Positions 1-64,000 of a stretch of DNA of 64,000 bases are shown in pieces (the first letter of the stretch is position 1; the number at the start of each line of letters is the position of its first letter). This stretch comes from an uncultured Flavobacteriaceae bacterium (lineage in GTDB: Bacteria > Bacteroidota > Bacteroidia > Flavobacteriales > Flavobacteriaceae). The DNA is taken from assembly GCA_947494565.1 (NCBI GenBank), contig CANLVG010000004.1, positions 1-64,000 of the forward strand, written 5' to 3'. The notes below the pieces were generated by a model. It had not been told where the DNA came from. It saw nothing but the letters and a program-made list of their open reading frames with translations, and did not search any database. Both the position numbers and the translations under genes were made by a program.

Positions 1-84
1 GCCAACAGCCAACAGCCAACAGCCAACAGCCAACAGCCAACAGCCAACAGCCAACAGCCAACAGCCAACAGCCAACAGCCAACA
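1..84. repeat. Heptamer tandem array, 12 perfect copies of GCCAACA
   Basis: Twelve uninterrupted copies of a 7-bp unit run from the first base of the window and end 1 bp before the stop codon of the minus-strand hemC/hemD gene. The array probably continues to the left. Read in the direction of that gene, the unit can be phased as TTGGCTG. It differs by two transitions from the CTGGCTA unit of the array at 54231-54279, which also lies downstream of a minus-strand gene. A perfect array of this kind can change length by replication slippage. It is outside the coding region, so it would affect the 3' flank rather than a reading frame. There are no spacers, so it is not CRISPR. Confidence 0.97.
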
Positions 85-85
85 A

Positions 86-1672
86 CTACTTATAATTCTC
101 GTTGACCAAGGCAATAACGCTCTCCGTATCCGGCATTCGCGCTACCCTCACGTCTGAAAAATAGGTTCGCGCATGAGTCGCGGTAGTCTCCCCGATACAG
201 TAAGCGATTTTGTCCGGTTTGTTTTTCAATAGATAGCTATCAATAGTCGATGGACTAAAAAACAGTACGCCTTCCACTGATGGGTCTAGCGACACCGAAT
301 CATGCTTGGTTTTATAGGCTTCTATTTCGTTGATAACGATATTATGTTCCTTCAATATATCCGGTAATACGTCTAAACGGATGTTGCTACAGAAATAGGT
401 CACTTCGGTACCCTCCATAAATTCCACGAGATAGTGAGCGAGCTTTTTGGCGCTGTTCTCCGAATGGGTCACCTTGCCGATGTGCCGTTCGATGGAACGC
501 TTGGTCTTTCGTCCGACGCAATAGATATTCTTGAATTGCAATTTATTAGCAGGCATGGTAGTCAAAAGTGCCTCCACCGCATTCTTACTTGTGATGACGA
601 CGTTTTGAAGGGGCTTTTTCAAAATAGGCGCTGGAATTCTGGATGAATTTATCTTGACAAAATCATCGGAATCGACCTGTATGCCGTCCGCAAACAACTG
701 TTGTTGTTCCGGGGTTATTTTCTTTGTTGAGAAAATGGTGGTTTTTTGCGCAACCTTTTGTAATTCGCTCATCAACCGTTTTCCCCCTCTAGCCAGAATA
801 CTATTGGCACAGTCTTTTGCCAAAGACTGGTGTTGACCTAATCTGACGGTGAATTCCGCTTCTAGTTTTTGTGTTCCGTCTACCGTCAACAAGACACCCT
901 TCAAGGTGATATCTTCACTTGTTTCGGTAGTTTTTATCGTGGCCAGGGCGCCTATGGGAGCGGTGCAACCACCTTCTAATATTCGAAGAAATTCACGTTC
1001 GATGTCCGTACAGATTTCCGTGGGTTCGTGATTGAGTTGGGCACAGGCTTCTTGAACATAGTCATCCGAAGCGAGAGCTGCGATCATAATGGCACCTTGG
1101 GCGGGAGCCGGTAGCATCCAGGTCAAGCCTATGGTGTTTTCAGGTTCCAGTCCGATTCTGTCCAATCCTGCGGCGGCGAAAATAGCACCGTTCCAATTGT
1201 TGTCTTCAAGCTTTTGAAGACGACTGTTCACATTGCCCCTTAAGTCCGTTATCGTATGGGTCGGATAGCGGTTCAACCACTGTGCCTGTCTACGCAAACT
1301 GCCGGTTGCAATGGTCGCTTGGCGTTGCCCCAAAAATTCTTGATTGTTCTTATATACCAAGAGATCTAAAAAGTTGGCCCGTTCGAGTACGGCTGCTTGA
1401 ACGATACCCTTAGGCAAGGCCGTGGGTACATCTTTCATAGAGTGCACCGCAATATCGATATCCCCTTTGAGCATGGCCACATCTAAGGTCTTGGTAAAGA
1501 TTCCGGTGATACCCAACTCATAAAGGGGTTTGTCCAAAACTAGGTCACCGGTTGATTTTACCGGAACCAATTGCGTTTGATATCCCAAGCTTTCCAGCTG
1601 GTCTTTGACGGTAGTTGCCTGCCATAGCGCCAATTCGCTATCGCGTGTACCGATACGGATTACTTTGGTCAT
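86..1672 (-). CDS. hemC: Fused porphobilinogen deaminase / uroporphyrinogen-III synthase
   Basis: 528 residues. Residues 1 to about 305 are hydroxymethylbilane synthase (HemC), which joins four porphobilinogens into a linear tetrapyrrole. Visible motifs are DIAVHSMKDVP at 73-83, TGSLRRQAQ at 123-131, DLRGNVNSRL at 143-152, and EGGCTAPIGA with Cys236, the expected attachment site of the dipyrromethane cofactor. Residues from about 330 to 528 fit the weakly conserved uroporphyrinogen-III synthase (HemD), including a SPSTIDSY segment. A lone HemC is about 300 residues, so this is a genuine two-domain fusion of consecutive cytosolic heme steps. The ATG overlaps the hemA stop by 4 bp (ATGA), so the two genes are translationally coupled. 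The HemD call rests mainly on size and position. Confidence 0.93.
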   Translation of the reverse strand: MTKVIRIGTRDSELALWQATTVKDQLESLGYQTQLVPVKSTGDLVLDKPLYELGITGIFTKTLDVAMLKGDIDIAVHSMKDVPTALPKGIVQAAVLERANFLDLLVYKNNQEFLGQRQATIATGSLRRQAQWLNRYPTHTITDLRGNVNSRLQKLEDNNWNGAIFAAAGLDRIGLEPENTIGLTWMLPAPAQGAIMIAALASDDYVQEACAQLNHEPTEICTDIEREFLRILEGGCTAPIGALATIKTTETSEDITLKGVLLTVDGTQKLEAEFTVRLGQHQSLAKDCANSILARGGKRLMSELQKVAQKTTIFSTKKITPEQQQLFADGIQVDSDDFVKINSSRIPAPILKKPLQNVVITSKNAVEALLTTMPANKLQFKNIYCVGRKTKRSIERHIGKVTHSENSAKKLAHYLVEFMEGTEVTYFCSNIRLDVLPDILKEHNIVINEIEAYKTKHDSVSLDPSVEGVLFFSPSTIDSYLLKNKPDKIAYCIGETTATHARTYFSDVRVARMPDTESVIALVNENYK

Positions 1673-2925
1673 TGAGTATCTAGTTCTAGTTGGAAGACTT
1701 TGCGTATCAAGGCCAAGCTGGTATCGGCATCGATACTGTCATCTTTGAGGTGATTGGCGAACTGCTTGGTGATTTTTTGAATAATCCTTTCACTGATAAC
1801 ATCGGCTTGCTTCTCGTTGAAATCGGAGATTTTCTTGGATTGATAATCCAACTCCTCGTCTTTCATGGTGTTCAACTTCTTTTTCAATGCTTTGATCACA
1901 GGTGCAAACTTTCGGGTCTCAAGCCATTGGATGAAGTCGTGTTTGACTTCTTCGATGATGGTCTCCGCATTCGGAATGAATTTTTTTCTGCGCTCAAGGG
2001 TATCATCGGTCATTTTAGAGAGGTGGTCGAGATGTATGACGGTAACGTTCTCAAGATCTAGAACGTCATCGGAGACATTCTTGGGAATGGATAAATCTAA
2101 GATCAATAAAGGTTTTTTGGTATAAATGAGTTCCTTTGATATGGTAGGTGCTTGGGCACCAGTAGCTACGATCAAGATATCGCTATTGCGTATTTCGGTT
2201 TGAAGATCTCCATAATCCTTTACGAGAAGGTTGAATTTCCCAGCGACTTTTTCGGCCTTGTTCTTCGTGCGATTGATTAGGGTGATATGATTGTTCTTGG
2301 TGTGTTTGATGAGATTTTCACAAGTATTTCGACCGATTTTTCCAGTTCCGAACAGTAAAATGTTCTTGTCGGAAACATCGGCCACGGTGTTCATGATGTA
2401 TTGCACCGAAGCGAAGGCTACCGAGGTAGCCCCTGAGGAGATCTCGGTTTCGTTCTTGATCCGTTTGCTGGCCTGAATCACAGAATTGGTCAACCGTTCT
2501 AAAAAAGGGTTGGCGATACCGATTCTTTTGGATCGATTGAAACCGGTGCGTAATTGGCTGATGATTTCGAAATCACCCAGAATCTGACTGTCGAGTCCTG
2601 TGCCTACTCTAAAGAGATGGCTGATGGCATCGTTATTTTTAAAAACGTAAGCCACTTCCTGAAATTCCTCCACCGAACCTACAGTATTGTCGCAGAGTAA
2701 TTTTATGAGTTGAAAAGGGTGCTGTGCAAAACCGTGTAGTTCTGTGCGATTGCAAGTAGAGGTGACAATCAACCCATCGATTCCCAAGGCCAACGCCTGA
2801 GTCAATAACTTATCGGTAGCCTCGCCATCTAAACTGAATTTCCCCCTGACGTGGGCATCAGCTTTTTGATAACTTAGACCGATAGTATAAAAAGAGTTAT
2901 GTTTGGAAATATGATAATCTTTCAT
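1669..2925 (-). CDS. hemA: Glutamyl-tRNA reductase
   Basis: First committed step of C5-pathway tetrapyrrole synthesis: NADPH-dependent reduction of glutamyl-tRNA to glutamate-1-semialdehyde in the cytosol. Visible: the TCNRTE active-site motif with catalytic Cys at residue 58, the LGDFEIISQLR segment, the NAD(P)-binding LLFGTGKIGRN loop, and a C-terminal helical dimerisation domain. The frame can be extended upstream to a TTG at 2970, but I chose the ATG at 2925. The protein then begins MKDYHIS, as I would expect for the family, and a -7 box (2946-2953) lies inside the would-be extension. This gives 418 residues, a normal length. It is the first gene of an operon with hemC/hemD and is divergent from an AraC regulator. 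Confidence 0.95.
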   Translation of the reverse strand: MKDYHISKHNSFYTIGLSYQKADAHVRGKFSLDGEATDKLLTQALALGIDGLIVTSTCNRTELHGFAQHPFQLIKLLCDNTVGSVEEFQEVAYVFKNNDAISHLFRVGTGLDSQILGDFEIISQLRTGFNRSKRIGIANPFLERLTNSVIQASKRIKNETEISSGATSVAFASVQYIMNTVADVSDKNILLFGTGKIGRNTCENLIKHTKNNHITLINRTKNKAEKVAGKFNLLVKDYGDLQTEIRNSDILIVATGAQAPTISKELIYTKKPLLILDLSIPKNVSDDVLDLENVTVIHLDHLSKMTDDTLERRKKFIPNAETIIEEVKHDFIQWLETRKFAPVIKALKKKLNTMKDEELDYQSKKISDFNEKQADVISERIIQKITKQFANHLKDDSIDADTSLALIRKVFQLELDTQ

Positions 2926-2945
2926 ATATACTTGACAATCGCCAG

Positions 2946-2953
2946 CAAATGTA
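2946..2953 (-). promoter_or_regulatory. Probable -7 box of hemA
   Basis: On the minus strand this reads TACATTTG, an exact match to the Bacteroidota -7 consensus TAnnTTTG. It is 20 bp upstream of the chosen hemA ATG. A TTTG that could act as -33 box is present, but only about 14 bp upstream, which is closer than the usual 17-23 bp. Confidence 0.5.
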
Positions 2954-3108
2954 ATAGCATTGTTATTCAAAAAATAACGCTAGCGGAACAATAAATGTCG
3001 TTTCGCGTATTTTTAGATATAAATGAATATAAATCGGATGAAATCCAATACTTTTATAGTAAATACAGCGCTTATCATCCACTTTATTTAGACTCTTTCT
3101 AAATAAAA

Positions 3109-4020
3109 ATGAACAAAACCGCTCATTTCATGGAATCAAAAAATATCGCTCAAGGTTCATTTTCTGAAATTCTTATCGAGGATGGTTTCTTCGTGTTGAA
3201 GATTCAGAACGATACTACGCAGGTGCAGAAGGTTACACGTGCTATCGATAGTTCATATATTCAATTTCATTTTTGCCTTAAAGGAAGTTCAAAATTCATT
3301 TTCAACGACGGACACTATGCTTTGGATGTCTCCGAGGAGAATTCGCTCTTGCTGTACAATACACAAATGGATTTACCCCTTAACCTGGAATTGCCCCCAA
3401 ATTCCTGGTTGGTATCCGTGGTGATGACCATTCGGAAGTTTCATTCGCTCTTTTCACGTGAGGCCGACTACATTCCTTTTTTGAGCAAGGAGAACAGCGA
3501 CAAAAAGTATTACTCCCAAGAAGGTTTTAGTCCGGCCATAGCCGTTATTTTAAGCCAAATGATTAACTATAACTTGCATCCTTCCATTAAAACACTGTAT
3601 ATCAAGGGTAAGGTCTATGAACTGATTTCGCTCTATTTCAATAAAAGTGATGATGCTGATATTGAGCAATGTCCATTTTTGGTAGATGAAGACAACGTGA
3701 GGCGCATTCGGCAGGCAAAGGAAATCATGATATCAAGAATGGCAGAGCCGCCGACCTTGGCCGAACTTTCAGAGGAAATAGGGTTGAGTTTGAAGAAATT
3801 AAAGGAAGGATTCAAGCAAATTTATGGAGACTCCGTGTTCAGTTTTCTTTTCGATTACAAAATGGAATACGCCCGTAAAATGTTGGAAACCCAAAAATAC
3901 AATGTCAATGAGGTGGGCCTGCGCGTAGGGTATAGTACGGCGAGCCATTTTATCTCGGCCTTTAAAAAGAAATATGGTACTACACCTAAGAAGTATCTTA
4001 TGGGATTAGCGACCAGTTAA
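3109..4020 (+). CDS. AraC-family transcriptional regulator divergent from hemA
   Basis: 303 residues. The N-terminal half is a ligand-sensing region rich in beta strands, and residues of about 200-300 form a two-HTH AraC DNA-binding domain: VRRIRQAKEIMISRM, then PTLAELSEEIGLSLKKLKEGF, then NEVGLRVGYSTASHFISAFKKKYG ending in TTPKKY. There is no membrane segment, so it is cytosolic. It is divergent from hemA, with promoters in the shared 183-bp region. By position it is a candidate regulator of heme synthesis; that is inference. It is followed after 11 bp by a VOC protein and probably co-transcribed with it. Confidence 0.88.
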   Translation: MNKTAHFMESKNIAQGSFSEILIEDGFFVLKIQNDTTQVQKVTRAIDSSYIQFHFCLKGSSKFIFNDGHYALDVSEENSLLLYNTQMDLPLNLELPPNSWLVSVVMTIRKFHSLFSREADYIPFLSKENSDKKYYSQEGFSPAIAVILSQMINYNLHPSIKTLYIKGKVYELISLYFNKSDDADIEQCPFLVDEDNVRRIRQAKEIMISRMAEPPTLAELSEEIGLSLKKLKEGFKQIYGDSVFSFLFDYKMEYARKMLETQKYNVNEVGLRVGYSTASHFISAFKKKYGTTPKKYLMGLATS

Positions 4021-4031
4021 TAACAGCTCGA

Positions 4032-4406
4032 ATGAACCTGAATCAGATTACAGTTCCTTCAATTGACGTGGCCAAAGCGATTTCTTTTTATGAAAAACTA
4101 GGGCTTCGTCTGATTGTCAAAGCCTTGCCCCATTATGCCCGATTCGAATGCCCCGAGGGAGACGGTACTTTTTCTGTCCATCAGGTCGATGAACTTCCAA
4201 AGGGAGAAGGGATTTATGTTTATTTTGAATGTACCGATTTAGATGAACAGGTCGCCAATTTAATGGAAAAAGGAATTGCGTTTGACGAACCAGCAACGGA
4301 TAGACCTTGGCTATGGCGCGAAGCACGTTTACGGGATTTGGACCGCAATCGCATTATTTTGTTCTATGGAGGGGTGAATAGAAAAAGTCCACCCTGGAGG
4401 ATATAG
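4032..4406 (+). CDS. VOC (glyoxalase/bleomycin-resistance) family protein
   Basis: 124 residues, a typical length for a single-module vicinal-oxygen-chelate protein. The N-terminal pattern ITVPSIDVAKAISFYEKLGL and the late DLDRNRIILFYGG strand match VOC folds of the glyoxalase/dioxygenase type. Several metal-ligand positions are not the standard His/Glu set, so substrate and metal cannot be predicted. It sits 11 bp after the AraC regulator, suggesting co-transcription. Small cytosolic VOC proteins often cannot be assigned a reaction from sequence. Confidence 0.75.
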   Translation: MNLNQITVPSIDVAKAISFYEKLGLRLIVKALPHYARFECPEGDGTFSVHQVDELPKGEGIYVYFECTDLDEQVANLMEKGIAFDEPATDRPWLWREARLRDLDRNRIILFYGGVNRKSPPWRI

Positions 4407-4448
4407 CAGGGAGACGTGTCGAATGAAGTGACAATCTCATAAGGCGCA

Positions 4449-5285
4449 TCAAGCACCTTTTCGTCCCAAAAAGGATTTCACAAAGGCATCTTCACTCATC
4501 AAGAATTTCTCTGGACTATCGCCGATGAGCTTTTTGAAGTCACTGATAAAATGGGATTGGTCATAGTAGCCGTATTCCAATGCCAATGCCAACAAGCCCT
4601 TAGCTTCGGTAGTATTGATAATCTCGAAAATGCTATTTAACTGTACGACCTTACAGAAGTATTTGGGCGGCACTCCTATGATTTCCTTAAAAGTACGCCC
4701 ATAATGACGAAGACTAAGATTGGCTTTTTCCGCTAGTTCGGAAATAGCGACGCTACCATTGTTTTTGTATATTTCATCTATAGTCAAATCAAGCCAGGGA
4801 AGAGCACTTAGACGATTGGTCTCCAACGTTTCCAATAGCTTCAAAAGCACCGGAACCCTATCGATGTTCGACTCACATTCCGCTAGTACCTTAAGTGTTT
4901 TATTGGCATTGAACAAGTTGGTGCTTTCAAGTGACTCCCACTTATTTAAAAAAGAAGCCCCCTTCAGATGAAACAGATAGTAGGGTGCCGTCGGATGTAA
5001 TAAAAACCCGATTTGACCAAAATAACCATCGATTTCCATTTTAGGGATGGTGCCATAAATCTGTCCAGCAAGGTTTAAACGCGAGGGAGCAACACTCGAG
5101 TTCTTTTTGACATGCAACCAAGGTAAATCACCGTAGACATGAATCAAAACCGGAAATCCGTTCGGAAGAATAGGGAAAGTGACCTTGACCTTTTCATGGG
5201 TAGCCCCGTGAATTCCGGCAATTACGAATGGTCGTAATCTTTCGGGGATGTCACATTCCAGCTTTTCGGCAAATTTTTTAATCAT
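4449..5285 (-). CDS. AraC-family transcriptional regulator
   Basis: 278 residues. The N-terminal region (about 1-150) resembles the DUF6597-like sensor found in Bacteroidota AraC proteins, with the strand pattern PYYLFHLKGASFLNKW. The C-terminus is a helix-turn-helix pair: VAISELAEKANLSLRHYGRTF and LALALEYGYYDQSHFISDFK, followed by the GDSPEKFL signature. No signal peptide or membrane segment, so cytosolic. It is divergent from the large hybrid two-component gene, with about 100 bp between the starts, so the two may share or compete for regulatory sites. Target genes are unknown. Confidence 0.85.
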   Translation of the reverse strand: MIKKFAEKLECDIPERLRPFVIAGIHGATHEKVKVTFPILPNGFPVLIHVYGDLPWLHVKKNSSVAPSRLNLAGQIYGTIPKMEIDGYFGQIGFLLHPTAPYYLFHLKGASFLNKWESLESTNLFNANKTLKVLAECESNIDRVPVLLKLLETLETNRLSALPWLDLTIDEIYKNNGSVAISELAEKANLSLRHYGRTFKEIIGVPPKYFCKVVQLNSIFEIINTTEAKGLLALALEYGYYDQSHFISDFKKLIGDSPEKFLMSEDAFVKSFLGRKGA

Positions 5286-5389
5286 TTGAAGGAACTACAG
5301 TAAAGATTTTAATATACTAATAAATGTCCATTTCTTCCTATACAAGAAAACATTCAAGGCTTATCTTAGGCTCAGAGAACAATTTAAAA

Positions 5390-8300
5390 ATGCCAATTTC
5401 TAGAAGCTCAATACCATTTTTTCTTTTTTGCGTACTCTTGGTCTGCTCCTACTCAAAGCAATTGCAGGGGCAAGAACAATTCAGTTTTCGTCAATTAAGC
5501 GTAAAAGAAGGATTGTCACAGAACAGTGTGGTTTCCATAGCACAAGATAGTACCGGTTTTTTATGGCTGGCAACACAAGACGGCCTGAATAAGTATGACG
5601 GCAGGCAATTCACTACTTACCCCTTTCAGTTTACGGATATCACCAGACCTACCTACAGCAAATTGGGCAGTATCTATACGGATAGAACAGGTGTCGTTTG
5701 GGTAATACCCGATGACCATTTGGTCTACAGTTATGATGAAACCAAAGATTCTTTCAATGATGTTCAGGGAGTGACCCAAGCGAGTACGGTATTTCAAGAT
5801 TCTGAGGGCACCCATTGGTTTGGCACGTTCAATGGCGAAATACATTTTATGACCAAGGACGGTAGGGTGCGCGAATTACCACTTTCCCTAGCCTCTGGCC
5901 ACAGTATTTATGATATATCCGATCTAAACGAAAACGAGGTGTATGTGCTGACGAACCGGAACCTTATTCAGATTGATGCCAAGACCAAGCAAACTCGGAT
6001 AATTGCGCCCAAAGTGTTGTTGGGAGAGGCCCTGGCTGCCGACTTTAGTGCAATGGTAAAAACAAACGATGAAAGAATCTGGATAGGTACATTTGGTGAC
6101 GGCCTCTACTTTATGAAACCTGGAAGCCAGTACATGGAACGTGTTGACCCCAATGAATTTGAAGGATACCTACCCAGTAACCTCAACATCTTGGATTTAT
6201 ATTTCGACTCAAAGCAGCGCCTATGGGTTACTACCTATGGTAGCGGATTGATGATGCTCGATTTCAAGAAAAAAACGGTTCAACAATTCAAGGCCGAAAA
6301 GAACAATCCCAAGGCGCTGCATTATAATGACATCCTGTGTGCTTATGAAGATAATTCGGGAACCCTTTGGTTCGGCACCGATGGAGCAGGAACAAGTTAT
6401 TACGATGCCTATTTAGAAAAGTTCAATTCCTATACCAATTACCAAACACCGGAAAACATTAATATAGATGTCGTGCGGGCCCTTACGGTAGATAGCGAAT
6501 CCGCCATTTGGATCGGCACTTCCGGTAAGGGATTAACCCAGTTTGAACCCAGATACAATAGCTGGACAACCTACACTTCAATGAATTCCGACATTTCGTC
6601 AAATCGTATCATGAGTTTACATTATGATGCTGATGGAGCACTGTGGATCGGTACGCAAGGAGAGGGACTATCTATACTGGAGAACCAACAATTTCAAACC
6701 TACAACCGTACGAGTGCTGTTTCGTTGCCTGCAATGACAATCTGGACCATTTTTGAGGACAGTAGGCATCGTGTTTGGCTCGGTACGCGAGACGAAGGTC
6801 TGCTGCAGTTTGATACTTCGGATGGGGTATTGGGGTCGTATCAGGATTTTGCCGTTGGGGATTCTCTCGTTAGCCGGAAAAACATTCGCGTGATCATTGA
6901 AGATCCCCATGGCAATTTTTGGCTGGGCACGGATAACCAGGGCCTTGTAAAGTTTAATCCGAATACTGGGGAATCAGAAGTTTTTATGACCGGAGCGGAT
7001 AAGAATACCATCTCGGGCAACGGAATTAAATCTTTGTTTTATGATCAGGACGGAGTGTTGTGGGTTGGTACGTCTGGCAAGGGTTTAAATGCGCTAGACA
7101 TCACTTCCGGAAAATTTGAAAACTATACGACAGCTGACGGACTTTCAAATAATGTCATCTATGGCATCTTGCCAGATGAACAAGGCCATCTTTGGCTTAG
7201 TTCCAATAAAGGAATTACCCGGTTCACCCCTCCAGAGAAAGGCAAGGGGGTTCCGGGTATCGTGAACTATGATAATTATGATGCCTTGGCGACCGAATTC
7301 AATACAGGTGCTTATTTTAAAGGTGAAGATGGGCAACTATATTTTGGTGGTCTTGAGGGGTTGTATTGGTTTAATCCGAAGCACATCAGTCAGAGTACAT
7401 TCTTGCCTCCTACGGTCATTACGGATTTTAAGGTCTTGAATCAAGATAGATCAATACATTCCGATACCTTGTTGGCTTACGATGAGAACACCATCGACCT
7501 TTCCTTTTCAAGCCTCCAGTTTTCGGAACCGGAAAAGAACCAATATCGATATCGCTTGGTGCCTTATGAGGAGAATTGGGTGACCTCGGGCAACAAGAAT
7601 TTTGTGCGATATACACATTTGCCCCCCGATGCGTATGAATTTCAGGTCATCTCAAGTAATTATGATGGCCAATGGAATGATAGCCCTGAACGTTTTAATT
7701 TTACTATTTCTGCTCCTTGGTACTTCAATACATGGTCGAAAATAGGATACGCCTTACTTTTTATACTTACCGGTATAGTGATATACCGCTATCTGAAGTG
7801 GCGATGGAAAATGCAACTTGACCTCCAATTAAAAGAGGAAGAAGCTCATCGGCTGAAGGAGCTTAATGCATATAAGTCGAAGATTTACACCGAGATCGCC
7901 CACGAATTTCGCACGCCACTTACATTGATTGCAGGCCCTGTGGAATCAAAACTTTCCGAACCGGGCCTTTCGGAATCGGATATGTCAAGATTTTCGATGA
8001 TCGAACGCAATACCTCACGCCTTACCAACTTGGTGGATCAGCTACTGCAATTGGCGAAGCTCGAGGAGGGCGAGTTTGAACTTCAAAAAGAATGGGGCGA
8101 TCTCGGACTTTTTCTCAAATCGACCGCTTCTTCCTTTGCGTATGAGGCCAAACAGCAAAAAGTACACTATCAGTATGAGGTTGAAGACGTACCCCTGGCG
8201 TTCTATGATCAAGATGCGTTGGACAAAATCGTCGTCAACCTTATTTCCAATGCCCTTAAATATGGTCGAAAAGAAGGAAGATGTGAATTTTCGGCTAACC

Positions 8301-9346
8301 TTGATACAAATGTCTTGTATATAAGGGTCGAAAACGATACCGATGGCGATATTGGCGATGTGCAAAAATTGTTTGAGCGTTTCTACCAAAAGGATAAAAG
8401 TTCTAAAGGGGCTGGCATTGGACTCTCCCTAGTGAAGGAATTGGTAAAATTATACCATGGGGAAATCCGAGTGCAACAAGATAACCATAGGATGGTATTC
8501 AACGTAAAACTTCCCATAACGGTCAAAGAACCTGAAATCAATATAGGGCAGGCCAATGAAAGGGGTGTGGTCGAGTCTACTAAGGATGTACCTATTTTAC
8601 TGGTGGTAGAGGACAATGCCGATGTGCGGGATTTTATTGCAACGGAATTCGGCAAATCGTACAGGATACTACAGGCCGAAAATGGACGGAAAGGGGTGCA
8701 AATAGCTTTTGAGGAGATTCCCGATATCATCATATCCGATGTAAAAATGCCTGTTCAAGATGGTATTTGGTTGTGCAATACCTTGAAAACAGATGAGCGC
8801 ACCAGCCATATCCCTATTGTTTTGTTGACGGCAAGTACGGCCAGAAAAAATGAACTTGAGGGTTTAAAAGCTGGAGCCGACGATTATGTCACCAAACCTT
8901 TTAAGATCAAAATATTGGAAAAACGGGTTTCCAATTTGATCAGCTCCCGGAAATTATTACGTGAACGCTACGTTCAAGAGGGGTTTGTCACACCTAAGGA
9001 GATTGCCATTACCCCTACCGATGAGGCCTTTTTAACCAAAGTACAAGACATCATGGATGAGCACTTGGCGGATACCGAGTTCAATACGGCCCAGTTCAGC
9101 CGTTCAATAGGTATGAGTCGCATGCAATTGCACCGAAAACTGATGGCATACACCGGCCTTTCCACTTCCGCCTTTATTCGTTCGCAGCGTTTGAAGCAGG
9201 CGGTGTATATTTTAAAGACTTCAGATGCTACCATCAATGAAGTTGCCTATACCGTGGGCTTCAATACTCCTAGTTACTTTATCAAATGTTTCAAGGAAAC
9301 CTACAAAAAAACCCCAATGGAGTATCTTCAAAATTCTGATAATTAG
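5390..9346 (+). CDS. Hybrid two-component system (HTCS) sensor-regulator
   Basis: One-protein sensory system spanning the inner membrane. The chosen ATG gives 1318 residues and a signal peptide starting MPISRSSIPFFLFCVLL; an in-frame ATG at 5324 would put 22 residues in front of it. Order: periplasmic two-component-regulator propeller repeats (many LWIGT-like strands, about 40-680), a Y_Y_Y domain (about 700-780), one membrane helix (about 783-803), HisKA with HEFRTPL (His838), HATPase (NLISNALKYG; GAGIGLSL), a receiver domain with Asp1117 in SDVKMP, and a C-terminal AraC HTH. All catalytic residues are present. HTCS proteins usually control polysaccharide-use loci, but here there is no SusC/D or glycosidase. 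The next gene block is small exported proteins behind a candidate operator at 9361-9389. Confidence 0.95.
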   Translation: MPISRSSIPFFLFCVLLVCSYSKQLQGQEQFSFRQLSVKEGLSQNSVVSIAQDSTGFLWLATQDGLNKYDGRQFTTYPFQFTDITRPTYSKLGSIYTDRTGVVWVIPDDHLVYSYDETKDSFNDVQGVTQASTVFQDSEGTHWFGTFNGEIHFMTKDGRVRELPLSLASGHSIYDISDLNENEVYVLTNRNLIQIDAKTKQTRIIAPKVLLGEALAADFSAMVKTNDERIWIGTFGDGLYFMKPGSQYMERVDPNEFEGYLPSNLNILDLYFDSKQRLWVTTYGSGLMMLDFKKKTVQQFKAEKNNPKALHYNDILCAYEDNSGTLWFGTDGAGTSYYDAYLEKFNSYTNYQTPENINIDVVRALTVDSESAIWIGTSGKGLTQFEPRYNSWTTYTSMNSDISSNRIMSLHYDADGALWIGTQGEGLSILENQQFQTYNRTSAVSLPAMTIWTIFEDSRHRVWLGTRDEGLLQFDTSDGVLGSYQDFAVGDSLVSRKNIRVIIEDPHGNFWLGTDNQGLVKFNPNTGESEVFMTGADKNTISGNGIKSLFYDQDGVLWVGTSGKGLNALDITSGKFENYTTADGLSNNVIYGILPDEQGHLWLSSNKGITRFTPPEKGKGVPGIVNYDNYDALATEFNTGAYFKGEDGQLYFGGLEGLYWFNPKHISQSTFLPPTVITDFKVLNQDRSIHSDTLLAYDENTIDLSFSSLQFSEPEKNQYRYRLVPYEENWVTSGNKNFVRYTHLPPDAYEFQVISSNYDGQWNDSPERFNFTISAPWYFNTWSKIGYALLFILTGIVIYRYLKWRWKMQLDLQLKEEEAHRLKELNAYKSKIYTEIAHEFRTPLTLIAGPVESKLSEPGLSESDMSRFSMIERNTSRLTNLVDQLLQLAKLEEGEFELQKEWGDLGLFLKSTASSFAYEAKQQKVHYQYEVEDVPLAFYDQDALDKIVVNLISNALKYGRKEGRCEFSANLDTNVLYIRVENDTDGDIGDVQKLFERFYQKDKSSKGAGIGLSLVKELVKLYHGEIRVQQDNHRMVFNVKLPITVKEPEINIGQANERGVVESTKDVPILLVVEDNADVRDFIATEFGKSYRILQAENGRKGVQIAFEEIPDIIISDVKMPVQDGIWLCNTLKTDERTSHIPIVLLTASTARKNELEGLKAGADDYVTKPFKIKILEKRVSNLISSRKLLRERYVQEGFVTPKEIAITPTDEAFLTKVQDIMDEHLADTEFNTAQFSRSIGMSRMQLHRKLMAYTGLSTSAFIRSQRLKQAVYILKTSDATINEVAYTVGFNTPSYFIKCFKETYKKTPMEYLQNSDN

Positions 9347-9360
9347 ACACTTATAATTGG

Positions 9361-9389
9361 TGTTACATTTCTTCTACACTTTGTTACAT
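9361..9389 (+). promoter_or_regulatory. Two-turn direct repeat, candidate HTCS operator
   Basis: TGTTACAT occurs at 9361-9368 and again at 9382-9389, exactly 21 bp start to start, so both fall on the same DNA face two helical turns apart. AraC-type activators bind direct repeats at this spacing. The HTCS gene ends just 15 bp before the first copy and carries an AraC HTH. A TAnnTTTG box follows at 9419-9426, so the repeat occupies an activator position. Binding is inferred. Confidence 0.5.
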
Positions 9390-9418
9390 ATGGGCTATCG
9401 TTTCTAATTTACTCCAAA

Positions 9419-9426
9419 TACTTTTG
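9419..9426 (+). promoter_or_regulatory. Probable -7 box of the small exported-protein operon
   Basis: TACTTTTG is an exact match to TAnnTTTG, 48 bp before the ATG at 9475. No good -33 box lies at the usual distance, which fits a promoter that depends on an activator bound at 9361-9389. Confidence 0.45.
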
Positions 9427-9474
9427 ATTCCAGAGCATTGAAAACAGAATCATGAGCACAAAAACCATATCAAA

Positions 9475-9813
9475 ATGAAAAACAAATTCTCAACTAAAAT
9501 GTGCCTTGCCATTGCGCTATTGAGTATCATCGCATGTGATGAAGACAATCCTTTGAATCCACTGGATGTCTGTGCCGATGCAGTAGGTTGGACAGAAGCA
9601 GTATCTACAGAATTGAACGCCTACAATCAAGCATCACAGGCCTATAATGAGGAACCAACATCGGAAAATTGCGCAGCCGTCAAGACAAGTGCCAAAAACT
9701 ATTTTGACGCGTTGGGCGATGCGCTTGAATGTGTTCCTTCGGCAAGTAGGGCAGATATTGATAGTGCAATTAAAGAGGCAAAAGAGGAAGTTGATCGGGA
9801 GAGTTGCGATTGA
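9475..9813 (+). CDS. Small cysteine-containing lipoprotein of unknown function
   Basis: 112 residues. The N-terminus is a lipoprotein signal with lipobox SIIAC, so the mature protein should be anchored in the envelope from Cys21. Four further cysteines (in VCADAV, ENCAAV, LECVPS and the terminal ESCD) could form two disulfide bonds. The mature part is acidic and helical in composition. I recognise no family. It is the first gene after the HTCS and its stop overlaps the next start by one base (TGATG), so it heads a coupled operon and is a plausible HTCS target. Confidence 0.8.
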   Translation: MKNKFSTKMCLAIALLSIIACDEDNPLNPLDVCADAVGWTEAVSTELNAYNQASQAYNEEPTSENCAAVKTSAKNYFDALGDALECVPSASRADIDSAIKEAKEEVDRESCD

Positions 9814-10271
9814 TGGTCATACTCAAAATGCCCAGACCCTTGATTGGAAATACAACTTTTTTATATGTGCTTTTACTAGTATCCTTTAACCTTTTGGCCC
9901 AGGCGCAAACAAAGACGACAAAGGAAACCAAGCTTATCGTCATTGTATCGTCCGATGGGGAAATCACGGCGCTCGAACTTTTTGAAAATGATAAAAGCAA
10001 TAGAAAAAGACTCTTGGAAATATACCCTGAAAGCGCTTATTTTTTGGGCACTTTGGTCGGTCGGTACCAAATGAACGGAACCCATGTCGTACCCGTACCC
10101 GAATCAACGGTGAAAGTGTTCAAGGGCCATAAGCTATTCTCGGAGAAAGGTTTTTCCAAGGGGGAAGATTTTGAAAAAGGAAATGATATCATATTGGGTG
10201 AAGTAAGGGCCTTGATACTTGAGCATAGCAAGGCAGAACTAATTTTAAAAATAACGAATAATGAAAACTAA
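9813..10271 (+). CDS. Small exported protein of unknown function
   Basis: 152 residues from an ATG that overlaps the previous stop by one base. A TTG nine bases upstream is also in frame but unlikely given this coupling. The N-terminus has a signal peptide ending near LLAQAQT. The mature part alternates beta-strand-like stretches (LIVIVSSDGEITALELF) with charged loops and has no cysteine or known motif. It overlaps the next gene by 11 bp. Probably periplasmic or outer-membrane associated; function unknown. Confidence 0.75.
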   Translation: MVILKMPRPLIGNTTFLYVLLLVSFNLLAQAQTKTTKETKLIVIVSSDGEITALELFENDKSNRKRLLEIYPESAYFLGTLVGRYQMNGTHVVPVPESTVKVFKGHKLFSEKGFSKGEDFEKGNDIILGEVRALILEHSKAELILKITNNEN

Positions 10272-11199
10272 CCTATTATTTTTTATGGTCTTCTGTATCA
10301 TGGGGGGTACCGCAAGGGCCCAAAGCCCTGAGGAAAAACGAGCGCAAAAAATGATGGATAGCATCATGGAAAACATGCCCGAGGACCAAAAGGCCTTTAT
10401 GCAGCAGGTGATGGCAATGGGCGAAAAGGCCAATGAGAATCGCACGAAAGAAAGAGCGGAAGCCCGAAAGGCACAAGAAGTTAAAAATAGAGCCGCCGAA
10501 AAGAAGTCGGAAGATGAATTTTATTGGAGGAATACCATCGCCAGCAATACGCAAGGTAAATTTAGTAACTGGCCATACGGCAAGGCCGATATTAAAGTGC
10601 GGTTTTCAAATGGATGGAATAAACCTGCGGACTATCTAAAGGTGGGTGAGGTTTCCGCTAACGGACAAGTCACATTGAAACTTCCGAATATCGATAGTTC
10701 AAAATGGCCAAGAACACCGATTGTGAAGGCCGATAACGAAGGAGATGGGATGTGGGCCAATCTAGAGTCATTGGCATTTTCAAATGAAGAGGTTACCTAT
10801 TTTTCGACAAGATTCAGTCTGCACATCTTACGTGGTGAAGAAGAATTGGGGAATCTTAAAATAGGGAATGCCATCAAACCCGTAGTGAACTTGAATTCAC
10901 CTTGCTGTATTGGTAAGGCGGGAGATGGGTACACCGCACACTGGATGTATATGAGTCAGGGCCATAGTATTCAGGGTGCCGCATATGATAATGGAATAAA
11001 TGGCAGTGAAGGCGAAATAGTACACGATTTAAAGTTTCAACCCGGCTGGAATTTGGTCAAAGTTAGGGTAGAAGGCACAAAAGGAATGACAGCTAACGCA
11101 ACCTCCCGAACCGACTATTGGAAGAACAAATATTATACGGCTACCACTTCCCTGCCTACCGACGCAAAATACTATTTCATCTCATTCGTAAATAAATAA
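10261..11199 (+). CDS. Exported protein of unknown function
   Basis: 312 residues with a signal peptide (MKTNLLFFMVFCIMGGTARAQ). Residues of about 22-80 are a highly charged helix rich in Met, Glu, Arg and Lys. The rest (about 85-312) looks like a beta-rich domain with aromatic pairs and a CC dipeptide in NSPCCIGKAGDG. I do not recognise the family. Translation starts inside the preceding gene (11-bp overlap), so it belongs to the same operon, which lies downstream of the HTCS. Confidence 0.8.
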   Translation: MKTNLLFFMVFCIMGGTARAQSPEEKRAQKMMDSIMENMPEDQKAFMQQVMAMGEKANENRTKERAEARKAQEVKNRAAEKKSEDEFYWRNTIASNTQGKFSNWPYGKADIKVRFSNGWNKPADYLKVGEVSANGQVTLKLPNIDSSKWPRTPIVKADNEGDGMWANLESLAFSNEEVTYFSTRFSLHILRGEEELGNLKIGNAIKPVVNLNSPCCIGKAGDGYTAHWMYMSQGHSIQGAAYDNGINGSEGEIVHDLKFQPGWNLVKVRVEGTKGMTANATSRTDYWKNKYYTATTSLPTDAKYYFISFVNK

Positions 11200-11202
11200 A
11201 AA

Positions 11203-11298
11203 ATGAGAGCTAGCAAACTAAACAAACTCATACATCTGGTATTCGCCCTCTGGTTATTGACCATCTTGGTGATGGTCTATCTGGGGCTTGATATCTAA
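11203..11298 (+). CDS. 31-residue single-pass membrane miniprotein
   Basis: An ATG begins 3 bp after the previous stop. The product is a short basic start (MRASKLNKL) followed by an unbroken hydrophobic helix (LVFALWLLTILVMVYLGL) and then DI. The tight spacing, the good membrane helix and the positive-inside residues before it argue for a real gene and make it the last member of the HTCS-linked operon. Function unknown; small membrane proteins often modulate a larger partner. Short length limits certainty. Confidence 0.6.
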   Translation: MRASKLNKLIHLVFALWLLTILVMVYLGLDI

Positions 11299-11322
11299 TG
11301 CCTACGGTATAGATTTTCCAAG

Positions 11323-12174
11323 TTAATTCCCCATGGGTCGAACAACCATGATGCCGATGTTCTTATTTACTTTTTTAAGGTAATCGGCCAGTGGCAGCTG
11401 GGAGACCTCCACCTGCATCGACCCTGTAGAAGCGTGTAGCAAGTGAATGCGTCCATCCTTTTCACGAGTAGCAATGCCGGTATGGGTGACATCTAGTCCC
11501 TTTATCGAAGTGGCCAAAGCAATAATATCCCCGGTTTGAATCAAATGTTCGTTCGCTTCAATTTGATCTTGGGGTAGGTAACAAAAGCTTTCTTTGGCCA
11601 ATTCTTTTTCCGTGGCGAGAATTTTTTCAAAGTTGCGATCATCTTTCAGAAAGGGATACAATTCGCGATGTGTCCCCATAAAATTGATGTCCTTTAGAAT
11701 GGCAATACCCCCGATTTCAGAAGTGATATCTTTGACGAGTCCTTTTTGATCGTTATTTCGAATCCATTCGGTAAAGTAATGTAGCCGAGAGCCGTATCCG
11801 TCAAGCTTGCCATCTTTATACCGAATGGTTTTTAATACATCGATAAAGCTGTCAAAGTCAGCTTTTCCATCCCTAAGTGAAGTGCTAAAGGCCAATACAT
11901 TCTCGACATAAGTAGTACAATCCAGCCCCTGCAAGTTAATGACCAAGGTCTCGGTATCGCCGATCTCTAAGGTTTTGGCCACATACGGAATCTCTAAAAA
12001 GGTCTTTCCGACCGCGACCATGGTCTTTCCAAAATCGGCTTCCAGCAAGCCATCGATTTCGATAGTCTTATTCTCAAAGGCTTCTTTATCGGCCGGGGAG
12101 CATGTGATTTGCTGGGCAACGCTATTTACAACAACAAATAGCAAAGAACATAAGAGCAATTGTGATTTTCTCAT
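11323..12174 (-). CDS. DUF1460 family, amidase/NlpC-P60-like exported protein
   Basis: 283 residues with a signal peptide ending near NSVAQQ. It shows the DUF1460 pattern: GLDCTTYVENV with the expected nucleophile Cys86, SRLHYFTEWI, TGDIIAL, then THTGIA and HLLHAS holding the His positions. This family has a papain-like NlpC/P60 fold and acts on peptidoglycan-derived peptides or amides in the periplasm. It is convergent with the HTCS-linked operon and separate from its neighbours. The family call is solid; the exact substrate is not determined. Confidence 0.85.
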   Translation of the reverse strand: MRKSQLLLCSLLFVVVNSVAQQITCSPADKEAFENKTIEIDGLLEADFGKTMVAVGKTFLEIPYVAKTLEIGDTETLVINLQGLDCTTYVENVLAFSTSLRDGKADFDSFIDVLKTIRYKDGKLDGYGSRLHYFTEWIRNNDQKGLVKDITSEIGGIAILKDINFMGTHRELYPFLKDDRNFEKILATEKELAKESFCYLPQDQIEANEHLIQTGDIIALATSIKGLDVTHTGIATREKDGRIHLLHASTGSMQVEVSQLPLADYLKKVNKNIGIMVVRPMGN

Positions 12175-12292
12175 TGTGTAAAATTACTTGAAAAATCGTA
12201 AAAAGAATAAAATCACATTTGTCACAAATAGTACGGTCAATAAAACAGGAGCACTGTACTCATATAGTTACTATATCAAGTTTGACAAACAA

Positions 12293-13675
12293 TTACTCCT
12301 CTTTAAAAAGTGTTAGAATTTCTAATTCTAGATCTCGATTCCAGAAGTCTGAGTTGGTTTCAAACGTGTTGAAAATAAAATCAGCATAAGACTCGCTTCT
12401 TAAACAAAATTCGGTAGTTGAGTACGTAATGTTTGCCAAATCAATATGTGGATAGAGCGATGTCAGTTCCTCAGGGATTTGTCCAAGTGTGGGATAGATT
12501 GTGTTAGTGGAATGGATTTTTCTTATGGTAACCGCAGTTGCATCATCAGTTATATCGCTACGTACGAACCAAGAACTTGCTTTACGTTGATAATCTAGAT
12601 CAGTATTGATGGTGAAACTATTGATGTTTTTGTCGACGAATTCAACGATAGGTTTATCGGGTACAAAGGTGTTGTTTGGATAATCACCTTGTTTTCTGTA
12701 AAACCATTTATAGTCGTCCATGACCATTTGAACTACTGTTTGAAACTTGTCGAAAGTTTCGATAATTGGTATTTGCACTCGAGACCGATTGCTCGATGTG
12801 CTTTCTGGGTAGACACTAACGGGACCATCCATCAAGGTGAAAGCACCATTATTGTAGCTTTGATCTGACGTTAGCCCACGAGCAAGAAAGGATTTAAATT
12901 TTGTGGGAGGAAAAGAGAAATTTGCACCTAGAGTTACAGGGGTTAAATCGGCAAAATCTAATTCTGGTAGGGTAATATTTTGAGTTGGCTCAATAAGCGT
13001 ATAGTGATATACCTGGTTTTTGCTATCTTCAATAAGAAGCAAATATTCCCGATTTTCATAAAACGGAATATTCTCCATTTTCATGTTGATTCCACCAAAT
13101 ACGTAACTTCCTGAAATACCATCAGGAAAAACAGACTTTTTACTTGTCGATAATGAATAAAAGGGGAAGCCTCCTAATGGCGGATTTGGGATGTTATTTA
13201 TTGTTTGGTTAAAAATACCACTGGAGGCTATTTCATTTGCAGTATAACGATATGTGTTCAAAAACCACTTACTTCCTTTCTTAATATTTGGATAAGTTTC
13301 AAGTTCGTGCCTATATTCTTTAATGCGAAAATGATGATTGAATATGGTGATATTTAGTTGTTCAGGAATATCTTCTGGAACTTTTTCGAATACTAGTTGA
13401 TCACCGTTTTCAAATGATTTATAATCGATTAGATTACCTTCTGTATCATGGATAATTATCCAATTCTGTACCTGTTCTGAAGTTGGAGGTGCAGATTCAT
13501 ATGAAGAACCCACATTGAAGGTAAAATAAACCTCAGTAGCAGGTTCTTGAGGCTCCTCTACTTCAGAAATAGGCTTTTCTTCTGTTTCCGGATTTGGAGT
13601 GGGCTCTTCATCTTTGGCACAATTGACCACAATCAAAAAAGCGAAGAACAAGAGGGGTATTTGGATAAGTTTCAT
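12293..13675 (-). CDS. Lipoprotein of unknown function
   Basis: 460 residues. The lipoprotein signal ends in VVNC (Cys19), followed by a low-complexity acidic Glu/Pro-rich spacer (about 20-46) typical of surface-exposed Bacteroidota lipoproteins. The remaining part is beta-rich, with many Tyr, Asn and Thr, and I recognise no domain. Composition is visibly more AT-rich than flanking genes, which may hint at acquisition or at a fast-evolving surface protein. It has its own transcription unit. A surface adhesin or binding role is possible but not supported by a motif. Confidence 0.75.
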   Translation of the reverse strand: MKLIQIPLLFFAFLIVVNCAKDEEPTPNPETEEKPISEVEEPQEPATEVYFTFNVGSSYESAPPTSEQVQNWIIIHDTEGNLIDYKSFENGDQLVFEKVPEDIPEQLNITIFNHHFRIKEYRHELETYPNIKKGSKWFLNTYRYTANEIASSGIFNQTINNIPNPPLGGFPFYSLSTSKKSVFPDGISGSYVFGGINMKMENIPFYENREYLLLIEDSKNQVYHYTLIEPTQNITLPELDFADLTPVTLGANFSFPPTKFKSFLARGLTSDQSYNNGAFTLMDGPVSVYPESTSSNRSRVQIPIIETFDKFQTVVQMVMDDYKWFYRKQGDYPNNTFVPDKPIVEFVDKNINSFTINTDLDYQRKASSWFVRSDITDDATAVTIRKIHSTNTIYPTLGQIPEELTSLYPHIDLANITYSTTEFCLRSESYADFIFNTFETNSDFWNRDLELEILTLFKEE

Positions 13676-13979
13676 TTCGTACTGAATTTGAAAAAGATGT
13701 CGGAAAGGTAGTACATATTATAAGAGGGCACTTCGGTTACTAGGTCAACACCATAAAAACATCGATTAAAGAATTTTTGCGCTGGTGTAACAAATCTTAA
13801 TTTTTAGCTACCAATTATTTGCGCTCATATTCCGTAGCGCTTTTACACCTCGGTTTTTTTGCCGAAATTGGAACAATATAAAGAACCCCGGTTCTATTTC
13901 ACCAACTTTTTATTTGCTTGACTTTACCAATATCGATTGGGTAGGGCAGCAAACCTTAAACACTAAAAACAAAAACCAT
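13676..13979. other. Intergenic region between divergent genes
   Basis: This 304-bp stretch must hold promoters for the lipoprotein (leftward) and the coiled-coil/AAA+ operon (rightward). I see a spaced inverted repeat GGTGTAA (13784-13790) / TTACACC (13843-13849) and an imperfect -7-like TTTATTTG at 13909-13916, but nothing decisive. An in-frame TTG at 13914 would extend the downstream protein by 22 residues; I do not believe it. Confidence 0.5.
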
Positions 13980-15320
13980 ATGGCCGACGATTTTGATTTA
14001 TTAGAGACCGATTCCGCTTCCGAACAAGAAAAAGTAGATGTCAATTGGGGCAAGGCCGTTGACCAGATGAAGTCAAAACTTGCCCAAGAAGATGACCCCG
14101 AGGCACGTCAAAAAATATTGAATGCGACCCTTGACGATGTGGTAGGCATGGCCGAAAAGGATCGAAAGTCCCTGTTGGAGGCCATCAAAGATCTGACCGA
14201 CTACCAAGATGAGGTCGGCATCATTTTCGAAAAATTCTCTACCCTCAATGCCGAAGAACAAAAGGTCATCGACGACGCCCAAAAAGGACTCGAGCGGGCC
14301 AAGATCGCCTTGGAAGACGCCGAAAACGTCAAAGACAACTGGTGGAACAACCTTTGGGGAAGAAAATCAAAGATCAAAAAACGCGCCGAGGAGTTGGCGG
14401 TTGCCCAAAAGACCAGAGACGGGGCCGATTTGAAAGCGAAACAGATGTTTCAAGAACGAATCGAGTCTGCCGATGTACAGACCCTGCTAAACGAACTCTC
14501 TTACAAAAGTCAAGCCGCTGTTGGGCGTTTGAAAAACAGGGAAAGCGAAATCAAGGAGGTCGAAGACAAGCTTCAGGTGGCTATTGTCGAAGCCAGTAAG
14601 AACCACACCAAGGCCCTCGAAAAGAAAAAGGAGACTGAAGACAAACTTGAAGAGCAATATGCCTTATTGAAACAGGCGCGACAGGCTTTGGAAGAGATTG
14701 CGGATAAGCAATCCTCTGCGTATTCCGAGGCCATTGGAAAGGTCACGACCATCGAGCAAAAGGTAGAGGAACTCGAAGGCCTGAAAAATGCCTATACCAC
14801 GCTGGCCGCCAGTAAGGACAGTTTTGTACACAAACACAATCTCACCATCAAGGTGTTGACATCATTACGCAGTAATTTACAGACCCATCGTGCGAAATTA
14901 AAGAGTGATACGGATGAGCGCTTGAAATATTATGACGGATACGTCGTGGCCTTAAAAGCGCGTACGGATCAAGAATTCGCCGCTATCTTAGAGCATCTGG
15001 GCGTTAAGACGGATGAACACATTGGTCAAACCTTAGCTTCGATGCATACCGCCAGTGCCAAAGCACGCCAAGAAATGATGGACAATATTCCGGTACACGA
15101 AAAAGTAATGCAAGGTGTATATTCCAGCTACGCCGAAGCCCTTCAAGAAATACGGGTCAAGGATTCTGAAATCCAGAAAAATTTCGCCGATCGCTACGGT
15201 ATCGATATGAAGGAAATTTTCGAAGAGTATTATGCCAATGATGGAGCTGCACCCTCCAACGATGGTGATGACGCTCCCCCGACACCCGCCCCGGAAGCTG
15301 AAGATGACTTATTGAGTTAG
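13980..15320 (+). CDS. Long coiled-coil protein, first gene of AAA+ operon
   Basis: 446 residues from the ATG at 13980 (MADDFDLLE). There is no signal peptide or membrane segment. Residues of about 70-320 are strongly coiled-coil (Glu/Lys/Gln/Ala heptads), interrupted by a Trp-rich NWWNNLWGRKSK break near 120. The last 25 residues are acidic and Pro/Asp-rich, ending in DDLLS, and look disordered. It resembles scaffold or cargo proteins rather than enzymes. It is followed by an unknown protein, an AAA+ ATPase, another unknown and a membrane protein, so it could be the filament or substrate remodelled by the ATPase. No family I can name with confidence. Confidence 0.85.
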   Translation: MADDFDLLETDSASEQEKVDVNWGKAVDQMKSKLAQEDDPEARQKILNATLDDVVGMAEKDRKSLLEAIKDLTDYQDEVGIIFEKFSTLNAEEQKVIDDAQKGLERAKIALEDAENVKDNWWNNLWGRKSKIKKRAEELAVAQKTRDGADLKAKQMFQERIESADVQTLLNELSYKSQAAVGRLKNRESEIKEVEDKLQVAIVEASKNHTKALEKKKETEDKLEEQYALLKQARQALEEIADKQSSAYSEAIGKVTTIEQKVEELEGLKNAYTTLAASKDSFVHKHNLTIKVLTSLRSNLQTHRAKLKSDTDERLKYYDGYVVALKARTDQEFAAILEHLGVKTDEHIGQTLASMHTASAKARQEMMDNIPVHEKVMQGVYSSYAEALQEIRVKDSEIQKNFADRYGIDMKEIFEEYYANDGAAPSNDGDDAPPTPAPEAEDDLLS

Positions 15321-15423
15321 ATCCATAGCATAGACTATAGAACAACAGCTGGTTGTAGCGTTTCGAAGTTTCGGAGCGCTAGAACCGGTAGCCACAAAAC
15401 CTTAATCCAATTTTAGTTCTTTC

Positions 15424-16476
15424 ATGACCATCAATCAAATCGTTACGCCTTTAGATAGCGCTGTTCTGGAAACCAAAGAACAGTACAAGGTCTATTTTAA
15501 GATTGTGGTACATGCATTGAACGAGTTGGTCGATAGTGTGGAAAAAGAGGATATCTGTACCCATGCCGAAGCGACTTTTGTCAAGCAATATGGTGAGTTG
15601 CTAACGTATTCGTTAGAAGCCTTCCGTATCAAGTACCTCTTTGACGATGAGGAAAAGATGCGAATCGACCTGACCGAATCCGGTTTTCCGAGTTATTTGG
15701 AGTTTCGATACCTGTACAACGATCTTGAATTGAAACAAGAACACGTGAACAAACTGCCCGAGGTTTCCCGCTTGAAATCGGAATTTTTGGAGACCCTCAT
15801 GAAAGATAAGCAGCCGATCAATGATAGAAGGTTGCATCAGGCCGCATCCCTAGTCTATTATACCTCCGTTGAGAAGCGATTCATCTATAATCGTTTTGTA
15901 CAGGGTAAAATAATCCCCGTTATGGGCCTTGATGCGGAGTATATGGTGAGTTGGTCCTTCTATGATGTAACCTTTAATCGACCGTTTATCTGCTTTATGT
16001 ACTTTGATTTGAACAAAGAAAAGGCGGAAGATATCAAAGCTGAATTGTACGCGGTCTTGAAGCAGAGCTCAGACCGTGATATGCCCATTGATATGATGGC
16101 CTATGCCATCGATAAAAAATTACCGAACGTATTTCCAAAACGGATCAAAAAGTTGGATTTGGGTCCTTTGCACAGTGTCTTTGCCAAAGATGAGCTCGAG
16201 GTAACCCACGTTATTCTAAAGGCCATCGTAGAAAAGACCTTTGACCTTTCGGCCTACGCGATTTCGCTGCATGCCGATGAAGCGATTTCCACCTCGGAAT
16301 TCAAGGAGGGTGGTTTTTTCAAGAAGCAAACCTTGCAAGTTTGGGAAAAATCAAAACGAAAAAGCTATTTGTTTTGCCCACATCGGGTGATGCAGGCGTT
16401 GTATGATAACATCCCCGAAACCATCAATGCCTTGACAGGAAATCCGATTGAGATTTCAAGTTTGAAACTAGAGTGA
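15424..16476 (+). CDS. Protein of unknown function in AAA+ operon
   Basis: 350 residues, no signal peptide and no membrane helix, so cytosolic. The N-terminal 150 residues look all-helical; the centre has beta strands (AEYMVSWSFYDVTFNRPFICFMYFDL) followed by mixed alpha/beta. It begins 103 bp after the coiled-coil gene on the same strand. Its TGA overlaps a possible 45-codon ORF. I recognise no family. Context suggests a structural or adaptor component of the same assembly as the coiled-coil protein and the AAA+ ATPase. Confidence 0.8.
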   Translation: MTINQIVTPLDSAVLETKEQYKVYFKIVVHALNELVDSVEKEDICTHAEATFVKQYGELLTYSLEAFRIKYLFDDEEKMRIDLTESGFPSYLEFRYLYNDLELKQEHVNKLPEVSRLKSEFLETLMKDKQPINDRRLHQAASLVYYTSVEKRFIYNRFVQGKIIPVMGLDAEYMVSWSFYDVTFNRPFICFMYFDLNKEKAEDIKAELYAVLKQSSDRDMPIDMMAYAIDKKLPNVFPKRIKKLDLGPLHSVFAKDELEVTHVILKAIVEKTFDLSAYAISLHADEAISTSEFKEGGFFKKQTLQVWEKSKRKSYLFCPHRVMQALYDNIPETINALTGNPIEISSLKLE

Positions 16477-16610
16477 GGTGTGAAAAGTATATAGAACGTA
16501 ACAACGAAAAGGGAGGCGATACAAGTGTGGCACAGACCACACCGGCACTGGAGGTCTATCTCCTAGGAAAAGAGCTCAAATACACAGGAACAGTTAGTCA
16601 AACGCTATAG
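16473..16610 (+). CDS. Possible small ORF coupled to the preceding gene
   Basis: A GTG start overlaps the preceding stop (GTGA), and a 45-residue frame runs to a TAG at 16608-16610 in an otherwise empty 174-bp gap. The peptide is hydrophilic, with a plausible C-terminal strand pattern (ALEVYLLGKELKYTGTV). Start/stop overlap and protein-like composition favour it; the short length and non-ATG start count against it. Confidence 0.33.
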   Translation: MRCEKYIERNNEKGGDTSVAQTTPALEVYLLGKELKYTGTVSQTL

Positions 16611-16650
16611 GTCGAAAATCCAAAAGCGCAGTAGTCTAAAAGAACAGCAA

Positions 16651-18612
16651 ATGGAACACAACAGTACATTTCCCATAAAGAACTCCGAACTCAATGCAGT
16701 TCGCGATGAGGCGACTTCCTATTTAAAAGGAATCCAATGGGAGCAAGGCGGAAAAGCCAAAAGCCGGAATAAGAATAAAAAGGATGAATCGATACTTTTA
16801 TACTTATCAAAGGCAACAGGCAATGCGGCCAATGAAGTGATTTCGGTGTCCAAGACCATTTTAGCCCTGAAAAAGCGGTTACTGCCTGATTCGGTGGCGA
16901 TTCCTTTGCACCTGAACCGTGCGTTATTCGCGTTACAGGAAGGATTGACCATGGGCATTTGGTTGCGGGACAGTTATTCCGATGCTTCTGGATTATCTAC
17001 ATTAAATGAGCGAAAATCGACCTTAGATGTGGCACAGCGGCGTGAATATGATTCCAAACAACAGACCGCCACAGCTTTTATGCTGCACGGAATCGCTTGT
17101 CGTATTCTGTTCGACTTGAAACCAGTGGCTTCGGATGATCTGAGCGTGATGAAAAATAAGTTTGCCGGTATTCCCGAGCTTTCGGTGCTATCGCCACTCA
17201 AAGGCGTTTCATGTATGCTGTTCTACTATGATAAGTATATGGGCCACCCTGAGATCATCACTTCAGATGAGGAGGTAACCAATTTTACCGTAGTCTTCTT
17301 TGAGGCCTTGATTTCGGAAATACAACAACGTCTGGGTACGTTTGAATATACCGAAACTATAACCGACCGCACCTATAAGCTTGAAAAAAGCGAGTTTGCG
17401 ATTTCTGGATGGAACAATGCCTTTGAAGGAACTGCCGTCAGTGTGGAGTTCAACAAAATCCGATTTGAGGAAATCGTGGGTAACCGTGATGCAAAACACT
17501 TTGCCCGCCGCTTGACCGAACGGATGATGAGCTATGATTTTGAGGTGAAGAAAAATCCGTTTCAAGAACTAGGCGGATTTATGCCGGTCTTTATGGGATA
17601 TGGTATTCCGGGAACAGGAAAAAGTATGCTGATCGCGGCCATTGCCACGAAACTTAAGGAGCAGTGTGATGCGCTCGATATTCCGTTTTTGTTCCACCCG
17701 ATGCCGGATACCTTGATATCTACTTTTCAAGGGGGATCCGCAGAAAAAATGGTACAATGGATGAAACCTTTACAAGACCCGACCAAACTGATTTTTGCAC
17801 CGATTGACGATGCGGAGAACAATTTACAGGAGCGAACCGCACAGGGGGTATCTGCTGGGGTCAAGGAAGTCATCGGTGTTTTTCTGAGATATACCGAAGG
17901 GGCTTATGCCATTAATTATGGAAATAGTTCGATCGGTTTGTTCACGAATCTTCCGGAAATGTTGGATAAAGCGGTCATTTCGCGTGTACAAGGACGATTT
18001 AAGATCGATGGGGCCCGCACCATTCCCGATTTTGTGGATCAAGACTACATTTGGTGGAGCAAGTTTCAAGAGACCATGCCCGAGTTTGTGAATATGCAAA
18101 ATCCGAAGGATTATGAATTCTTGAGCGCACAGGGCTTGGCAAAGAACCTGAGTGAGATTTTAAACCAATCCGAAAAACCGACCGAGGCGAAGGTCTTAGA
18201 GATTTATGAACAAACAGCGGCGAAGCACCAAACCGATGAGCATCTGTTTTTTGCGGAACTATACAAGAACATCCAACAGTCGTTTCCCTTTTTCTCTTCA
18301 CGGGATATTCGAAATATTCAAAGTGCCGTTTCGCTGCGCCTGACCGATTTTGACCTCCCGGAAGAATGGTTCAATGATCCTGCCCTGTATTTTCAAAAGG
18401 ACTATGATACGAAGTTCGGAATGCTCAAAGAACTTATGAAAGCCAATATGAAGGGTCTTGATTTCTCCGACATCCGAAGACAGGAAACAATTCGCTATTT
18501 AGATAATGTGGCCACTATTGCCGATACGGACTTCAAACGAAAAGTAGCCGGTCGTGTACACGACATGAACGTGCAACGGGCAGCCAGCAAACAATTTGAG
18601 CAAGGAAGCTAA
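16651..18612 (+). CDS. AAA+ family ATPase
   Basis: 653 residues, cytosolic. An N-terminal helical domain of about 300 residues precedes one AAA+ module: Walker A GIPGTGKS at 318-325, Walker B LIFAPIDDAE at 380-389 (Asp386, Asp387, Glu389), sensor-1-like NYGNSSIGLFTNLPE, and a DKAVISRVQGRF segment carrying likely arginine-finger residues. The C-terminal 170 residues are helical. The long N-domain should recognise partner or substrate; AAA+ proteins of this architecture remodel or disassemble protein complexes. Its stop overlaps the next start by one base (TAATG), which implies coupled production with the downstream protein. Specific function unknown. Confidence 0.9.
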   Translation: MEHNSTFPIKNSELNAVRDEATSYLKGIQWEQGGKAKSRNKNKKDESILLYLSKATGNAANEVISVSKTILALKKRLLPDSVAIPLHLNRALFALQEGLTMGIWLRDSYSDASGLSTLNERKSTLDVAQRREYDSKQQTATAFMLHGIACRILFDLKPVASDDLSVMKNKFAGIPELSVLSPLKGVSCMLFYYDKYMGHPEIITSDEEVTNFTVVFFEALISEIQQRLGTFEYTETITDRTYKLEKSEFAISGWNNAFEGTAVSVEFNKIRFEEIVGNRDAKHFARRLTERMMSYDFEVKKNPFQELGGFMPVFMGYGIPGTGKSMLIAAIATKLKEQCDALDIPFLFHPMPDTLISTFQGGSAEKMVQWMKPLQDPTKLIFAPIDDAENNLQERTAQGVSAGVKEVIGVFLRYTEGAYAINYGNSSIGLFTNLPEMLDKAVISRVQGRFKIDGARTIPDFVDQDYIWWSKFQETMPEFVNMQNPKDYEFLSAQGLAKNLSEILNQSEKPTEAKVLEIYEQTAAKHQTDEHLFFAELYKNIQQSFPFFSSRDIRNIQSAVSLRLTDFDLPEEWFNDPALYFQKDYDTKFGMLKELMKANMKGLDFSDIRRQETIRYLDNVATIADTDFKRKVAGRVHDMNVQRAASKQFEQGS

Positions 18613-19862
18613 TGGAGAAATTAAGGGCATCGGGTTTATTCGGTGGAGGCATGGTCGTGCTCTCTGGTTCACTGGCGAAACGCTATAATGAATGCTTGGA
18701 TATGCTGGGGGTAAAACCGACCAAGCTAAAGACGTTTTCCATTGACGGTATGGGATGGAGCCCTGAAGTCGCCGTTGAGAAAAAGGAAAACTATTATTTG
18801 AATACGGGCGAAGCGAATGTGAACGCTATCATCATTTCGCCCCAACAGAAAGACAAGCCGGTACATATGCCCTCGCATAGTTTTGATCGCGATGTGATGG
18901 AAGCGGTTTTTGCGGCCTATGGGCGAGAGATTCGTGATATCACCAAAGACGCCGCCCTAGTGCTTCATTTAGATCAACGGATCGATGCTTTTTTCGATCC
19001 TTTTGATCTACTTCGGTATGACACCATTGAAGTTTCATTTGCGGTCTTGAACGATTTGGATAAGAAGCAACTAGAGCAGCAGGCGTTTATCAATTTCTTT
19101 AACCGCGATAACAATTTCATTGATCGTGATGTGCACAATCACCTCCTTAAATCAGCCAAGGAATACGGAGATCTGCGCGGGCGGAAATTGAAGTTGGATC
19201 CTATCAAATTAAAGGTCAAATCATTTCATACCAGGGCCTTCGGTGGGGTGTTCGTGCTAAAGAATTTTGTAAAGAAAATATTGGTGTTCGAAGATGAAAA
19301 GGTGTTTAAGAGTGCCATCAATGATACTGCGCATGACATCTTATTGTTTCACAAAGACCATGACGAATTGATGGAGGCCTTGGTAAGCAATATGGTGCTT
19401 CGAAAAGATTTTAAGGGCGCTATGCGCACCCCTAGATATGACCGCGTCAAAAAGCATGTTTTCGTTGAGGAGACCACAAAGACCGACCATCCCTTAAGTG
19501 AAATTTTGGACAGTCATTTCTTGTTCAAGAAGTACCTGAACAAACTACCGAAGGAGACGCAGAAAAAGATATCGGGGGTTGAGTTATATTACCAACGCTT
19601 GATCGTTGACAAGAACTTGAAAATCGCGGAGTATGTCGATGAACATTTTGTCAAAATACTGCATGAACCACATCCTTCGTTAAGCGAAGAGGAGGAAGAA
19701 TTAGCCTGGAAGTTACTTTCCAAGATCGTACCCAAAGATCCGGTACACCTCTATTGGTATGACAAAGAACAATTCTATAACATCTTTACCGCCTGGAATC
19801 CGGATTATCAAGATTGGGTCATCGATGAGATTCTTGAAAACAATAAAAAACAGGGCATATGA
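18612..19862 (+). CDS. Protein of unknown function coupled to the AAA+ ATPase
   Basis: 416 residues, no signal peptide or membrane helix. It starts on the last base of the AAA+ stop codon, and its own stop overlaps the next gene (ATGA), so three genes are tightly coupled. A Gly-rich N-terminus (LFGGGMVVLSG) is followed by mixed alpha/beta sequence and an acidic, helical C-terminus (SLSEEEEELAWKLL). No nucleotide-binding or catalytic motif stands out. Likely a stoichiometric partner of the ATPase and of the membrane protein that follows. I do not recognise the family with confidence. Confidence 0.82.
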   Translation: MEKLRASGLFGGGMVVLSGSLAKRYNECLDMLGVKPTKLKTFSIDGMGWSPEVAVEKKENYYLNTGEANVNAIIISPQQKDKPVHMPSHSFDRDVMEAVFAAYGREIRDITKDAALVLHLDQRIDAFFDPFDLLRYDTIEVSFAVLNDLDKKQLEQQAFINFFNRDNNFIDRDVHNHLLKSAKEYGDLRGRKLKLDPIKLKVKSFHTRAFGGVFVLKNFVKKILVFEDEKVFKSAINDTAHDILLFHKDHDELMEALVSNMVLRKDFKGAMRTPRYDRVKKHVFVEETTKTDHPLSEILDSHFLFKKYLNKLPKETQKKISGVELYYQRLIVDKNLKIAEYVDEHFVKILHEPHPSLSEEEEELAWKLLSKIVPKDPVHLYWYDKEQFYNIFTAWNPDYQDWVIDEILENNKKQGI

Positions 19863-20377
19863 CACTAGAAATCATTGTATTTATCGGAGCGATCCTATTC
19901 GGAATAGTTTGGTATTGGAGCGAGTCAAAAAGTAACAAACTCTATCGCTTGGGAAATCGGATTACCCATGCGAAAGACTTGCAAATGAGGTCTGATAACC
20001 GAAAAGGGTTTTTGCATCAACAGCCATTTTTAGTTCGGTTGGTTTGGGTAACTGTCGCATTTGCACTTGGTGCTGCCCTGGTCACTTTTGTAACCCCGAT
20101 CAACGTTTTCTTCATTCAGTATTTTGCATCCGCTATAGTGGGAACCTTGATCGGGAGCTATATCGCTTCCGCAGTAATTTTTACGAGGGATAGTACGAGC
20201 AAGGAAAATCTTGAAAAAGTGTTTGACAAGGGAAAGGAGTTCGTGGAAGATTTGGTAGATAGTGATGAAGAGGTCAAGGAAGAACCCCACCAGCAAACAG
20301 TCGAAGAAAAGCAACCGGAAGCCGAGGTCAAAAAATCGGCCAGAGATCGACTGAAGGATAAAGGGATGATCAAGTAG
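19859..20377 (+). CDS. Three-helix membrane protein, last gene of AAA+ operon
   Basis: 172 residues. Predicted membrane helices at about 3-21, 58-80 and 86-108, with a basic loop between the first two. The tail (113-172) is charged, Glu/Lys-rich and probably cytosolic and partly helical. The 4-bp ATGA overlap with the previous gene means it is co-translated. It would be the membrane anchor of the coiled-coil/AAA+ assembly. No known family seen. Confidence 0.82.
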   Translation: MTLEIIVFIGAILFGIVWYWSESKSNKLYRLGNRITHAKDLQMRSDNRKGFLHQQPFLVRLVWVTVAFALGAALVTFVTPINVFFIQYFASAIVGTLIGSYIASAVIFTRDSTSKENLEKVFDKGKEFVEDLVDSDEEVKEEPHQQTVEEKQPEAEVKKSARDRLKDKGMIK

Positions 20378-20454
20378 CTTACCGTCACATCGAACACAAT
20401 CGAGATGGATATAATCTAGCTAGTTGAAGTGGTAAGAAAGCTTAATTATTGAAG

Positions 20455-20859
20455 ATGATACAGTATTTGTATTGGGGGTTGTTCGCCGCCGGAATGGTTT
20501 TGTTGTATTTCGCGATGCGTTCCTATAACAATACACGAGACCTGCTGAGTACCGGAATAAAAACAGCAGCTACCGTTGTTGATATGATAACGGTACATGA
20601 CAGCGACGGCTCAACCTATAAACCTGTTTTTGAATTTACGGACCGTCAGCAAAAACTACGTAGATATCGAAGTGAGGTAAGCTCACGTCCACCGGCATAT
20701 AAGATAGGGGAAAAAGTCAAGATAGTGTATGACGAACACGATGATGACGAAGTAAAAACCCTTTCGTTTTGGGGCTTGTACCGTTGGTGCATCATTTTGT
20801 TGTGTAGCGCGTCATCCCTTCTGATAATTGGTGGAGGCTACCTGCTCTACACGTTATAA
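20455..20859 (+). CDS. DUF3592 membrane protein
   Basis: 134 residues from the ATG at 20455; a TTG two codons upstream is less likely. An N-terminal helix (YLYWGLFAAGMVLLYFAM) and a C-terminal helix (CIILLCSASSLLIIGGGYLLYTL) flank a small beta domain with the DUF3592 pattern: YKPVFEFTD, then YKIGEKVKIVYDEHD. The soluble domain is OB-like in such proteins and is predicted outside the cytosol. It lies 77 bp after the AAA+ operon in the same direction and could be part of the same unit. Molecular role of the family is unknown. Confidence 0.8.
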   Translation: MIQYLYWGLFAAGMVLLYFAMRSYNNTRDLLSTGIKTAATVVDMITVHDSDGSTYKPVFEFTDRQQKLRRYRSEVSSRPPAYKIGEKVKIVYDEHDDDEVKTLSFWGLYRWCIILLCSASSLLIIGGGYLLYTL

Positions 20860-20935
20860 ACTCGTAAATTGAAAGTAGCATTTGAGCTAGGTCGGAAGTG
20901 AAATAAGGATGCGAATAAAAAAGGGAACGAAATCA

Positions 20936-21352
20936 ATGAAACAAAGAATTGCGCATATTGCCCTGGTCGTGAAAGACTATGATGAGGCCCTAGCGTTTTA
21001 CACGGAAAAATTGGATTTCCAAGTTCTGGAAGACACCAAGTTGAGTGATGAAAAAAGATGGGTGGTCATCGCTCCCCCGGGAGCAGACGAGTGTAGCTTG
21101 TTGCTGGCAAAAGCCGCGAATGAAAGGCAAGCGGAAAGCATTGGAAACCAAACCGGAGGAAGGGTGTTTTTATTTCTTTTCACGGATGATTTCTGGAGAG
21201 ACTACAATGCGATGCTAGAGAGAGGGATTAGTTTTACACGACCTCCTACGGAATACGACTATGGCACGGTTGCCGTTTTCGAAGATCTCTACGGAAATCT
21301 ATGGGATTTACTAGAACCGAGTAATCAGAATACAGGACTGATAAAAAATTAA
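20936..21352 (+). CDS. VOC (glyoxalase-like) family protein
   Basis: 138 residues from the internal ATG at 20936 (MKQRIAHIALVVKDYDEALAFY), which matches the normal VOC start; an ATG nine codons upstream is in frame. The fold signature is complete: HIALVVKDYDEALAFYTEKL at the start and TVAVFEDLYGNLWDLLEP at the end, with His and Glu at likely metal positions. Cytosolic; substrate unknown. It ends 4 bp before the next gene, so the two are probably co-transcribed. Confidence 0.85.
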   Translation: MKQRIAHIALVVKDYDEALAFYTEKLDFQVLEDTKLSDEKRWVVIAPPGADECSLLLAKAANERQAESIGNQTGGRVFLFLFTDDFWRDYNAMLERGISFTRPPTEYDYGTVAVFEDLYGNLWDLLEPSNQNTGLIKN

Positions 21353-21356
21353 AAAA

Positions 21357-23036
21357 ATGATCAAATCATACTATCAAAAAGGGAAAAAACAAAAACGAAT
21401 CGTCATCATTGGTGGAATCATCCTCGTGCTATTGTTGTTTTTTCTTCGGGATGACTATCAACCCGTCTTGCTGTTTCTAAGAAAATACATTTTTATAATC
21501 CTCTTGGGGATCGGCTTTTTATGGTTTACCCTTGCGAAGTTCAGGAACGCCGCCAGTACGTTAAAACGCCTGTTGATTCTTGTGGGTATCGCTGCTTTTT
21601 TTGCCACGTTGTGGTTCTTCGGGTGGAAATTGAATCTGTACAACTATATGCAGACCTACAACGTCTTCAATAATTTGAATTTAGAAGAACTTGAGGAGCT
21701 CCCACTTACGCAAAACGAGCGGATACAGCCCTTTAATAATATTGTGACCATGGCCTACGAATCGGTAGGGGAGACCCAAGAGGTGTCATTGCCACAGCTG
21801 GTGCGTGTCGATAGTACCAATCAATGGACCATGGCGGTTCAACCGGCCAAAGAGTATACGTGGCAACGGATGAATGATAATACCGAAGAGATTTTCGTCG
21901 TGGAGAGTACCTCGCCCTTCCCCCGTTTTTCAAATGAGAATCGCGTGCCGGTTACCTTTTCGATCGGAGAATCATTGGCCTTTAGTCGTAACACCTATAA
22001 CGCCGTGGTACAGCGCTTCAATTTTTTTCAGTTGTTCACTATGGAGCCTAGTGATGTTTTTTACATGAAAAACGATGCAGGCAATTGGGTGCAAGTGGTG
22101 AACTTGATCAAATGGAAAGGCTTCTTCTTTCCCTACCCGACATATGGCGGAGTGATGGTCGTTGATTCGGGAGAACATGACCTGCAAGACTATCTAGAAC
22201 GTATAACCATAGGGAAAGGAAGCTATATCGCCCCGGACGAGATTCAGGAATACCCCTATCTGAAAGGCCAGAATACCTTGGCCGAACGTATTTCGCAGCT
22301 ACAAGCACAATCGCTTCAATTTCTCGGAGGGTTTACCGATCCCCTGCCCTGGAACATGAAGACAGCGGTCAAAATTCCAGAGTTGCCCGAAGACCAAAAC
22401 CAGCAACCTTATGTGACCGATTTTGATTTTGAAGGGATGCCGACCGAGGCCGTAAATGGACTCTACCACTGGTTTGGTCTTGAGCCGATTGGAGATGAGC
22501 GCACCAGTTTGGCATTTAGCGTAATGATTCCGGCCGATGGAACCCAGAAATTATACTATTACGACCATTCAGCGAAAAAAGAAGGGTATGCAGGAGTATC
22601 CGCAATGCCGCTGAAGGTCATAGAATCAAAAAAGGAGTACGACTGGTCCGTGAATAAGCCAGTGGAATTTCGCCCGTTTATAAAGAAAATCGCAGGTAAG
22701 AAACGAATGTTCGTTTTAGGTACTGTTGCTGCTATTCGAGATGATAGCAAACAATTCGATGGGGCTGCAACGCCCGACTTGGCCTTGGTCGATGCCGAAT
22801 ATCGTGATGTCATCTGGATCGATGCTAAGCATCCCTCTAAATGGACGACCACTATTCTGAACCAATTAGGTGAAACGTGGAAGGCCTCTGAAAACCTGAC
22901 CGAAGAACAGCTCTATCCGAATAAAAACGATTTGGATATGAATCCCGCCGCAATGGATTCTATTCCCGTAATGGAAATCGAAATCGACTCCATGGCAATG
23001 AAAGCAGCTGAGGTACTTTCCGATAGCCTAAAATAG
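21357..23036 (+). CDS. Membrane protein with large extracytoplasmic domain, unknown
   Basis: 559 residues. Three hydrophobic helices lie within the first 95 residues (about 20-30, 40-58 and 70-90), after a very basic start (KGKKQKR). The remaining 460 residues form a soluble, beta-rich domain with many aromatic residues and no cysteine motif or catalytic signature that I recognise. A Met/Asp/Glu-rich C-terminus ends the protein. It follows the VOC gene by 4 bp. Because everything from 13980 onward reads in the same direction, it may be a distal member of the AAA+ gene cluster, but internal gaps of about 75 bp leave room for separate promoters. Confidence 0.78.
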   Translation: MIKSYYQKGKKQKRIVIIGGIILVLLLFFLRDDYQPVLLFLRKYIFIILLGIGFLWFTLAKFRNAASTLKRLLILVGIAAFFATLWFFGWKLNLYNYMQTYNVFNNLNLEELEELPLTQNERIQPFNNIVTMAYESVGETQEVSLPQLVRVDSTNQWTMAVQPAKEYTWQRMNDNTEEIFVVESTSPFPRFSNENRVPVTFSIGESLAFSRNTYNAVVQRFNFFQLFTMEPSDVFYMKNDAGNWVQVVNLIKWKGFFFPYPTYGGVMVVDSGEHDLQDYLERITIGKGSYIAPDEIQEYPYLKGQNTLAERISQLQAQSLQFLGGFTDPLPWNMKTAVKIPELPEDQNQQPYVTDFDFEGMPTEAVNGLYHWFGLEPIGDERTSLAFSVMIPADGTQKLYYYDHSAKKEGYAGVSAMPLKVIESKKEYDWSVNKPVEFRPFIKKIAGKKRMFVLGTVAAIRDDSKQFDGAATPDLALVDAEYRDVIWIDAKHPSKWTTTILNQLGETWKASENLTEEQLYPNKNDLDMNPAAMDSIPVMEIEIDSMAMKAAEVLSDSLK

Positions 23037-23088
23037 AAGACAAAGGTCCAGTTTTCAGTGCATTGAAAATGAAGGTGTCCGAGCTGTA

Positions 23089-26000
23089 TTAAAATCCATG
23101 ATACCCGTAGCCACCATACGAATTGGGGCGATAGACTTCTGCACGTTTTCGGTCTTTTAAGACAAAGGCTTCAGAAGCGTACTGTATTGCTTCCTTGTCG
23201 GTGTCGGTATCTTCGATTCTCAATCCATCGCTTTTGTAAAAGGGTCTAGGAGAAAGTCTTTCCGCAGGATCAAAGACTAAAAGATGGATTTTGAAATTTT
23301 TGTCGTAATCGGTCCCTTTTCGAGCTTTGAAAAAATAACCCGTGTAGTTCTTTCCTTTATAACTCAAGGGTTGTTGTTTTAAAAAGTGTATCGAATCACG
23401 TTCAGCGTTGAAATGGTAGGTATCAAAGACCAAGGCCTCAGCCAGATGTTTTGTGGTCTTATAGCGAATTGGGAATAGATTCAGTTTACCTGTGTTCTTC
23501 AATTTGTTGAATAACAGCACCCTACTATTCAGGTCGGCAGCGAGTGTGTCCAGTAAAGCTCTTGGTACGGTAAGTTCATTTTCGGACAATAGGGTCGCAT
23601 ATGTTGTTCTGATTTTTGGGTCGCGTATCAATTGTAGACGATTGAAAAACTGCTTCACCTCTTTTTCTTTAATAAATGGGTACAGTAAAATGGCGTAGTC
23701 TTCCAATACTTTGGTGCTGTTAGTAAAGGAATTGGCTTGGGTATTGTAATAATTTGCAGCTCTATTGGTCGCTCCTCCTACCTTGCCCAGTTGCCTTTTC
23801 AATTGAATCTTGGCGTCGTTTAAAATCTGCTTACGATATTTCTTATAGCTCCTTGCTTTGACCAATCCGTTAGATTGTAGTTTCGCCAACATTGTGAAAA
23901 TAGGAGACTTGTATTCTTCTATGGCACTGTAATCAAGGATTTCAGGATAGAGGTTCCTTGCAAGGGGTAGACTATCGCTATAGGGCTTGAAAATATTTTG
24001 GATATCGAAAGTGTTCGAGACCAAGGGTAGGTCTTTTGACATCAACTCAAGTAACAAGGCTACCGACTCCTCATCCGCCTTTTTGGTAATCGCACTAAGT
24101 ATTAAGGTCTGTGCACTGGAGTTATTGTATGACTTCAAATAGAAATCCTTGAAAAAAGGGATGACATCGGGGTCATCTAAACGTGACAACTTCTGGATCA
24201 AGTGGGATTGGATGTCCTTTTTGTCTTCGGGATAATGGAATTCCGAAATGTAATATTTTAACGAATCGATATGCTTGTTTTGAAACCGTACAAAGGGATA
24301 GCCTTCTTTCACAATGCTATCATTTTTTCGGAGTGCTGCAAAAAAGGTAGCGGTCTTATCTTCTAGAATAGAACTACCGATAATGGTATCCATCGGTCTA
24401 AAATTTTCAAAGAATTCGCGAACGAATTTCGTCGGCTTATGAACGGTGTCGATTTTGGCCTTGACCTCGTACAGTAATCCGTCTTTGACCACATTTTTGA
24501 TCCATATCCCCCTAGTGCTAGCCGTATCCGTCAATACAAGGTCCAATATATGTTCCCCGGTGGCCGAGGTTTGGCACGATTCATTCTGTATTGTAAAGCG
24601 CTTGTCGGCGTATATCTTTTTACGGAGGGCCCATACCGAGTCTATATGTTCGAACATCAAAAAGTCATGTGATTTGTTCAATTCCACCGCAACTGCTTCG
24701 TTGTTTTTATTCTGGTATATGGTTTTCTTGTTGTAAGCACTATAGGTCTTGGGTTTGTTTTGACCAGTATAGTAGTTGTTGCTGTTTTCAACAAATTTCG
24801 CCGGCTTTACGGAGGTTTGGGTACTAAAAAACAAAGCGGTATCCATGACGGTCTCAAAGGGTTCGTGATATGCGGGATCTTCGATTTTAAAAGACTCAAA
24901 AAATGCCCTTGCCTGTGCACTTTCGGCGGTAACGGTCCCTAATAAATAATAATCGCCCCTTTTGAAAACACTTCTCAGGTACAACTGTTTACTTCGAGCG
25001 GAGTCAATGACGGCCTGCGAATCCAAATGATTTCCTTGAAGAGTTTGGTATTCGGGATTCAGCTTTAGATCTTGGTAGAACCGCTTTTGTATCTGTTTGA
25101 GCTCAAAGGCATCTTCTTCAATGAACGCAAAATCATTGAGCGTTGCCTTTTTCAAGAAATAATACGAGTCGGTAATGGAGTCATAACCATGAACGAAACG
25201 ATCGCCCTTACGCGTGCGGTTCGTAAACGTATACAGCGATGGCATCCGAATCTCGAAATCCTGATAGTGGGAAGAAACGGGCGATAGCCTTTTTTCAAAG
25301 TCTTTGAATTTCAAACTATTGAAAATGGTATCGGAATAAGTATGTACATAATCACCCTCACCACCCATTTTGAAAATCAATATTTCCAAAGGTGAAAGAA
25401 AGATTTGATAGCGTTGTCGGTCACCGTTCTTCAATTGATTTTTGATATCGAGCCCCTGAAGCCCGTTTTTGGTAATTGCGGTTTTCTCTAAAATCTTTCC
25501 GGGAATATTTTCAAATAGGAGCTTATCAATGGTCTCGAGCGTATATTCCCCATCTGGCCTCAAAAACGGAAAAATAGGGATACGATTGAGCATAACATAA
25601 CTTCCATTGGCCAGATCGGGAGCTATATAGGTTGTGGTCACATTCTCTGTGATCGGATATAATTTGTTCGGTAGTGCTATACTGAAAAAGCCATCGTCCG
25701 GCTGAACCTTGAAATAACGATTCTCACGTAAAGTGGTATCTATCTTCTCCTTGATTCGTTTTCCCCTATTCGTAGTTCTTGAAACCAAAGGTTTTAGCGT
25801 GTATCCTTTTTCACGTAACATGGCGATTACCCCTTGTTTGCCAGGTAAGTGAGCGGCGCCGATACCGGCAAAGACCTTCGCCTTACGAATGGCAGAGTCG
25901 AGTTTCTGAGCCATATTTTGGTTCCTTATAAAGAGCATGTTCTTGAGATAATGTTGGGTGTACATGGCCTTATCTATAGAATCTAGCATATTGATGTCGC

Positions 26001-26625
26001 GATTGCGATAGGCGTCTTGTAAGAGCGATAGTGGATCTTGCTCTTGCATTTTTTTCTGCAACCATTCATCGGGTTTGGGTTTTACCGCATTCAAACTTGC
26101 CCGCCCCACAAGCGCCGAAGACTCTTCTAGGTCTTCTAGGGCCAATACGGGTTTATCGAACTTTCTGCCCGCTTGGTAGATAAACATATCGAGGTAGGTC
26201 TCCTCCTCAAAGTTTTGGGAGTATTCGGTAGTGCGGTATAGAATGGAGTTGATACGTCGGTCTTCAAAGGCTATGTAGGCACCCAATTCTTCTTTCTTTG
26301 GGTTTTTTACCATAAAGGGGTATCGATAGAAACCTTTTGAAACGAACCCATTGCCTTGACCATATCCGCTCATCCCCATAGCATCTTCGTTGTCCAGCCA
26401 CGTACTGGGATCCGATTCCAAGGCGATAACATCGCTTTGGTCTAGGGCTTCGTAAAAAACGTCATCCAAACGAAAGGCGATACGTTTGCTCACGTGCATG
26501 GTACCATAGAGATAAGAACGCTCTTTCAGACCATTGCCGGAAATCTCCCAAAGCAGGCTATTTTGCTCTTGTGACAATCCCGCAATCGAAAAAAACGCAA
26601 AAAGTAGTAGTATAACTATTCGCAT
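23089..26625 (-). CDS. Oversized TraB/GumN-family exported protein
   Basis: 1178 residues from the ATG at 26625 (MRIVILLLFAFFSIAGLSQ, signal peptide). An in-frame ATG at 26673 would bury this signal, and a -7 box lies inside that extension. Residues of about 20-280 match the TraB/GumN (TIKI-like) fold: LLWEISGNG, SYLYGTMHVS, then VFAGIGAAHLPGKQGV and an EKGYTLKPL end. Ordinary GumN proteins stop near 300 residues. Here about 900 residues follow: beta-rich repeats (about 300-700), and a helical, HEAT-like region (about 780-1000; paired helices such as DDPDVIPFFKDFYLK). I know no family with this architecture. Predicted periplasmic or surface-attached; a metal-dependent hydrolase role for the N-domain is possible. 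Confidence 0.82.
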   Translation of the reverse strand: MRIVILLLFAFFSIAGLSQEQNSLLWEISGNGLKERSYLYGTMHVSKRIAFRLDDVFYEALDQSDVIALESDPSTWLDNEDAMGMSGYGQGNGFVSKGFYRYPFMVKNPKKEELGAYIAFEDRRINSILYRTTEYSQNFEEETYLDMFIYQAGRKFDKPVLALEDLEESSALVGRASLNAVKPKPDEWLQKKMQEQDPLSLLQDAYRNRDINMLDSIDKAMYTQHYLKNMLFIRNQNMAQKLDSAIRKAKVFAGIGAAHLPGKQGVIAMLREKGYTLKPLVSRTTNRGKRIKEKIDTTLRENRYFKVQPDDGFFSIALPNKLYPITENVTTTYIAPDLANGSYVMLNRIPIFPFLRPDGEYTLETIDKLLFENIPGKILEKTAITKNGLQGLDIKNQLKNGDRQRYQIFLSPLEILIFKMGGEGDYVHTYSDTIFNSLKFKDFEKRLSPVSSHYQDFEIRMPSLYTFTNRTRKGDRFVHGYDSITDSYYFLKKATLNDFAFIEEDAFELKQIQKRFYQDLKLNPEYQTLQGNHLDSQAVIDSARSKQLYLRSVFKRGDYYLLGTVTAESAQARAFFESFKIEDPAYHEPFETVMDTALFFSTQTSVKPAKFVENSNNYYTGQNKPKTYSAYNKKTIYQNKNNEAVAVELNKSHDFLMFEHIDSVWALRKKIYADKRFTIQNESCQTSATGEHILDLVLTDTASTRGIWIKNVVKDGLLYEVKAKIDTVHKPTKFVREFFENFRPMDTIIGSSILEDKTATFFAALRKNDSIVKEGYPFVRFQNKHIDSLKYYISEFHYPEDKKDIQSHLIQKLSRLDDPDVIPFFKDFYLKSYNNSSAQTLILSAITKKADEESVALLLELMSKDLPLVSNTFDIQNIFKPYSDSLPLARNLYPEILDYSAIEEYKSPIFTMLAKLQSNGLVKARSYKKYRKQILNDAKIQLKRQLGKVGGATNRAANYYNTQANSFTNSTKVLEDYAILLYPFIKEKEVKQFFNRLQLIRDPKIRTTYATLLSENELTVPRALLDTLAADLNSRVLLFNKLKNTGKLNLFPIRYKTTKHLAEALVFDTYHFNAERDSIHFLKQQPLSYKGKNYTGYFFKARKGTDYDKNFKIHLLVFDPAERLSPRPFYKSDGLRIEDTDTDKEAIQYASEAFVLKDRKRAEVYRPNSYGGYGYHGF

Positions 26626-26654
26626 AAAGGTGGTTTTGGTCGTCTGGGTTTTTA

Positions 26655-26662
26655 CAAATTTA
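26655..26662 (-). promoter_or_regulatory. Probable -7 box of the TraB/GumN gene
   Basis: TAAATTTG on the minus strand matches TAnnTTTG exactly, 29 bp before the chosen ATG. It supports starting at 26625 rather than at 26673. No convincing -33 box at standard distance. Confidence 0.4.
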
Positions 26663-26841
26663 AAGAAGTACAAACCTCATTTTATCCCTAAAAACTGTGA
26701 AAGTTTTATAGATCTCTATTATAACGGGGAATTTCAGCCGGTATTTTCCTTATTTTGAAAATTCCATTTAGAATCGATATTCATTATGACACCATCAAAA
26801 AAGTTATGCTGTGAATTAAAGACAAGTTGCCTCTCAAACCG

Positions 26842-26849
26842 TATTTTTG
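26842..26849 (+). promoter_or_regulatory. Probable -7 box of hemH
   Basis: TATTTTTG matches TAnnTTTG exactly and is 20 bp upstream of the ferrochelatase ATG. The nearest TTG upstream (26827-26829) is only 12 bp away, so the -33 element is unclear. Confidence 0.45.
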
Positions 26850-26869
26850 CAATCGGAAAATAGAATGCT

Positions 26870-27901
26870 ATGAAAGGAGTTTTATTGGTGAATTTAGGTT
26901 CTCCGGGTAGTCCCACCGCCAAAGATGTCAAGCCATACCTCGATGAGTTCTTAATGGATGAGCGCGTAATCGATGCGCCTAAATGGTTGCGTACCCTTTT
27001 GGTAAGAGGAATCATTTTACAGACCCGCCCCAAGAAATCCGCAAAGGCCTATGCCAAGATTTGGTGGGAAGAAGGTTCTCCCTTAATTGTATTGTCAGAA
27101 CGATTTACCGAAAAGGTGAAGGCCCACACGAAAATGCCCGTTGCCCTGGGTATGCGTTATGGTAGCATGAGCATCAAAAAGGGATTGCAACAACTCAAGG
27201 ATCAAGGTGTTGATGAGGTTCTTTTGGTACCCTTGTATCCACATTATGCGATGTCCTCGTATGAGACCGTGGTTGTGAAAACCATGGAAGTAAAGGAGCA
27301 ATCCTTTCCGGAAATGAAGCTGACCACCTTGCCCGCATTCTATAAGAGTCCCGAATACATCAAGGTATTGTCCGAGAGCATCGCGGAAGGACTCAAGGAC
27401 TTTGACTATGACCACATTCTATTCTCATATCATGGTATCCCTGAACGACATATCCGTAAATCGGATCCTACGCGCTTTCATTGTAAAATCGATGGTAGCT
27501 GTTGTAGCGTCAACTCTGTAGCACACCATACGTGTTACCGCCATCAAGTATATGAAACCACCAAATTGGTCAAAGCTGAATTAGGGCTGCCCGAAGAAAA
27601 AGTGAGTTCCTCTTTTCAGTCGCGTCTCGCGGGGGATCCCTGGTTGAAACCCTATACCGACTTTGAGTTCGAACGCTTGGCAAAAGAGGGTAAAACCAAG
27701 TTGGCCGTAGTAACCGCTGCTTTTGTTTCCGACTGTCTCGAGACCTTGGAGGAAATCGCTATGGAAGGAAAAGAACAGTTTGAAGAAGCGGGCGGCGAGC
27801 AGTACAAACATATTCCGTGTCTAAACGATGGTGAGGCCTGGGTCAAAGTGATGGCCAAATGGATGAACGAGTGGGAAGTTAGCGGAGTCTTACCAGTATA
27901 G
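26870..27901 (+). CDS. hemH: Ferrochelatase
   Basis: 343 residues, a normal length. It inserts ferrous iron into protoporphyrin IX, the last step of protoheme synthesis, on the cytosolic face of the membrane. Visible: LLVNLGSPGSPTAKDVKPYL at the start, the LLVPLYPHYAMSS strand, the catalytic-His signature FSYHGIPERHIRKSDP, and AFVSDCLETLEEI with the second conserved acidic patch. A cysteine-rich stretch (DGSCCSVNSVAHHTCY) is present. It stands alone about 24 kb from hemA and hemC/D, so heme genes are split in this genome. Confidence 0.96.
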   Translation: MKGVLLVNLGSPGSPTAKDVKPYLDEFLMDERVIDAPKWLRTLLVRGIILQTRPKKSAKAYAKIWWEEGSPLIVLSERFTEKVKAHTKMPVALGMRYGSMSIKKGLQQLKDQGVDEVLLVPLYPHYAMSSYETVVVKTMEVKEQSFPEMKLTTLPAFYKSPEYIKVLSESIAEGLKDFDYDHILFSYHGIPERHIRKSDPTRFHCKIDGSCCSVNSVAHHTCYRHQVYETTKLVKAELGLPEEKVSSSFQSRLAGDPWLKPYTDFEFERLAKEGKTKLAVVTAAFVSDCLETLEEIAMEGKEQFEEAGGEQYKHIPCLNDGEAWVKVMAKWMNEWEVSGVLPV

Positions 27902-28045
27902 TATTTCGATTTTCAGGATTAACGGTGGTTTCGAGCCTTTCGAATGGACGCAAGACAGGCGCTCGAGAAGTTGAGGTCTGTGTTTTCAATTCCATTTTTG
28001 GGGACGACGAACCATCCCAAAGCTAATTAGTTCAGCACATAAACC

Positions 28046-29419
28046 ATGGCAAAAGTCTCATCAGAACAACTGGGAACAGAACCGATAGGGCAACTCTTGA
28101 TCAGACAAGCGGTGCCTGCCAGTATCGGTATTCTGGTGATGTCATTGAATATCTTGGTAGATTCCATTTTTGTCGGTAACTGGATTGGTTCCATCGCTAT
28201 TGCGGCGATTAATGTAGTTCTACCGGTTTCTTTTTTTATCGGTGCTTTGGGTATGGCGGTTGGTATCGGGGGGTCCAGTATCATCTCTAGGGCTTTGGGT
28301 GCCGATAACAAGGCGAAAGCGGTGAAAACCTTTGGAAATCAGATTACCATGACCCTCTTGGTCACCATTTCAATGGCGCTTTTAGGACTTTACTTTGCCG
28401 ACTTCTTGATTCCCGCCTTCGGCGGAAAAGGATCTATTTTTGAACTTGCCAAAGTCTATTATACCATTGTACTTTATGGTATTCCGTTTCTGGGTCTCTG
28501 TATGATGGGCAATACGGTAATTCGGGCCGAAGGGAAACCAAAATTTGCGATGGTCGCCATGATTATTCCGTCTATAGGAAACTTGCTGATGGACTATGTC
28601 TTTATCTATGTTTTTGATTGGGGCATGCATGGGGCGGCTTGGGCAACGACCATTGGCTATGTACTATGTTTTGGTTATGTACTGTACTTCTTTTTGTCCA
28701 AAAATTCCGAATTAAAATTAACCCGATATTGTTTTATCCTTGATTTTACCATTGTTAAGGAAATTAGCTCCCTTGGATTTGTAACCTTATCGCGCCAAGC
28801 GGTGGTCAGCATCACCTATTTGTTGATGAACAATATCCTTTTCAATTTGGGAGGTGAGGCCATGGTCGCAGTCTATGCGATAATCGGTCGCATGTTGATG
28901 TTCGCTTTGTTTCCGGTGTTCGGTATTACCCAGGGCTTTTTGCCCATAGCAGGCTTCAATTATGGTGCAAAGCACTTTGCACGGGTCAAGGAAAGCATTT
29001 TCACGGCAATCAAATATGCAGCACTGCTAGCCACCTTGGTCTTTCTCGGACTTTTTATCTTCCCAACTGAAATTGCTTCGCTCTTTCTAAGCAGTAGACC
29101 TGACCAGTCTGACTTGGAATTGGCGACCAATGCCTTTGTTCTAGAACATACCCCTAGTGCGATGCGCTGGGTTTTTGCGGCTACCCCGATTATTGCACTA
29201 CAACTTATTGGAGCCGCCTACTTTCAGGCCATTGGAAAAGCGATACCCGCTCTTTTGTTGACACTTACACGCCAAGGGTTCTTTTTTATCCCATTAATCT
29301 TGATACTGCCCCGATTCTGGGGGGAATTGGGAGTATGGATTTCTTTTCCAATTTCTGACCTATTGGCCACTATGGTAACCGGGCTTTATCTGAGAAAAGA
29401 AATAAAGCATACATTGTAG
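28046..29419 (+). CDS. MATE family efflux transporter
   Basis: 457 residues with about 12 hydrophobic helices, the standard MATE layout of two six-helix bundles. The start of the first bundle (PIGQLLIRQAVPASIGILVMSLNILVD...) and the FGNQITMTLLV and GFNYGAKHFARVKESI segments are characteristic. Such carriers export cationic drugs or metabolites in exchange for sodium or protons across the inner membrane. It reads in the same direction as hemH, 144 bp downstream, so it could be a separate unit. Substrate is not predictable. Confidence 0.93.
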   Translation: MAKVSSEQLGTEPIGQLLIRQAVPASIGILVMSLNILVDSIFVGNWIGSIAIAAINVVLPVSFFIGALGMAVGIGGSSIISRALGADNKAKAVKTFGNQITMTLLVTISMALLGLYFADFLIPAFGGKGSIFELAKVYYTIVLYGIPFLGLCMMGNTVIRAEGKPKFAMVAMIIPSIGNLLMDYVFIYVFDWGMHGAAWATTIGYVLCFGYVLYFFLSKNSELKLTRYCFILDFTIVKEISSLGFVTLSRQAVVSITYLLMNNILFNLGGEAMVAVYAIIGRMLMFALFPVFGITQGFLPIAGFNYGAKHFARVKESIFTAIKYAALLATLVFLGLFIFPTEIASLFLSSRPDQSDLELATNAFVLEHTPSAMRWVFAATPIIALQLIGAAYFQAIGKAIPALLLTLTRQGFFFIPLILILPRFWGELGVWISFPISDLLATMVTGLYLRKEIKHTL

Positions 29420-29597
29420 TTGGGTAGTGGGTTGGGAATAGAGAGTGATGACCTATAGAAAATCCTATGTCATACGAGGGTGCTTTCGAAAATTAGGAGT
29501 ATTCGATAAGGATTTACTTACTTCTGAAAAGACTGTTTCTTTCATCTTAAACCAAAACCTGGAAAATTGTTTCAAATACACGTTAAATGGGTGCAAA

Positions 29598-29613
29598 TAC
29601 CCGATAACAGGTA
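29598..29613 (+). promoter_or_regulatory. NarL-type operator a, before the C1-protease operon
   Basis: TACCCGATAACAGGTA flanked by AAA and TTT. It has 7-2-7 inverted-repeat geometry with a central TA. A partial -7 box (TAAATTGT, 29637-29644) follows after exactly 23 bp, as at the other promoter-linked copies. Proposed binding site for the LuxR/NarL-type regulator at 45485-46105. Confidence 0.6.
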
Positions 29614-29668
29614 TTTAGGATTCGTTATTTAAGTGTTAAATTGTAAGCGAAACCATATGAAAACCATT

Positions 29669-31114
29669 ATGAAAAAACTACTCTTTATTTTCTTCTTGTT
29701 CAGCACCTTTGCCTTCTCTCAAACCCAGAGAAGTACAGGGCTACTTTTTGATGACGATGCTTACGAAAAGACGCCACTTAAGGCTCGAAATGTAGCTTTT
29801 CAAGATGTAATAACCGAAACTACCTTGACCTCGTTGAAAATGTTTGTCCCTGAAATTAAAGACCAAGGGGGCTATGGTACATGCGTAGGCTGGTCATCGG
29901 CGTATTACGGGAGGTCGATTCTAGAAGCGCGACTGACCAACAATAAGGACCGGGCAAAGATTACCGAAAACACCTTTTCACCTGTATATACGTATCTCCA
30001 TGCAAACGTTGAGAACGATTATAATTGTCAGGGAGGGGCATTTATTGGGAAAGCTATGGAAGCAATGGTGTCCAAGGGAGTTGCATACTATAAGGATTTT
30101 GACGTCATGTGTGCGAGCGAAATCCCTGAAGACCTCATGCCGAAGGCCGAAGCGAACAAGATCAAGGATTTTACCCGCATATTCGGAGCTGATGAATCTG
30201 ATGAAGTCAAAATCGATGGCGTGAAACGATCATTGGTCAATGGCAATCCCGTAATCATCGGCTTTAAGGTCGAGAACTCGTTCTTTAGTGCCAAAAATGT
30301 TTATGAACCTGACAATCTGGGAACCGAAGGTGGTCATGCAATGTGTTTGATAGGATACGATGATGAAAAGTACGGCGGGGCTTTTGAAGTAGTGAACAGT
30401 TGGGGTCCTGCCTGGGGGAACGATGGCTTTATGTGGATCCGTTACGCCGACTTTCCAAAGTATACGCGGTATGCCTTTGAAATGATCCCCAACACACAAA
30501 AACCCAAACAAAAAATCGTACTTGCCGGGGAGCTTGAACTTCGGTTACGGGATGACTCTCCGATGAGTGTCACCAAAGAAGAGGGGGAGTATTCAGGATC
30601 CGTATTCGGATTTCAAGATGTGGTCATCGAAGATGAGTCACAGAGTATCGGCGATTATGTGACGACATCAACTTACCCTACCGGAACCAGATATCAAATG
30701 ATTACCAAGGTCAACCAAGCCTCGTACGTCTACGTACTCGGTGCCGATTCGGATAATGAGAACTCGCTGTTATTTCCCTACGAAGAATCGATCAGCCCCT
30801 TTATTAACTCGGATAATGCAGAGGTTATCATACCCTATGCAGGCCCCAAGCAAAAGGCCTTTTTTCGCTTGAATAAGGAAGTGGAATCAGACTATTCTAT
30901 CGTGATTTTCTCCTTGGAAAAAATTGATATTGCAGCGGTCAAAACCCGACTTGATGAAATGGAAGGTGAATTACTCGATAAACTTTATGTTATTTTCAAT
31001 GACCAACTCATCGATAAGGAATCCGTACAATTAATGGATGGTAAAATGGGCTTTACCGCTGAATTTGAAAAGGGTTCAATGGCAATGATGATTCTGGATA
31101 TCAAAAGGTCATAA
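29669..31114 (+). CDS. Exported papain-like (C1) cysteine protease
   Basis: 481 residues from the ATG at 29669 (MKKLLFIFFLFSTFAFSQ, signal peptide). An ATG at 29657 is also in frame, but the inferred transcription start near 29650 would leave almost no leader. The C1 triad is complete: Cys72 in GGYGTCVGWSSAYYG, His223 in GGHAMCLIGYDD and Asn243 in NSWGPAWGNDGFMWI. The C-terminal part (about 330-481) resembles DUF4384-like domains, with YVLGADSDNENSLLFPYEE. There is no obvious propeptide. It heads a five-gene operon with a lipoprotein and two CHASE2 proteins, so it is probably an envelope protease linked to that sensory complex. Confidence 0.9.
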   Translation: MKKLLFIFFLFSTFAFSQTQRSTGLLFDDDAYEKTPLKARNVAFQDVITETTLTSLKMFVPEIKDQGGYGTCVGWSSAYYGRSILEARLTNNKDRAKITENTFSPVYTYLHANVENDYNCQGGAFIGKAMEAMVSKGVAYYKDFDVMCASEIPEDLMPKAEANKIKDFTRIFGADESDEVKIDGVKRSLVNGNPVIIGFKVENSFFSAKNVYEPDNLGTEGGHAMCLIGYDDEKYGGAFEVVNSWGPAWGNDGFMWIRYADFPKYTRYAFEMIPNTQKPKQKIVLAGELELRLRDDSPMSVTKEEGEYSGSVFGFQDVVIEDESQSIGDYVTTSTYPTGTRYQMITKVNQASYVYVLGADSDNENSLLFPYEESISPFINSDNAEVIIPYAGPKQKAFFRLNKEVESDYSIVIFSLEKIDIAAVKTRLDEMEGELLDKLYVIFNDQLIDKESVQLMDGKMGFTAEFEKGSMAMMILDIKRS

Positions 31115-31117
31115 GCC

Positions 31118-31615
31118 ATGATCAAAAATCTTTTGGCAACGTTATGTCTGATTTTTTTGGTTTCTTGCAATTGTCAACGAACTGCGGATAAAGGAAACAG
31201 CCGTGCCGACAAGCAGATTTCAAGCGATAAAATCAAGGTTTTTTTACGAGAGAAAAATTTTGATATCGTCACCTCCGCCAATTTGGTCGTTGTATTCGAT
31301 ATCAAAAAAAAATTGATTGAGGGCACCACTGATGAGTATTCGAACAAACTGGTACTCAAGGATACCTTGGCCAATGAGAAGGCCAATGAATTGCTGGCAC
31401 TTTTGGTTGATGACTCCTCGTATGACTGGACCGAAAAAGAAGTGAAAGAAGATTTTAATCCCGGGCTACAGTTTCTTGTACGAAACGATACGGAACGAAT
31501 CTTTCTCTTGGTCGACAAGAAAAATCGGCGTTTGGGCTTTATTAATTTAGAAGGGCAGAAAATAGTGGAGCTTTCTAAAAACCTGACTGATTATTTTGAC
31601 CAGCTACAGCAATAG
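31118..31615 (+). CDS. Small lipoprotein in the C1-protease operon
   Basis: 165 residues. Signal peptide with lipobox LVSC, so lipidated near Cys17, followed by NCQR. The mature part is charged alpha/beta sequence with no catalytic motif (KIKVFLREKNFDIVTSANLV, then LQFLVRNDTERIFLLVDKKN). It begins 3 bp after the protease stop, so the two are co-transcribed and probably act together in the periplasm; an inhibitor or adaptor role is possible but unsupported by motif. Confidence 0.78.
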   Translation: MIKNLLATLCLIFLVSCNCQRTADKGNSRADKQISSDKIKVFLREKNFDIVTSANLVVVFDIKKKLIEGTTDEYSNKLVLKDTLANEKANELLALLVDDSSYDWTEKEVKEDFNPGLQFLVRNDTERIFLLVDKKNRRLGFINLEGQKIVELSKNLTDYFDQLQQ

Positions 31616-31648
31616 GCCAATGGTATTCCCTTAAGAACAGTTCATCCA

Positions 31649-32848
31649 ATGTACCTAAAAAAGATCTTACCAAAACCAAACAAATTCCTTCTTAAGGAAG
31701 CTCTGTTTTGCATGGTATTTTCCTTTATAATCTTGGGTTTGGTCTCTTTGATCGGTTTTAACTTGAGTTTTTTTACTCCCTTTAACAATGCGTTCAAAGA
31801 CTTTAGCTATCTGGACCTGTATTATGCCGAAAAACTGGATAGGAATATCGGTGATATCAATAAAGATATTGTTCTGGTGAATGTAGAACGTTTAGGAAGG
31901 GCTGAAATCGCTGCCATGATGACCAAACTAGAGCGCCAAAAGCCGAAGGTCATCGGGTTGGATATCATCTTCAAAGAGGAAAGAGATCCTATTGAAGATA
32001 GGGCGTTGGCTCAAGGTCATCGCATGGAAAACTTAGTGACGACCTATTCCATATTGAATTCAGGTGTGGATAGTTCGGCTGCTAGAATCAGTAGACCAGA
32101 CCAAATTAGCGGGTACAGTAATTTTAGTTTTGACCCTACCAGTTCGGTGGTGCGTAATTTTCAGGGGTATCGCAAAGACGGTGATTCGGTACAAGTGGCT
32201 TTCGGCGTTGCAGTAGCCAAGTTTGTAATGGGAGAGAAATGGGATGGCAGCTTAGAACGCTATCTCGATGAAGAACGCCCCATCAATTACAAAGGCAATC
32301 GCGACAATTTCCTGATTCTGGAACCCGATGATATTTTGGGCCGGGATACAATTCCGGTAGTAATGAATAAAATAGTTCTGATGGGATATTTAGGACATCA
32401 GGAAAACCATCGGTTTGATATCGAAGACAAACATTTCACGCCGATGAACGAGAAGTTTGTTGGAAAGAGTGCACCTGACACCTTTGGTGTTGTCATACAT
32501 GCAAATATCATTAACATGATTGTATCGGATGATTTTATCAGTGTGGTACCCAATTGGATACTGGTACTATTGACCATACTGTTCACGTTTTTGGCGCTGA
32601 CCTACTTCATCTGGCTGGCCAAAAGGCAATTGGCCAGTTATATTTTACGATTGAACATCGTGAGATTAGTCTTTATCGCCGTATTCGTCTGGATTGCGCT
32701 GTTATTGTTCCGAAATGGAATTCTATTCAAAACGGCGGGAATCATCGCCGTTGCGGCCTTTAGTATCGGTCTGATCGGGTATTACAAAAAATTGGCACAT
32801 TTTCTCTATAAAAAATATAAATGGAACGGATATTTCTACCAAGACTAA
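31649..32848 (+). CDS. CHASE2-domain membrane protein without output domain
   Basis: 399 residues. One N-terminal membrane helix (about 20-42), an extracytoplasmic CHASE2 sensory domain (about 45-290, with FKDFSYLDLYYAEKL, DIVLVNVERLGRAEI, GLDIIF, and FDIEDKHFTPMNEKF), then three helices (about 296-375) and a short basic tail. CHASE2 normally feeds a cytosolic kinase, cyclase or GGDEF domain; none is present here. The stop overlaps the next gene by 28 bp. A paralogue lies at 33630. It may pass a signal sideways to the other proteins of this operon. Confidence 0.88.
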   Translation: MYLKKILPKPNKFLLKEALFCMVFSFIILGLVSLIGFNLSFFTPFNNAFKDFSYLDLYYAEKLDRNIGDINKDIVLVNVERLGRAEIAAMMTKLERQKPKVIGLDIIFKEERDPIEDRALAQGHRMENLVTTYSILNSGVDSSAARISRPDQISGYSNFSFDPTSSVVRNFQGYRKDGDSVQVAFGVAVAKFVMGEKWDGSLERYLDEERPINYKGNRDNFLILEPDDILGRDTIPVVMNKIVLMGYLGHQENHRFDIEDKHFTPMNEKFVGKSAPDTFGVVIHANIINMIVSDDFISVVPNWILVLLTILFTFLALTYFIWLAKRQLASYILRLNIVRLVFIAVFVWIALLLFRNGILFKTAGIIAVAAFSIGLIGYYKKLAHFLYKKYKWNGYFYQD

Positions 32849-33612
32849 CGCTGTTGTTCCTATTTTGGTTCGTAGGTACAGCTACCTTTGCGCAGCAAGG
32901 CTATTTTGTCTTTAAAAAGACGGGAAGCCCCGCCCTCAATACGAGTACCCTTCTGGAACGAGGAAGTCAATTGCTTGAGTCGGACACCCTGTATTTGGGT
33001 CAAAAGGACTATGTGCTTCTGGTGAATGAATTGGGGGAACTTTTCGAGATCACGAAACCCAATACATATGCTTTCTCGGCAATTGCCGATTATCGACGCC
33101 GACTTGAAGCCGACTCTTTTACCGAAAAGTACTTTACTTATGTGTGGAAACAGTTCATCAATCGGATCAAAAAGAAACAAGAGTCGGGTGTTGTTTATCG
33201 GGAGGAACGAAACATAAAATTAATCGCCCCTAGGGATAGTGTGAAGATGTTCGCGCCCGAACTGAAATTCGTTTGGCAGAATAATTCGGATACAGAAGCA
33301 CTGTTTTTTTTCCTTAAGGATGTTAAGACCGGGCACCTGACGAAAATCGGGCTCACTGGTGAGCAAATCATACTCGGTTTGGATAATCAACTACTGAAAA
33401 CAGGACAAACCTATCAATGGTCCGCCTCTACAGAGTCATTTCCGAATCTGAACGAACTAAAGTTCCACCGATTGACCTTGTTGTCCAAAGGGGAATTTGA
33501 AGCACTTGAGAAGGAGGTGGACGCACTAATTAGGGCTTTTACCTTATTGGGGTTTAGCGAGGCTGAGATTCAAGAAGCTATTTGCCAAGACTATAAATTT
33601 TGCCGGGAATAA
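32821..33612 (+). CDS. Exported protein between two CHASE2 genes
   Basis: 263 residues with a signal peptide ending near TATFAQQ. The N-terminal strand-turn pattern (YFVFKKTGSPALNTSTLLERGSQLL..., then YVLLVNELGELFEI) recalls FecR-like or SH3-like sensory modules. The middle (about 135-210) looks like an immunoglobulin-like beta domain (FAPELKFVWQNN, YQWSASTESF), and the C-terminus is helical with two Cys. It starts inside the first CHASE2 gene and ends 17 bp before the second, so it is part of the same unit. Function unknown; position suggests an extracytoplasmic partner of the CHASE2 proteins. Confidence 0.78.
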   Translation: MERIFLPRLTLLFLFWFVGTATFAQQGYFVFKKTGSPALNTSTLLERGSQLLESDTLYLGQKDYVLLVNELGELFEITKPNTYAFSAIADYRRRLEADSFTEKYFTYVWKQFINRIKKKQESGVVYREERNIKLIAPRDSVKMFAPELKFVWQNNSDTEALFFFLKDVKTGHLTKIGLTGEQIILGLDNQLLKTGQTYQWSASTESFPNLNELKFHRLTLLSKGEFEALEKEVDALIRAFTLLGFSEAEIQEAICQDYKFCRE

Positions 33613-33629
33613 ATTAGATTTTTAAAAAG

Positions 33630-34817
33630 TTGTCGAAAAAAAGGAAGCATAGAAAACTATTACTACGAGATGGGTTGTTCAGCACCCTTCTGTCGCTATT
33701 GGTCTGTTACCTGTTCTCCCTTTTGTTCTTCAACACCTCCTTCTTCGACCCGTTGAGTAAAGCCTTACAGGATTTTAGTTTTTTGGATGTGTATTATGCC
33801 GAACGTTTGAATGAGCAAGAGTTGACCGATACCAAAGTTATCTTGGTCAATGTAGAACATAAAACCCGACAAGAACTGGCCAATGCCCTTGATAAGGTCA
33901 TTGAAAGTAGGGCCAAAGCAATTGGTTTTGATGTCATATTAAGAGAGTTTGAAAAGACAGCGGCCGATACCTTGTTGGCCAAACTATTGAAGGAAGACCG
34001 TGTCATCGCTACTTACATTATTGGGGATGATGGCGAGGAGATCAAAAGCCATACCTTCTTCGGAGAAAACTTGACTTCGGGCTTCGCCAACTTTAGTTTT
34101 GATTCAAGTAGTTCTGTGATACGGGAGTTCAGTGGAAGGTACGAATCGAAACAGGATATAAAGGAATCACTGCCTGTCGTATTGGCAAGGCAGTATTTGT
34201 CACCGAAAGAGTGGTCGGCAAGAGAAATAGATGAAAAAATAGCAAAACCTCGGGTAATCAATTACCAAGGCGGGCTAGATCATTACCTGCATCTGACCAT
34301 TGATGATATCCTGTACCTAGAAAATACCGACCTGTTGAATGACAAAATAATTCTCTTCGGCTATTTGGGATCGCCCTCCGGAAACTCATTCGATATTGAG
34401 GATAAACATTTTACCCCATTGAACACCACGACAGCGGGTAAAAGTATTCCTGATATGTATGGGGCTACAATTCATGCGAATATTATATCAATGCTGATTT
34501 CTGATAGATTCATGTACAAAGTACCTCGATTGTTGGAATTAACCCTTTTGTTTCTCTTCAGTTTTGTGGCTAGTGTCTATTTCATTTGGTTAGACAGACG
34601 ATTGAATATCAGCTATCGAACCGTTAGAAAAACAGTGTTGTTCGTTTTTTCCATACTCTTGGTTTGGATAACGCTTTTATTGTTCAAAAGAGGAATCGTT
34701 TTTAAATCCGCTACGATAATCGCGGTAGCTGTTTTTAGTGCCGGTTTTGTAAAGTATTACAAACATTTGGTGCGTTACATTAACACCAAAAGAAAATTCA
34801 AAAGCTATTTGAACTAG
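33630..34817 (+). CDS. Second CHASE2-domain membrane protein (paralogue)
   Basis: 395 residues, collinear with the product of 31649-32848: helix 1 near 18-38, CHASE2 (DFSFLDVYYAERL, VILVNVEHKTRQEL, FDIEDKHFTPLN), then three C-terminal helices and no output domain. The start appears to be TTG: the frame has no ATG near the N-terminus, and the predicted first residues (MSKKRKHRK) are the expected positive-inside flank of helix 1. It ends 2 bp before the stop of a convergent gene. The pair probably arose by tandem duplication with the exported gene between them and may form a heterodimer. Confidence 0.87.
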   Translation: MSKKRKHRKLLLRDGLFSTLLSLLVCYLFSLLFFNTSFFDPLSKALQDFSFLDVYYAERLNEQELTDTKVILVNVEHKTRQELANALDKVIESRAKAIGFDVILREFEKTAADTLLAKLLKEDRVIATYIIGDDGEEIKSHTFFGENLTSGFANFSFDSSSSVIREFSGRYESKQDIKESLPVVLARQYLSPKEWSAREIDEKIAKPRVINYQGGLDHYLHLTIDDILYLENTDLLNDKIILFGYLGSPSGNSFDIEDKHFTPLNTTTAGKSIPDMYGATIHANIISMLISDRFMYKVPRLLELTLLFLFSFVASVYFIWLDRRLNISYRTVRKTVLFVFSILLVWITLLLFKRGIVFKSATIIAVAVFSAGFVKYYKHLVRYINTKRKFKSYLN

Positions 34818-34819
34818 TG

Positions 34820-36016
34820 CTATTTGGCCCTGGCCTTATCCAAGATTTCGCGTTTGAAGCGCGATTCGTTTTCCAAAACAGCAAAAAAATCAAGTAGGTA
34901 ATTCCTTGTTTTTTGATAGGTTTTGCGATTGTCGAAGTCCTCTTTCAGGTCATCCACGATGTTCAACAAGGTTGTTTTTTGATTTAAGAATTCGGTCCGT
35001 ATCGCCTGGGTGGTTTTCGGGTCTCTTTTAAACCCTCGGTAGAGGCGTTGGGTGACATCTGAAATAGGCAGGTCTTGATTATTGATATTTGATACCACGG
35101 AATAGCTCGCATCGACCAAACCCGACATATCGAAGTCATAAGGCAGGGGAACTGCCTTTTTATCGAGAAATAATAGTTTTTGGTTATGCCCATAAGCGGT
35201 TGAAAAATCGGTATTGCCGATCATGAATTGAAAAAAGGCATTGCGCAAGGATGACATAGCGTCTTGTGCTAGGGGGTGCACAAAGCGATCGAAAACCTTG
35301 GCATCATTTCTTTTAGCCACATTTTTGATGTCCTCGATCAAGATGGCCCGTAAATGGTGCGTTCTTGGTTTCCTTCTAGCAAAAACACTATCATTCAGTG
35401 TGGAAAGGTTCCGTTTTTTGACTTCCATAAAAATGGCCATTAGCGGATCTTCCGCCTTCTTTTGTCTGGGGTCATCGGTAAACTCCAAATCCACTAGCCT
35501 TGTTTTGAAGTGGGCTGTACTGAAGGATTCGTATAGTTTATAGGCCAAATATTCCTTGAGGATATCGTCGTTCGAGCGATTTTGTAACAAACAGGGCAGC
35601 ACCACTTTCATCTTTTTAAGGCCTTCAAACAGGGTGCCTTTGGCCTCGGAAGATTTAATTTTCAATTTGATAGGAGGAAAATAGCAGTTGGTTCGCCTGA
35701 AGTTCCCACGTGCTCGAAGGTCTACCGGAATACTATCCCAATTACCGTTCTGTTCGTATGATAACACGGCCTTGACATACGATTCTGTGCTCGCCTGTTT
35801 GCGCATCTGTTTGTTGGAGTAGCTGAATTTTAGGGGGAGGGGATTCAAATTTACGAAAACACCTAGGCTAGGGTCTTTCATTTTCTGTCCGTAACAATTC
35901 TCGAAATTCCCTATGAAAATTACAAAAAGGACTAAACTCGATAGTTTTATCCCTCTTTGTCTAAAACTTTTGGCTAGACCTATTAATAGAACTCTTAATC
36001 TTCGCAAAGTTGACAA
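34820..36016 (-). CDS. CotH-kinase-like exported protein
   Basis: 398 residues. A hydrophobic signal (LSSLVLFVIFIGNFENCYG) follows a basic stretch. The core fits the CotH-like family seen in Bacteroidota: PVDLRARGNFRRTNC, PPIKLKIKSSEAKGTLFEG, LKEYLAYKLYESFS, and VPLPYDFDMSGLVDASY, the last being the likely kinase-fold metal loop. The start is a TTG (36016, or 36007); no ATG lies before residue 46. The TTG overlaps the upstream lipoprotein by 22 bp. Last gene of the leftward surface operon; CotH proteins are atypical protein kinases, but activity here is not shown. Confidence 0.75.
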   Translation of the reverse strand: MSTLRRLRVLLIGLAKSFRQRGIKLSSLVLFVIFIGNFENCYGQKMKDPSLGVFVNLNPLPLKFSYSNKQMRKQASTESYVKAVLSYEQNGNWDSIPVDLRARGNFRRTNCYFPPIKLKIKSSEAKGTLFEGLKKMKVVLPCLLQNRSNDDILKEYLAYKLYESFSTAHFKTRLVDLEFTDDPRQKKAEDPLMAIFMEVKKRNLSTLNDSVFARRKPRTHHLRAILIEDIKNVAKRNDAKVFDRFVHPLAQDAMSSLRNAFFQFMIGNTDFSTAYGHNQKLLFLDKKAVPLPYDFDMSGLVDASYSVVSNINNQDLPISDVTQRLYRGFKRDPKTTQAIRTEFLNQKTTLLNIVDDLKEDFDNRKTYQKTRNYLLDFFAVLENESRFKREILDKARAK

Positions 36017-36687
36017 TATTTCAAAATACTATACGCAGCATTCTCAGAATCACGTGCAACTACCAGAATGTAATAGTATGTGTTGGTATCGAAATTTGGT
36101 ATTGAAAAGGTGACTATAGGATTGGTCAAGTTTTGTTCTTCACCATCATTATTTTCAGGACTTATCGCTTCACTGGTAGACCAATAGGCATCATATCTCA
36201 AGGTGCCATCGTTTTCCCGATTACCTCCTGTCCAACGTACCTCAATATTGGTGGTATTACTTTGAGGGGTTACGATAACCCTCTCATCAAAGGTGACAGC
36301 CAAAGGAACGCTGTTGTCATTTGGCTCGCCACTGGGTGTTCTGAATTCCTGTACTTTGCTATCAGCCTCATTGCTAACTATTTTCCAAGAATATGAGGAG
36401 TTATAGTCTACTTGAAGGTCAAATCGTAATGTGCCATCATCTAAAGTTCTAGGGTTAATTGAAACGACCTCATCGTTTAGAATCAATTCAAAACTTGAAA
36501 TTTCTCCTTGAACTTCCCATTGAAATGGAATTGAGATTCCATTACTGCTGAGCGTACCCTTTTCACAATTTGAATTTGGTTCTGGATATTTCAAATTAAT
36601 AGCAAATTCATCTGCCTCAAAACTACCATCACAACCTATAAGTAGAAAATAGAAGAAGCCCCCGAATAGTAAAAAATATCTCCTCAT
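35995..36687 (-). CDS. Fibronectin-III-like lipoprotein
   Basis: 230 residues. Lipobox LIGC (Cys19). The mature part looks like two beta-sandwich modules; the first ends with SYSWKIVSNEADSKVQEFRT and the second with NTYYYILVVARD, both typical of FN3-like domains. The C-terminal YCQLCED adds two cysteines. It lies 4 bp after the stop of the 1745-residue surface protein and overlaps the CotH-like gene, so it is in the same operon. Probably surface-exposed or periplasmic; function unknown. Confidence 0.75.
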   Translation of the reverse strand: MRRYFLLFGGFFYFLLIGCDGSFEADEFAINLKYPEPNSNCEKGTLSSNGISIPFQWEVQGEISSFELILNDEVVSINPRTLDDGTLRFDLQVDYNSSYSWKIVSNEADSKVQEFRTPSGEPNDNSVPLAVTFDERVIVTPQSNTTNIEVRWTGGNRENDGTLRYDAYWSTSEAISPENNDGEEQNLTNPIVTFSIPNFDTNTYYYILVVARDSENAAYSILKYCQLCED

Positions 36688-36691
36688 AGTG

Positions 36692-39600
36692 CTAGTTCTT
36701 TAATAGTTTAAACTCAATTTGATCATTTTTTTCAGTCTTAACGGTGCCCAAGTAAAGCCCGTTTTCCAATGTTGAAATATCCAATCTTATTTCGGTCGCT
36801 ATACTATCACTTGATTTCTGATAGACAAGTTTTCCAGAGATATCAAAAAGCTGAACAAATATCCTACCTTGTAATGAAACACTATTCACGAAAACAATTT
36901 CCTTTCCGGGGTTGGGATAGATTTGAACTGAATTCAGCAATATACTTTTTTGGATGATCCCTTTGCACTCAGAGTCACCTTTAATACTTAGTTCGTTTAA
37001 TCCAGGTTCGAGCGGTATTTCTATAGAATTTTCAGAAACATCATTGAACTCGAATAGGTAATTTCTAAGATTTGTAGCTACTTCATAGGTAGTACTTCCT
37101 GAAACATTTAAGCTAACTACTGTTCCTAACAAATTGTTTTGTTCTACGGTCATTCCGTCAAAGGGCACAATCTGAACGATATAACTCGGCAGAATAACAT
37201 CGGGATACGTGGCTTGAGTATCAGCCTTGAAAACCAATGACACCTGATAGTTACCAATGATCAAGCCATCAAAGAGTTGGGTGTTGTCATCAGAATCATT
37301 TTCGTCTAAACCTAGGGTTTTATCGTACACAATACCTTCTAAACCAACGACATGCACCTCAAAAGGAAAGGGAGAGTCGTTTTCGATAAAGATGTCCCCC
37401 AATTGGTCATCCCCAGGGCATCTTGGGCTTTGAGCCACTATTTTAATATCGCCAGGATCAAAGGAAGAGGTGTCAGAGACCGAACTGATTAACTCAACTT
37501 CAGCCCTGTTGTCGTTTTGGTCAATCAGATAATTCACACCTGCGTCGAGTGTAAGCCAGAGGCTTTCGTTATTCTCCAAAACATCATCCGGTAACGCTTT
37601 TATAAAAAGAGATTTTGATTTTGGCCCTCCTGATTCGAAAAGTACTGTTCTACTTACTGTAGATAGTACAGTGGATTTATCTTCTTGGAAAATAGTATAA
37701 TCTTGTCCCTCGATTACGTTGTCAGTATTGGTTATATCTGAAATCTTAATGATTACCGCCACATTTTTATCTGGAGTTTTATCGAGCTCAACAAGGACTT
37801 CTGCAAAATCCGAAGCATCGGATTCTCGACTCCTAAAATCTTCTCCACTTTTGATTTTCACCGTATATTCCGCAATGTCTTCACTGTCGATAGTTATCCC
37901 ATCGATTCCCTTAGTATCGCTAATAGAATAACCATCACCCTCGACAAGTGCTATGTTCAGTGTTTCTAGTGGTTCAAATAGGTCATCATCAATAGGTTCG
38001 ATTACTAAAGACGCGCTTAACTCTCCTGCTGCGATATCGACATAACCCAAAAGAGGCTTTACATCGGCTAAGGATGCAGTACTTGAAGCATCCAGTTCAT
38101 AGAAGACCCTAGTGTCCAATGTTTTTGGATTGTCAGTGTCCAGCGATATGGTGAATTCCCCATTTTGCAATGGATTTTCCGATGCTACACTAGTCGTCGC
38201 ATCGATGCTAACAGGAATAACGTCTGAAATGAATGCTTCATAAATTTCGGCGGAGAAAGAATCTATTGATTTAAGAACAGTGTAATTAGCAGATTCAGGT
38301 GGTGTAATTGTCAATTTTAGATACTCACCATAATTTAGGCCCTGATTATCTACTTCGGATTCGTCGAATAGGTCGTCTTTCTCTATTTTAATGATATATC
38401 TATTGTCAAACTGGCCTATTCGTGTAGTGCCATCGAGAAAATTGTCATTGTCTTGAATTTTATAGTCCAGAGGTTCCACAGCACCCTCGATCTCGATTTC
38501 AAACTTATATTTTGTCCCGATTGGCACTCCTTTTTCGGCCTTAAACTCAATAATTAAGTCTTCCCCTTCTTCAATGGTGTAGGCCCTACAACAATTACTT
38601 TCATATCGGATATCTCCGGTTATTATTCTCAATCCCCCCGCTGGGTTTGCGGAAACCAAGAATTTTCCTTCCTTATCAATGATTACCGCTTCTAGGGGAG
38701 GAGGGAGTCCGATATTCATATCTGAATCCGAGTCTAGAACCGTTACGGTATAATTTTCCCGTTGTTTATCATCTGGATCTTGATCTTCCCTTAAATTCAA
38801 AACCAATGTCCCGGATGATTGTCCTGGTTCAACAATAATCGTAGCTGAATTAATGTCCCCGCCATCGATAAGTGCATAATCTCCATCCTCGGCTGCCTCT
38901 GAGTCTTCTCTTTGTTCATGGTCAAAATTTTCGAACCTAAGACGGAATTTTATAGGCTCGGAGGTAATAGGATTTGTCCATGCGTTTCCATTAATGTCTT
39001 CCAAAGAAATTGTTAGGGTATCTCTACTTGTTTCATATCCTCCGGCGTTGTCCAAAACAGCATTGATGTCCGTTCTGTCCCCGTCAATAATTTTTATTTG
39101 AAACGAAATGCCCCCGCTAAGGTCTGTGTTGTCGAGCCATTTGTATTTTATACCTGAATTGTCCTCCAATTGGGGAAACAATGATAAAACCAATAGCTCT
39201 TCTGATTCTACGACACCATCATTGACAATTCTAAACGTGTCTATCATATCCACATCGGTAGTTGGATCTGATATTAGTTCCATACGATCATTCGTCGTCT
39301 CGATATAATCTAAAGAATTTGCTTCCGATAGTTCAGGTTTAATGGCCGTGGTTACGAATCCTAAGTTTGTTCCTGCTCTAATAGGTGAAACAACATTGTA
39401 TTCAATGGCAAATTCTTCACCCTCCATAGCGAGATAGTTGCCTTCCTCATCTGTTTCTAAACCAGTGATTTTACCGGATACTAGAACAGGTTCGGCTTCA
39501 TTGATATTTATTTGGAATCGTAAAAAAGACGTGTTTGCATCTTTCCACTCGTAATTTCCTAGGGGCTTATCTAAAATGATATCCAGTTTTTCCCCAGGAT

Positions 39601-41929
39601 CGGGGCCATCGTTGTCAAAAATTTGATATCGTATTTTTCCATCAGGATTTTCATTTGAATTTATGGTGATACCAACTTGCGTTTGTGGTCCAGAATAATC
39701 GGTTGAGGTCGCAGAAGTATTACTTAGATCTAAGGGTATGACAAAGCTTTCCCCGTCCGCCCCGTCTATAGCTTCCACGAAAATCTCCACGACACCTCCC
39801 TCATTGACAAAATAGTTCAAGCCATCAAATACGACATCTCCATCCAAGGTCGCGGTGACCATGGTTGGGGCTTGATCTTGCTTATCCTGTATTTTAAGGT
39901 CATAGTTAGTATTGGTTAAAGTAAAGTTATTGCCGACTACGGATAATGTTATTTTCAAATCTTCCCCACCTAGTTCATCGATCATATCATCCTTGATTTC
40001 AATTCGAAGAATGTTATCTGGCGAATCTGATTTTACAGAGTAGGCAAATTGTAAATTTGGAGTGGCTTGTTGTATAACAACATCGTTTTCATCTGCCGAA
40101 TCTGTACTTAAGGTTACTTGAACAATGTAAACTTCGTCTAGAGGAGCACTCGCATCCGCTTCGAAATTAAGAAGCAAAATTTCCCCTTCTTCAATTTCAT
40201 AAATTGGGCCGCCACCCTGACCAATGTCAACGACGTTAGTACTACCTATCGATGAGGTAACATTAAATGGAGTATTTGCGGCATCGTCATCGGTAATGAG
40301 CACTTCTTGATTTCCATCTTCAATAACTACCCTTAAGGGGTCAATGGTGCCGGCATAGGCAATAGTGGCAAAAAAGTTCTCTACATTCTCTGGTAGGATA
40401 TCAAGATTTAAAATAGGAACATCGAATTCTACCGAAGACGCACCGTTTGGTATAGAAGGTTGAGACGTAACTGCTTGATAATCTTGGTTAAAGGTTGCGC
40501 TACCCCCACCAAGCGAAACATTGAAAGGCATCGGGGCACCTGTATTATTCTCAAGTGAAGAGGTTATTCTCAATCTTGCATTGGACCCGCCTTCAGTGCC
40601 GTTGTTGACCAATTCGAGATTGATATCGGTAATCTCATTATCTATGATACGTACGGGTAATTGAACCACACCATTGGTAGCGTTCTTTAAAGTGATATTT
40701 GTGTCGTTAGACCGGACTTCCACTAGAAAAAACTCATCCGCTTCGAATATTCCGTCTCCCCCAATGGCCACTCTTCTGCTTCCTTCCACTGCACCAACCG
40801 TGGTCAGGGCCGTAACTTGATCGGCAGTAATCAGCTCAAAATCTACGCCCGGCGTTGGTACTATACCTCCCGTAGCGGTATTTTTTGTGGGGTGTCCTAT
40901 GGTACTGATTTCTAGTTGGTAGCTGTTCAAAACAGCGGGCGGTAGTTCGCTCCCGTTTTCGTCCCTCAAATCATAGTTGACGAAAATCTCGTCGGTACCA
41001 GAAGTGATCACGTAATTGCCGTCCGCATCCGGTGTTTGATTGGGTGAGAGGGAGATTTCAACAATATTGTTCAGTGAATTACAGTTGATTGCATAGGTAG
41101 TTGTAGCGTCTTTTTCCCACCCAATGGCGTTTGCTGCCTGTACAGGGTCATCTACCTGAATACAGTCCAAGGCGGTCGATTGTGTATTCAAGGCAACCAG
41201 TATCGCATTGTTTCCGTTGGCCACATTCAATGTACTCAGTTGTGTATTTGAGGAAACATCCAAAAGCTCCAAGAGTGTATTTGCGGACACATCCAATGCA
41301 TCGAAATTGCAATTTGAGAGGGTCAACCCTTCTAAATCCGGCAGCAAACCCAAATTGGATAAGGTATCGAGGTTAGTACAATCGTCGGCAAACAATGTTT
41401 TGATATTCAGTGTTCCATTGAGTTGCACTCTACCAAAACTATTCCCCTGAATGTTTAAAAACTCCACATTGGGTACACCACCAAAACTTACGGAAGAACC
41501 TGCGTTGCCAAAACCGTTGTAGGCAAGCGACAAGCTTATAACATTGGTCAAAAAAGATCCATTGGGCGGATTATTTTGAAATCGAATCTGTTTTCCGGCC
41601 AAATTACAATTGTCCGCTTTTATTGTGACCAGAGAAAGATTTTGTAATACCAGTTCGTCCAAATCATTTCCACTGACATCCAAGGTTTCCACAGCGCTGA
41701 AGAATTCGAGTCCGCTCAGGTCTGAAATCCCTCGATTTGAAACGTTGAGGTCAGTTACCATATCCGCATCGACAATGGATATAACACCATCTCTAACCGG
41801 ATTAGAATCATGGCCTAGGGCAATAAGGGCATCCTCAAATGCTGGGTCATCTATGGCTATGGTCTGAGCCCCTGCCCAAATGGAGAAGAGCAAAAACAGT
41901 ATAACAGGTAAATTTCTTTTCATTTTCAT
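36692..41929 (-). CDS. Giant surface protein: LRR, Calx-beta repeats, T9SS sorting domain
   Basis: 1745 residues. Signal peptide (MKMKRNLPVILFLLFSIWAGAQ), then a leucine-rich-repeat region (about 55-270, units such as VETLDVSGNDLDELVLQ), then about 1150 residues of Calx-beta-like modules with acidic calcium-loop signatures (ITDDD, IIDNEITDI, KIEKDDLFDES). The last 80 residues are a type-A T9SS sorting domain (VQIYPNPGKEIVFVNS, LFDISGKLVYQ, LENGLYLGTV). It should pass the outer membrane by type IX secretion and be attached to the cell surface or released. The 12-bp gap to the DUF5723-like barrel upstream implies one operon. An adhesin role is likely by analogy. Confidence 0.92.
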   Translation of the reverse strand: MKMKRNLPVILFLLFSIWAGAQTIAIDDPAFEDALIALGHDSNPVRDGVISIVDADMVTDLNVSNRGISDLSGLEFFSAVETLDVSGNDLDELVLQNLSLVTIKADNCNLAGKQIRFQNNPPNGSFLTNVISLSLAYNGFGNAGSSVSFGGVPNVEFLNIQGNSFGRVQLNGTLNIKTLFADDCTNLDTLSNLGLLPDLEGLTLSNCNFDALDVSANTLLELLDVSSNTQLSTLNVANGNNAILVALNTQSTALDCIQVDDPVQAANAIGWEKDATTTYAINCNSLNNIVEISLSPNQTPDADGNYVITSGTDEIFVNYDLRDENGSELPPAVLNSYQLEISTIGHPTKNTATGGIVPTPGVDFELITADQVTALTTVGAVEGSRRVAIGGDGIFEADEFFLVEVRSNDTNITLKNATNGVVQLPVRIIDNEITDINLELVNNGTEGGSNARLRITSSLENNTGAPMPFNVSLGGGSATFNQDYQAVTSQPSIPNGASSVEFDVPILNLDILPENVENFFATIAYAGTIDPLRVVIEDGNQEVLITDDDAANTPFNVTSSIGSTNVVDIGQGGGPIYEIEEGEILLLNFEADASAPLDEVYIVQVTLSTDSADENDVVIQQATPNLQFAYSVKSDSPDNILRIEIKDDMIDELGGEDLKITLSVVGNNFTLTNTNYDLKIQDKQDQAPTMVTATLDGDVVFDGLNYFVNEGGVVEIFVEAIDGADGESFVIPLDLSNTSATSTDYSGPQTQVGITINSNENPDGKIRYQIFDNDGPDPGEKLDIILDKPLGNYEWKDANTSFLRFQININEAEPVLVSGKITGLETDEEGNYLAMEGEEFAIEYNVVSPIRAGTNLGFVTTAIKPELSEANSLDYIETTNDRMELISDPTTDVDMIDTFRIVNDGVVESEELLVLSLFPQLEDNSGIKYKWLDNTDLSGGISFQIKIIDGDRTDINAVLDNAGGYETSRDTLTISLEDINGNAWTNPITSEPIKFRLRFENFDHEQREDSEAAEDGDYALIDGGDINSATIIVEPGQSSGTLVLNLREDQDPDDKQRENYTVTVLDSDSDMNIGLPPPLEAVIIDKEGKFLVSANPAGGLRIITGDIRYESNCCRAYTIEEGEDLIIEFKAEKGVPIGTKYKFEIEIEGAVEPLDYKIQDNDNFLDGTTRIGQFDNRYIIKIEKDDLFDESEVDNQGLNYGEYLKLTITPPESANYTVLKSIDSFSAEIYEAFISDVIPVSIDATTSVASENPLQNGEFTISLDTDNPKTLDTRVFYELDASSTASLADVKPLLGYVDIAAGELSASLVIEPIDDDLFEPLETLNIALVEGDGYSISDTKGIDGITIDSEDIAEYTVKIKSGEDFRSRESDASDFAEVLVELDKTPDKNVAVIIKISDITNTDNVIEGQDYTIFQEDKSTVLSTVSRTVLFESGGPKSKSLFIKALPDDVLENNESLWLTLDAGVNYLIDQNDNRAEVELISSVSDTSSFDPGDIKIVAQSPRCPGDDQLGDIFIENDSPFPFEVHVVGLEGIVYDKTLGLDENDSDDNTQLFDGLIIGNYQVSLVFKADTQATYPDVILPSYIVQIVPFDGMTVEQNNLLGTVVSLNVSGSTTYEVATNLRNYLFEFNDVSENSIEIPLEPGLNELSIKGDSECKGIIQKSILLNSVQIYPNPGKEIVFVNSVSLQGRIFVQLFDISGKLVYQKSSDSIATEIRLDISTLENGLYLGTVKTEKNDQIEFKLLKN

Positions 41930-41941
41930 TTCTTTAAAGCC

Positions 41942-43354
41942 CTATCGATACAGATCTTTCATCAACGGGATATTCAATCCAAAGTACAGGTGATGTACTT
42001 TTTCATTGGTAAACATACTGCTCAATGCAGCCGCTCCTATAGTAACTGGGCCGTAACGTACCCCAAGGCCTGCGGATATGCTACCTGTCGCTTCCAAATC
42101 AAAGTTTACCGGAAGGTACACACTGAATTTTCGAGTTTCATACCGTGGGGTGACCGTGACCAAATCCATTTGCGAATTGGCAAAGCTGTCGGTAGCCTTC
42201 GTGAGTCCTTTGATATAGTTGATATTGATATAATAGTTGTTGTTGTTCAGAATAATATAGTCCAAGTTGAGGTTTAGTGATCGTGGCAATAGAAAGTTGG
42301 CTTCGCCTCTAAGGGTGGAAAAGTTATCAGCGTCTGCCTTCAAGGTTGGAATAAAACCCGTTTGGGGCACATAATTATTTTTGTCTATAGCGAAGCTATT
42401 TAGCGAAATCGAATCCCTTAGCACTGATTTGTAGGCCACTTTACCGATATCCAGAACCGAAGCACTTACTTTCAATTTATACTTGTTGACGGCACTACTA
42501 TTGCTGCGTACATCTACCCGGTTGGTTTCCCGAGGGCGCCATTCGTAGACGAAACCGATATCGCCACCAATACCTGAACCCTTGCCACTAAAATTATCGA
42601 GCACCGAACTCAGAAAAAACTCCTGGTTACTTTCGCCATTGGCATCAGGGTCGGTGTCCAAACTAATAAACGGATTGGTGCTGTTAGTGTTCAAGTTCAA
42701 GTTTGTCCCGTCATCAGTTCCCTCTAAGTCACCACGCACCTCGACGGCGCGATTGCCAAAAAAGTACTTAAAGGTTCCTCCAAATTTGACGAAGTGGTAG
42801 TTGGAATTGATCAATACGGCTGAGAGGTTGAGTCCGACTTCTCCCCATGAATGAGCCGTGTTGTTCAGGACACTACTTTGAAAGGTATACTCTCGGTCCT
42901 CGAACCCGTCATTTAGTCCCTCTAGCAGGGTATTGTTGACATTATGATAATCATAGAACGTACGGGAACGCAAAAGCAATCCGATACCGAAATTCTCATG
43001 GAAATTCCAACTTACCGAGGGGAGCAATACATCGGTATGACCGTAACTATAGCCCTCTTTTACTCTATTGGCCTCATCATTGTTTTGGGAAAAATCCAGT
43101 CCATTAAAGCCATTGGGGGTGGTTTCGACCTCAAAATTGGTAAGGCTACCAAATTGGGAAACACCCAACTGATTAAACGAAAGCACGTTGACATGAATAC
43201 GATATTTAGAATCGACACTATTGGCAGGGTTGGCCACTACGCCATAAATACCACTATAGTTGTCAAACGCAAATCCATGATGGGTGGTTTGGGCAAAACA
43301 GAGCGTGGACCAGCTAAGGAACACTAGGGAAACTACTGAGAATTTGGTATGCAT
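41942..43354 (-). CDS. DUF5723-like outer-membrane beta-barrel protein
   Basis: 470 residues with a signal peptide (FLSWSTLCFAQ). It shows alternating amphipathic strands and the early PANSVDSKYRIHVNVLSF pattern I associate with DUF5723 barrels, related in look to PorP/SprF proteins. The C-terminus (YFGLNIPLMKDLYR) fits a barrel end. PorP/SprF-like barrels often sit beside a T9SS cargo and anchor it, and here the next gene is such a cargo, 12 bp away. It is the first gene of the leftward operon; a NarL-type operator lies 162 bp upstream with a perfect -7 box between. Confidence 0.8.
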   Translation of the reverse strand: MHTKFSVVSLVFLSWSTLCFAQTTHHGFAFDNYSGIYGVVANPANSVDSKYRIHVNVLSFNQLGVSQFGSLTNFEVETTPNGFNGLDFSQNNDEANRVKEGYSYGHTDVLLPSVSWNFHENFGIGLLLRSRTFYDYHNVNNTLLEGLNDGFEDREYTFQSSVLNNTAHSWGEVGLNLSAVLINSNYHFVKFGGTFKYFFGNRAVEVRGDLEGTDDGTNLNLNTNSTNPFISLDTDPDANGESNQEFFLSSVLDNFSGKGSGIGGDIGFVYEWRPRETNRVDVRSNSSAVNKYKLKVSASVLDIGKVAYKSVLRDSISLNSFAIDKNNYVPQTGFIPTLKADADNFSTLRGEANFLLPRSLNLNLDYIILNNNNYYININYIKGLTKATDSFANSQMDLVTVTPRYETRKFSVYLPVNFDLEATGSISAGLGVRYGPVTIGAAALSSMFTNEKVHHLYFGLNIPLMKDLYR

Positions 43355-43484
43355 TGTATAGTTTGGTTGACTATGGTTTGTCCCTGCTTCGAAAAGGAGG
43401 GTTTTAAATGTAGCGAAACATTTTAAAAATCATCTTGGTTTTACGTCGGTTACATCGAATTTTTGTTGAATTCAACGAATAAAT

Positions 43485-43492
43485 CAAATATA
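43485..43492 (-). promoter_or_regulatory. -7 box of the DUF5723/LRR operon
   Basis: TATATTTG on the minus strand is an exact TAnnTTTG match. The gap to operator b (43516-43531) is exactly 23 bp, placing that operator's centre near -44, where the -33 box would be. The leader to the ATG at 43354 would be about 125 nt. A weaker box (TACATTTA, 43405-43412) lies closer to the gene. Confidence 0.5.
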
Positions 43493-43515
43493 ATTGAGAA
43501 TGGGATAGCCGAAAA

Positions 43516-43531
43516 TACCTAGTAGTGGGTA
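43516..43531 (-). promoter_or_regulatory. NarL-type operator b, before the DUF5723/LRR operon
   Basis: Reads TACCTAGTAGTGGGTA on the plus strand, flanked by AAA and TTT: a 7-2-7 inverted repeat with central TA. It lies between the end of the M48 protease gene and the start of the DUF5723-like gene. Confidence 0.6.
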
Positions 43532-43618
43532 TTTATTTGGTATTCCCTTGATAATCAGAAACTAAAAGAAAGAATGCAATGATATTTAGTGTAAGATTTA
43601 CCGCGAAATATCGTACGT

Positions 43619-45025
43619 TTATTGAATTTCTGTTCGTAGATCAACTTCCGAAATGGTCCGTTCTTGGTACCGCGTTTCGCCCTGTGGAATATCATTGATC
43701 AATTGGGTCTCCGAAGTACTGATCCGCTTCGGAAAAAAGATGTCTTCAAATGTGGAATAGTCATTGATGATGCGCTGTGTCTGAAGGGTGATTTGGTCTT
43801 TGACCTTTCCTTTTTTGAAATACGCTATTTTCTCTTTTTCCAATATCGCGAACAGCAGACCCGATTGGGTACTGAAGTAGTACTGTTTTGAAAATAGTAC
43901 CCGTTTTCCTTTCTTTCTGAGGTTTCCGATTTCGATTTTCTCTTCGGGTAATTCCAACATAAAACATTCTTCGTCAGCAATACGTTTTCTACCACGATAA
44001 TACGCCACTTCAGGATTGGAGACGAGCAAGAAGTCATCAAAGAAATATTGGGTGCTTGGTTTTTTTTCTTTTTTGAAGGTGTAGGGGTCTGCGTCAAGAC
44101 TTGTTCCTATTCTAGGGGCTCCGGCCTTCCATTGATCCTGATCCGTGAATTTCCAAAAAAGAGAATCATTTTTAATGAGGTATTGCTCTTCTTGGGCCGC
44201 ATTCAAAATATCGATTCTATTTACGCCTTGCTCATAGTCATAGGCATAAACAATAGGGTCTTGGTTGATTTTTTCACCCTTGGTCTCTGAAATGGTCTCT
44301 TTAAAATTGAGCTGTTTGATTTGACTCAAGGCCTTTAGACCTCCTAATGCCTTAAAATAACGGTTCACGATTAACTCTGGGCTAACATCTTTCTCAGGGG
44401 TATCCTCATTGAGAAGAATTTTCTTCTGGTTTGGATTGTTGAATTTCATCCATCCGATTTTAATGGCTTCCATTCGTTCAGCCCTTCCTGGATGTGTAGC
44501 ACTGCCTTTTTCCGGTACATTTTGAAACATACTCTGCGCTTCTTCAAGGGTACTGCCCATTCGAGCTAATGTAGTTCCGGCAAAACGATCTGCGCTGAGC
44601 TCCCACCTTGGGTTGCTCCCTCTCTTATTCAGCGAATGATACAATAGAAAATGTCCGACTTCATGTGCCAACACCCCTATAGAAGCCCAATCCGTTTGTG
44701 ATTTTTTAGACATTTGCGCCAACCATAATGGGTCATATAAAATATAGGGAGTTAGGTTTTTATCGGCATCTTCTTCGATATGTGCCAGCGCATTTTTGAT
44801 GTTTTCGCACTTGCGCATCTTGAAATTTCTATTGAGCCCCATTTGCCCCATCATTTCATCGACGATAGATTCCGCTTCCGCATCGGCTGTTTGGCTTTGA
44901 TTTCCAAAACAAAGGTCATCGACAGATTCGATAACCACATTTTGAAAGCCTTGAGAAACGCAAACTATCGGAATCAGAAATATCATCAATAGGACAAGAT
45001 GTGCTCCAGCGCGAAGTATAATCAT
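43619..45025 (-). CDS. M48-like exported zinc metalloprotease
   Basis: 468 residues with a signal peptide (LVLLMIFLIPIVCVSQ). The zinc site is HEVGH at 121-125 with Glu142 in WELSADRFAG as third ligand, the M48 arrangement; the IGVLAHEVGHFLLYH helix is clear. Residues of about 190-468 form a separate beta-rich region like outer-membrane lipoprotein-carrier folds (VNRYFKALGGLKALSQIKQLNF). Such proteins act in periplasmic protein quality control. It has its own unit, with a promoter-like pair upstream and NarL-type operator c 118 bp away. Confidence 0.9.
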   Translation of the reverse strand: MIILRAGAHLVLLMIFLIPIVCVSQGFQNVVIESVDDLCFGNQSQTADAEAESIVDEMMGQMGLNRNFKMRKCENIKNALAHIEEDADKNLTPYILYDPLWLAQMSKKSQTDWASIGVLAHEVGHFLLYHSLNKRGSNPRWELSADRFAGTTLARMGSTLEEAQSMFQNVPEKGSATHPGRAERMEAIKIGWMKFNNPNQKKILLNEDTPEKDVSPELIVNRYFKALGGLKALSQIKQLNFKETISETKGEKINQDPIVYAYDYEQGVNRIDILNAAQEEQYLIKNDSLFWKFTDQDQWKAGAPRIGTSLDADPYTFKKEKKPSTQYFFDDFLLVSNPEVAYYRGRKRIADEECFMLELPEEKIEIGNLRKKGKRVLFSKQYYFSTQSGLLFAILEKEKIAYFKKGKVKDQITLQTQRIINDYSTFEDIFFPKRISTSETQLINDIPQGETRYQERTISEVDLRTEIQ

Positions 45026-45047
45026 CTGAATTGTTTTGGTTTGGAGT

Positions 45048-45078
45048 CAAAATATACAAAATTCAATGACGTTCACAA
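45048..45078 (-). promoter_or_regulatory. Possible promoter of the M48 protease gene
   Basis: On the minus strand a TTTG (45075-45078) is followed, about 19 bp later, by TATATTTTG (45048-45056), which is TAnnTTTG with one extra base. Spacing suits the Bacteroidota -33/-7 pair. The leader to the ATG would be about 20 nt. Confidence 0.35.
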
Positions 45079-45116
45079 ATCAAGGGAAATCTCCGAAAAT
45101 TTATTTTCCGGGAAAA

Positions 45117-45158
45117 TACCCAATACTAGTGAATTTCAAATATACCCGTTATGGGGTA
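45117..45158 (+). promoter_or_regulatory. NarL-type operator c with adjoining degenerate copy
   Basis: The full site is TACCCGTTATGGGGTA at 45143-45158. A partial -7 box (TACTTTCA, 45182-45189) follows after 23 bp, before the 64-residue membrane gene at 45214. A second, one-armed copy (TACCCAATACTAGTGA, 45117-45132) lies 26 bp upstream and keeps the central TA. The pair sits between divergent genes and could serve both. Confidence 0.6.
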
Positions 45159-45213
45159 TTTCTATCGATTGGCAAAAATCCTACTTTCAGCGTATTGATC
45201 AACTAGTATACTG

Positions 45214-45408
45214 ATGAAAAAACCAACCTACACCTTCGCGATACTCGCTTCATTGGTATGCGCGGTAGCGGGTTTACTGGTAAACTTCATCCCTTGGGTA
45301 TATAGCCCGCTTTTAAGTAGCATCTTCCTTTTTTTAGGAGTGGGCGGACTCTCCCTTATTTTCATTCAACTGTTTATTAAACACTACTGTAGAAGGGGTA
45401 AAGGGTAA
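45214..45408 (+). CDS. 64-residue two-helix membrane protein
   Basis: Starts MKKPTYTF and has two hydrophobic helices (about 8-27 and 31-53) ending in a basic tail (KHYCRRGKG). The predicted topology puts both termini in the cytosol. It is the first frame after NarL-type operator c, with a plausible leader of about 20 nt, which raises my confidence that it is real. It is divergent from the M48 protease. No family recognised; small two-helix proteins of this kind sometimes modulate membrane proteases. Confidence 0.7.
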   Translation: MKKPTYTFAILASLVCAVAGLLVNFIPWVYSPLLSSIFLFLGVGGLSLIFIQLFIKHYCRRGKG

Positions 45409-45484
45409 GGGTTTTAAACCTGGGTTTTCCTGTTAAATAGAATGATTTGGGTACAAATCCCTCCAATACCTATCGTATCGGAAT

Positions 45485-46105
45485 TTAAAAATTGTACTTC
45501 TTCTCGAGAGCATAACGTAGCAGTTCCCCTTTTCCTTTAATACCCAGAATTCGCATCATATTTTTACGATGGGTATCCACCGTATGGATACCGATAAACA
45601 GTTCTTCGGCAATTTCCCGTGAGGTCTTGCCCTGAGCGATTAGGGCCAGGATTTCCTTCTGGCGTCTGGTCAAGAGTCCTTTTTTGGCACTTACTTTGGC
45701 TTCGCCACCATTCACATTGATATTACCATCATAGTAGGTCTTACCATCGGCAACGGCCAGAATTGCTTGGAGTACCTCGTTTAAAGAGGTATTTTTTAAA
45801 ATATAGCCCGAAGCCCCGGCCTCCAGCATTTGAGTGACCGCCTCATCTTGGTCGAACATGGTAAAAGCCAACACATTGATGTGCGGGTATTCTTTTTTAA
45901 TGAGTCGTGTCGCTTGAATACCATCCATTTTTGGCATTCTAATGTCGGTCACTACGACATTGGGTTCTTTTTTCTGAACGATGCGGAGTAGACCTTCGCC
46001 ATCATTGGCGGTACCTACGATTTCTATACCGTCCTCATATTTTAATAGGAGTTCCAATCCGTCGATAAGGGATTGATGGTCTTCTGCTATGGCTAGTCGT
46101 ATCAT
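45485..46105 (-). CDS. NarL/FixJ-type response regulator
   Basis: 206 residues. Receiver domain 1-120 with phospho-acceptor Asp54 (VVTDIRMPKMDG), acidic pocket Glu8/Asp9, and Lys near 104 in YILKNTS. A LuxR-type HTH lies at about 143-200 (LLTRRQKEILALIAQGKTSREIAEEL, then HTVDTHRKNMMRILG). NarL-type proteins bind heptamer pairs as dimers, and five 7-2-7 inverted repeats occur in this window, one upstream of this operon. The ATG overlaps the kinase stop by 4 bp. It is convergent with the small membrane gene at 45214. Confidence 0.95.
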   Translation of the reverse strand: MIRLAIAEDHQSLIDGLELLLKYEDGIEIVGTANDGEGLLRIVQKKEPNVVVTDIRMPKMDGIQATRLIKKEYPHINVLAFTMFDQDEAVTQMLEAGASGYILKNTSLNEVLQAILAVADGKTYYDGNINVNGGEAKVSAKKGLLTRRQKEILALIAQGKTSREIAEELFIGIHTVDTHRKNMMRILGIKGKGELLRYALEKKYNF

Positions 46106-47946
46106 ATCGGAATATCAATAATTACGGTTGCTCCTTTACCCGGTTCGGATTCTATATGTAACGTACCCTCTAAATGGGCAACCCTTTTGTCAATACTTTT
46201 GAGTCCCATACCCTCAGAATTCGCAATGATTTTAGGGTCTTTGAACCCAACACCATTGTCTTCCACCAAAATATTCAAGGTATCCCCATGATTGGTCAAG
46301 TGAATGTGGGCTTTTGTGGCCTGTGCATGTTTGATGATGTTGGCGATCAATTCTTGAATAATTCGAAACAGGGTAAGCTCTAAGCTGTTTTCCATTCGGT
46401 TGTCAAGACCAAAATCCTTAACCTCGATGATAACATGATTAGCCGATGAAACTTTGTTGGCCATTTGCTCTACTGCCTTTAACAACCCCTGTTTCGCGAT
46501 GACTCCAGAATTTTTGGCATGGGCAATCGCCCTTATTTTCAGATAGGCCTCGTCAATCAGTTTGTTGGTCTTTTTATAGAGTTCATCAGTATCGTCCTTG
46601 ACTTTGGAATGTAAAGAATCAAAATGCAGTTTTACCGTCGCCATCAGTCCGCCCAGATCATCGTGCAGGTCATTCGCGATTCGTTGGCGTTCCTTTTCTT
46701 GTCCTTCGATCATGGCGTCGATGGTGGTCAGCTCTTGTTCTTTCAATAGGGTCGCTACTTTTTGCTCTTGAAGCACTTTCTCCTGCTCGGCCAAGAGTTG
46801 TTTACGCTTGGTAGTGCTATGGATCAAAAACCCAATGGCGGTACCCACAATCAGTAAGAGTCCCAAGGCGGTGGCCCAATTACGGTTTTTCCGACTTTGG
46901 GTGTCCAGTTCCAACTTATCCAATTTTAACTTGTCCGTCTGATTTTGTACGGTGAGGATAGAGGACTCCAAGGTATTGTTCTTATAGCCCAATTGGTACT
47001 CGATGTCAACTGACTTTCGAAGATAATGATAGGCGGAATCGGAATTGCCTTCTTTTTGGAAAATTAAAGAAGCTAGTCGGTTATTGTAAAACGTATCCCT
47101 AAGTTTTTGAGCAAGTTTTTGAGCCACATTAAGATAGTTTTTGCTCTTTTGAAGTTGATTATCTTGCATATTAATAGCTGCCAATTGCCAAGCTATATCA
47201 CCACGAAAATTGTTAAGATAAGGGTTGTTTGAAGCTAAACTATCTGCCTTTAAAAAGAAATCTTCAGATTTTGTAAAATCTTCCTCGATTTTGTAATAAA
47301 TACCCTTTTCAAAATAGTATTTGGGATAAAAACTATGGGATTTGGATATCTTTAAAAAAATCGAATCCAATTTATCCAAATAACTATAGTATCGCCCATC
47401 TACTGAATCAATATCGTCGTCTGCTTTAGAAAAAAATATCAAGCTGTACATTATGATTAAAGCGTCGTCAATAAGATCTGATTTTAGCTCAACGAATCTG
47501 TCTAAATATGGAGCATATTGTTTGCTACCAATAAAAATTTCAGATCCAAACAAATCGAGCAAAGCGATCAAAGCTGCCTTGGTTAAATATATAGTTCCAA
47601 TTTTTTCACTTAATGTAAGAGCTCCTGAGAAGTGATTGTAGGCTTCCAGGCTATTACGTTTGGAGGTATAGGCGTGTTGATATCCTAATAATAACCTTTT
47701 TACAAAGCGGACCTCGTTAGAATCGCTTTCATTTAGTACAACAACGGAACTACTGGTTTTGTGTGCCATTAATTCCGCTAAATGAACCAAAGATGCCTTT
47801 AGTTCGCCTTCCCCCAGTTTCGCAGTAGTTTTCAAGGCTTCTTCAAAGTCCTGATTTTTTACAAAATCGAAATAGTCTTCAAGTTCTGTTGGGTTTGACC
47901 AACCAAAACTCACGAATAAAAAAAAGAACACAAAGAATACCTTCAT
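46102..47946 (-). CDS. Sensor histidine kinase (HisKA_3 type) with periplasmic TPR-like domain
   Basis: 614 residues. Signal-like N-terminus (MKVFFVFFFLFVSFGW), a helical TPR-like sensory region (about 30-350; repeats such as YYFEKGIYYKIEEDFTKSEDF), one membrane helix (about 352-372), a short coiled coil, then HisKA_3 with phospho-acceptor His428 in ANDLHDDLGGLMA, and HATPase_c (IQELIANIIKHAQATKA, VEDNGVGF, GMGLKSIDKRV). This is the standard partner of a NarL regulator, encoded next with a 4-bp overlap. The upstream exported gene is 3 bp away and may supply or modify the signal. Confidence 0.93.
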   Translation of the reverse strand: MKVFFVFFFLFVSFGWSNPTELEDYFDFVKNQDFEEALKTTAKLGEGELKASLVHLAELMAHKTSSSVVVLNESDSNEVRFVKRLLLGYQHAYTSKRNSLEAYNHFSGALTLSEKIGTIYLTKAALIALLDLFGSEIFIGSKQYAPYLDRFVELKSDLIDDALIIMYSLIFFSKADDDIDSVDGRYYSYLDKLDSIFLKISKSHSFYPKYYFEKGIYYKIEEDFTKSEDFFLKADSLASNNPYLNNFRGDIAWQLAAINMQDNQLQKSKNYLNVAQKLAQKLRDTFYNNRLASLIFQKEGNSDSAYHYLRKSVDIEYQLGYKNNTLESSILTVQNQTDKLKLDKLELDTQSRKNRNWATALGLLLIVGTAIGFLIHSTTKRKQLLAEQEKVLQEQKVATLLKEQELTTIDAMIEGQEKERQRIANDLHDDLGGLMATVKLHFDSLHSKVKDDTDELYKKTNKLIDEAYLKIRAIAHAKNSGVIAKQGLLKAVEQMANKVSSANHVIIEVKDFGLDNRMENSLELTLFRIIQELIANIIKHAQATKAHIHLTNHGDTLNILVEDNGVGFKDPKIIANSEGMGLKSIDKRVAHLEGTLHIESEPGKGATVIIDIPI

Positions 47947-47949
47947 TCA

Positions 47950-48681
47950 CTAAAACATGACTTTATTAAAACTCTGCTTACATCTTTTGCCAGGTAACTG
48001 CAGCGCCACCTCATTCATATAGGTCTGCGGATTTTCATTTTCAGTATCATAATCTTCTTTGCGCACCACATGCCGACCATCTTTATAGAAAAACTCAAAA
48101 TCAAAGGCTTTGCCGTTATCGGGAGCACAGGAAACCCGCCCATCGGAGTCGAACAACACCTGCCCGCTGGCATCTTTTTTAGGGAACATCGGATTTAAAT
48201 ACCGTTCGGAATGTAAATAACTACCTTGTTCAAAATGAATGTTTTTCAAAGCGGCCTCATTCAGTGTATAGGTACTCACATCACTTTGCGCACGGGTATA
48301 GATTTTAAAGGTAAGGCCGTTTTTCATACGGCTAGTGGCGACAACAACCGAATCGATACCGATAAAATAAGTGGGTTTATAGTTGACGATTTCGAAGTCT
48401 ACATTTTTCAGGGTTTTGTAATTGCGTCCTAAGGATGATTCGCCAATGGCAATGGAGGCGTAAATACCATAATTGGTCTGATAATTCTGCCCGGCCATCA
48501 ACAATTGTTTTCGGTCATCGTTCAAGTCTAGAGTAGAACTGTATTCTTCAAGACCTTCCATTTTTTTGACAATCATGGCGTCATCCGCAACGCCCATTTT
48601 TTTGTCTTGTGCCCTCATAAGGGCCGGAGAGAGGATTAGCATCATCATTAATAACGGGGTAACTTTTTGAAGTGTTTTCAT
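47950..48681 (-). CDS. Exported protein at the head of the NarL-type operon
   Basis: 243 residues with a signal peptide (LLMMMLILSPALMRAQ). The mature part is beta-rich, with a GMKNG-like turn, a FDSDGRVSCAPDNG loop and a Lys/Cys-rich C-terminus (LPGKRCKQSFNKVMF). No family recognised. It is 3 bp upstream of the histidine kinase, so it is the first gene of a three-gene operon (this protein, kinase, regulator). A secreted or periplasmic ligand or accessory sensor for the kinase is a natural guess. NarL-type operator d lies 58 bp upstream of its ATG. Confidence 0.8.
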   Translation of the reverse strand: MKTLQKVTPLLMMMLILSPALMRAQDKKMGVADDAMIVKKMEGLEEYSSTLDLNDDRKQLLMAGQNYQTNYGIYASIAIGESSLGRNYKTLKNVDFEIVNYKPTYFIGIDSVVVATSRMKNGLTFKIYTRAQSDVSTYTLNEAALKNIHFEQGSYLHSERYLNPMFPKKDASGQVLFDSDGRVSCAPDNGKAFDFEFFYKDGRHVVRKEDYDTENENPQTYMNEVALQLPGKRCKQSFNKVMF

Positions 48682-48707
48682 CGTGTTTTGTATTTTGGTT
48701 TGAGACT

Positions 48708-48715
48708 CAAATGTC
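48708..48715 (-). promoter_or_regulatory. -7 box of the NarL-type operon
   Basis: GACATTTG on the minus strand differs from TAnnTTTG only at the first base. It is exactly 23 bp from operator d and 26 bp from the ATG at 48681. Confidence 0.5.
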
Positions 48716-48738
48716 GCCTAAACAGCAAGACAAAAAAA

Positions 48739-48754
48739 TACCCGCTAAGGGGTA
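48739..48754 (-). promoter_or_regulatory. NarL-type operator d, before the two-component operon itself
   Basis: Plus strand TACCCGCTAAGGGGTA, with AAA and TTC flanks; 7-2-7 inverted repeat with central TA. It lies between the ends or starts of two leftward operons and faces the operon that encodes the kinase and regulator, suggesting autoregulation. Confidence 0.65.
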
Positions 48755-48828
48755 TTCTAAAAATAGGAATAAAAAAGCGAAACCTATAAGGCATAGATTT
48801 CGCTGTAATTACCAAGAGACTATCTGTT

Positions 48829-49260
48829 TCATTCGCTTTCCGGCATCCTTGTAGCCGCTTTGCTGATAATCTTCCAATGGCCTTCCAGTTTCTTAAGAAT
48901 GAACAAATCGATGAAGCGCATGTGTTGTGCTTCAATGGCGATTTCGACCTTGGCCGTGGCAATGTCATATTGCCGATCGACCGCCAAAATGGTGCCCACA
49001 CGACCATTGAATTTTCCTTTTTCCCGCTTTTTGAAAAGATCTGCATAGGCTGCTGGGGATAGAATCCAGATGGGCTGGTCTTTTTTGGATAAGAACATTC
49101 GGGCATCCTCATAAAAAGGCGCTACTATTTTTTCGGGATCGTTATACGAGCTGCCGTCAATATACTGTTGTAGCGCTTCACGAATGGCTTCTTCTTCAGT
49201 CTGTGCCACTACGATTACTTGGGCGAATAAGGCTAGGGCGATACATGCGATTGTTTTCAT
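48829..49260 (-). CDS. NTF2-like/lumazine-binding-like exported protein
   Basis: 143 residues with a signal peptide (ACIALALFAQVIVVAQ). The rest fits the cone-shaped NTF2-like fold of the putative lumazine-binding/DUF4440 group: EEEAIREALQQYIDGSSYND at the start, FYEDARMFLS, and the final DLFILKKLEGHWKIISKA strand. Members bind small ligands or act as accessory domains. It is 20 bp after the PQQ-type dehydrogenase gene and is the last of a leftward three-gene unit. Ligand unknown. Confidence 0.8.
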   Translation of the reverse strand: MKTIACIALALFAQVIVVAQTEEEAIREALQQYIDGSSYNDPEKIVAPFYEDARMFLSKKDQPIWILSPAAYADLFKKREKGKFNGRVGTILAVDRQYDIATAKVEIAIEAQHMRFIDLFILKKLEGHWKIISKAATRMPESE

Positions 49261-49280
49261 AATACGGTGTTTTTAAGTGT

Positions 49281-50489
49281 TTATTCGGGTTTTATTTGAA
49301 TGATTTTTCCGTTGGTACGGTCGGCTAGATCCTCGGTCAAGAGGTACAGTTTACCTTCCGGACTCTGCACTGCCTTTCGAGATCGTTGACGGTCGTTCAT
49401 AAAGAGTTCTTCCATACTTATGATAGTTTGCCCATCTAACTGAACGCGCCAGAGACTACCCCGTGACAAGCCGGGAACGATGATGTTGTTTTTCCACTGT
49501 GGAAATTCATCGCCGGTGTAGAAGGTGAGTCCTGTTGGGGCGACGGTCTGTGGCCAATACCAAATAGGGTCGGTATAGGTCACTCCTTCTAGGGTAGGTG
49601 GCGAATAGTCCTTACTTCGGTAGCCCCCGGAAGTGATTATAGGCCACCCATAGTTACCTCCTTTTTCGAGAAGGTTGATTTCATCTCCCTGCGTGGTACC
49701 GTGCTCGCTGAACCAAAGTGCACCGGTCAGGGGTGACTTGGTGATACCTTGTGCGGCACGTATACCGATAGCGAATAGTCCGGGTATGGCATCGGGTCCG
49801 AAATCGGGATTATCTTCGGGAATACTCCCATCCGAATTCAATCGATAGATTTTGCCCCTGCGATCGGTGACATCTTGTGCTACCGGTAGTTCGGGTTCAT
49901 GTATTTCGCTGAATATGCGTTCACCTACCGTGATATAGAGCTTTTTTTCATTGTCAAAAGTCATTCCCCCCCCGTAATGGAAGAGCCCATCGGAATAGGG
50001 GGTCGCCAAGAACATTTGACGAATATTGGTCAACGAATCGTTTTCCAGTTCAGCCCGTATGACCTTTGTCGTTGAACCTTCGTTACTTTCGGCAACATAT
50101 GATAGGTACAGTTGTCGGTTGTCCTCAAAATCGGGATGCAAGAGTATCTCTAGAATACCTGCATTGTAGGTGATTTTTGAGCCATCGGGCAAGCTGGGCG
50201 GAAAGGTCAGGGGCCGGTACTTGGCCTTTTCATAGAGGAGGGTATCAAACCGATCCTCGGGAATTCCCTTAATCTTGAATTTTTCCTTAGTGGTGAGGTC
50301 AATGCGCAGCAAATCACCGTCTTTTTCAGAGAGCAACACTTCGGTTTCAGACAAAAAGGCCATACTCCAAGGTCTTGACAAACCATCGATTACGGTTTCT
50401 TTTACAGGGTTGGGGTAGGAAGGGGCTTCTACTTTAACCTCCTTTTTGCACGCTGATAGCAGCAGTAGTACAAGAATGATTCTTTTCAT
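49281..50489 (-). CDS. PQQ-type sugar (glucose/sorbosone) dehydrogenase lipoprotein
   Basis: 402 residues. Lipobox LLSAC (Cys14) followed by KK, so envelope-anchored. The six-bladed quinoprotein propeller signature is clear: RPWSMAFLSETEVLLSEKDG at the start, HPDFEDNRQLYLSY, LWFSEHGTTQGDEINLL, and GGNYGWPIITSGG. Such enzymes oxidise aldose sugars using pyrroloquinoline quinone in the periplasm. Some relatives lack cofactor and activity, so the reaction is inferred. It is 5 bp downstream of the 419-residue exported protein and 20 bp upstream of the NTF2-like gene. Confidence 0.88.
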   Translation of the reverse strand: MKRIILVLLLLSACKKEVKVEAPSYPNPVKETVIDGLSRPWSMAFLSETEVLLSEKDGDLLRIDLTTKEKFKIKGIPEDRFDTLLYEKAKYRPLTFPPSLPDGSKITYNAGILEILLHPDFEDNRQLYLSYVAESNEGSTTKVIRAELENDSLTNIRQMFLATPYSDGLFHYGGGMTFDNEKKLYITVGERIFSEIHEPELPVAQDVTDRRGKIYRLNSDGSIPEDNPDFGPDAIPGLFAIGIRAAQGITKSPLTGALWFSEHGTTQGDEINLLEKGGNYGWPIITSGGYRSKDYSPPTLEGVTYTDPIWYWPQTVAPTGLTFYTGDEFPQWKNNIIVPGLSRGSLWRVQLDGQTIISMEELFMNDRQRSRKAVQSPEGKLYLLTEDLADRTNGKIIQIKPE

Positions 50490-50494
50490 GATTT

Positions 50495-51754
50495 TTAGTT
50501 ATTATGGTTTAAGGTGGCCTCTTGTTCTAAGGCGGGAATGACAATGAGATCGTACCGTTTGATCAGATCTAGCAGCGGTTCGTTCAGCAGGTATTTTACG
50601 GGCGCATACTGTGATTCTTGGATCATTTGGCGTAAATCAATAACGGTCCATATATCTTTCTTACCTGCTTGTACCAGGGTGCTGAGACGATGGGACATCG
50701 TGTTTTTCTGTGTTGTTAAATCTAAAAGATGCCCGTTTTTGAATTGATATCTCGGGATCATACCGATGTGCAGGGAGGTGTTGCCATTGTACTCCGCTAT
50801 TTCACTTAAGGTATTGCCGAGCCCATAAAAAGCGTAAGGTTGAAACCCGCGAGAAAGAAAGTTTAAATCCCATTTTACGAAGAGTCTATCGTGGTCGATA
50901 TCAAAACCGCTAAGGTCTAACTCTTGCCGCAACAGTCGTTTTTCTTCGCGAACACGGAGTTGGTTTTTTTCAAAGTATAATTTTTGAGCGTGCATACGGC
51001 AGATTTCGATACTGCTGTGAAAGGCCTCGGGCAGTGCGCTATCATCTAATTCTACCGCCATCTTGCCGAGAAAGTCTTGAATGGGCGCCGAGTTTTTAAG
51101 TGAAGTAGCAAAACGCAATAAGTCACCCTTTCGTGTGGTATACATCTTGCTCAAGATAGCTTTACATTTTGCATGCCGACTGTGGTACTCCTGTTGTTTC
51201 GTGTCGGACAAAGCCGCGTACATTTGATCGAGCAACCAGGGCAAATTGTTCCAAGATTCGCTTCCAAACCCAATGATAGACCATTGAAGTGCTCCTGCCT
51301 TTTGAATAAAACGGGCATCTTCAACGGACTTCATATCCGGTAGTGGAAGAATCGTTTTTTTATTCTCGGTAAGGGCGTAGATCGAATTTGCGGCTCTTAA
51401 TTCGGAAACAACGGTAGTGGGTTCTTGTGCCAGGGTATGTAACCAACGCGCTGTAGGAACTCCCACACCTAAAGCCATGGTCTTATACTGTGCATCGTCT
51501 AATATGGGGAGTATTGCGTTGGTAAAATCGGAACTGCTTTTGGAATCGGGATAATCGCCAACAAGGGTAAACTGCGCTTTGGCAATTGCTTTTTTTAGTA
51601 AATCGACGCCTTCTCCGACCATTTTTCCGTCCACTATACTAAAGTGATGGATTTTTGTTCGAAGCGTTGTTGTGGTGAGCGAATCTTGAGCATTTACGAC
51701 AGTTGAAATACCAAGTAAACAAAGGGATAAAACGATTTTTTGTACTGACATCAT
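50495..51754 (-). CDS. Exported protein of unknown function, possibly ChaN/EreA-like
   Basis: 419 residues with a signal peptide (VLSLCLLGISTVVNAQ). The segment AKAQFTLVGDYPDSKSSSDFTNAILPIL resembles the opening of ChaN/erythromycin-esterase-like folds, where a Gly-Glu-x-His motif would stand; here the Glu and His are missing, so any catalysis is doubtful. The remainder is mostly helical with a C-terminal LLDLIKRYDLIVIPAL strand. It is first gene of a three-gene unit with the PQQ-type dehydrogenase and NTF2-like proteins. I cannot assign a function. Confidence 0.65.
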   Translation of the reverse strand: MMSVQKIVLSLCLLGISTVVNAQDSLTTTTLRTKIHHFSIVDGKMVGEGVDLLKKAIAKAQFTLVGDYPDSKSSSDFTNAILPILDDAQYKTMALGVGVPTARWLHTLAQEPTTVVSELRAANSIYALTENKKTILPLPDMKSVEDARFIQKAGALQWSIIGFGSESWNNLPWLLDQMYAALSDTKQQEYHSRHAKCKAILSKMYTTRKGDLLRFATSLKNSAPIQDFLGKMAVELDDSALPEAFHSSIEICRMHAQKLYFEKNQLRVREEKRLLRQELDLSGFDIDHDRLFVKWDLNFLSRGFQPYAFYGLGNTLSEIAEYNGNTSLHIGMIPRYQFKNGHLLDLTTQKNTMSHRLSTLVQAGKKDIWTVIDLRQMIQESQYAPVKYLLNEPLLDLIKRYDLIVIPALEQEATLNHNN

Positions 51755-51830
51755 TGCATTTTAGTTTCACCCAAAACTAAGTTCACTGCAACTAAAATCC
51801 TTTAAAAATCATGATTCTTAAAACGAAAAA

Positions 51831-52838
51831 CTAAACCAGAAGAAATTTTTTCCGGTATTGGGATGGGGTCAATTGGGTGGCGGACTTAAAAGCCAAATTA
51901 AAGGAAGTCACATTTCCGAATCCGGAATCGTAGGCGACCGTGGCTATTTTTTCTTGCGCGTAGGCGGAATCCACCAAGAGATCTTTGGCCTTCTGGATAC
52001 GATACTGGTTTACAAATTCAGAAAAATTCTGTTGCTCGTTTTCATTGATGACCTGAGACACATCGCGAGCTGGTATCCCAAGGGCTTGAGCTACTTGTGC
52101 CATATGCAGCTCACTGTCCAAATAGAGGGCTTCCGATTCGAAAAGGGTACGTATGTGCTGCATGTATTTTTTAGAAGTTGCGGTATCCATCGAAGAATTT
52201 TTATACTTCTCCAAGGAAAAAACCGGTTGCTTTAACAGAAGAAAGGAAAAAGCGTATAACAGAAATGAGAAGAAAATAGCTCCTCCGATATAGTACGGGA
52301 TTATGCCCAAAACATTACCCATATAGAAGACCCAGATGAGTCCCACCCCAATAATCAAATTGCGATACCATACCCAAACGGATGTACCGATTTGATGCTT
52401 GAATCGGAACATCAAGAGCATTGATAATATGAGATAGACTCCTAAATGTAAAAAAACAGCAAAATAAATAACATACGAAAGGGTGCCAAAGCCGTTCGGA
52501 ATAAATTTGCAAAAAACCGCGAACAATAAAAAGGGAACCAAATGCCCATAGTTGCTGTTGTGAATCTCTTTTTCCCTTCTCAAAAGCAACCGTCCGTAAA
52601 ACCAAAGAAAGGGTCCGACCAATAAAACTCCCGATAATCCCAAATTCCGTTGCCAGGGTTCCAAATCAAGATATACATTTAGAATCGATTTGCCAATACG
52701 AATGGTCAACCCTAAAAGAACCAAGGCCAAAAATAAGTTCGCTTTTCGATTTCCTTTTTTAAGGGTAAGCAGATACACACACAAGAAAACCGCCTGCGCA
52801 ATACCCAACGAGCTTAAGACCAGAACAATTGAATCCAT
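51831..52838 (-). CDS. AraC regulator with seven-helix membrane N-terminus
   Basis: 335 residues from the ATG at 52838 (MDSIVLVLSSLGIAQAVFL). An extension to 52976 is open, but it would put a polar 46-residue tail before the first membrane helix. About seven hydrophobic helices (4-215) are followed by a linker and a C-terminal AraC HTH (about 240-335: LHMAQVAQALGIPARDVSQVI, then KIATVAYDSGFGNVTSFNLAFKSA, ending LTPSQYRKKF). This membrane-bound one-component layout is common in Flavobacteriaceae. It is divergent from the lactonase gene; an inverted repeat lies between them. Confidence 0.88.
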   Translation of the reverse strand: MDSIVLVLSSLGIAQAVFLCVYLLTLKKGNRKANLFLALVLLGLTIRIGKSILNVYLDLEPWQRNLGLSGVLLVGPFLWFYGRLLLRREKEIHNSNYGHLVPFLLFAVFCKFIPNGFGTLSYVIYFAVFLHLGVYLILSMLLMFRFKHQIGTSVWVWYRNLIIGVGLIWVFYMGNVLGIIPYYIGGAIFFSFLLYAFSFLLLKQPVFSLEKYKNSSMDTATSKKYMQHIRTLFESEALYLDSELHMAQVAQALGIPARDVSQVINENEQQNFSEFVNQYRIQKAKDLLVDSAYAQEKIATVAYDSGFGNVTSFNLAFKSATQLTPSQYRKKFLLV

Positions 52839-52979
52839 AAGGTGAATTAACCGCTTTAAAGGTATCAAAAACGCCCCAATCTTAATGCAACAGGCTGTAG
52901 AATCGTTGGTTTGGCTTGAATCAAGAATACAGTTTGTGGAAATCGCCAAGCTCACGTCGAAGTAAGGCTGGGCCACTAG

Positions 52980-52997
52980 CGCATAAATAGTTATGCG
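52980..52997. promoter_or_regulatory. 18-bp inverted repeat between AraC and lactonase genes
   Basis: CGCATAAATAGTTATGCG is a perfect 7-4-7 inverted repeat. It lies between the divergent membrane AraC gene and the lactonase gene, about 65 bp before the latter. It could be an operator for the AraC protein or another regulator; there is no T-run, so a terminator is unlikely. Confidence 0.35.
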
Positions 52998-53061
52998 ATA
53001 CAGAGTTGGAGAGTTATATTTCCCCTATTTTTAAGCAACGAAATAGACAACCGACAATACG

Positions 53062-54159
53062 ATGAACAGCAAACCCATATGTATACTAGCCCTTACAATG
53101 ACCTTACTCAATTGTACCCCGGAAAATGAATCGGAATCACTCACTTTATTCGTAGGCACCTATACCGATACGGAAAGTGAGGGAATTTACAAGCTGCAGT
53201 TTGATGCCAAGGCCGGGAAAATTGTGGATAGTCGTCTGGCGGCGAAAATTACCAGTCCGTCCTATCTGGCAATCAACTCAAAAAAGGATATGTTGTATGC
53301 GGTTCAAGAAATCAATGATTTCGAGGATGGTGCAGGAGCGGTAACGGCTTTTTCCATAGCTGGAGATAGCTTGACGGAAATACAAACGGTATCCAGCAAA
53401 GGGGCGCATCCATGTCATGTGGCCTTATCCCCATCTGGCAATCAACTGGCCGCTGCCAATTATACCGGTGGCAACGCAAGTATTTACACTGTTGCCGCAG
53501 ATGGGAGCTTAAAGGGTCCGACGGCTGTGCTCGATCATCGTAAAATTGACACTACAAAAACATCACATGCACATATGGCCCAATGGGTCAATAATGACCT
53601 TTATATCGCTGATTTGGGCCTGGATGCGATTTTGGGATATACCGATACCGCTGAACAGGGAGTTAAACAAAGCAAGACCGTACAATTGCAGGCCGGTGCC
53701 GGTCCACGGCATTTTACGAGCACCTCAAACGGAAGGTTCCTATACGTGATCAATGAATTGAATTCGAGTATTTCCGTTTTTGAACGTGAGGGCGCTATGG
53801 GGTATCGTTCCATACAGAACGAGTCTACCCTAGCACCCTATTTTAAGGGAAAGAGCTATTGTGCGGATGTTCATATCTCAGCTGATGGAAAGTTCTTGTA
53901 CGGGTCGAACCGTGGTGAGAATACGATTGTCATTTTTTCGATAGACCAAGAAAGCGGGCGTTTAGCCCTCGTAGGGCGCGAAAGTGTCAAAGGCGATTGG
54001 CCCCGAAACTTCACTTTGGATCCCACCGGAAACTTTCTGTTAGTCGCCAATCAAAATAGCAATAACATCTGTGTTTTCAGAAGAGACCCAGAAAAAGGAA
54101 CACTCACCTTTCTGAATGAGGAAAAACTCCCAAAACCAGTGTGCCTGTTGTTTTTGTGA
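53062..54159 (+). CDS. 6-phosphogluconolactonase-like (YbhE/lactonase family) lipoprotein
   Basis: 365 residues. Lipobox LLNC near residue 18, so the protein is exported and lipidated, unlike cytosolic YbhE. The seven-bladed lactonase propeller is visible: LFVGTYTDTESEGIYKLQFD, SYLAINSKKDMLYAVQE, GAHPCHVALSPSGNQLAAANYTGG, RHFTSTSNGRFLYVINEL, and WPRNFTLDPTGNFLLVANQ. The family hydrolyses sugar lactones. Its export matches a neighbouring envelope sugar dehydrogenase (49281-50489), whose product would be a lactone; that link is inference. Confidence 0.88.
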   Translation: MNSKPICILALTMTLLNCTPENESESLTLFVGTYTDTESEGIYKLQFDAKAGKIVDSRLAAKITSPSYLAINSKKDMLYAVQEINDFEDGAGAVTAFSIAGDSLTEIQTVSSKGAHPCHVALSPSGNQLAAANYTGGNASIYTVAADGSLKGPTAVLDHRKIDTTKTSHAHMAQWVNNDLYIADLGLDAILGYTDTAEQGVKQSKTVQLQAGAGPRHFTSTSNGRFLYVINELNSSISVFEREGAMGYRSIQNESTLAPYFKGKSYCADVHISADGKFLYGSNRGENTIVIFSIDQESGRLALVGRESVKGDWPRNFTLDPTGNFLLVANQNSNNICVFRRDPEKGTLTFLNEEKLPKPVCLLFL

Positions 54160-54230
54160 AAAAGGTGATGCGAATTACACAAGAGGTTCATGGTACGTCC
54201 CTTGAGGTAATGCTGAAAACTGTAGTTTAG

Positions 54231-54279
54231 TAGCCAGTAGCCAGTAGCCAGTAGCCAGTAGCCAGTAGCCAGTAGCCAG
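54231..54279. repeat. Heptamer tandem array, 7 perfect copies of TAGCCAG
   Basis: Seven exact copies lie between the convergent lactonase and alpha/beta-hydrolase genes, 46 bp from the latter's stop. In the direction of that minus-strand gene the unit reads CTGGCTA, close to TTGGCTG of the array at 1-84. Both arrays lie outside coding sequence, downstream of a minus-strand gene. Confidence 0.97.
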
Positions 54280-54325
54280 TAACTAAGCGATTTGCGCGCG
54301 GCGTACAGCGATAGCGAATACCAAA

Positions 54326-55618
54326 CTACTCCAGCCCGTCTGCTTTCAACAGTTCCATTCCCGTTGACGACCGCGGTTTAAAACCGGGCCAGTCCTTTTC
54401 GTTGGAATTTGCAGGGATGTCCAAATAGGTAGCATGATTCTCTTCCTTGAGATGGGTTCCGAGAAAGGCAGTTACAAAATGTTGGTTGACATTATTGATT
54501 TTCCGTTGGTCCCAAGTGCTATCTGCATAGCGGTAATACTCGTCGATACTCAGACCTGGAGCCAATGACTCGGCCGGAGGGGGATTCGGAGCTACATTAT
54601 GTCGTGCATCTTTATAGGTCAGCAGGTAACGGTCCGCGTTCACAGCACCTTCATAAATCGCCTTGATCCCGTTTTCGTAACCGGAAATATCATCTTGGCT
54701 TCCTGCAATAAAAAGGGTCGGTTTCCTTAATCCTTTTAGACCTTCGGCATCCCAGACACCCCGTGCCATCCCCCATGGGGCAAAAGCGACCACCGCTTTC
54801 ACACGAGGGTCAATTGATTTTTGATAGTCTTCGTTGCTGGCCGCCAAGACATTGATTGCTGTACTCCCTCCGGTCATTTGTACAAAGAAACCGGCAGCGC
54901 CATCGCTATATCCTGCACCCCCAACATTCAAGACACCATAACCGCCCATGGAATATCCAATGATACCGGTATTATCCGCATCCAAAACCCCAGATAAAGG
55001 ATCCCCTGTTAACCCGGCCATTTCATTGATGACAAATTTGATATCCTTGGCACGATTCAGTAAGGTGCTATGAAAAGCATTCGCATCCTTAAAAGTAGAA
55101 TCGGTATGATCGATGGCTACGACCACATATCCCTTCGTGGCCAAATTCTCGGTCAAATAGGTCATTAAATAACGTGAACCGACATAGCCATGGGATACGA
55201 CCACTAGCGGAAATTTACCGTCGGAAACCTTTGGGTCGGCATCACGAATAGCCCGTCCTTTAAAAGTGAATGGAACCAAGGGGCGTAGCGAATCACCACG
55301 GGTGCCCATAACCTCTTCATACACAACCGCTTTGGCGTCTGGGGTGACTTCTGCAGGATACCAGATCTCCACGGTCAACGGGCGATCATATAACGGGTCT
55401 TTGCCGTCTTTTGAGTTCAAAATATCCACCTGCCCTTTGTTCACCAAGTTCATGGTACGTACGCCAATAGTATGTTCTCCACGAGCGGAAAGCACTGGGG
55501 CATCGGGTAATTGATCCCCATATAGAAATTCCTGTTGGGCGTTCAGCGTGATACTGACGTTTAAAAATAGGAGTAGAAGCCATAGGGGCCGAAATGGAAC
55601 GCTTTGAATGCCTTTCAT
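54326..55618 (-). CDS. Exported alpha/beta hydrolase (PAF-acetylhydrolase/dienelactone-hydrolase-like)
   Basis: 430 residues with a signal peptide (LWLLLLFLNVSITLNAQQ). The alpha/beta hydrolase core is clear: PLVVVSHGYVGSRYLMTYL for the oxyanion region, nucleophile elbow GYSMGGYGVLN (Gly-x-Ser-x-Gly), KPTLFIAGSQDDISGYE for the acid strand, and KDARHNVAPN for the catalytic His. VEIWYPAEV near the N-terminus is typical of PAF-acetylhydrolase-like members. Exported serine esterase; substrate unknown. It is convergent with the lactonase, separated by a heptamer array. Confidence 0.87.
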   Translation of the reverse strand: MKGIQSVPFRPLWLLLLFLNVSITLNAQQEFLYGDQLPDAPVLSARGEHTIGVRTMNLVNKGQVDILNSKDGKDPLYDRPLTVEIWYPAEVTPDAKAVVYEEVMGTRGDSLRPLVPFTFKGRAIRDADPKVSDGKFPLVVVSHGYVGSRYLMTYLTENLATKGYVVVAIDHTDSTFKDANAFHSTLLNRAKDIKFVINEMAGLTGDPLSGVLDADNTGIIGYSMGGYGVLNVGGAGYSDGAAGFFVQMTGGSTAINVLAASNEDYQKSIDPRVKAVVAFAPWGMARGVWDAEGLKGLRKPTLFIAGSQDDISGYENGIKAIYEGAVNADRYLLTYKDARHNVAPNPPPAESLAPGLSIDEYYRYADSTWDQRKINNVNQHFVTAFLGTHLKEENHATYLDIPANSNEKDWPGFKPRSSTGMELLKADGLE

Positions 55619-55708
55619 GGTGATGGTTTTGAGTTAGGCATTCAAGATAAGGAAATTAGTTGGGTACCCGATAGGAGAACTTTATATCGGTTATGTTGCG
55701 TAGGACAC

Positions 55709-56497
55709 TTATAACGAATGGTATGCTGCTTCAATAGCGGGGGCTCCATACACACGCTCTAGTCTTCGAATAGCAAAATGGGCCTGGGCCATACGTTGAA
55801 AGTGACTCATAAAGGCTAAATTGATCGAGGCACCTCCTGCGGCCCCTAGAACAGGAACGGCTTGGGCCACAAATTTTTCCGAAACTTGGATGCTGAATCG
55901 TGATGCAACCGTTGCAATAAACTGCAGTAGCGGATTCGCACTACCGCGCAACAACCCCTCGAGTGCTTTAGTACCCCCTTTTACACCGGAACTCACTGCA
56001 ATTCGCGATGCGTAATACCCTGTTTCGAGTCCATCATCGTGTTTGGACTTGCCCCCTAGGGCAAAAACCTGCAAGCAAGCCAATTGGGTATCCAGCTGGG
56101 ACAGATCTTCGCCTTCACTTCTGGCGATATCCATAATCGAACGCATCATGAGTTTGGTCGTCACACCAAGGTCTACAGCGAAGGCCGTCGCTCCGAACGC
56201 CCCTCCCAAAGCCCCGGAAGAGGTGACCAAAGCTTTATAGGTCTTGTTCCAGGGTAGTGTTTTTTTTGTATGGTTTTTCATGGAGAAGAGGTTGCTTTTA
56301 ACTACCCCGTGCAGCACTTTATAACTTAGTTGCTGCAACCATTCCTGTTGTTTTTTGGGCAGTAGGTTCAGGCCATCTTCAATTTTGTTCCCGAACTTGT
56401 TGAGTCCCATCATGGCCCAGCCAATATCCTCCATTTTCGTTTTGGCATCACGCAGTATTCGTTCGTCTTCTCTTGAGAGTTCTATTGTTTTTTGCAT
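55709..56497 (-). CDS. EcsC family protein
   Basis: 262 residues, helical, with hydrophobic amphipathic segments rather than clear membrane helices. The EcsC signature is present: SGALGGAFGATAFAVDLGVTTKLMMRSIMDIARSEGEDL, followed by VFALGG and a Gly/Ala-rich region (VLGAAGGASINLAFMSHFQRMAQAHFAIRRLERVYG). EcsC proteins are associated with membrane or secretion functions but their activity is unknown. It is 82 bp upstream, on the minus strand, of the end of a short membrane protein gene and appears to be an independent unit. Confidence 0.85.
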   Translation of the reverse strand: MQKTIELSREDERILRDAKTKMEDIGWAMMGLNKFGNKIEDGLNLLPKKQQEWLQQLSYKVLHGVVKSNLFSMKNHTKKTLPWNKTYKALVTSSGALGGAFGATAFAVDLGVTTKLMMRSIMDIARSEGEDLSQLDTQLACLQVFALGGKSKHDDGLETGYYASRIAVSSGVKGGTKALEGLLRGSANPLLQFIATVASRFSIQVSEKFVAQAVPVLGAAGGASINLAFMSHFQRMAQAHFAIRRLERVYGAPAIEAAYHSL

Positions 56498-56579
56498 CGA
56501 TCTGTATTTGCTCGTTTTAGTGATTTAGGGGATTCGCAAAATGAACGCTTCTTCACCTTGCTTTGGATAAGATGAGCGG

Positions 56580-56846
56580 CTATTGGAAAAGCCACCAAAA
56601 GATACTATAAAGTAAAAAGGCCGCAAGCCCTATGGAAATAGCCCATAATTTTCGTTCCTGACGTTTGTCGTGTTTGATTTTTTCGCGAATACGCTTCATA
56701 TCTTGTTCGGTGGATTCCTTCAAATTCAATTTTGTTTCCCCTCCTTGACCGTAGACATCGGCTTTTTCCTTTAGTTTTCGTTTCCGGAGCATTGCCCGGT
56801 TGTTTTTTAGGGCTACAATGGCCCCTGCTATACCTCCTCCTGCCAT
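56580..56846 (-). CDS. Short C-terminal-anchored membrane protein
   Basis: 88 residues from the ATG at 56846 (MAGGGIAGAIVALKNNR). A longer in-frame version to 57116 exists, but it would cross the start and promoter region of the divergent beta-lactamase-like gene and reads unlike protein. A basic, highly charged helical middle (KRIREKIKHDKRQERK) is followed by one C-terminal membrane helix (LWAISIGLAAFLLYSIFWWLF). The protein is probably a cytosolic tail anchored at its C-terminus. Function unknown. Confidence 0.72.
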   Translation of the reverse strand: MAGGGIAGAIVALKNNRAMLRKRKLKEKADVYGQGGETKLNLKESTEQDMKRIREKIKHDKRQERKLWAISIGLAAFLLYSIFWWLFQ

Positions 56847-57039
56847 ATTCTTTCCTGTATTGGTTCGCAATATAGGTCGACCAAGGACGGTTTTTGTTAC
56901 AGGAAACCCTTGAGGCAGCCTATTTGTCAGGCTTTTGAGTCCGAAACTATAAATCCATACCTGATTCCTGGACATATATGCATTGTCCATTGCAATATTT
57001 AATACCTTCCGCAAAGTTTCCCGCCTAAAAAACCCTATT

Positions 57040-58722
57040 ATGATGAATACATTTTCAAGACTTTTTCTGCCTGCAGTGCTTTTTCTCTTCAGTGCCACGA
57101 TGATCCTAAGTTGCAAAAATGACGCGGATACATCGTCAATGGAAAAATCCGTAGATGAAATCTTTCAAGAGTATGATGCCATCGAAAAACCGGGTGCCGC
57201 AGTGGCAGTGGTTCACAATGGTGAAATCGTTCTTAAGAAAGGCTACGGTAGTGCCCATTTGGAATATGATATCCCCGTGACAACGGAAACTATTTTCCAC
57301 GTGGCATCCGTATCGAAACAGTTTACGGTATTTGCCCTATTGTTATTGGCCGAAGAAGGAAAACTTACCCTAGACGACCCAATTCAAAAGTACATCGCCG
57401 AGGTGCCTGATTTTGGAGAAGCCATTACGTTGCGGCACTTGGCAACGCATACCAGCGGTATGCGAGATCAATGGGATTTGTTAAATCTGGCCGGATGGCG
57501 ATGGGATGACGTCATCACCAAAGAGCATGTCTTAAAATTGGTGGCCAAGCAAAAGGACCTGAATTTTAGTCCTGGTGAGCAGTATACCTATTGCAATACC
57601 GGTTTTACGCTTTTGGCCGAAGTGGTGGCGCGCGTTTCCGGACAATCCTTTGCGGAGTTTACCCAAGAACGCATGTTCACTCCTTTAAACATGGTGAATT
57701 CGCAGTTTTATGATGACCACCAGAAGATCGTAAGAAATCGCTCTTACTCGTATTACCCGACGGAAGGCGGCTATCAAAAAAGCGTGTTGAGCTATGCCAA
57801 TGTCGGGGCGACCAGCTTATTTACTACGGTGGAAGATCTAAGTTTATGGGCGATGAATTTTAAGGAAGTAAAGGTGGGAAGTGCCGCAATTGTCAATCAA
57901 ATGAACACGCTGGCCGTACTCAATGATGGCGAAACCTTTGGCGGGGCCTATGGACAATTTGTGGGGACGTATAAAGGCCTACGGCAAATACAGCATAGCG
58001 GAGCTGATGCAGGGTATCGTTCGTACTTGGCCCGTTTTCCGGATCAGGACTTTGCGGTTTCCGTAGTGTCGAATTCGGGGGCCTCCAATCCCGTTGCATT
58101 GGCCTTGCAAGTCGCCGACTTGTATTTAAAGAATGAATTTGAGGAGGAGCCTGAGGCAACGAAAGAGAAACCAAAACCAATAACCCTAACGGAAAATGAA
58201 CTGCAAGCTTTTGAAGGGCATTATTGGGATGCCAAAGACCTTTATTCCAGAAAAATACAACTAACCGAGGGGAGCTTACACTATGACCGTGGCAATGGGA
58301 ACACTACCGAATTGGCACCAATTTCAACAAATGAATTTGTAATGCTCGACATCCCGGGCGAAGTAAAAGTGACCTTTGTTTCGGAGAACGGAAAAGACCG
58401 CATGATCGTATCGGAAGGAGAGACCATTCTAGGTGCATTGGACGAATATACACCCCTAGATGAAGCAAGTATCGCCATGGAACCCTATCTAGGAAGCTAT
58501 ACTAGCGAGGAGTTGAGTACTACTTATACCCTTGTCAAGAAAGAGGGGCAGTTGGTAGCCACCCACCCTAGGGTATCGGATATTCCACTACGTTTTTTAA
58601 AAATGGATGTGTTCGATGCCGGAGGGAATACCATTGAAATGACGCGCGACAAGACAAATACCATTACAGGTCTAAAGGTGTCAACTGGCAGGGTAAAAGG
58701 GCTGGCCTTTGTGAAAGAGTAG
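57040..58722 (+). CDS. Serine beta-lactamase-like hydrolase, lipoprotein
   Basis: 561 residues from the ATG at 57040 (the next codon is also ATG). A signal with lipobox ILSC follows. Class-C beta-lactamase/DD-peptidase motifs are complete: SxxK at Ser90-Lys93 (HVASVSKQF), YxN at Tyr184-Asn186 (TYCNTGFTL), and a third motif HSGADAGYRS. The C-terminal 200 residues (after about 370) are an extra beta-rich, lipocalin-like domain often found in this group. Penicillin-binding or esterase activity is likely; resistance to beta-lactams is not implied. Divergent from the short membrane gene. Confidence 0.9.
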   Translation: MMNTFSRLFLPAVLFLFSATMILSCKNDADTSSMEKSVDEIFQEYDAIEKPGAAVAVVHNGEIVLKKGYGSAHLEYDIPVTTETIFHVASVSKQFTVFALLLLAEEGKLTLDDPIQKYIAEVPDFGEAITLRHLATHTSGMRDQWDLLNLAGWRWDDVITKEHVLKLVAKQKDLNFSPGEQYTYCNTGFTLLAEVVARVSGQSFAEFTQERMFTPLNMVNSQFYDDHQKIVRNRSYSYYPTEGGYQKSVLSYANVGATSLFTTVEDLSLWAMNFKEVKVGSAAIVNQMNTLAVLNDGETFGGAYGQFVGTYKGLRQIQHSGADAGYRSYLARFPDQDFAVSVVSNSGASNPVALALQVADLYLKNEFEEEPEATKEKPKPITLTENELQAFEGHYWDAKDLYSRKIQLTEGSLHYDRGNGNTTELAPISTNEFVMLDIPGEVKVTFVSENGKDRMIVSEGETILGALDEYTPLDEASIAMEPYLGSYTSEELSTTYTLVKKEGQLVATHPRVSDIPLRFLKMDVFDAGGNTIEMTRDKTNTITGLKVSTGRVKGLAFVKE

Positions 58723-58785
58723 CGAACGCCTTATCCGCTAATCATTTTTTAACACAATCGATTCAATCATAAAATCAAGATAATC

Positions 58786-58824
58786 TTGGGTTAACCCAAA
58801 GGGTACTTCGGCCCTATAGTTTTG
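58786..58824 (+). promoter_or_regulatory. phoD promoter with 14-bp palindrome
   Basis: TTGGGTTAACCCAA at 58786-58799 is a perfect palindrome. TAGTTTTG at 58817-58824 matches TAnnTTTG exactly, 17 bp before the phoD-like ATG. The palindrome would overlap or adjoin the -33 region, so it may be an operator. Confidence 0.45.
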
Positions 58825-58841
58825 CTAAAAAAATCAAAACG

Positions 58842-60575
58842 ATGGAAAGAAGACCTGTATCAAGAAGAGCCTTTTTAGCGAAATCGATAATGGCCTCCGG
58901 AGGTATTTTAGTATTGTCTCAGCTGACCTCTTGTATCAAGGATTTTGAGGGTGACGGAGGGTCTTCCAATGACATTCCGCGTTTTTTACATGGAGTGGGA
59001 AGTTTTGATCCAACAAGTAATGCGGTAATTATTTGGACACGCTTTACGCCTACGACCGAAGAAGTATCCAGTTTTATTGCGGTACGTTGGCAAGTAGCCC
59101 TTGATCCTGGCTTTTATCAAATTGTCAAGGAAGGCGTACAGTATACCTCCTCTTCGAAAGATTTTACGGTTATCGAAGATGTGACCGGTTTGGAAGCCAG
59201 TAAAAAATACTACTATCGTTTTTTACAAGACGCCTTAAAGGAAGAATCCGTAATCGGGGAAACCATTACCCTACCTAGTGGAGGGGCATTGTCCAGTGTA
59301 AAATTGGCCGTATGTTCCTGCTCCAATTTTCCTGCAGGTCTTTTTAATGTATATGATGCCATCGCCAAGAGCGAAGCGGATGTAGTGTTGCATCTAGGAG
59401 ATTACATTTACGAATACGAAGAAGGCGGCTACGGAACCAATGAGAATACCGAAGTTTTGAATAGAGTTCATGATCCTAAAAATGAAATACTTACACTTGA
59501 GGACTACCGTCTACGCTACCGTCAGTATCGCACCGATGAAGGACTTCAACTAGCACATCAAAAGAAACCCTTTATTGTGGTTTGGGACGATCACGAAATC
59601 ACGAATGATGCCTACGAGGCAGGTGCGGAGAACCATGATGCTACGGAGGGATCTTATGAAACAAGAAAACAAACTGCCATACAAGTACATGGTGAATATC
59701 TACCCATTCGTACCGAAAACGGTGCGGTTATCTATCGCAATTTCGAGTTTGGCAATTTGGTCAATCTTGTCATGTTGGATACCCGCATTATCGGCCGTGA
59801 TAAGCAACTGGCTTTTGGCGATTTTTTCAGTGCGGATGGTTCTTTTAATTTTACGGGTTTCGCTACTGAGCTAACCAACCCCAACAGAAACCTCATGGGC
59901 GAGGAACAACTCGATTGGGCAGGTGGAGTAATTGGCGCCAGTAATGCCACTTGGCAAGTATTGGGCCAACAAGTCTTGATGGGAAAAATGCTCGTGCCGG
60001 CGGAATTGCTGATTGCCATTGGCAAGGTAGCCTCGGGTAATGCGACAGCCGAAACTTTTGCTCAATTGGCACGGACGCTAACCGAGTTAAGCGCTTTGAA
60101 AGCACGTTCCTTACAAGGAGATACCACACTTACCCCGGAAGAACTGGCACGTATCAATACGGTGGTGCCCTATAATCTGGATGCCTGGGATGGTTATTTT
60201 GTGGAACGCGAAAGGCTTTTTACTCTACTGAATGGCAAGAAAACCGTGGTCTTGGCCGGCGATACCCACAACGCTTGGAACAATGATTTAGTAGACAGCA
60301 ATGGAAACAAAATAGGGGAGGAATTTGCCTGTGCCTCGGTCAGCTCTCCGGGTTTTGAAGGCTTGTTCGGTGACGACCCCACTACAATTGCAGGAATCGA
60401 GCAGGCCTTTACATTGTTGATTGATGGCTTGAAGTATTTTGACGCCTCTCAGCGAGGTTACCTCATGATGGAAATCACTGAAGGCAGCGCGAATGCCTCT
60501 TACCGCTTTGTGGATACTTTGGCATCTGCCGCATACACGGTTGTCGAAGGGAAGCAACTAAGTTATACCGTCTAA
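58842..60575 (+). CDS. phoD: PhoD-like alkaline phosphatase
   Basis: 577 residues. A twin-arginine-type N-terminus (VSRRAFLAK) leads into a hydrophobic stretch ending LTSC, so the protein may be folded before export and then lipid-anchored. An N-terminal beta sandwich (about 40-140) precedes the PhoD metallophosphatase core with its metal-binding motifs: LHLGDYIYEYEEGGYG, VWDDHEITNDAYEAGAENHD, MLDTRIIGRD, and VVLAGDTHNAWNNDL. It cleaves phosphomonoesters or diesters outside the cytosol. A promoter with palindrome lies just upstream. No phosphate-regulon neighbours are visible. Confidence 0.92.
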   Translation: MERRPVSRRAFLAKSIMASGGILVLSQLTSCIKDFEGDGGSSNDIPRFLHGVGSFDPTSNAVIIWTRFTPTTEEVSSFIAVRWQVALDPGFYQIVKEGVQYTSSSKDFTVIEDVTGLEASKKYYYRFLQDALKEESVIGETITLPSGGALSSVKLAVCSCSNFPAGLFNVYDAIAKSEADVVLHLGDYIYEYEEGGYGTNENTEVLNRVHDPKNEILTLEDYRLRYRQYRTDEGLQLAHQKKPFIVVWDDHEITNDAYEAGAENHDATEGSYETRKQTAIQVHGEYLPIRTENGAVIYRNFEFGNLVNLVMLDTRIIGRDKQLAFGDFFSADGSFNFTGFATELTNPNRNLMGEEQLDWAGGVIGASNATWQVLGQQVLMGKMLVPAELLIAIGKVASGNATAETFAQLARTLTELSALKARSLQGDTTLTPEELARINTVVPYNLDAWDGYFVERERLFTLLNGKKTVVLAGDTHNAWNNDLVDSNGNKIGEEFACASVSSPGFEGLFGDDPTTIAGIEQAFTLLIDGLKYFDASQRGYLMMEITEGSANASYRFVDTLASAAYTVVEGKQLSYTV

Positions 60576-60610
60576 ATAATTCTCTAATCAACAACCTACA
60601 GCCCTGAAGA

Positions 60611-60673
60611 ACTGTCATGTCGAGCGGAGTCGAGACCCTAGAAACACGAAAGGTCAAACGACCTGCCTCGACA
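60611..60673. repeat. Dispersed element with TGTCGAG/CTCGACA ends
   Basis: A CTGTCA...GAGCGGAGTCGA core matches three copies at 61924-62106 in the same orientation. Terminal TGTCGAG (60618-60624) and CTCGACA (60667-60673) are inverted, and a small hairpin AGGTC-AAAC-GACCT lies between. It sits between the phoD-like and TlpA-like genes. Repeats of this sequence type are widespread in Bacteroidota chromosomes. Confidence 0.6.
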
Positions 60674-60694
60674 AAAAAGCAGTAATTTGTCCTT

Positions 60695-61267
60695 GTGAAA
60701 CGAAAAAGACCCAAACTGAGCAGCCTGCTGTTCGCTGCCTTCATGGTGTTGTTGCTTATTCCCCAAACGCGGAGACCAATTCAAGTAGTGATAAATCAAG
60801 CAAAGCTCTGGGTATGGTCACCCTCCGCATTGGATATGGAGGACCAAACCCGATTGGCGCCCTTTACGTACCTGTTGTCAGACCTGGAAGGTACTTCACA
60901 AAAGATGAACATCGGTAAGGGCAGGGTGACCTTTATCAGCTATTGGGCAACCTGGTGTCCGCCCTGTATTGCCGAACTCCCCAGCATTGACGAATTGTAT
61001 TCCGACTATGGGAATCAAGTGGATTTTATCTTGCTTACCCAGGAAGACCCGGAGGTGGTCAGCAATTTTTTGCAAAAGAAAGGCCTTGATCTTCCTGTAT
61101 TCATCCCGCGAATGCGGGCACCGGAACAATTGTATAGCCGAAGTATCCCGACCAATTATTTGATTGATAGTACGGGCAAGATCCTTATCAAGGAGACCGG
61201 CGCAGCCGATTGGAACAGTACCCGAGTACGGGCGATTCTAGACGGACTTCTTCCCAACAAGTCCTGA
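60695..61267 (+). CDS. TlpA-like membrane-anchored thioredoxin
   Basis: 190 residues from a GTG (reading MKRKRPKLSS), followed by one uncleaved-looking helix (LLFAAFMVLLLIPQ). Redox site WCPPC with Cys88 and Cys91 in TFISYWATWCPPCIAELPSI, then the conserved cis-Pro region near IPTNYLIDSTGKIL. This is the TlpA/ResA pattern of envelope thiol-disulfide oxidoreductases, which reduce disulfides in exported proteins such as apocytochromes. No ATG is available in frame near the start. It is isolated, flanked by repeated sequence on both sides. Confidence 0.9.
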   Translation: MKRKRPKLSSLLFAAFMVLLLIPQTRRPIQVVINQAKLWVWSPSALDMEDQTRLAPFTYLLSDLEGTSQKMNIGKGRVTFISYWATWCPPCIAELPSIDELYSDYGNQVDFILLTQEDPEVVSNFLQKKGLDLPVFIPRMRAPEQLYSRSIPTNYLIDSTGKILIKETGAADWNSTRVRAILDGLLPNKS

Positions 61268-61469
61268 ACGTGCTACAAGGCTTTGTGCAGTAATTTCTTT
61301 TGAACTACGGAATTTACGGAGTCTTATATCCGAATCCGTTGTGAAGTTGAAAAGCCCATTAGGTTCACGCCGATGCAATCTCCCCCGATTATGCACCGCC
61401 GCTAGTTGTAATGAGCTTACAGCTGTAAAGCTTGGCATAAAGAAATGTGATCAAAAAAACGATTGCAAT

Positions 61470-61485
61470 ACCCACTAAAGGGTAT
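61470..61485 (+). promoter_or_regulatory. NarL-type operator e, no adjacent gene
   Basis: TACCCACTAAAGGGTA is the most symmetric copy of the 16-bp site. No -7 box lies at the 23-bp distance used by the other four; a TAGGATTG is found after 28 bp (61514-61521). No substantial gene follows, so it may serve a small RNA or short peptide, or be left over from a lost gene. Confidence 0.45.
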
Positions 61486-61692
61486 TTCTTGGCAATTGGG
61501 CGGTTGAAGTTTTTAGGATTGGTGAAAATGCCTATGAATGGAGATTCCTATGGGAACAATTAAGCACCATTTGACAGAACTAAAACAACGCAGATTTTCA
61601 AATGGTCTATGCAAGTCAGTTAGTTGGGGATAGCCGAAATATACCTTTCCGCCTAACATGGAAAGATACTCTAGCAGATTTTTTCATACCAT

Positions 61693-61830
61693 GAATCGGG
61701 TACTGAGCATAGAATCGAGTACTAAGCACAGCCGAAAGAAATTTTTCGGACGTGACATGAAGGAACCCAATAGTGGATTTTTCATATCGCGAATCAGGTA
61801 CTGAGCGCAGAATCGGGTACTGAGCGTAGC
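61693..61830. repeat. Two dimers of a 19-bp repeat
   Basis: GAATCGGGTACTGAGCATA-like units occur back to back at 61693-61711 and 61712-61730, and again at 61791-61809 and 61810-61828. Each dimer is followed by GCCGAA and preceded by a TTTTTCATA stretch, so a unit of about 70 bp is duplicated 98 bp apart. Confidence 0.85.
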
Positions 61831-61923
61831 CGAAGTACAAAAGATCGGCCCCGCCAAGAGCCTAGGAAGACTCACTTTGACCTTAGTGGATATGCTCAAT
61901 TAAGCCCCCAATTATCGAAACCT

Positions 61924-62106
61924 ACTGTCATCCTGAGCGCAGTCGAAGGCTTAGGAACACCAATCCCCACCCCTCTGTCACCGGAGCGCAGTCGAAGGCC
62001 AAGGAACGCACATCTCGACACTGACGGATTAGAATGTTGTATGTATCCAACAATTGATCTGTCACCCTGAGCGCAGTCGAAGGCTTAGGAACACGTATCT
62101 CGACAT
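61924..62106. repeat. Three copies of a CTGTCA...GAGCGCAGTCGAAGG element
   Basis: Copies begin near 61924, 61974 and 62059, all in the same orientation. The last two share a longer tail ending ATCTCGACA. A related, more diverged copy lies at 60611-60673 on the other side of the TlpA-like gene. Confidence 0.85.
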
Positions 62107-62124
62107 CATCCGATGTAACAGGGT

Positions 62125-62814
62125 TTAACACACTCCCGTACTAGGGTCACAACTATCTCCCTCACTGATGATTTCCACGGGAGAAACCTTGTCAAACACC
62201 TCTAAAAAAACGCTAGGCGGTTGCGCCCCACTAATACCATAGTGCTCATTGATAATAAAAAAGGGCACGGCGTTCACCCCAAGCTGTTGGTAATGGGCAA
62301 TCTCTTGTGTAACCGCATAGGCAATGCGATCATCGCCAAGCACCTCGGTTGTTTTTTCTGGTTCCCAGCCAAACTCCTTCATAATGTCGACCAGTACATC
62401 GGTTTGGTTGAGGTGCAGGTTTTCATCAAAATAAGCCTTTAGAAATCGCTCCTTAAGATCAGCCTTAAAACCTTCGCTTCCCGCCACATGGAGCAATTGA
62501 TGTAGCGGTAGGGTATTGACGGCCAACCATTCATCCCCGAAATTAAAGGTAATCCCTTCTTCCGTACCAACCTCGGTCAGGCGATCGGTCATGGCTTTGG
62601 TACGTTCAAGATCTCCAAACTTATTGGTGAGGTAGGTGGTACGGTCCAAGCCCGTTTCCGGTATTGTAGGGTCTAATTGATAGGGGTGCCAGGTTACCTC
62701 CACAGGGGAGTCATTCCATTGTTGTAAAGCGCTTTCCAGGCGACGTTTGCCGATATAGCACCAAGGGCAGGCGACATCGGAAACCACTGATACTTTTATG
62801 GGTTGTTGTTGCAT
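62125..62814 (-). CDS. DsbA/FrnE-like dithiol oxidoreductase
   Basis: 229 residues, no signal peptide, so cytosolic. Thioredoxin-fold redox site CPWC (Cys16, Cys19) in SDVACPWCYIGKRRL, the FrnE hallmark; the cis-Pro loop is GVNAVPFFIINEHYGISGAQ. Two further cysteines at the C-terminus (CDPSTGVC) are also seen in some FrnE-like proteins. The family works in cytosolic thiol-disulfide exchange and is often induced by oxidative stress; some relatives are 2-hydroxychromene-2-carboxylate isomerases. Alone on the minus strand, next to a repeat-rich area. Confidence 0.9.
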   Translation of the reverse strand: MQQQPIKVSVVSDVACPWCYIGKRRLESALQQWNDSPVEVTWHPYQLDPTIPETGLDRTTYLTNKFGDLERTKAMTDRLTEVGTEEGITFNFGDEWLAVNTLPLHQLLHVAGSEGFKADLKERFLKAYFDENLHLNQTDVLVDIMKEFGWEPEKTTEVLGDDRIAYAVTQEIAHYQQLGVNAVPFFIINEHYGISGAQPPSVFLEVFDKVSPVEIISEGDSCDPSTGVC

Positions 62815-63160
62815 GTTAAAATTGGGTTTAGGAGTTATGGGGAGTTGGTCGTAAGAGGTTGAGGAAACCTACTGTTCTAGTTCACTTTCTATTTTAGTTC
62901 TATAAGGAGTCACTCTTGAGGAATCAAGACACTCCGCTTTAAGAACTACTACAATAGTCCTGCCCCGGCATATGGGAACAATTTGAAGATATAAACGAAG
63001 GATGCGCTTTTTAAGTAACAATCTAGGGTAAAAGGTTTTCGACCCTTTTCTAAATAGACTGTTTTTGCCTGACATCCTCCCCGAAAATCATGACCCCCAT
63101 CATTTTTTTAATAACGCGTTCTTCACTACATTTAAACTGACTAATTAATCCACTCGAAAA
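62815..63160. other. Intergenic region between divergent genes
   Basis: 346 bp. A -7-like TACATTTA lies at 63127-63134, about 27 bp before the propeller gene. A 68-codon minus-strand frame (62869-63075) has a basic, Leu-rich composition without any recognisable feature, and I do not consider it a gene. Confidence 0.4.
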
Positions 63161-64000
63161 ATGAAGAAGTTCTATGCCCAATTCGGCCTTTTGGCCTTGG
63201 CGTTTTTGTGTATTCCGCTAACCGTACACTCCCAAAGAAGAAAACAACAACAAGCTGTTCAAACCGCCTATCCCGAGGCGCTTTATTCCAGTATGGAATA
63301 CCGTTCCATAGGGCCGCACCGTGGTGGCCGTTCTGCCGCAGTAACGGGCGTTCCCGGAGAGCCCAACCTCTTTTATATGGGGGCCACTGGAGGTGGTGTC
63401 TGGAAGACCTTGGATGGGGGTCGCTCTTGGGAAAATATTTCCGATGGCTATTTTGGGGGCAGTATCGGTGCCGTTGAGGTAGCGAAAAGCGACCCGAACG
63501 TCATCTATGTGGGTGGAGGCGAAAAGACCCTTCGGGGGAATGTCTCTTCCGGTTATGGCCTTTGGAAAACCGAGGATGGAGGCAAAACTTGGGCCTCTGC
63601 AGGACTCAAAAAGAGCCGTCATGTGCCGCGAATCCGCATTCACCCAACCAATGCCGACGTGGTCTATGCCGCTGTATTGGGTAATATCTACAAACCCACC
63701 CAAGATCGGGGCATCTATAAAAGTACCGATGGCGGAAAGACCTGGAGCAAAAAACTGTTCGTCAATAACCAATCCGGTTTTGTCGATTTGATTCTAGACC
63801 CGAACAATCCGAGAATTCTATATGCCTCATCCTGGCGCGCACAACGTACCCCCTACAGTTTGAGTAGTGGCGGTGATGGTTCCGCATTATGGAAAAGCAC
63901 GGATAGTGGTGAGACTTGGACGGAGATTTCCAAAAACGAGGGCTTTCCAACGGATACGCTCGGGATTATCGGAGTGACCGTTTCCCCAAAAAATAGCGAG
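63161..64000 (+). CDS. Sortilin/BNR-propeller (VPS10-like) exported protein, truncated by window end
   Basis: 280 codons are visible, open to the last base. A signal peptide (FGLLALAFLCIPLTVHSQ) leads into repeated BNR/sortilin-like blades: MEYRSIGPHRGGRSAAVTG, GGGVWKTLDGGRSWENIS, GYGLWKTEDGGKTWASAG, GIYKSTDGGKTWSKKL, and ALWKSTDSGETWTEIS. These Asp-box motifs (S/T-x-D-G-G-x-T-W) close propeller blades. In Bacteroidota such proteins usually exceed 900 residues and are exported; the blades suggest carbohydrate or peptide binding rather than a proven hydrolase. Start ATG chosen by the signal peptide. Confidence 0.9.
   Translation, partial: MKKFYAQFGLLALAFLCIPLTVHSQRRKQQQAVQTAYPEALYSSMEYRSIGPHRGGRSAAVTGVPGEPNLFYMGATGGGVWKTLDGGRSWENISDGYFGGSIGAVEVAKSDPNVIYVGGGEKTLRGNVSSGYGLWKTEDGGKTWASAGLKKSRHVPRIRIHPTNADVVYAAVLGNIYKPTQDRGIYKSTDGGKTWSKKLFVNNQSGFVDLILDPNNPRILYASSWRAQRTPYSLSSGGDGSALWKSTDSGETWTEISKNEGFPTDTLGIIGVTVSPKNSE

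Follow-up and report, generated by a model that had tools for sequence, protein, structure and literature searches.

In the window analyzed here (the whole stretch of 64,000 nucleotides from contig CANLVG010000004.1 of an uncultured marine Flavobacteriaceae bacterium), a 16-bp palindrome occurs five times, and we propose that it is very probably the operator through which a NarL/FixJ-type response regulator encoded at 45485-46105 activates its own operon and neighboring units. Judged from sequence, the best reading is a positively autoregulated NarL-type two-component regulon composed largely of secreted or membrane proteins, which may serve the cell envelope or secretion.

The five palindromes are real. 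The 16-mers at 29598-29613, 43516-43531, 45143-45158, 48739-48754, and 61469-61484 are all present and fit the pattern TACCYNNTANNRGGTA, with the 7-2-7 geometry and TA center that the initial annotation had described; its coordinates are right for four copies, and the fifth lies one base away from the reported 61470-61485. AATACC...GGTATT is found in four of the five (site 45143 is short of one flanking A). None of 100 dinucleotide shuffles of the window contained a match to TACCYNNTANNRGGTA, and a first-order Markov model predicts 0.008 matches for the window and 0.67 genome-wide, for a pattern itself derived from the five sites. The whole genome holds 10 strict sites, 8 of them intergenic, with 48739 and 45143 counted as such, and 2 inside long ORFs (C6:198013 and C9:29604). 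That no copy lies within a gene is true for plausible genes; the only overlaps are with short ORFs (144 and 61 aa at 48739, 72 aa at 45143), which are taken to be spurious. A genome scan for TACCCNNTANNGGGTA with up to two mismatches gave no excess (191 matches versus 312 in the reversed control); thus, only close matches are meaningful, and weak ones were dropped.

Four of the window sites (29598, 43516, 45143, and 48739) precede operons and likely lie in promoters, as laid out below.

48737-48756, minus strand: operator AATACCCCTTAGCGGGTATT (16/16), before the p243-kinase-regulator operon; proposed to be autoregulatory
48708-48715, minus strand: predicted -7 box GACATTTG (5/6) of that operon's promoter
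47950-48681, minus strand: p243, the operon's first gene; no Pfam match, beta-rich model
46102-47946, minus strand: sensor histidine kinase (HisKA_3 and HATPase_c)
45485-46105, minus strand: NarL/FixJ-type response regulator, proposed binder (Response_reg, 1.3e-27; GerE, 1.6e-16)
45141-45160, minus strand: operator AATACCCCATAACGGGTATA (15/16), before the M48 peptidase gene; -7 box at the standard distance 3/6 only
45115-45134, minus strand: weak second operator (12/16), 26 bp closer to the M48 gene; putative function
45086-45093: box GAGATTTC (4/6), belonging with the weak second operator
43619-45025, minus strand: M48-type peptidase gene
43514-43533, minus strand: operator AATACCCACTACTAGGTATT (15/16), before the DUF5723 operon
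43485-43492, minus strand: -7 box TATATTTG (6/6) of the DUF5723 operon promoter
34820-43354, minus strand: proposed DUF5723 operon, from spacing and strand
41942-43354, minus strand: DUF5723 protein, first in that proposed operon
36692-41929, minus strand: 1745-aa protein, same proposed operon
35995-36687, minus strand: 230-aa protein, same proposed operon
34820-36016, minus strand: 398-aa protein, same proposed operon
29596-29615, plus strand: operator AATACCCGATAACAGGTATT (15/16), before the C1 peptidase operon
29637-29644, plus strand: -7 box TAAATTGT (4/6), fitting TAnnTTGY, motif SM5 from F. psychrophilum
29657-34817, plus strand: proposed C1 peptidase operon
61467-61486, no strand given: operator-like palindrome AATACCCACTAAAGGGTATT (16/16), no gene

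A 6/6 box is present at one window site only. The palindrome at 61469 has no convincing -7 box (3/6 on the plus strand; 4/6 on the minus strand, with the second place not A), and we regard it as orphan or decayed. The M48 promoter, as we draw it, depends on the weak second operator.

What does the position of the palindrome say about its function? We examined the 124 of 173 sites that stand before genes, leaving out 9 deep in ORFs and all sites without an ORF start 10 to 130 bp away. An exact TAnnTTTG lies at offset 41 in 28 of the 124 and at any other offset at most once, with A at 42 in 90 percent and T at 46 in 93 percent of sites. Among 31 strict sites (30 loci, from 30 of the 122 genomes with matches), a box of at least 4/6 stands at the fixed offset in 15/17 sites from genomes with an orthologue of the regulator and 11/14 from genomes lacking one; other offsets give 12 and 14 percent, respectively. 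TTTG and TAnnTTTG are given as Bacteroidetes sigma-A promoter elements in sections of PMC6847099 and PMC9723704, and the former places the T of the -7 box at -12; this assignment, together with the fixed operator-box distance, puts the operator center near -43.5. One fixed distance and overlap with the -35/-33 region are the marks of a class II activator site and point to activation. At an ogt promoter, a single NarL 7-2-7 site at -44.5 suffices for induction, according to a portion of PMC9314961.

Could the regulator instead be a repressor that blocks the promoter until a signal frees it? The operator does extend into the -33 region, as a blocking site might, but it keeps one exact distance to the box, with its center where a class II activator is expected. 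Such an activator position is an exact distance, whereas repressor sites need none so exact, and we consider repression unlikely.

The regulator itself has a receiver and a C-terminal GerE/LuxR helix-turn-helix, as NarL/FixJ-family members do, with the conserved phosphoacceptor aspartate at Asp54 within VVVTDIRMPK, and the adjoining kinase gene (HisKA_3, 1.2e-07) encodes its predicted partner in phosphotransfer. By sequence, its closest solved full-length relatives are VraR (5hev, E 5.6e-32) and NarL (1a04, E 4.9e-21), which differ from it in phylum, kinase, and neighboring genes. Upstream in the same operon, p243 belongs to a cluster of 22 related proteins, the window's included, among the first genes after sites; 19 of these head a kinase operon. 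An assignment of p243 function by fold was dropped (mean pLDDT of the model 76; best PDB match E 0.11).

These observations are best explained by a mechanism in which the response regulator encoded at 45485-46105 uses AATACCCNNTANNGGGTATT as its operator. The kinase 46102-47946 would phosphorylate the regulator, and the phosphorylated dimer would bind the 7-2-7 inverted repeat centered near -43.5, where it would adjoin and cover the position of the -33 element and assist the RNA polymerase that reads the TAnnTTTG -7 box. We posit that the regulator activates its own p243-kinase-regulator operon and at least three further transcription units next to it: the M48 peptidase gene and the DUF5723 and C1 peptidase-CHASE2 operons.

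Comparison across the family supports the view that the palindrome tracks orthologues of this regulator. An orthologue was called in 85 of 397 genomes at a threshold of E 1e-55 with 7 candidates scored per genome, so that more divergent orthologues falling short of this threshold could have been overlooked. A strict site is present in 64/85 genomes with the orthologue versus 58/312 without (Fisher p 3e-22). Of 89 orthologue loci, 65 carry the palindrome immediately upstream of the kinase-regulator operon or immediately downstream of the regulator gene, against a mean of 1.05 and a maximum of 12 for 39 permuted versions; in 31/89, both ends of the operon carry a site. The counts are not independent events, as the loci are related by descent and one palindrome may be scored once in each direction. 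The 89 leave out L071, where the stretch has the kinase but no regulator, and L078 (regulator, 44 percent); additional regulator copies of G384 and G214 also lie outside the set. Among kinase-found loci, 74/80 have an operator of at least 13 with a box of at least 4 somewhere in the locus, as an uncontrolled count drawn partly from the same species. In the sister species G006, the cluster is syntenic, with sites at four matching places. The place matching 48739 carries a site in G006 (14/16), Muricauda sp. CAU 1633 (15), and Maribacter spongiicola (15); M48 adjoins the regulator in three relatives, with a site there only in G006 at the thresholds used. In the remaining 24/89 loci, neither end has a site scoring 13 or above. 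The recognition helix was rejected as the cause, since HRKN is kept in both groups (R for K in 2 loci with a site and 1 without).

Is the operator, then, exclusive to this regulator? It is not. In G391, where no orthologue reaches E 1e-55, two operators beside DUF5723 are accompanied by two GerE genes whose translations we read as PAS-like; the arrangement recurs in G262 with two GerE matches, and G308 has a GerE-containing match at two operators in a locus that also carries C1 peptidase and CHASE2 genes. Hence, there is no one-to-one pairing of operator and regulator: the initial annotation's choice of binder gains comparative support, but exclusivity to it does not hold. It could be argued from these genomes, and from the 14/89 orthologue loci with another GerE gene nearby, that a different GerE-domain regulator (e.g., a PAS-GerE protein without a receiver) is the binder and the two-component regulator merely a neighbor or target. 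Against this, strict sites track the regulator's orthologue, no further GerE gene was seen in the covered stretch of 75/89 loci, and a PAS-GerE query of G000 at E 1e-6 found no other regulator like that of G391, its only matches being the GerE parts of our regulator and a single distant paralogue. Moreover, a TA center is seen in 0/15 strict sites of G129, G061, and G288, which lack the orthologue, and part of the sites in such genomes look like another class. We rate this alternative as improbable, slightly more so than repression. A split into TACCC- and TCCCC-type sites by a second GerE gene was not clean (second type in 6/14 loci with such a gene and 11/75 without). That these intergenic inverted repeats act as RNA hairpins or terminators, or represent mobile repeats, is hardly credible, given that they stand a fixed distance ahead of the predicted transcription start and that little is conserved around them beyond the arms, center, A/T flanks, and -7 box.

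It is conceivable, at somewhat less than even chance, that the palindrome and -7 box with their fixed 21-bp gap form a composite promoter defining a family-wide regulon whose reading regulator is exchangeable. If so, its members would be DUF5723, T9SS sorting-domain proteins, CHASE2, and papain-like peptidases, read by a two-component NarL-type regulator in many lineages and by one-component PAS-GerE proteins in others, the sensor being swapped while operator and target genes stay.

To our knowledge, few response-regulator operators have been defined in Flavobacteriaceae. The NarL heptamer consensus is TACYYMT, and the TACCC half-sites found here agree with its start, in two heptamers with a 2-bp spacer that would be bound by the regulator. 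NarL/NarP operators of Escherichia coli are likewise heptamer inverted repeats with a 2-bp spacer, as stated in parts of PMC9314961 and PMC2718512, and the center near -43.5 resembles the single site near -44 from which NarL is able to activate. In contrast to NarL/NarP sites, those described here have a TA center, conserved AA/TT flanks, loose last two heptamer positions, and a promoter of the Bacteroidetes -33/-7 type, and no nitrate or nitrite respiration genes, expected of NarL proper, lie beside the sites scanned. The -7 box is the one known from Bacteroidetes sigma-A promoters, but the operator's right arm and T-rich flank occupy the place of the -33 element. Among the matches listed from the open-access literature (subscription papers being outside the scope), we recognized no paper describing the motif; one related entry is a PhoP binding study in Riemerella (PMC9603813). 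The exact promoter geometry makes the regulon listable in many genomes and the motif a test case for regulator replacement over a kept operator.

The motif also gives a first way into uncharacterized secreted and membrane proteins. Genes beside the scanned window sites encode peptidases, DUF5723, CHASE2, and others; DUF5723 is named in no paper of the open-access literature searched. Elsewhere, 74 first genes were picked from 172 (1 to 3 per cluster) and 73 scanned, with sorting domains, LRR, and DUF5723 among the matches listed (25 of 63 families). A conflict-system reading of the caspase, CHASE2, and papain-like genes was kept as a lead only (caspase family matched by 1/73 first genes); in passages of PMC8195603, CHASE2 is named a single time, in TRADD-N systems. 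The proposed C1 operon runs from the papain-like C1 peptidase through a 165-aa protein, a CHASE2 protein, and a 263-aa protein to a second protein like the CHASE2 one, and the peptidase probably starts at ATG 29657 rather than GTG 29633.

The initial annotation had claimed five NarL-like 16-bp palindromes (7-2-7 inverted repeats) in the window, and all five are present, with four positions correct and the last off by one base (true start, 61469). The pattern TACCYNNTANNRGGTA has exactly 5 matches in the window (29598, 43516, 45143, 48739 and 61469), 0 in 100 dinucleotide shuffles of the window, and a Markov expectation of 0.008 per window and 0.67 per genome. Across the genome (5,389,608 bases, 45 contigs), it matches 10 times, 5 of them within these 64 kb, against 1 match for the reversed control; two of the five matches outside the window lie within open reading frames (ORFs). 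Judged by this count and placement, close matches define a small regulon. Allowing two mismatches to TACCCNNTANNGGGTA gave no genome-wide excess (191 matches versus 312 in the control). Based on sequence comparisons, we posit that the palindrome is very probably the operator of the two-component system encoded in the window, with an activator role and positive autoregulation.

Genes of the two-component system, and intergenic palindromes of the genome (operators scored out of 16, -7 promoter boxes [TAnnTTTG] out of 6)
45485-46105, minus strand: response regulator with receiver and GerE domains (domain scan), downstream of the next two genes
46102-47946, minus strand: HisKA_3 kinase
47950-48681, minus strand: p243, no Pfam match in the domain scan
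48739, minus strand: site upstream of p243-kinase-regulator; box 5/6
45143, minus strand: site upstream of an M48-type peptidase gene; box 3/6; weak second operator 26 bp downstream with box 4/6
43516, minus strand: site upstream of a DUF5723 gene, followed by genes for a 1745-aa protein and two more; box 6/6
29598, plus strand: site upstream of genes for a papain-like C1 peptidase, a 165-aa protein, a CHASE2 protein, a 263-aa protein and, last, another protein resembling the CHASE2 one; box TAAATTGT, 4/6
61469: box 3/6 on one strand and 4/6 on the other, neither having the A present in 90 percent of sites
Contig C1, 105481: site 55-57 bp upstream of a 298-aa gene; box AATTTTTA (4/6) at the fixed operator-box distance
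Contig C3, 7235: site 185 bp upstream of a gene; box 4/6, operator only 13/16
Contig C7, 86784: intergenic; under the thresholds used

The box of site 29598 matches the TAnnTTGY motif SM5 described for Flavobacterium psychrophilum in PMC9723704. The 1745-aa protein appears to be secreted, judging from its translation. In the p243 family, a cysteine near the C terminus is invariant across the 24 rows of alignment A2; the predicted structure of p243 is beta-rich and has no PDB match below E 0.1, and on reading, some members seem to have a signal-peptide-like start and others do not.

The spacing between operator and promoter is constant. We aligned 124 sites, each 10-130 bp upstream of an ORF, from 89 loci (up to 20 kb around 80 regulator orthologues plus nine others, the window counted), disregarding the promoter in lining them up. 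A second conserved block emerged at one fixed place (T41 in 60 percent, A42 in 90, T45 in 85, T46 in 93, T47 in 77 and G48 in 56), and this block, at offsets 41-48, is the TAnnTTTG -7 box. Exact boxes number 28 at offset 41 and at most 1 at every other offset. In a second set of 80 loci, drawn from the titled genome collection and overlapping the first in part, the figures are 35 and at most 5; an operator of at least 13/16 occurs in 78/80 of these loci, and in 74/80 such an operator is accompanied by a box scoring 4/6 or more. Because the first T of the box lies at -12 in Flavobacterium johnsoniae, as stated in PMC6847099, the operator would be centered at -43.5. According to PMC9314961, induction by Escherichia coli NarL requires no more than one 7-2-7 site, placed at -44.5 and 32 bp upstream of the -10 element.

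Does the operator travel with the regulator? At a cutoff of E 1e-55 or better, an orthologue is found in 85/397 genomes of the family (two copies in 2 of these) and, in a class-wide sample of 295, in 2 genomes, the window's own and one other of the same family. Chryseolinea serpens, which belongs to a different order, has a relative accompanied by two operator-box pairs. Among the 89 loci, a site of at least 13/16 lies within 400 bp upstream of the operon in 51, and within 370 bp downstream of the regulator in 45; at least one end carries such a site in 65 loci, and both ends do in 31. For 39 permuted palindromes of identical composition, run on this set alone, the means before, after and at either end were 0.67, 0.38 and 1.05 (maxima 10, 5 and 12). 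Of the 173 sites in these loci, 164 are not deep inside an ORF. The strict form ATACCC-N6-GGGTAT occurs 161 times in the 85 orthologue-bearing genomes (reversed control, 13) and 107 times in the 312 without it (control, 35), with at least one site in 64 versus 58 genomes (Fisher p 3e-22). A variant operator, AATCCCCNNTANNGGGGATT, is repeated in series upstream of several genes 3' of the regulator at L116, L117 and other orthologue loci.

A sister species (kinase 67 and regulator 84 percent identical) keeps the gene cluster in matching order and, like the window, has sites upstream of p243, M48, DUF5723 and the C1 peptidase, each scoring 14 or 15/16. Four further relatives also carry operators upstream of p243, as follows.

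Muricauda sp. CAU 1633: kinase 72 percent identical; operator 15/16, box 3/6
Maribacter spongiicola: kinase 73 percent; operator 15/16, box 5/6
Maribacter flavus: kinase 63 percent; operator 12/16, box 5/6
Maribacter metagenome-assembled genome: kinase 59 percent; two operators, 14 and 12/16, boxes 3 and 5/6

DUF5723 is next in line in 3/4 of these relatives and is preceded there by operators of 15, 13 and 15/16 with boxes of 6/6; neither Muricauda nor M. flavus showed an M48 upstream site at the thresholds used. From these operators and kinase identities, we infer that the window's genome is Maribacter-like.

Could another regulator read the same palindrome? Two paralogous kinase-regulator loci from the window's genome and its sister species (L321, L322) carry no operator of at least 14/16 and none of 13/16 with a box of 4/6. 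The 30 loci listed contain 31 strict sites, 17 from genomes with the orthologue and 14 from genomes without it. A box of at least 4/6 stands at the fixed place in 15/17 and 11/14 of them, compared with 12 and 14 percent for other offsets, and the center is TA in 11/17 and 4/14, respectively. Three genomes that lack the orthologue at E 1e-55 (G129, G061, G288) have a TA center in 0/15 strict sites, many being ATACCCT....AGGGTAT; the absence of TA from all 15 points to a separate site class, possibly read by another regulator. In three others (G391, G262, G308), operator and box adjoin GerE genes (L313:6379-8063, L315, L316), with DUF5723 nearby in G391 and G262 and CHASE2 and C1 peptidase genes in G308; thus, operator and targets may outlast a swap of regulator. 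The two GerE genes of G391 look PAS-like on reading, and a PAS-GerE query from that genome matched, at E 1e-6, solely the GerE parts of the window regulator and of a distant paralogue in the window's genome. Among the matches listed for 73 first genes scanned after sites elsewhere are T9SS sorting domains (5), leucine-rich repeats (4), DUF5723 (3), GerE (3) and a caspase domain (1).

The window holds other repeats. Four copies of CTGAGCGCAGTCGAAG (at most 2 mismatches; 0.01 expected per window) lie at 61820-62082, in the intergenic DNA after 61469. Two 7-bp units are each repeated perfectly in tandem; these arrays, (GCCAACA)12 at 1-84, adjoining the ORF at 86-1672, and (AGTAGCC)7.6 at 54229-54281, between an ORF ending at 54159 and that at 54326-55618, could vary in copy number from strain to strain.
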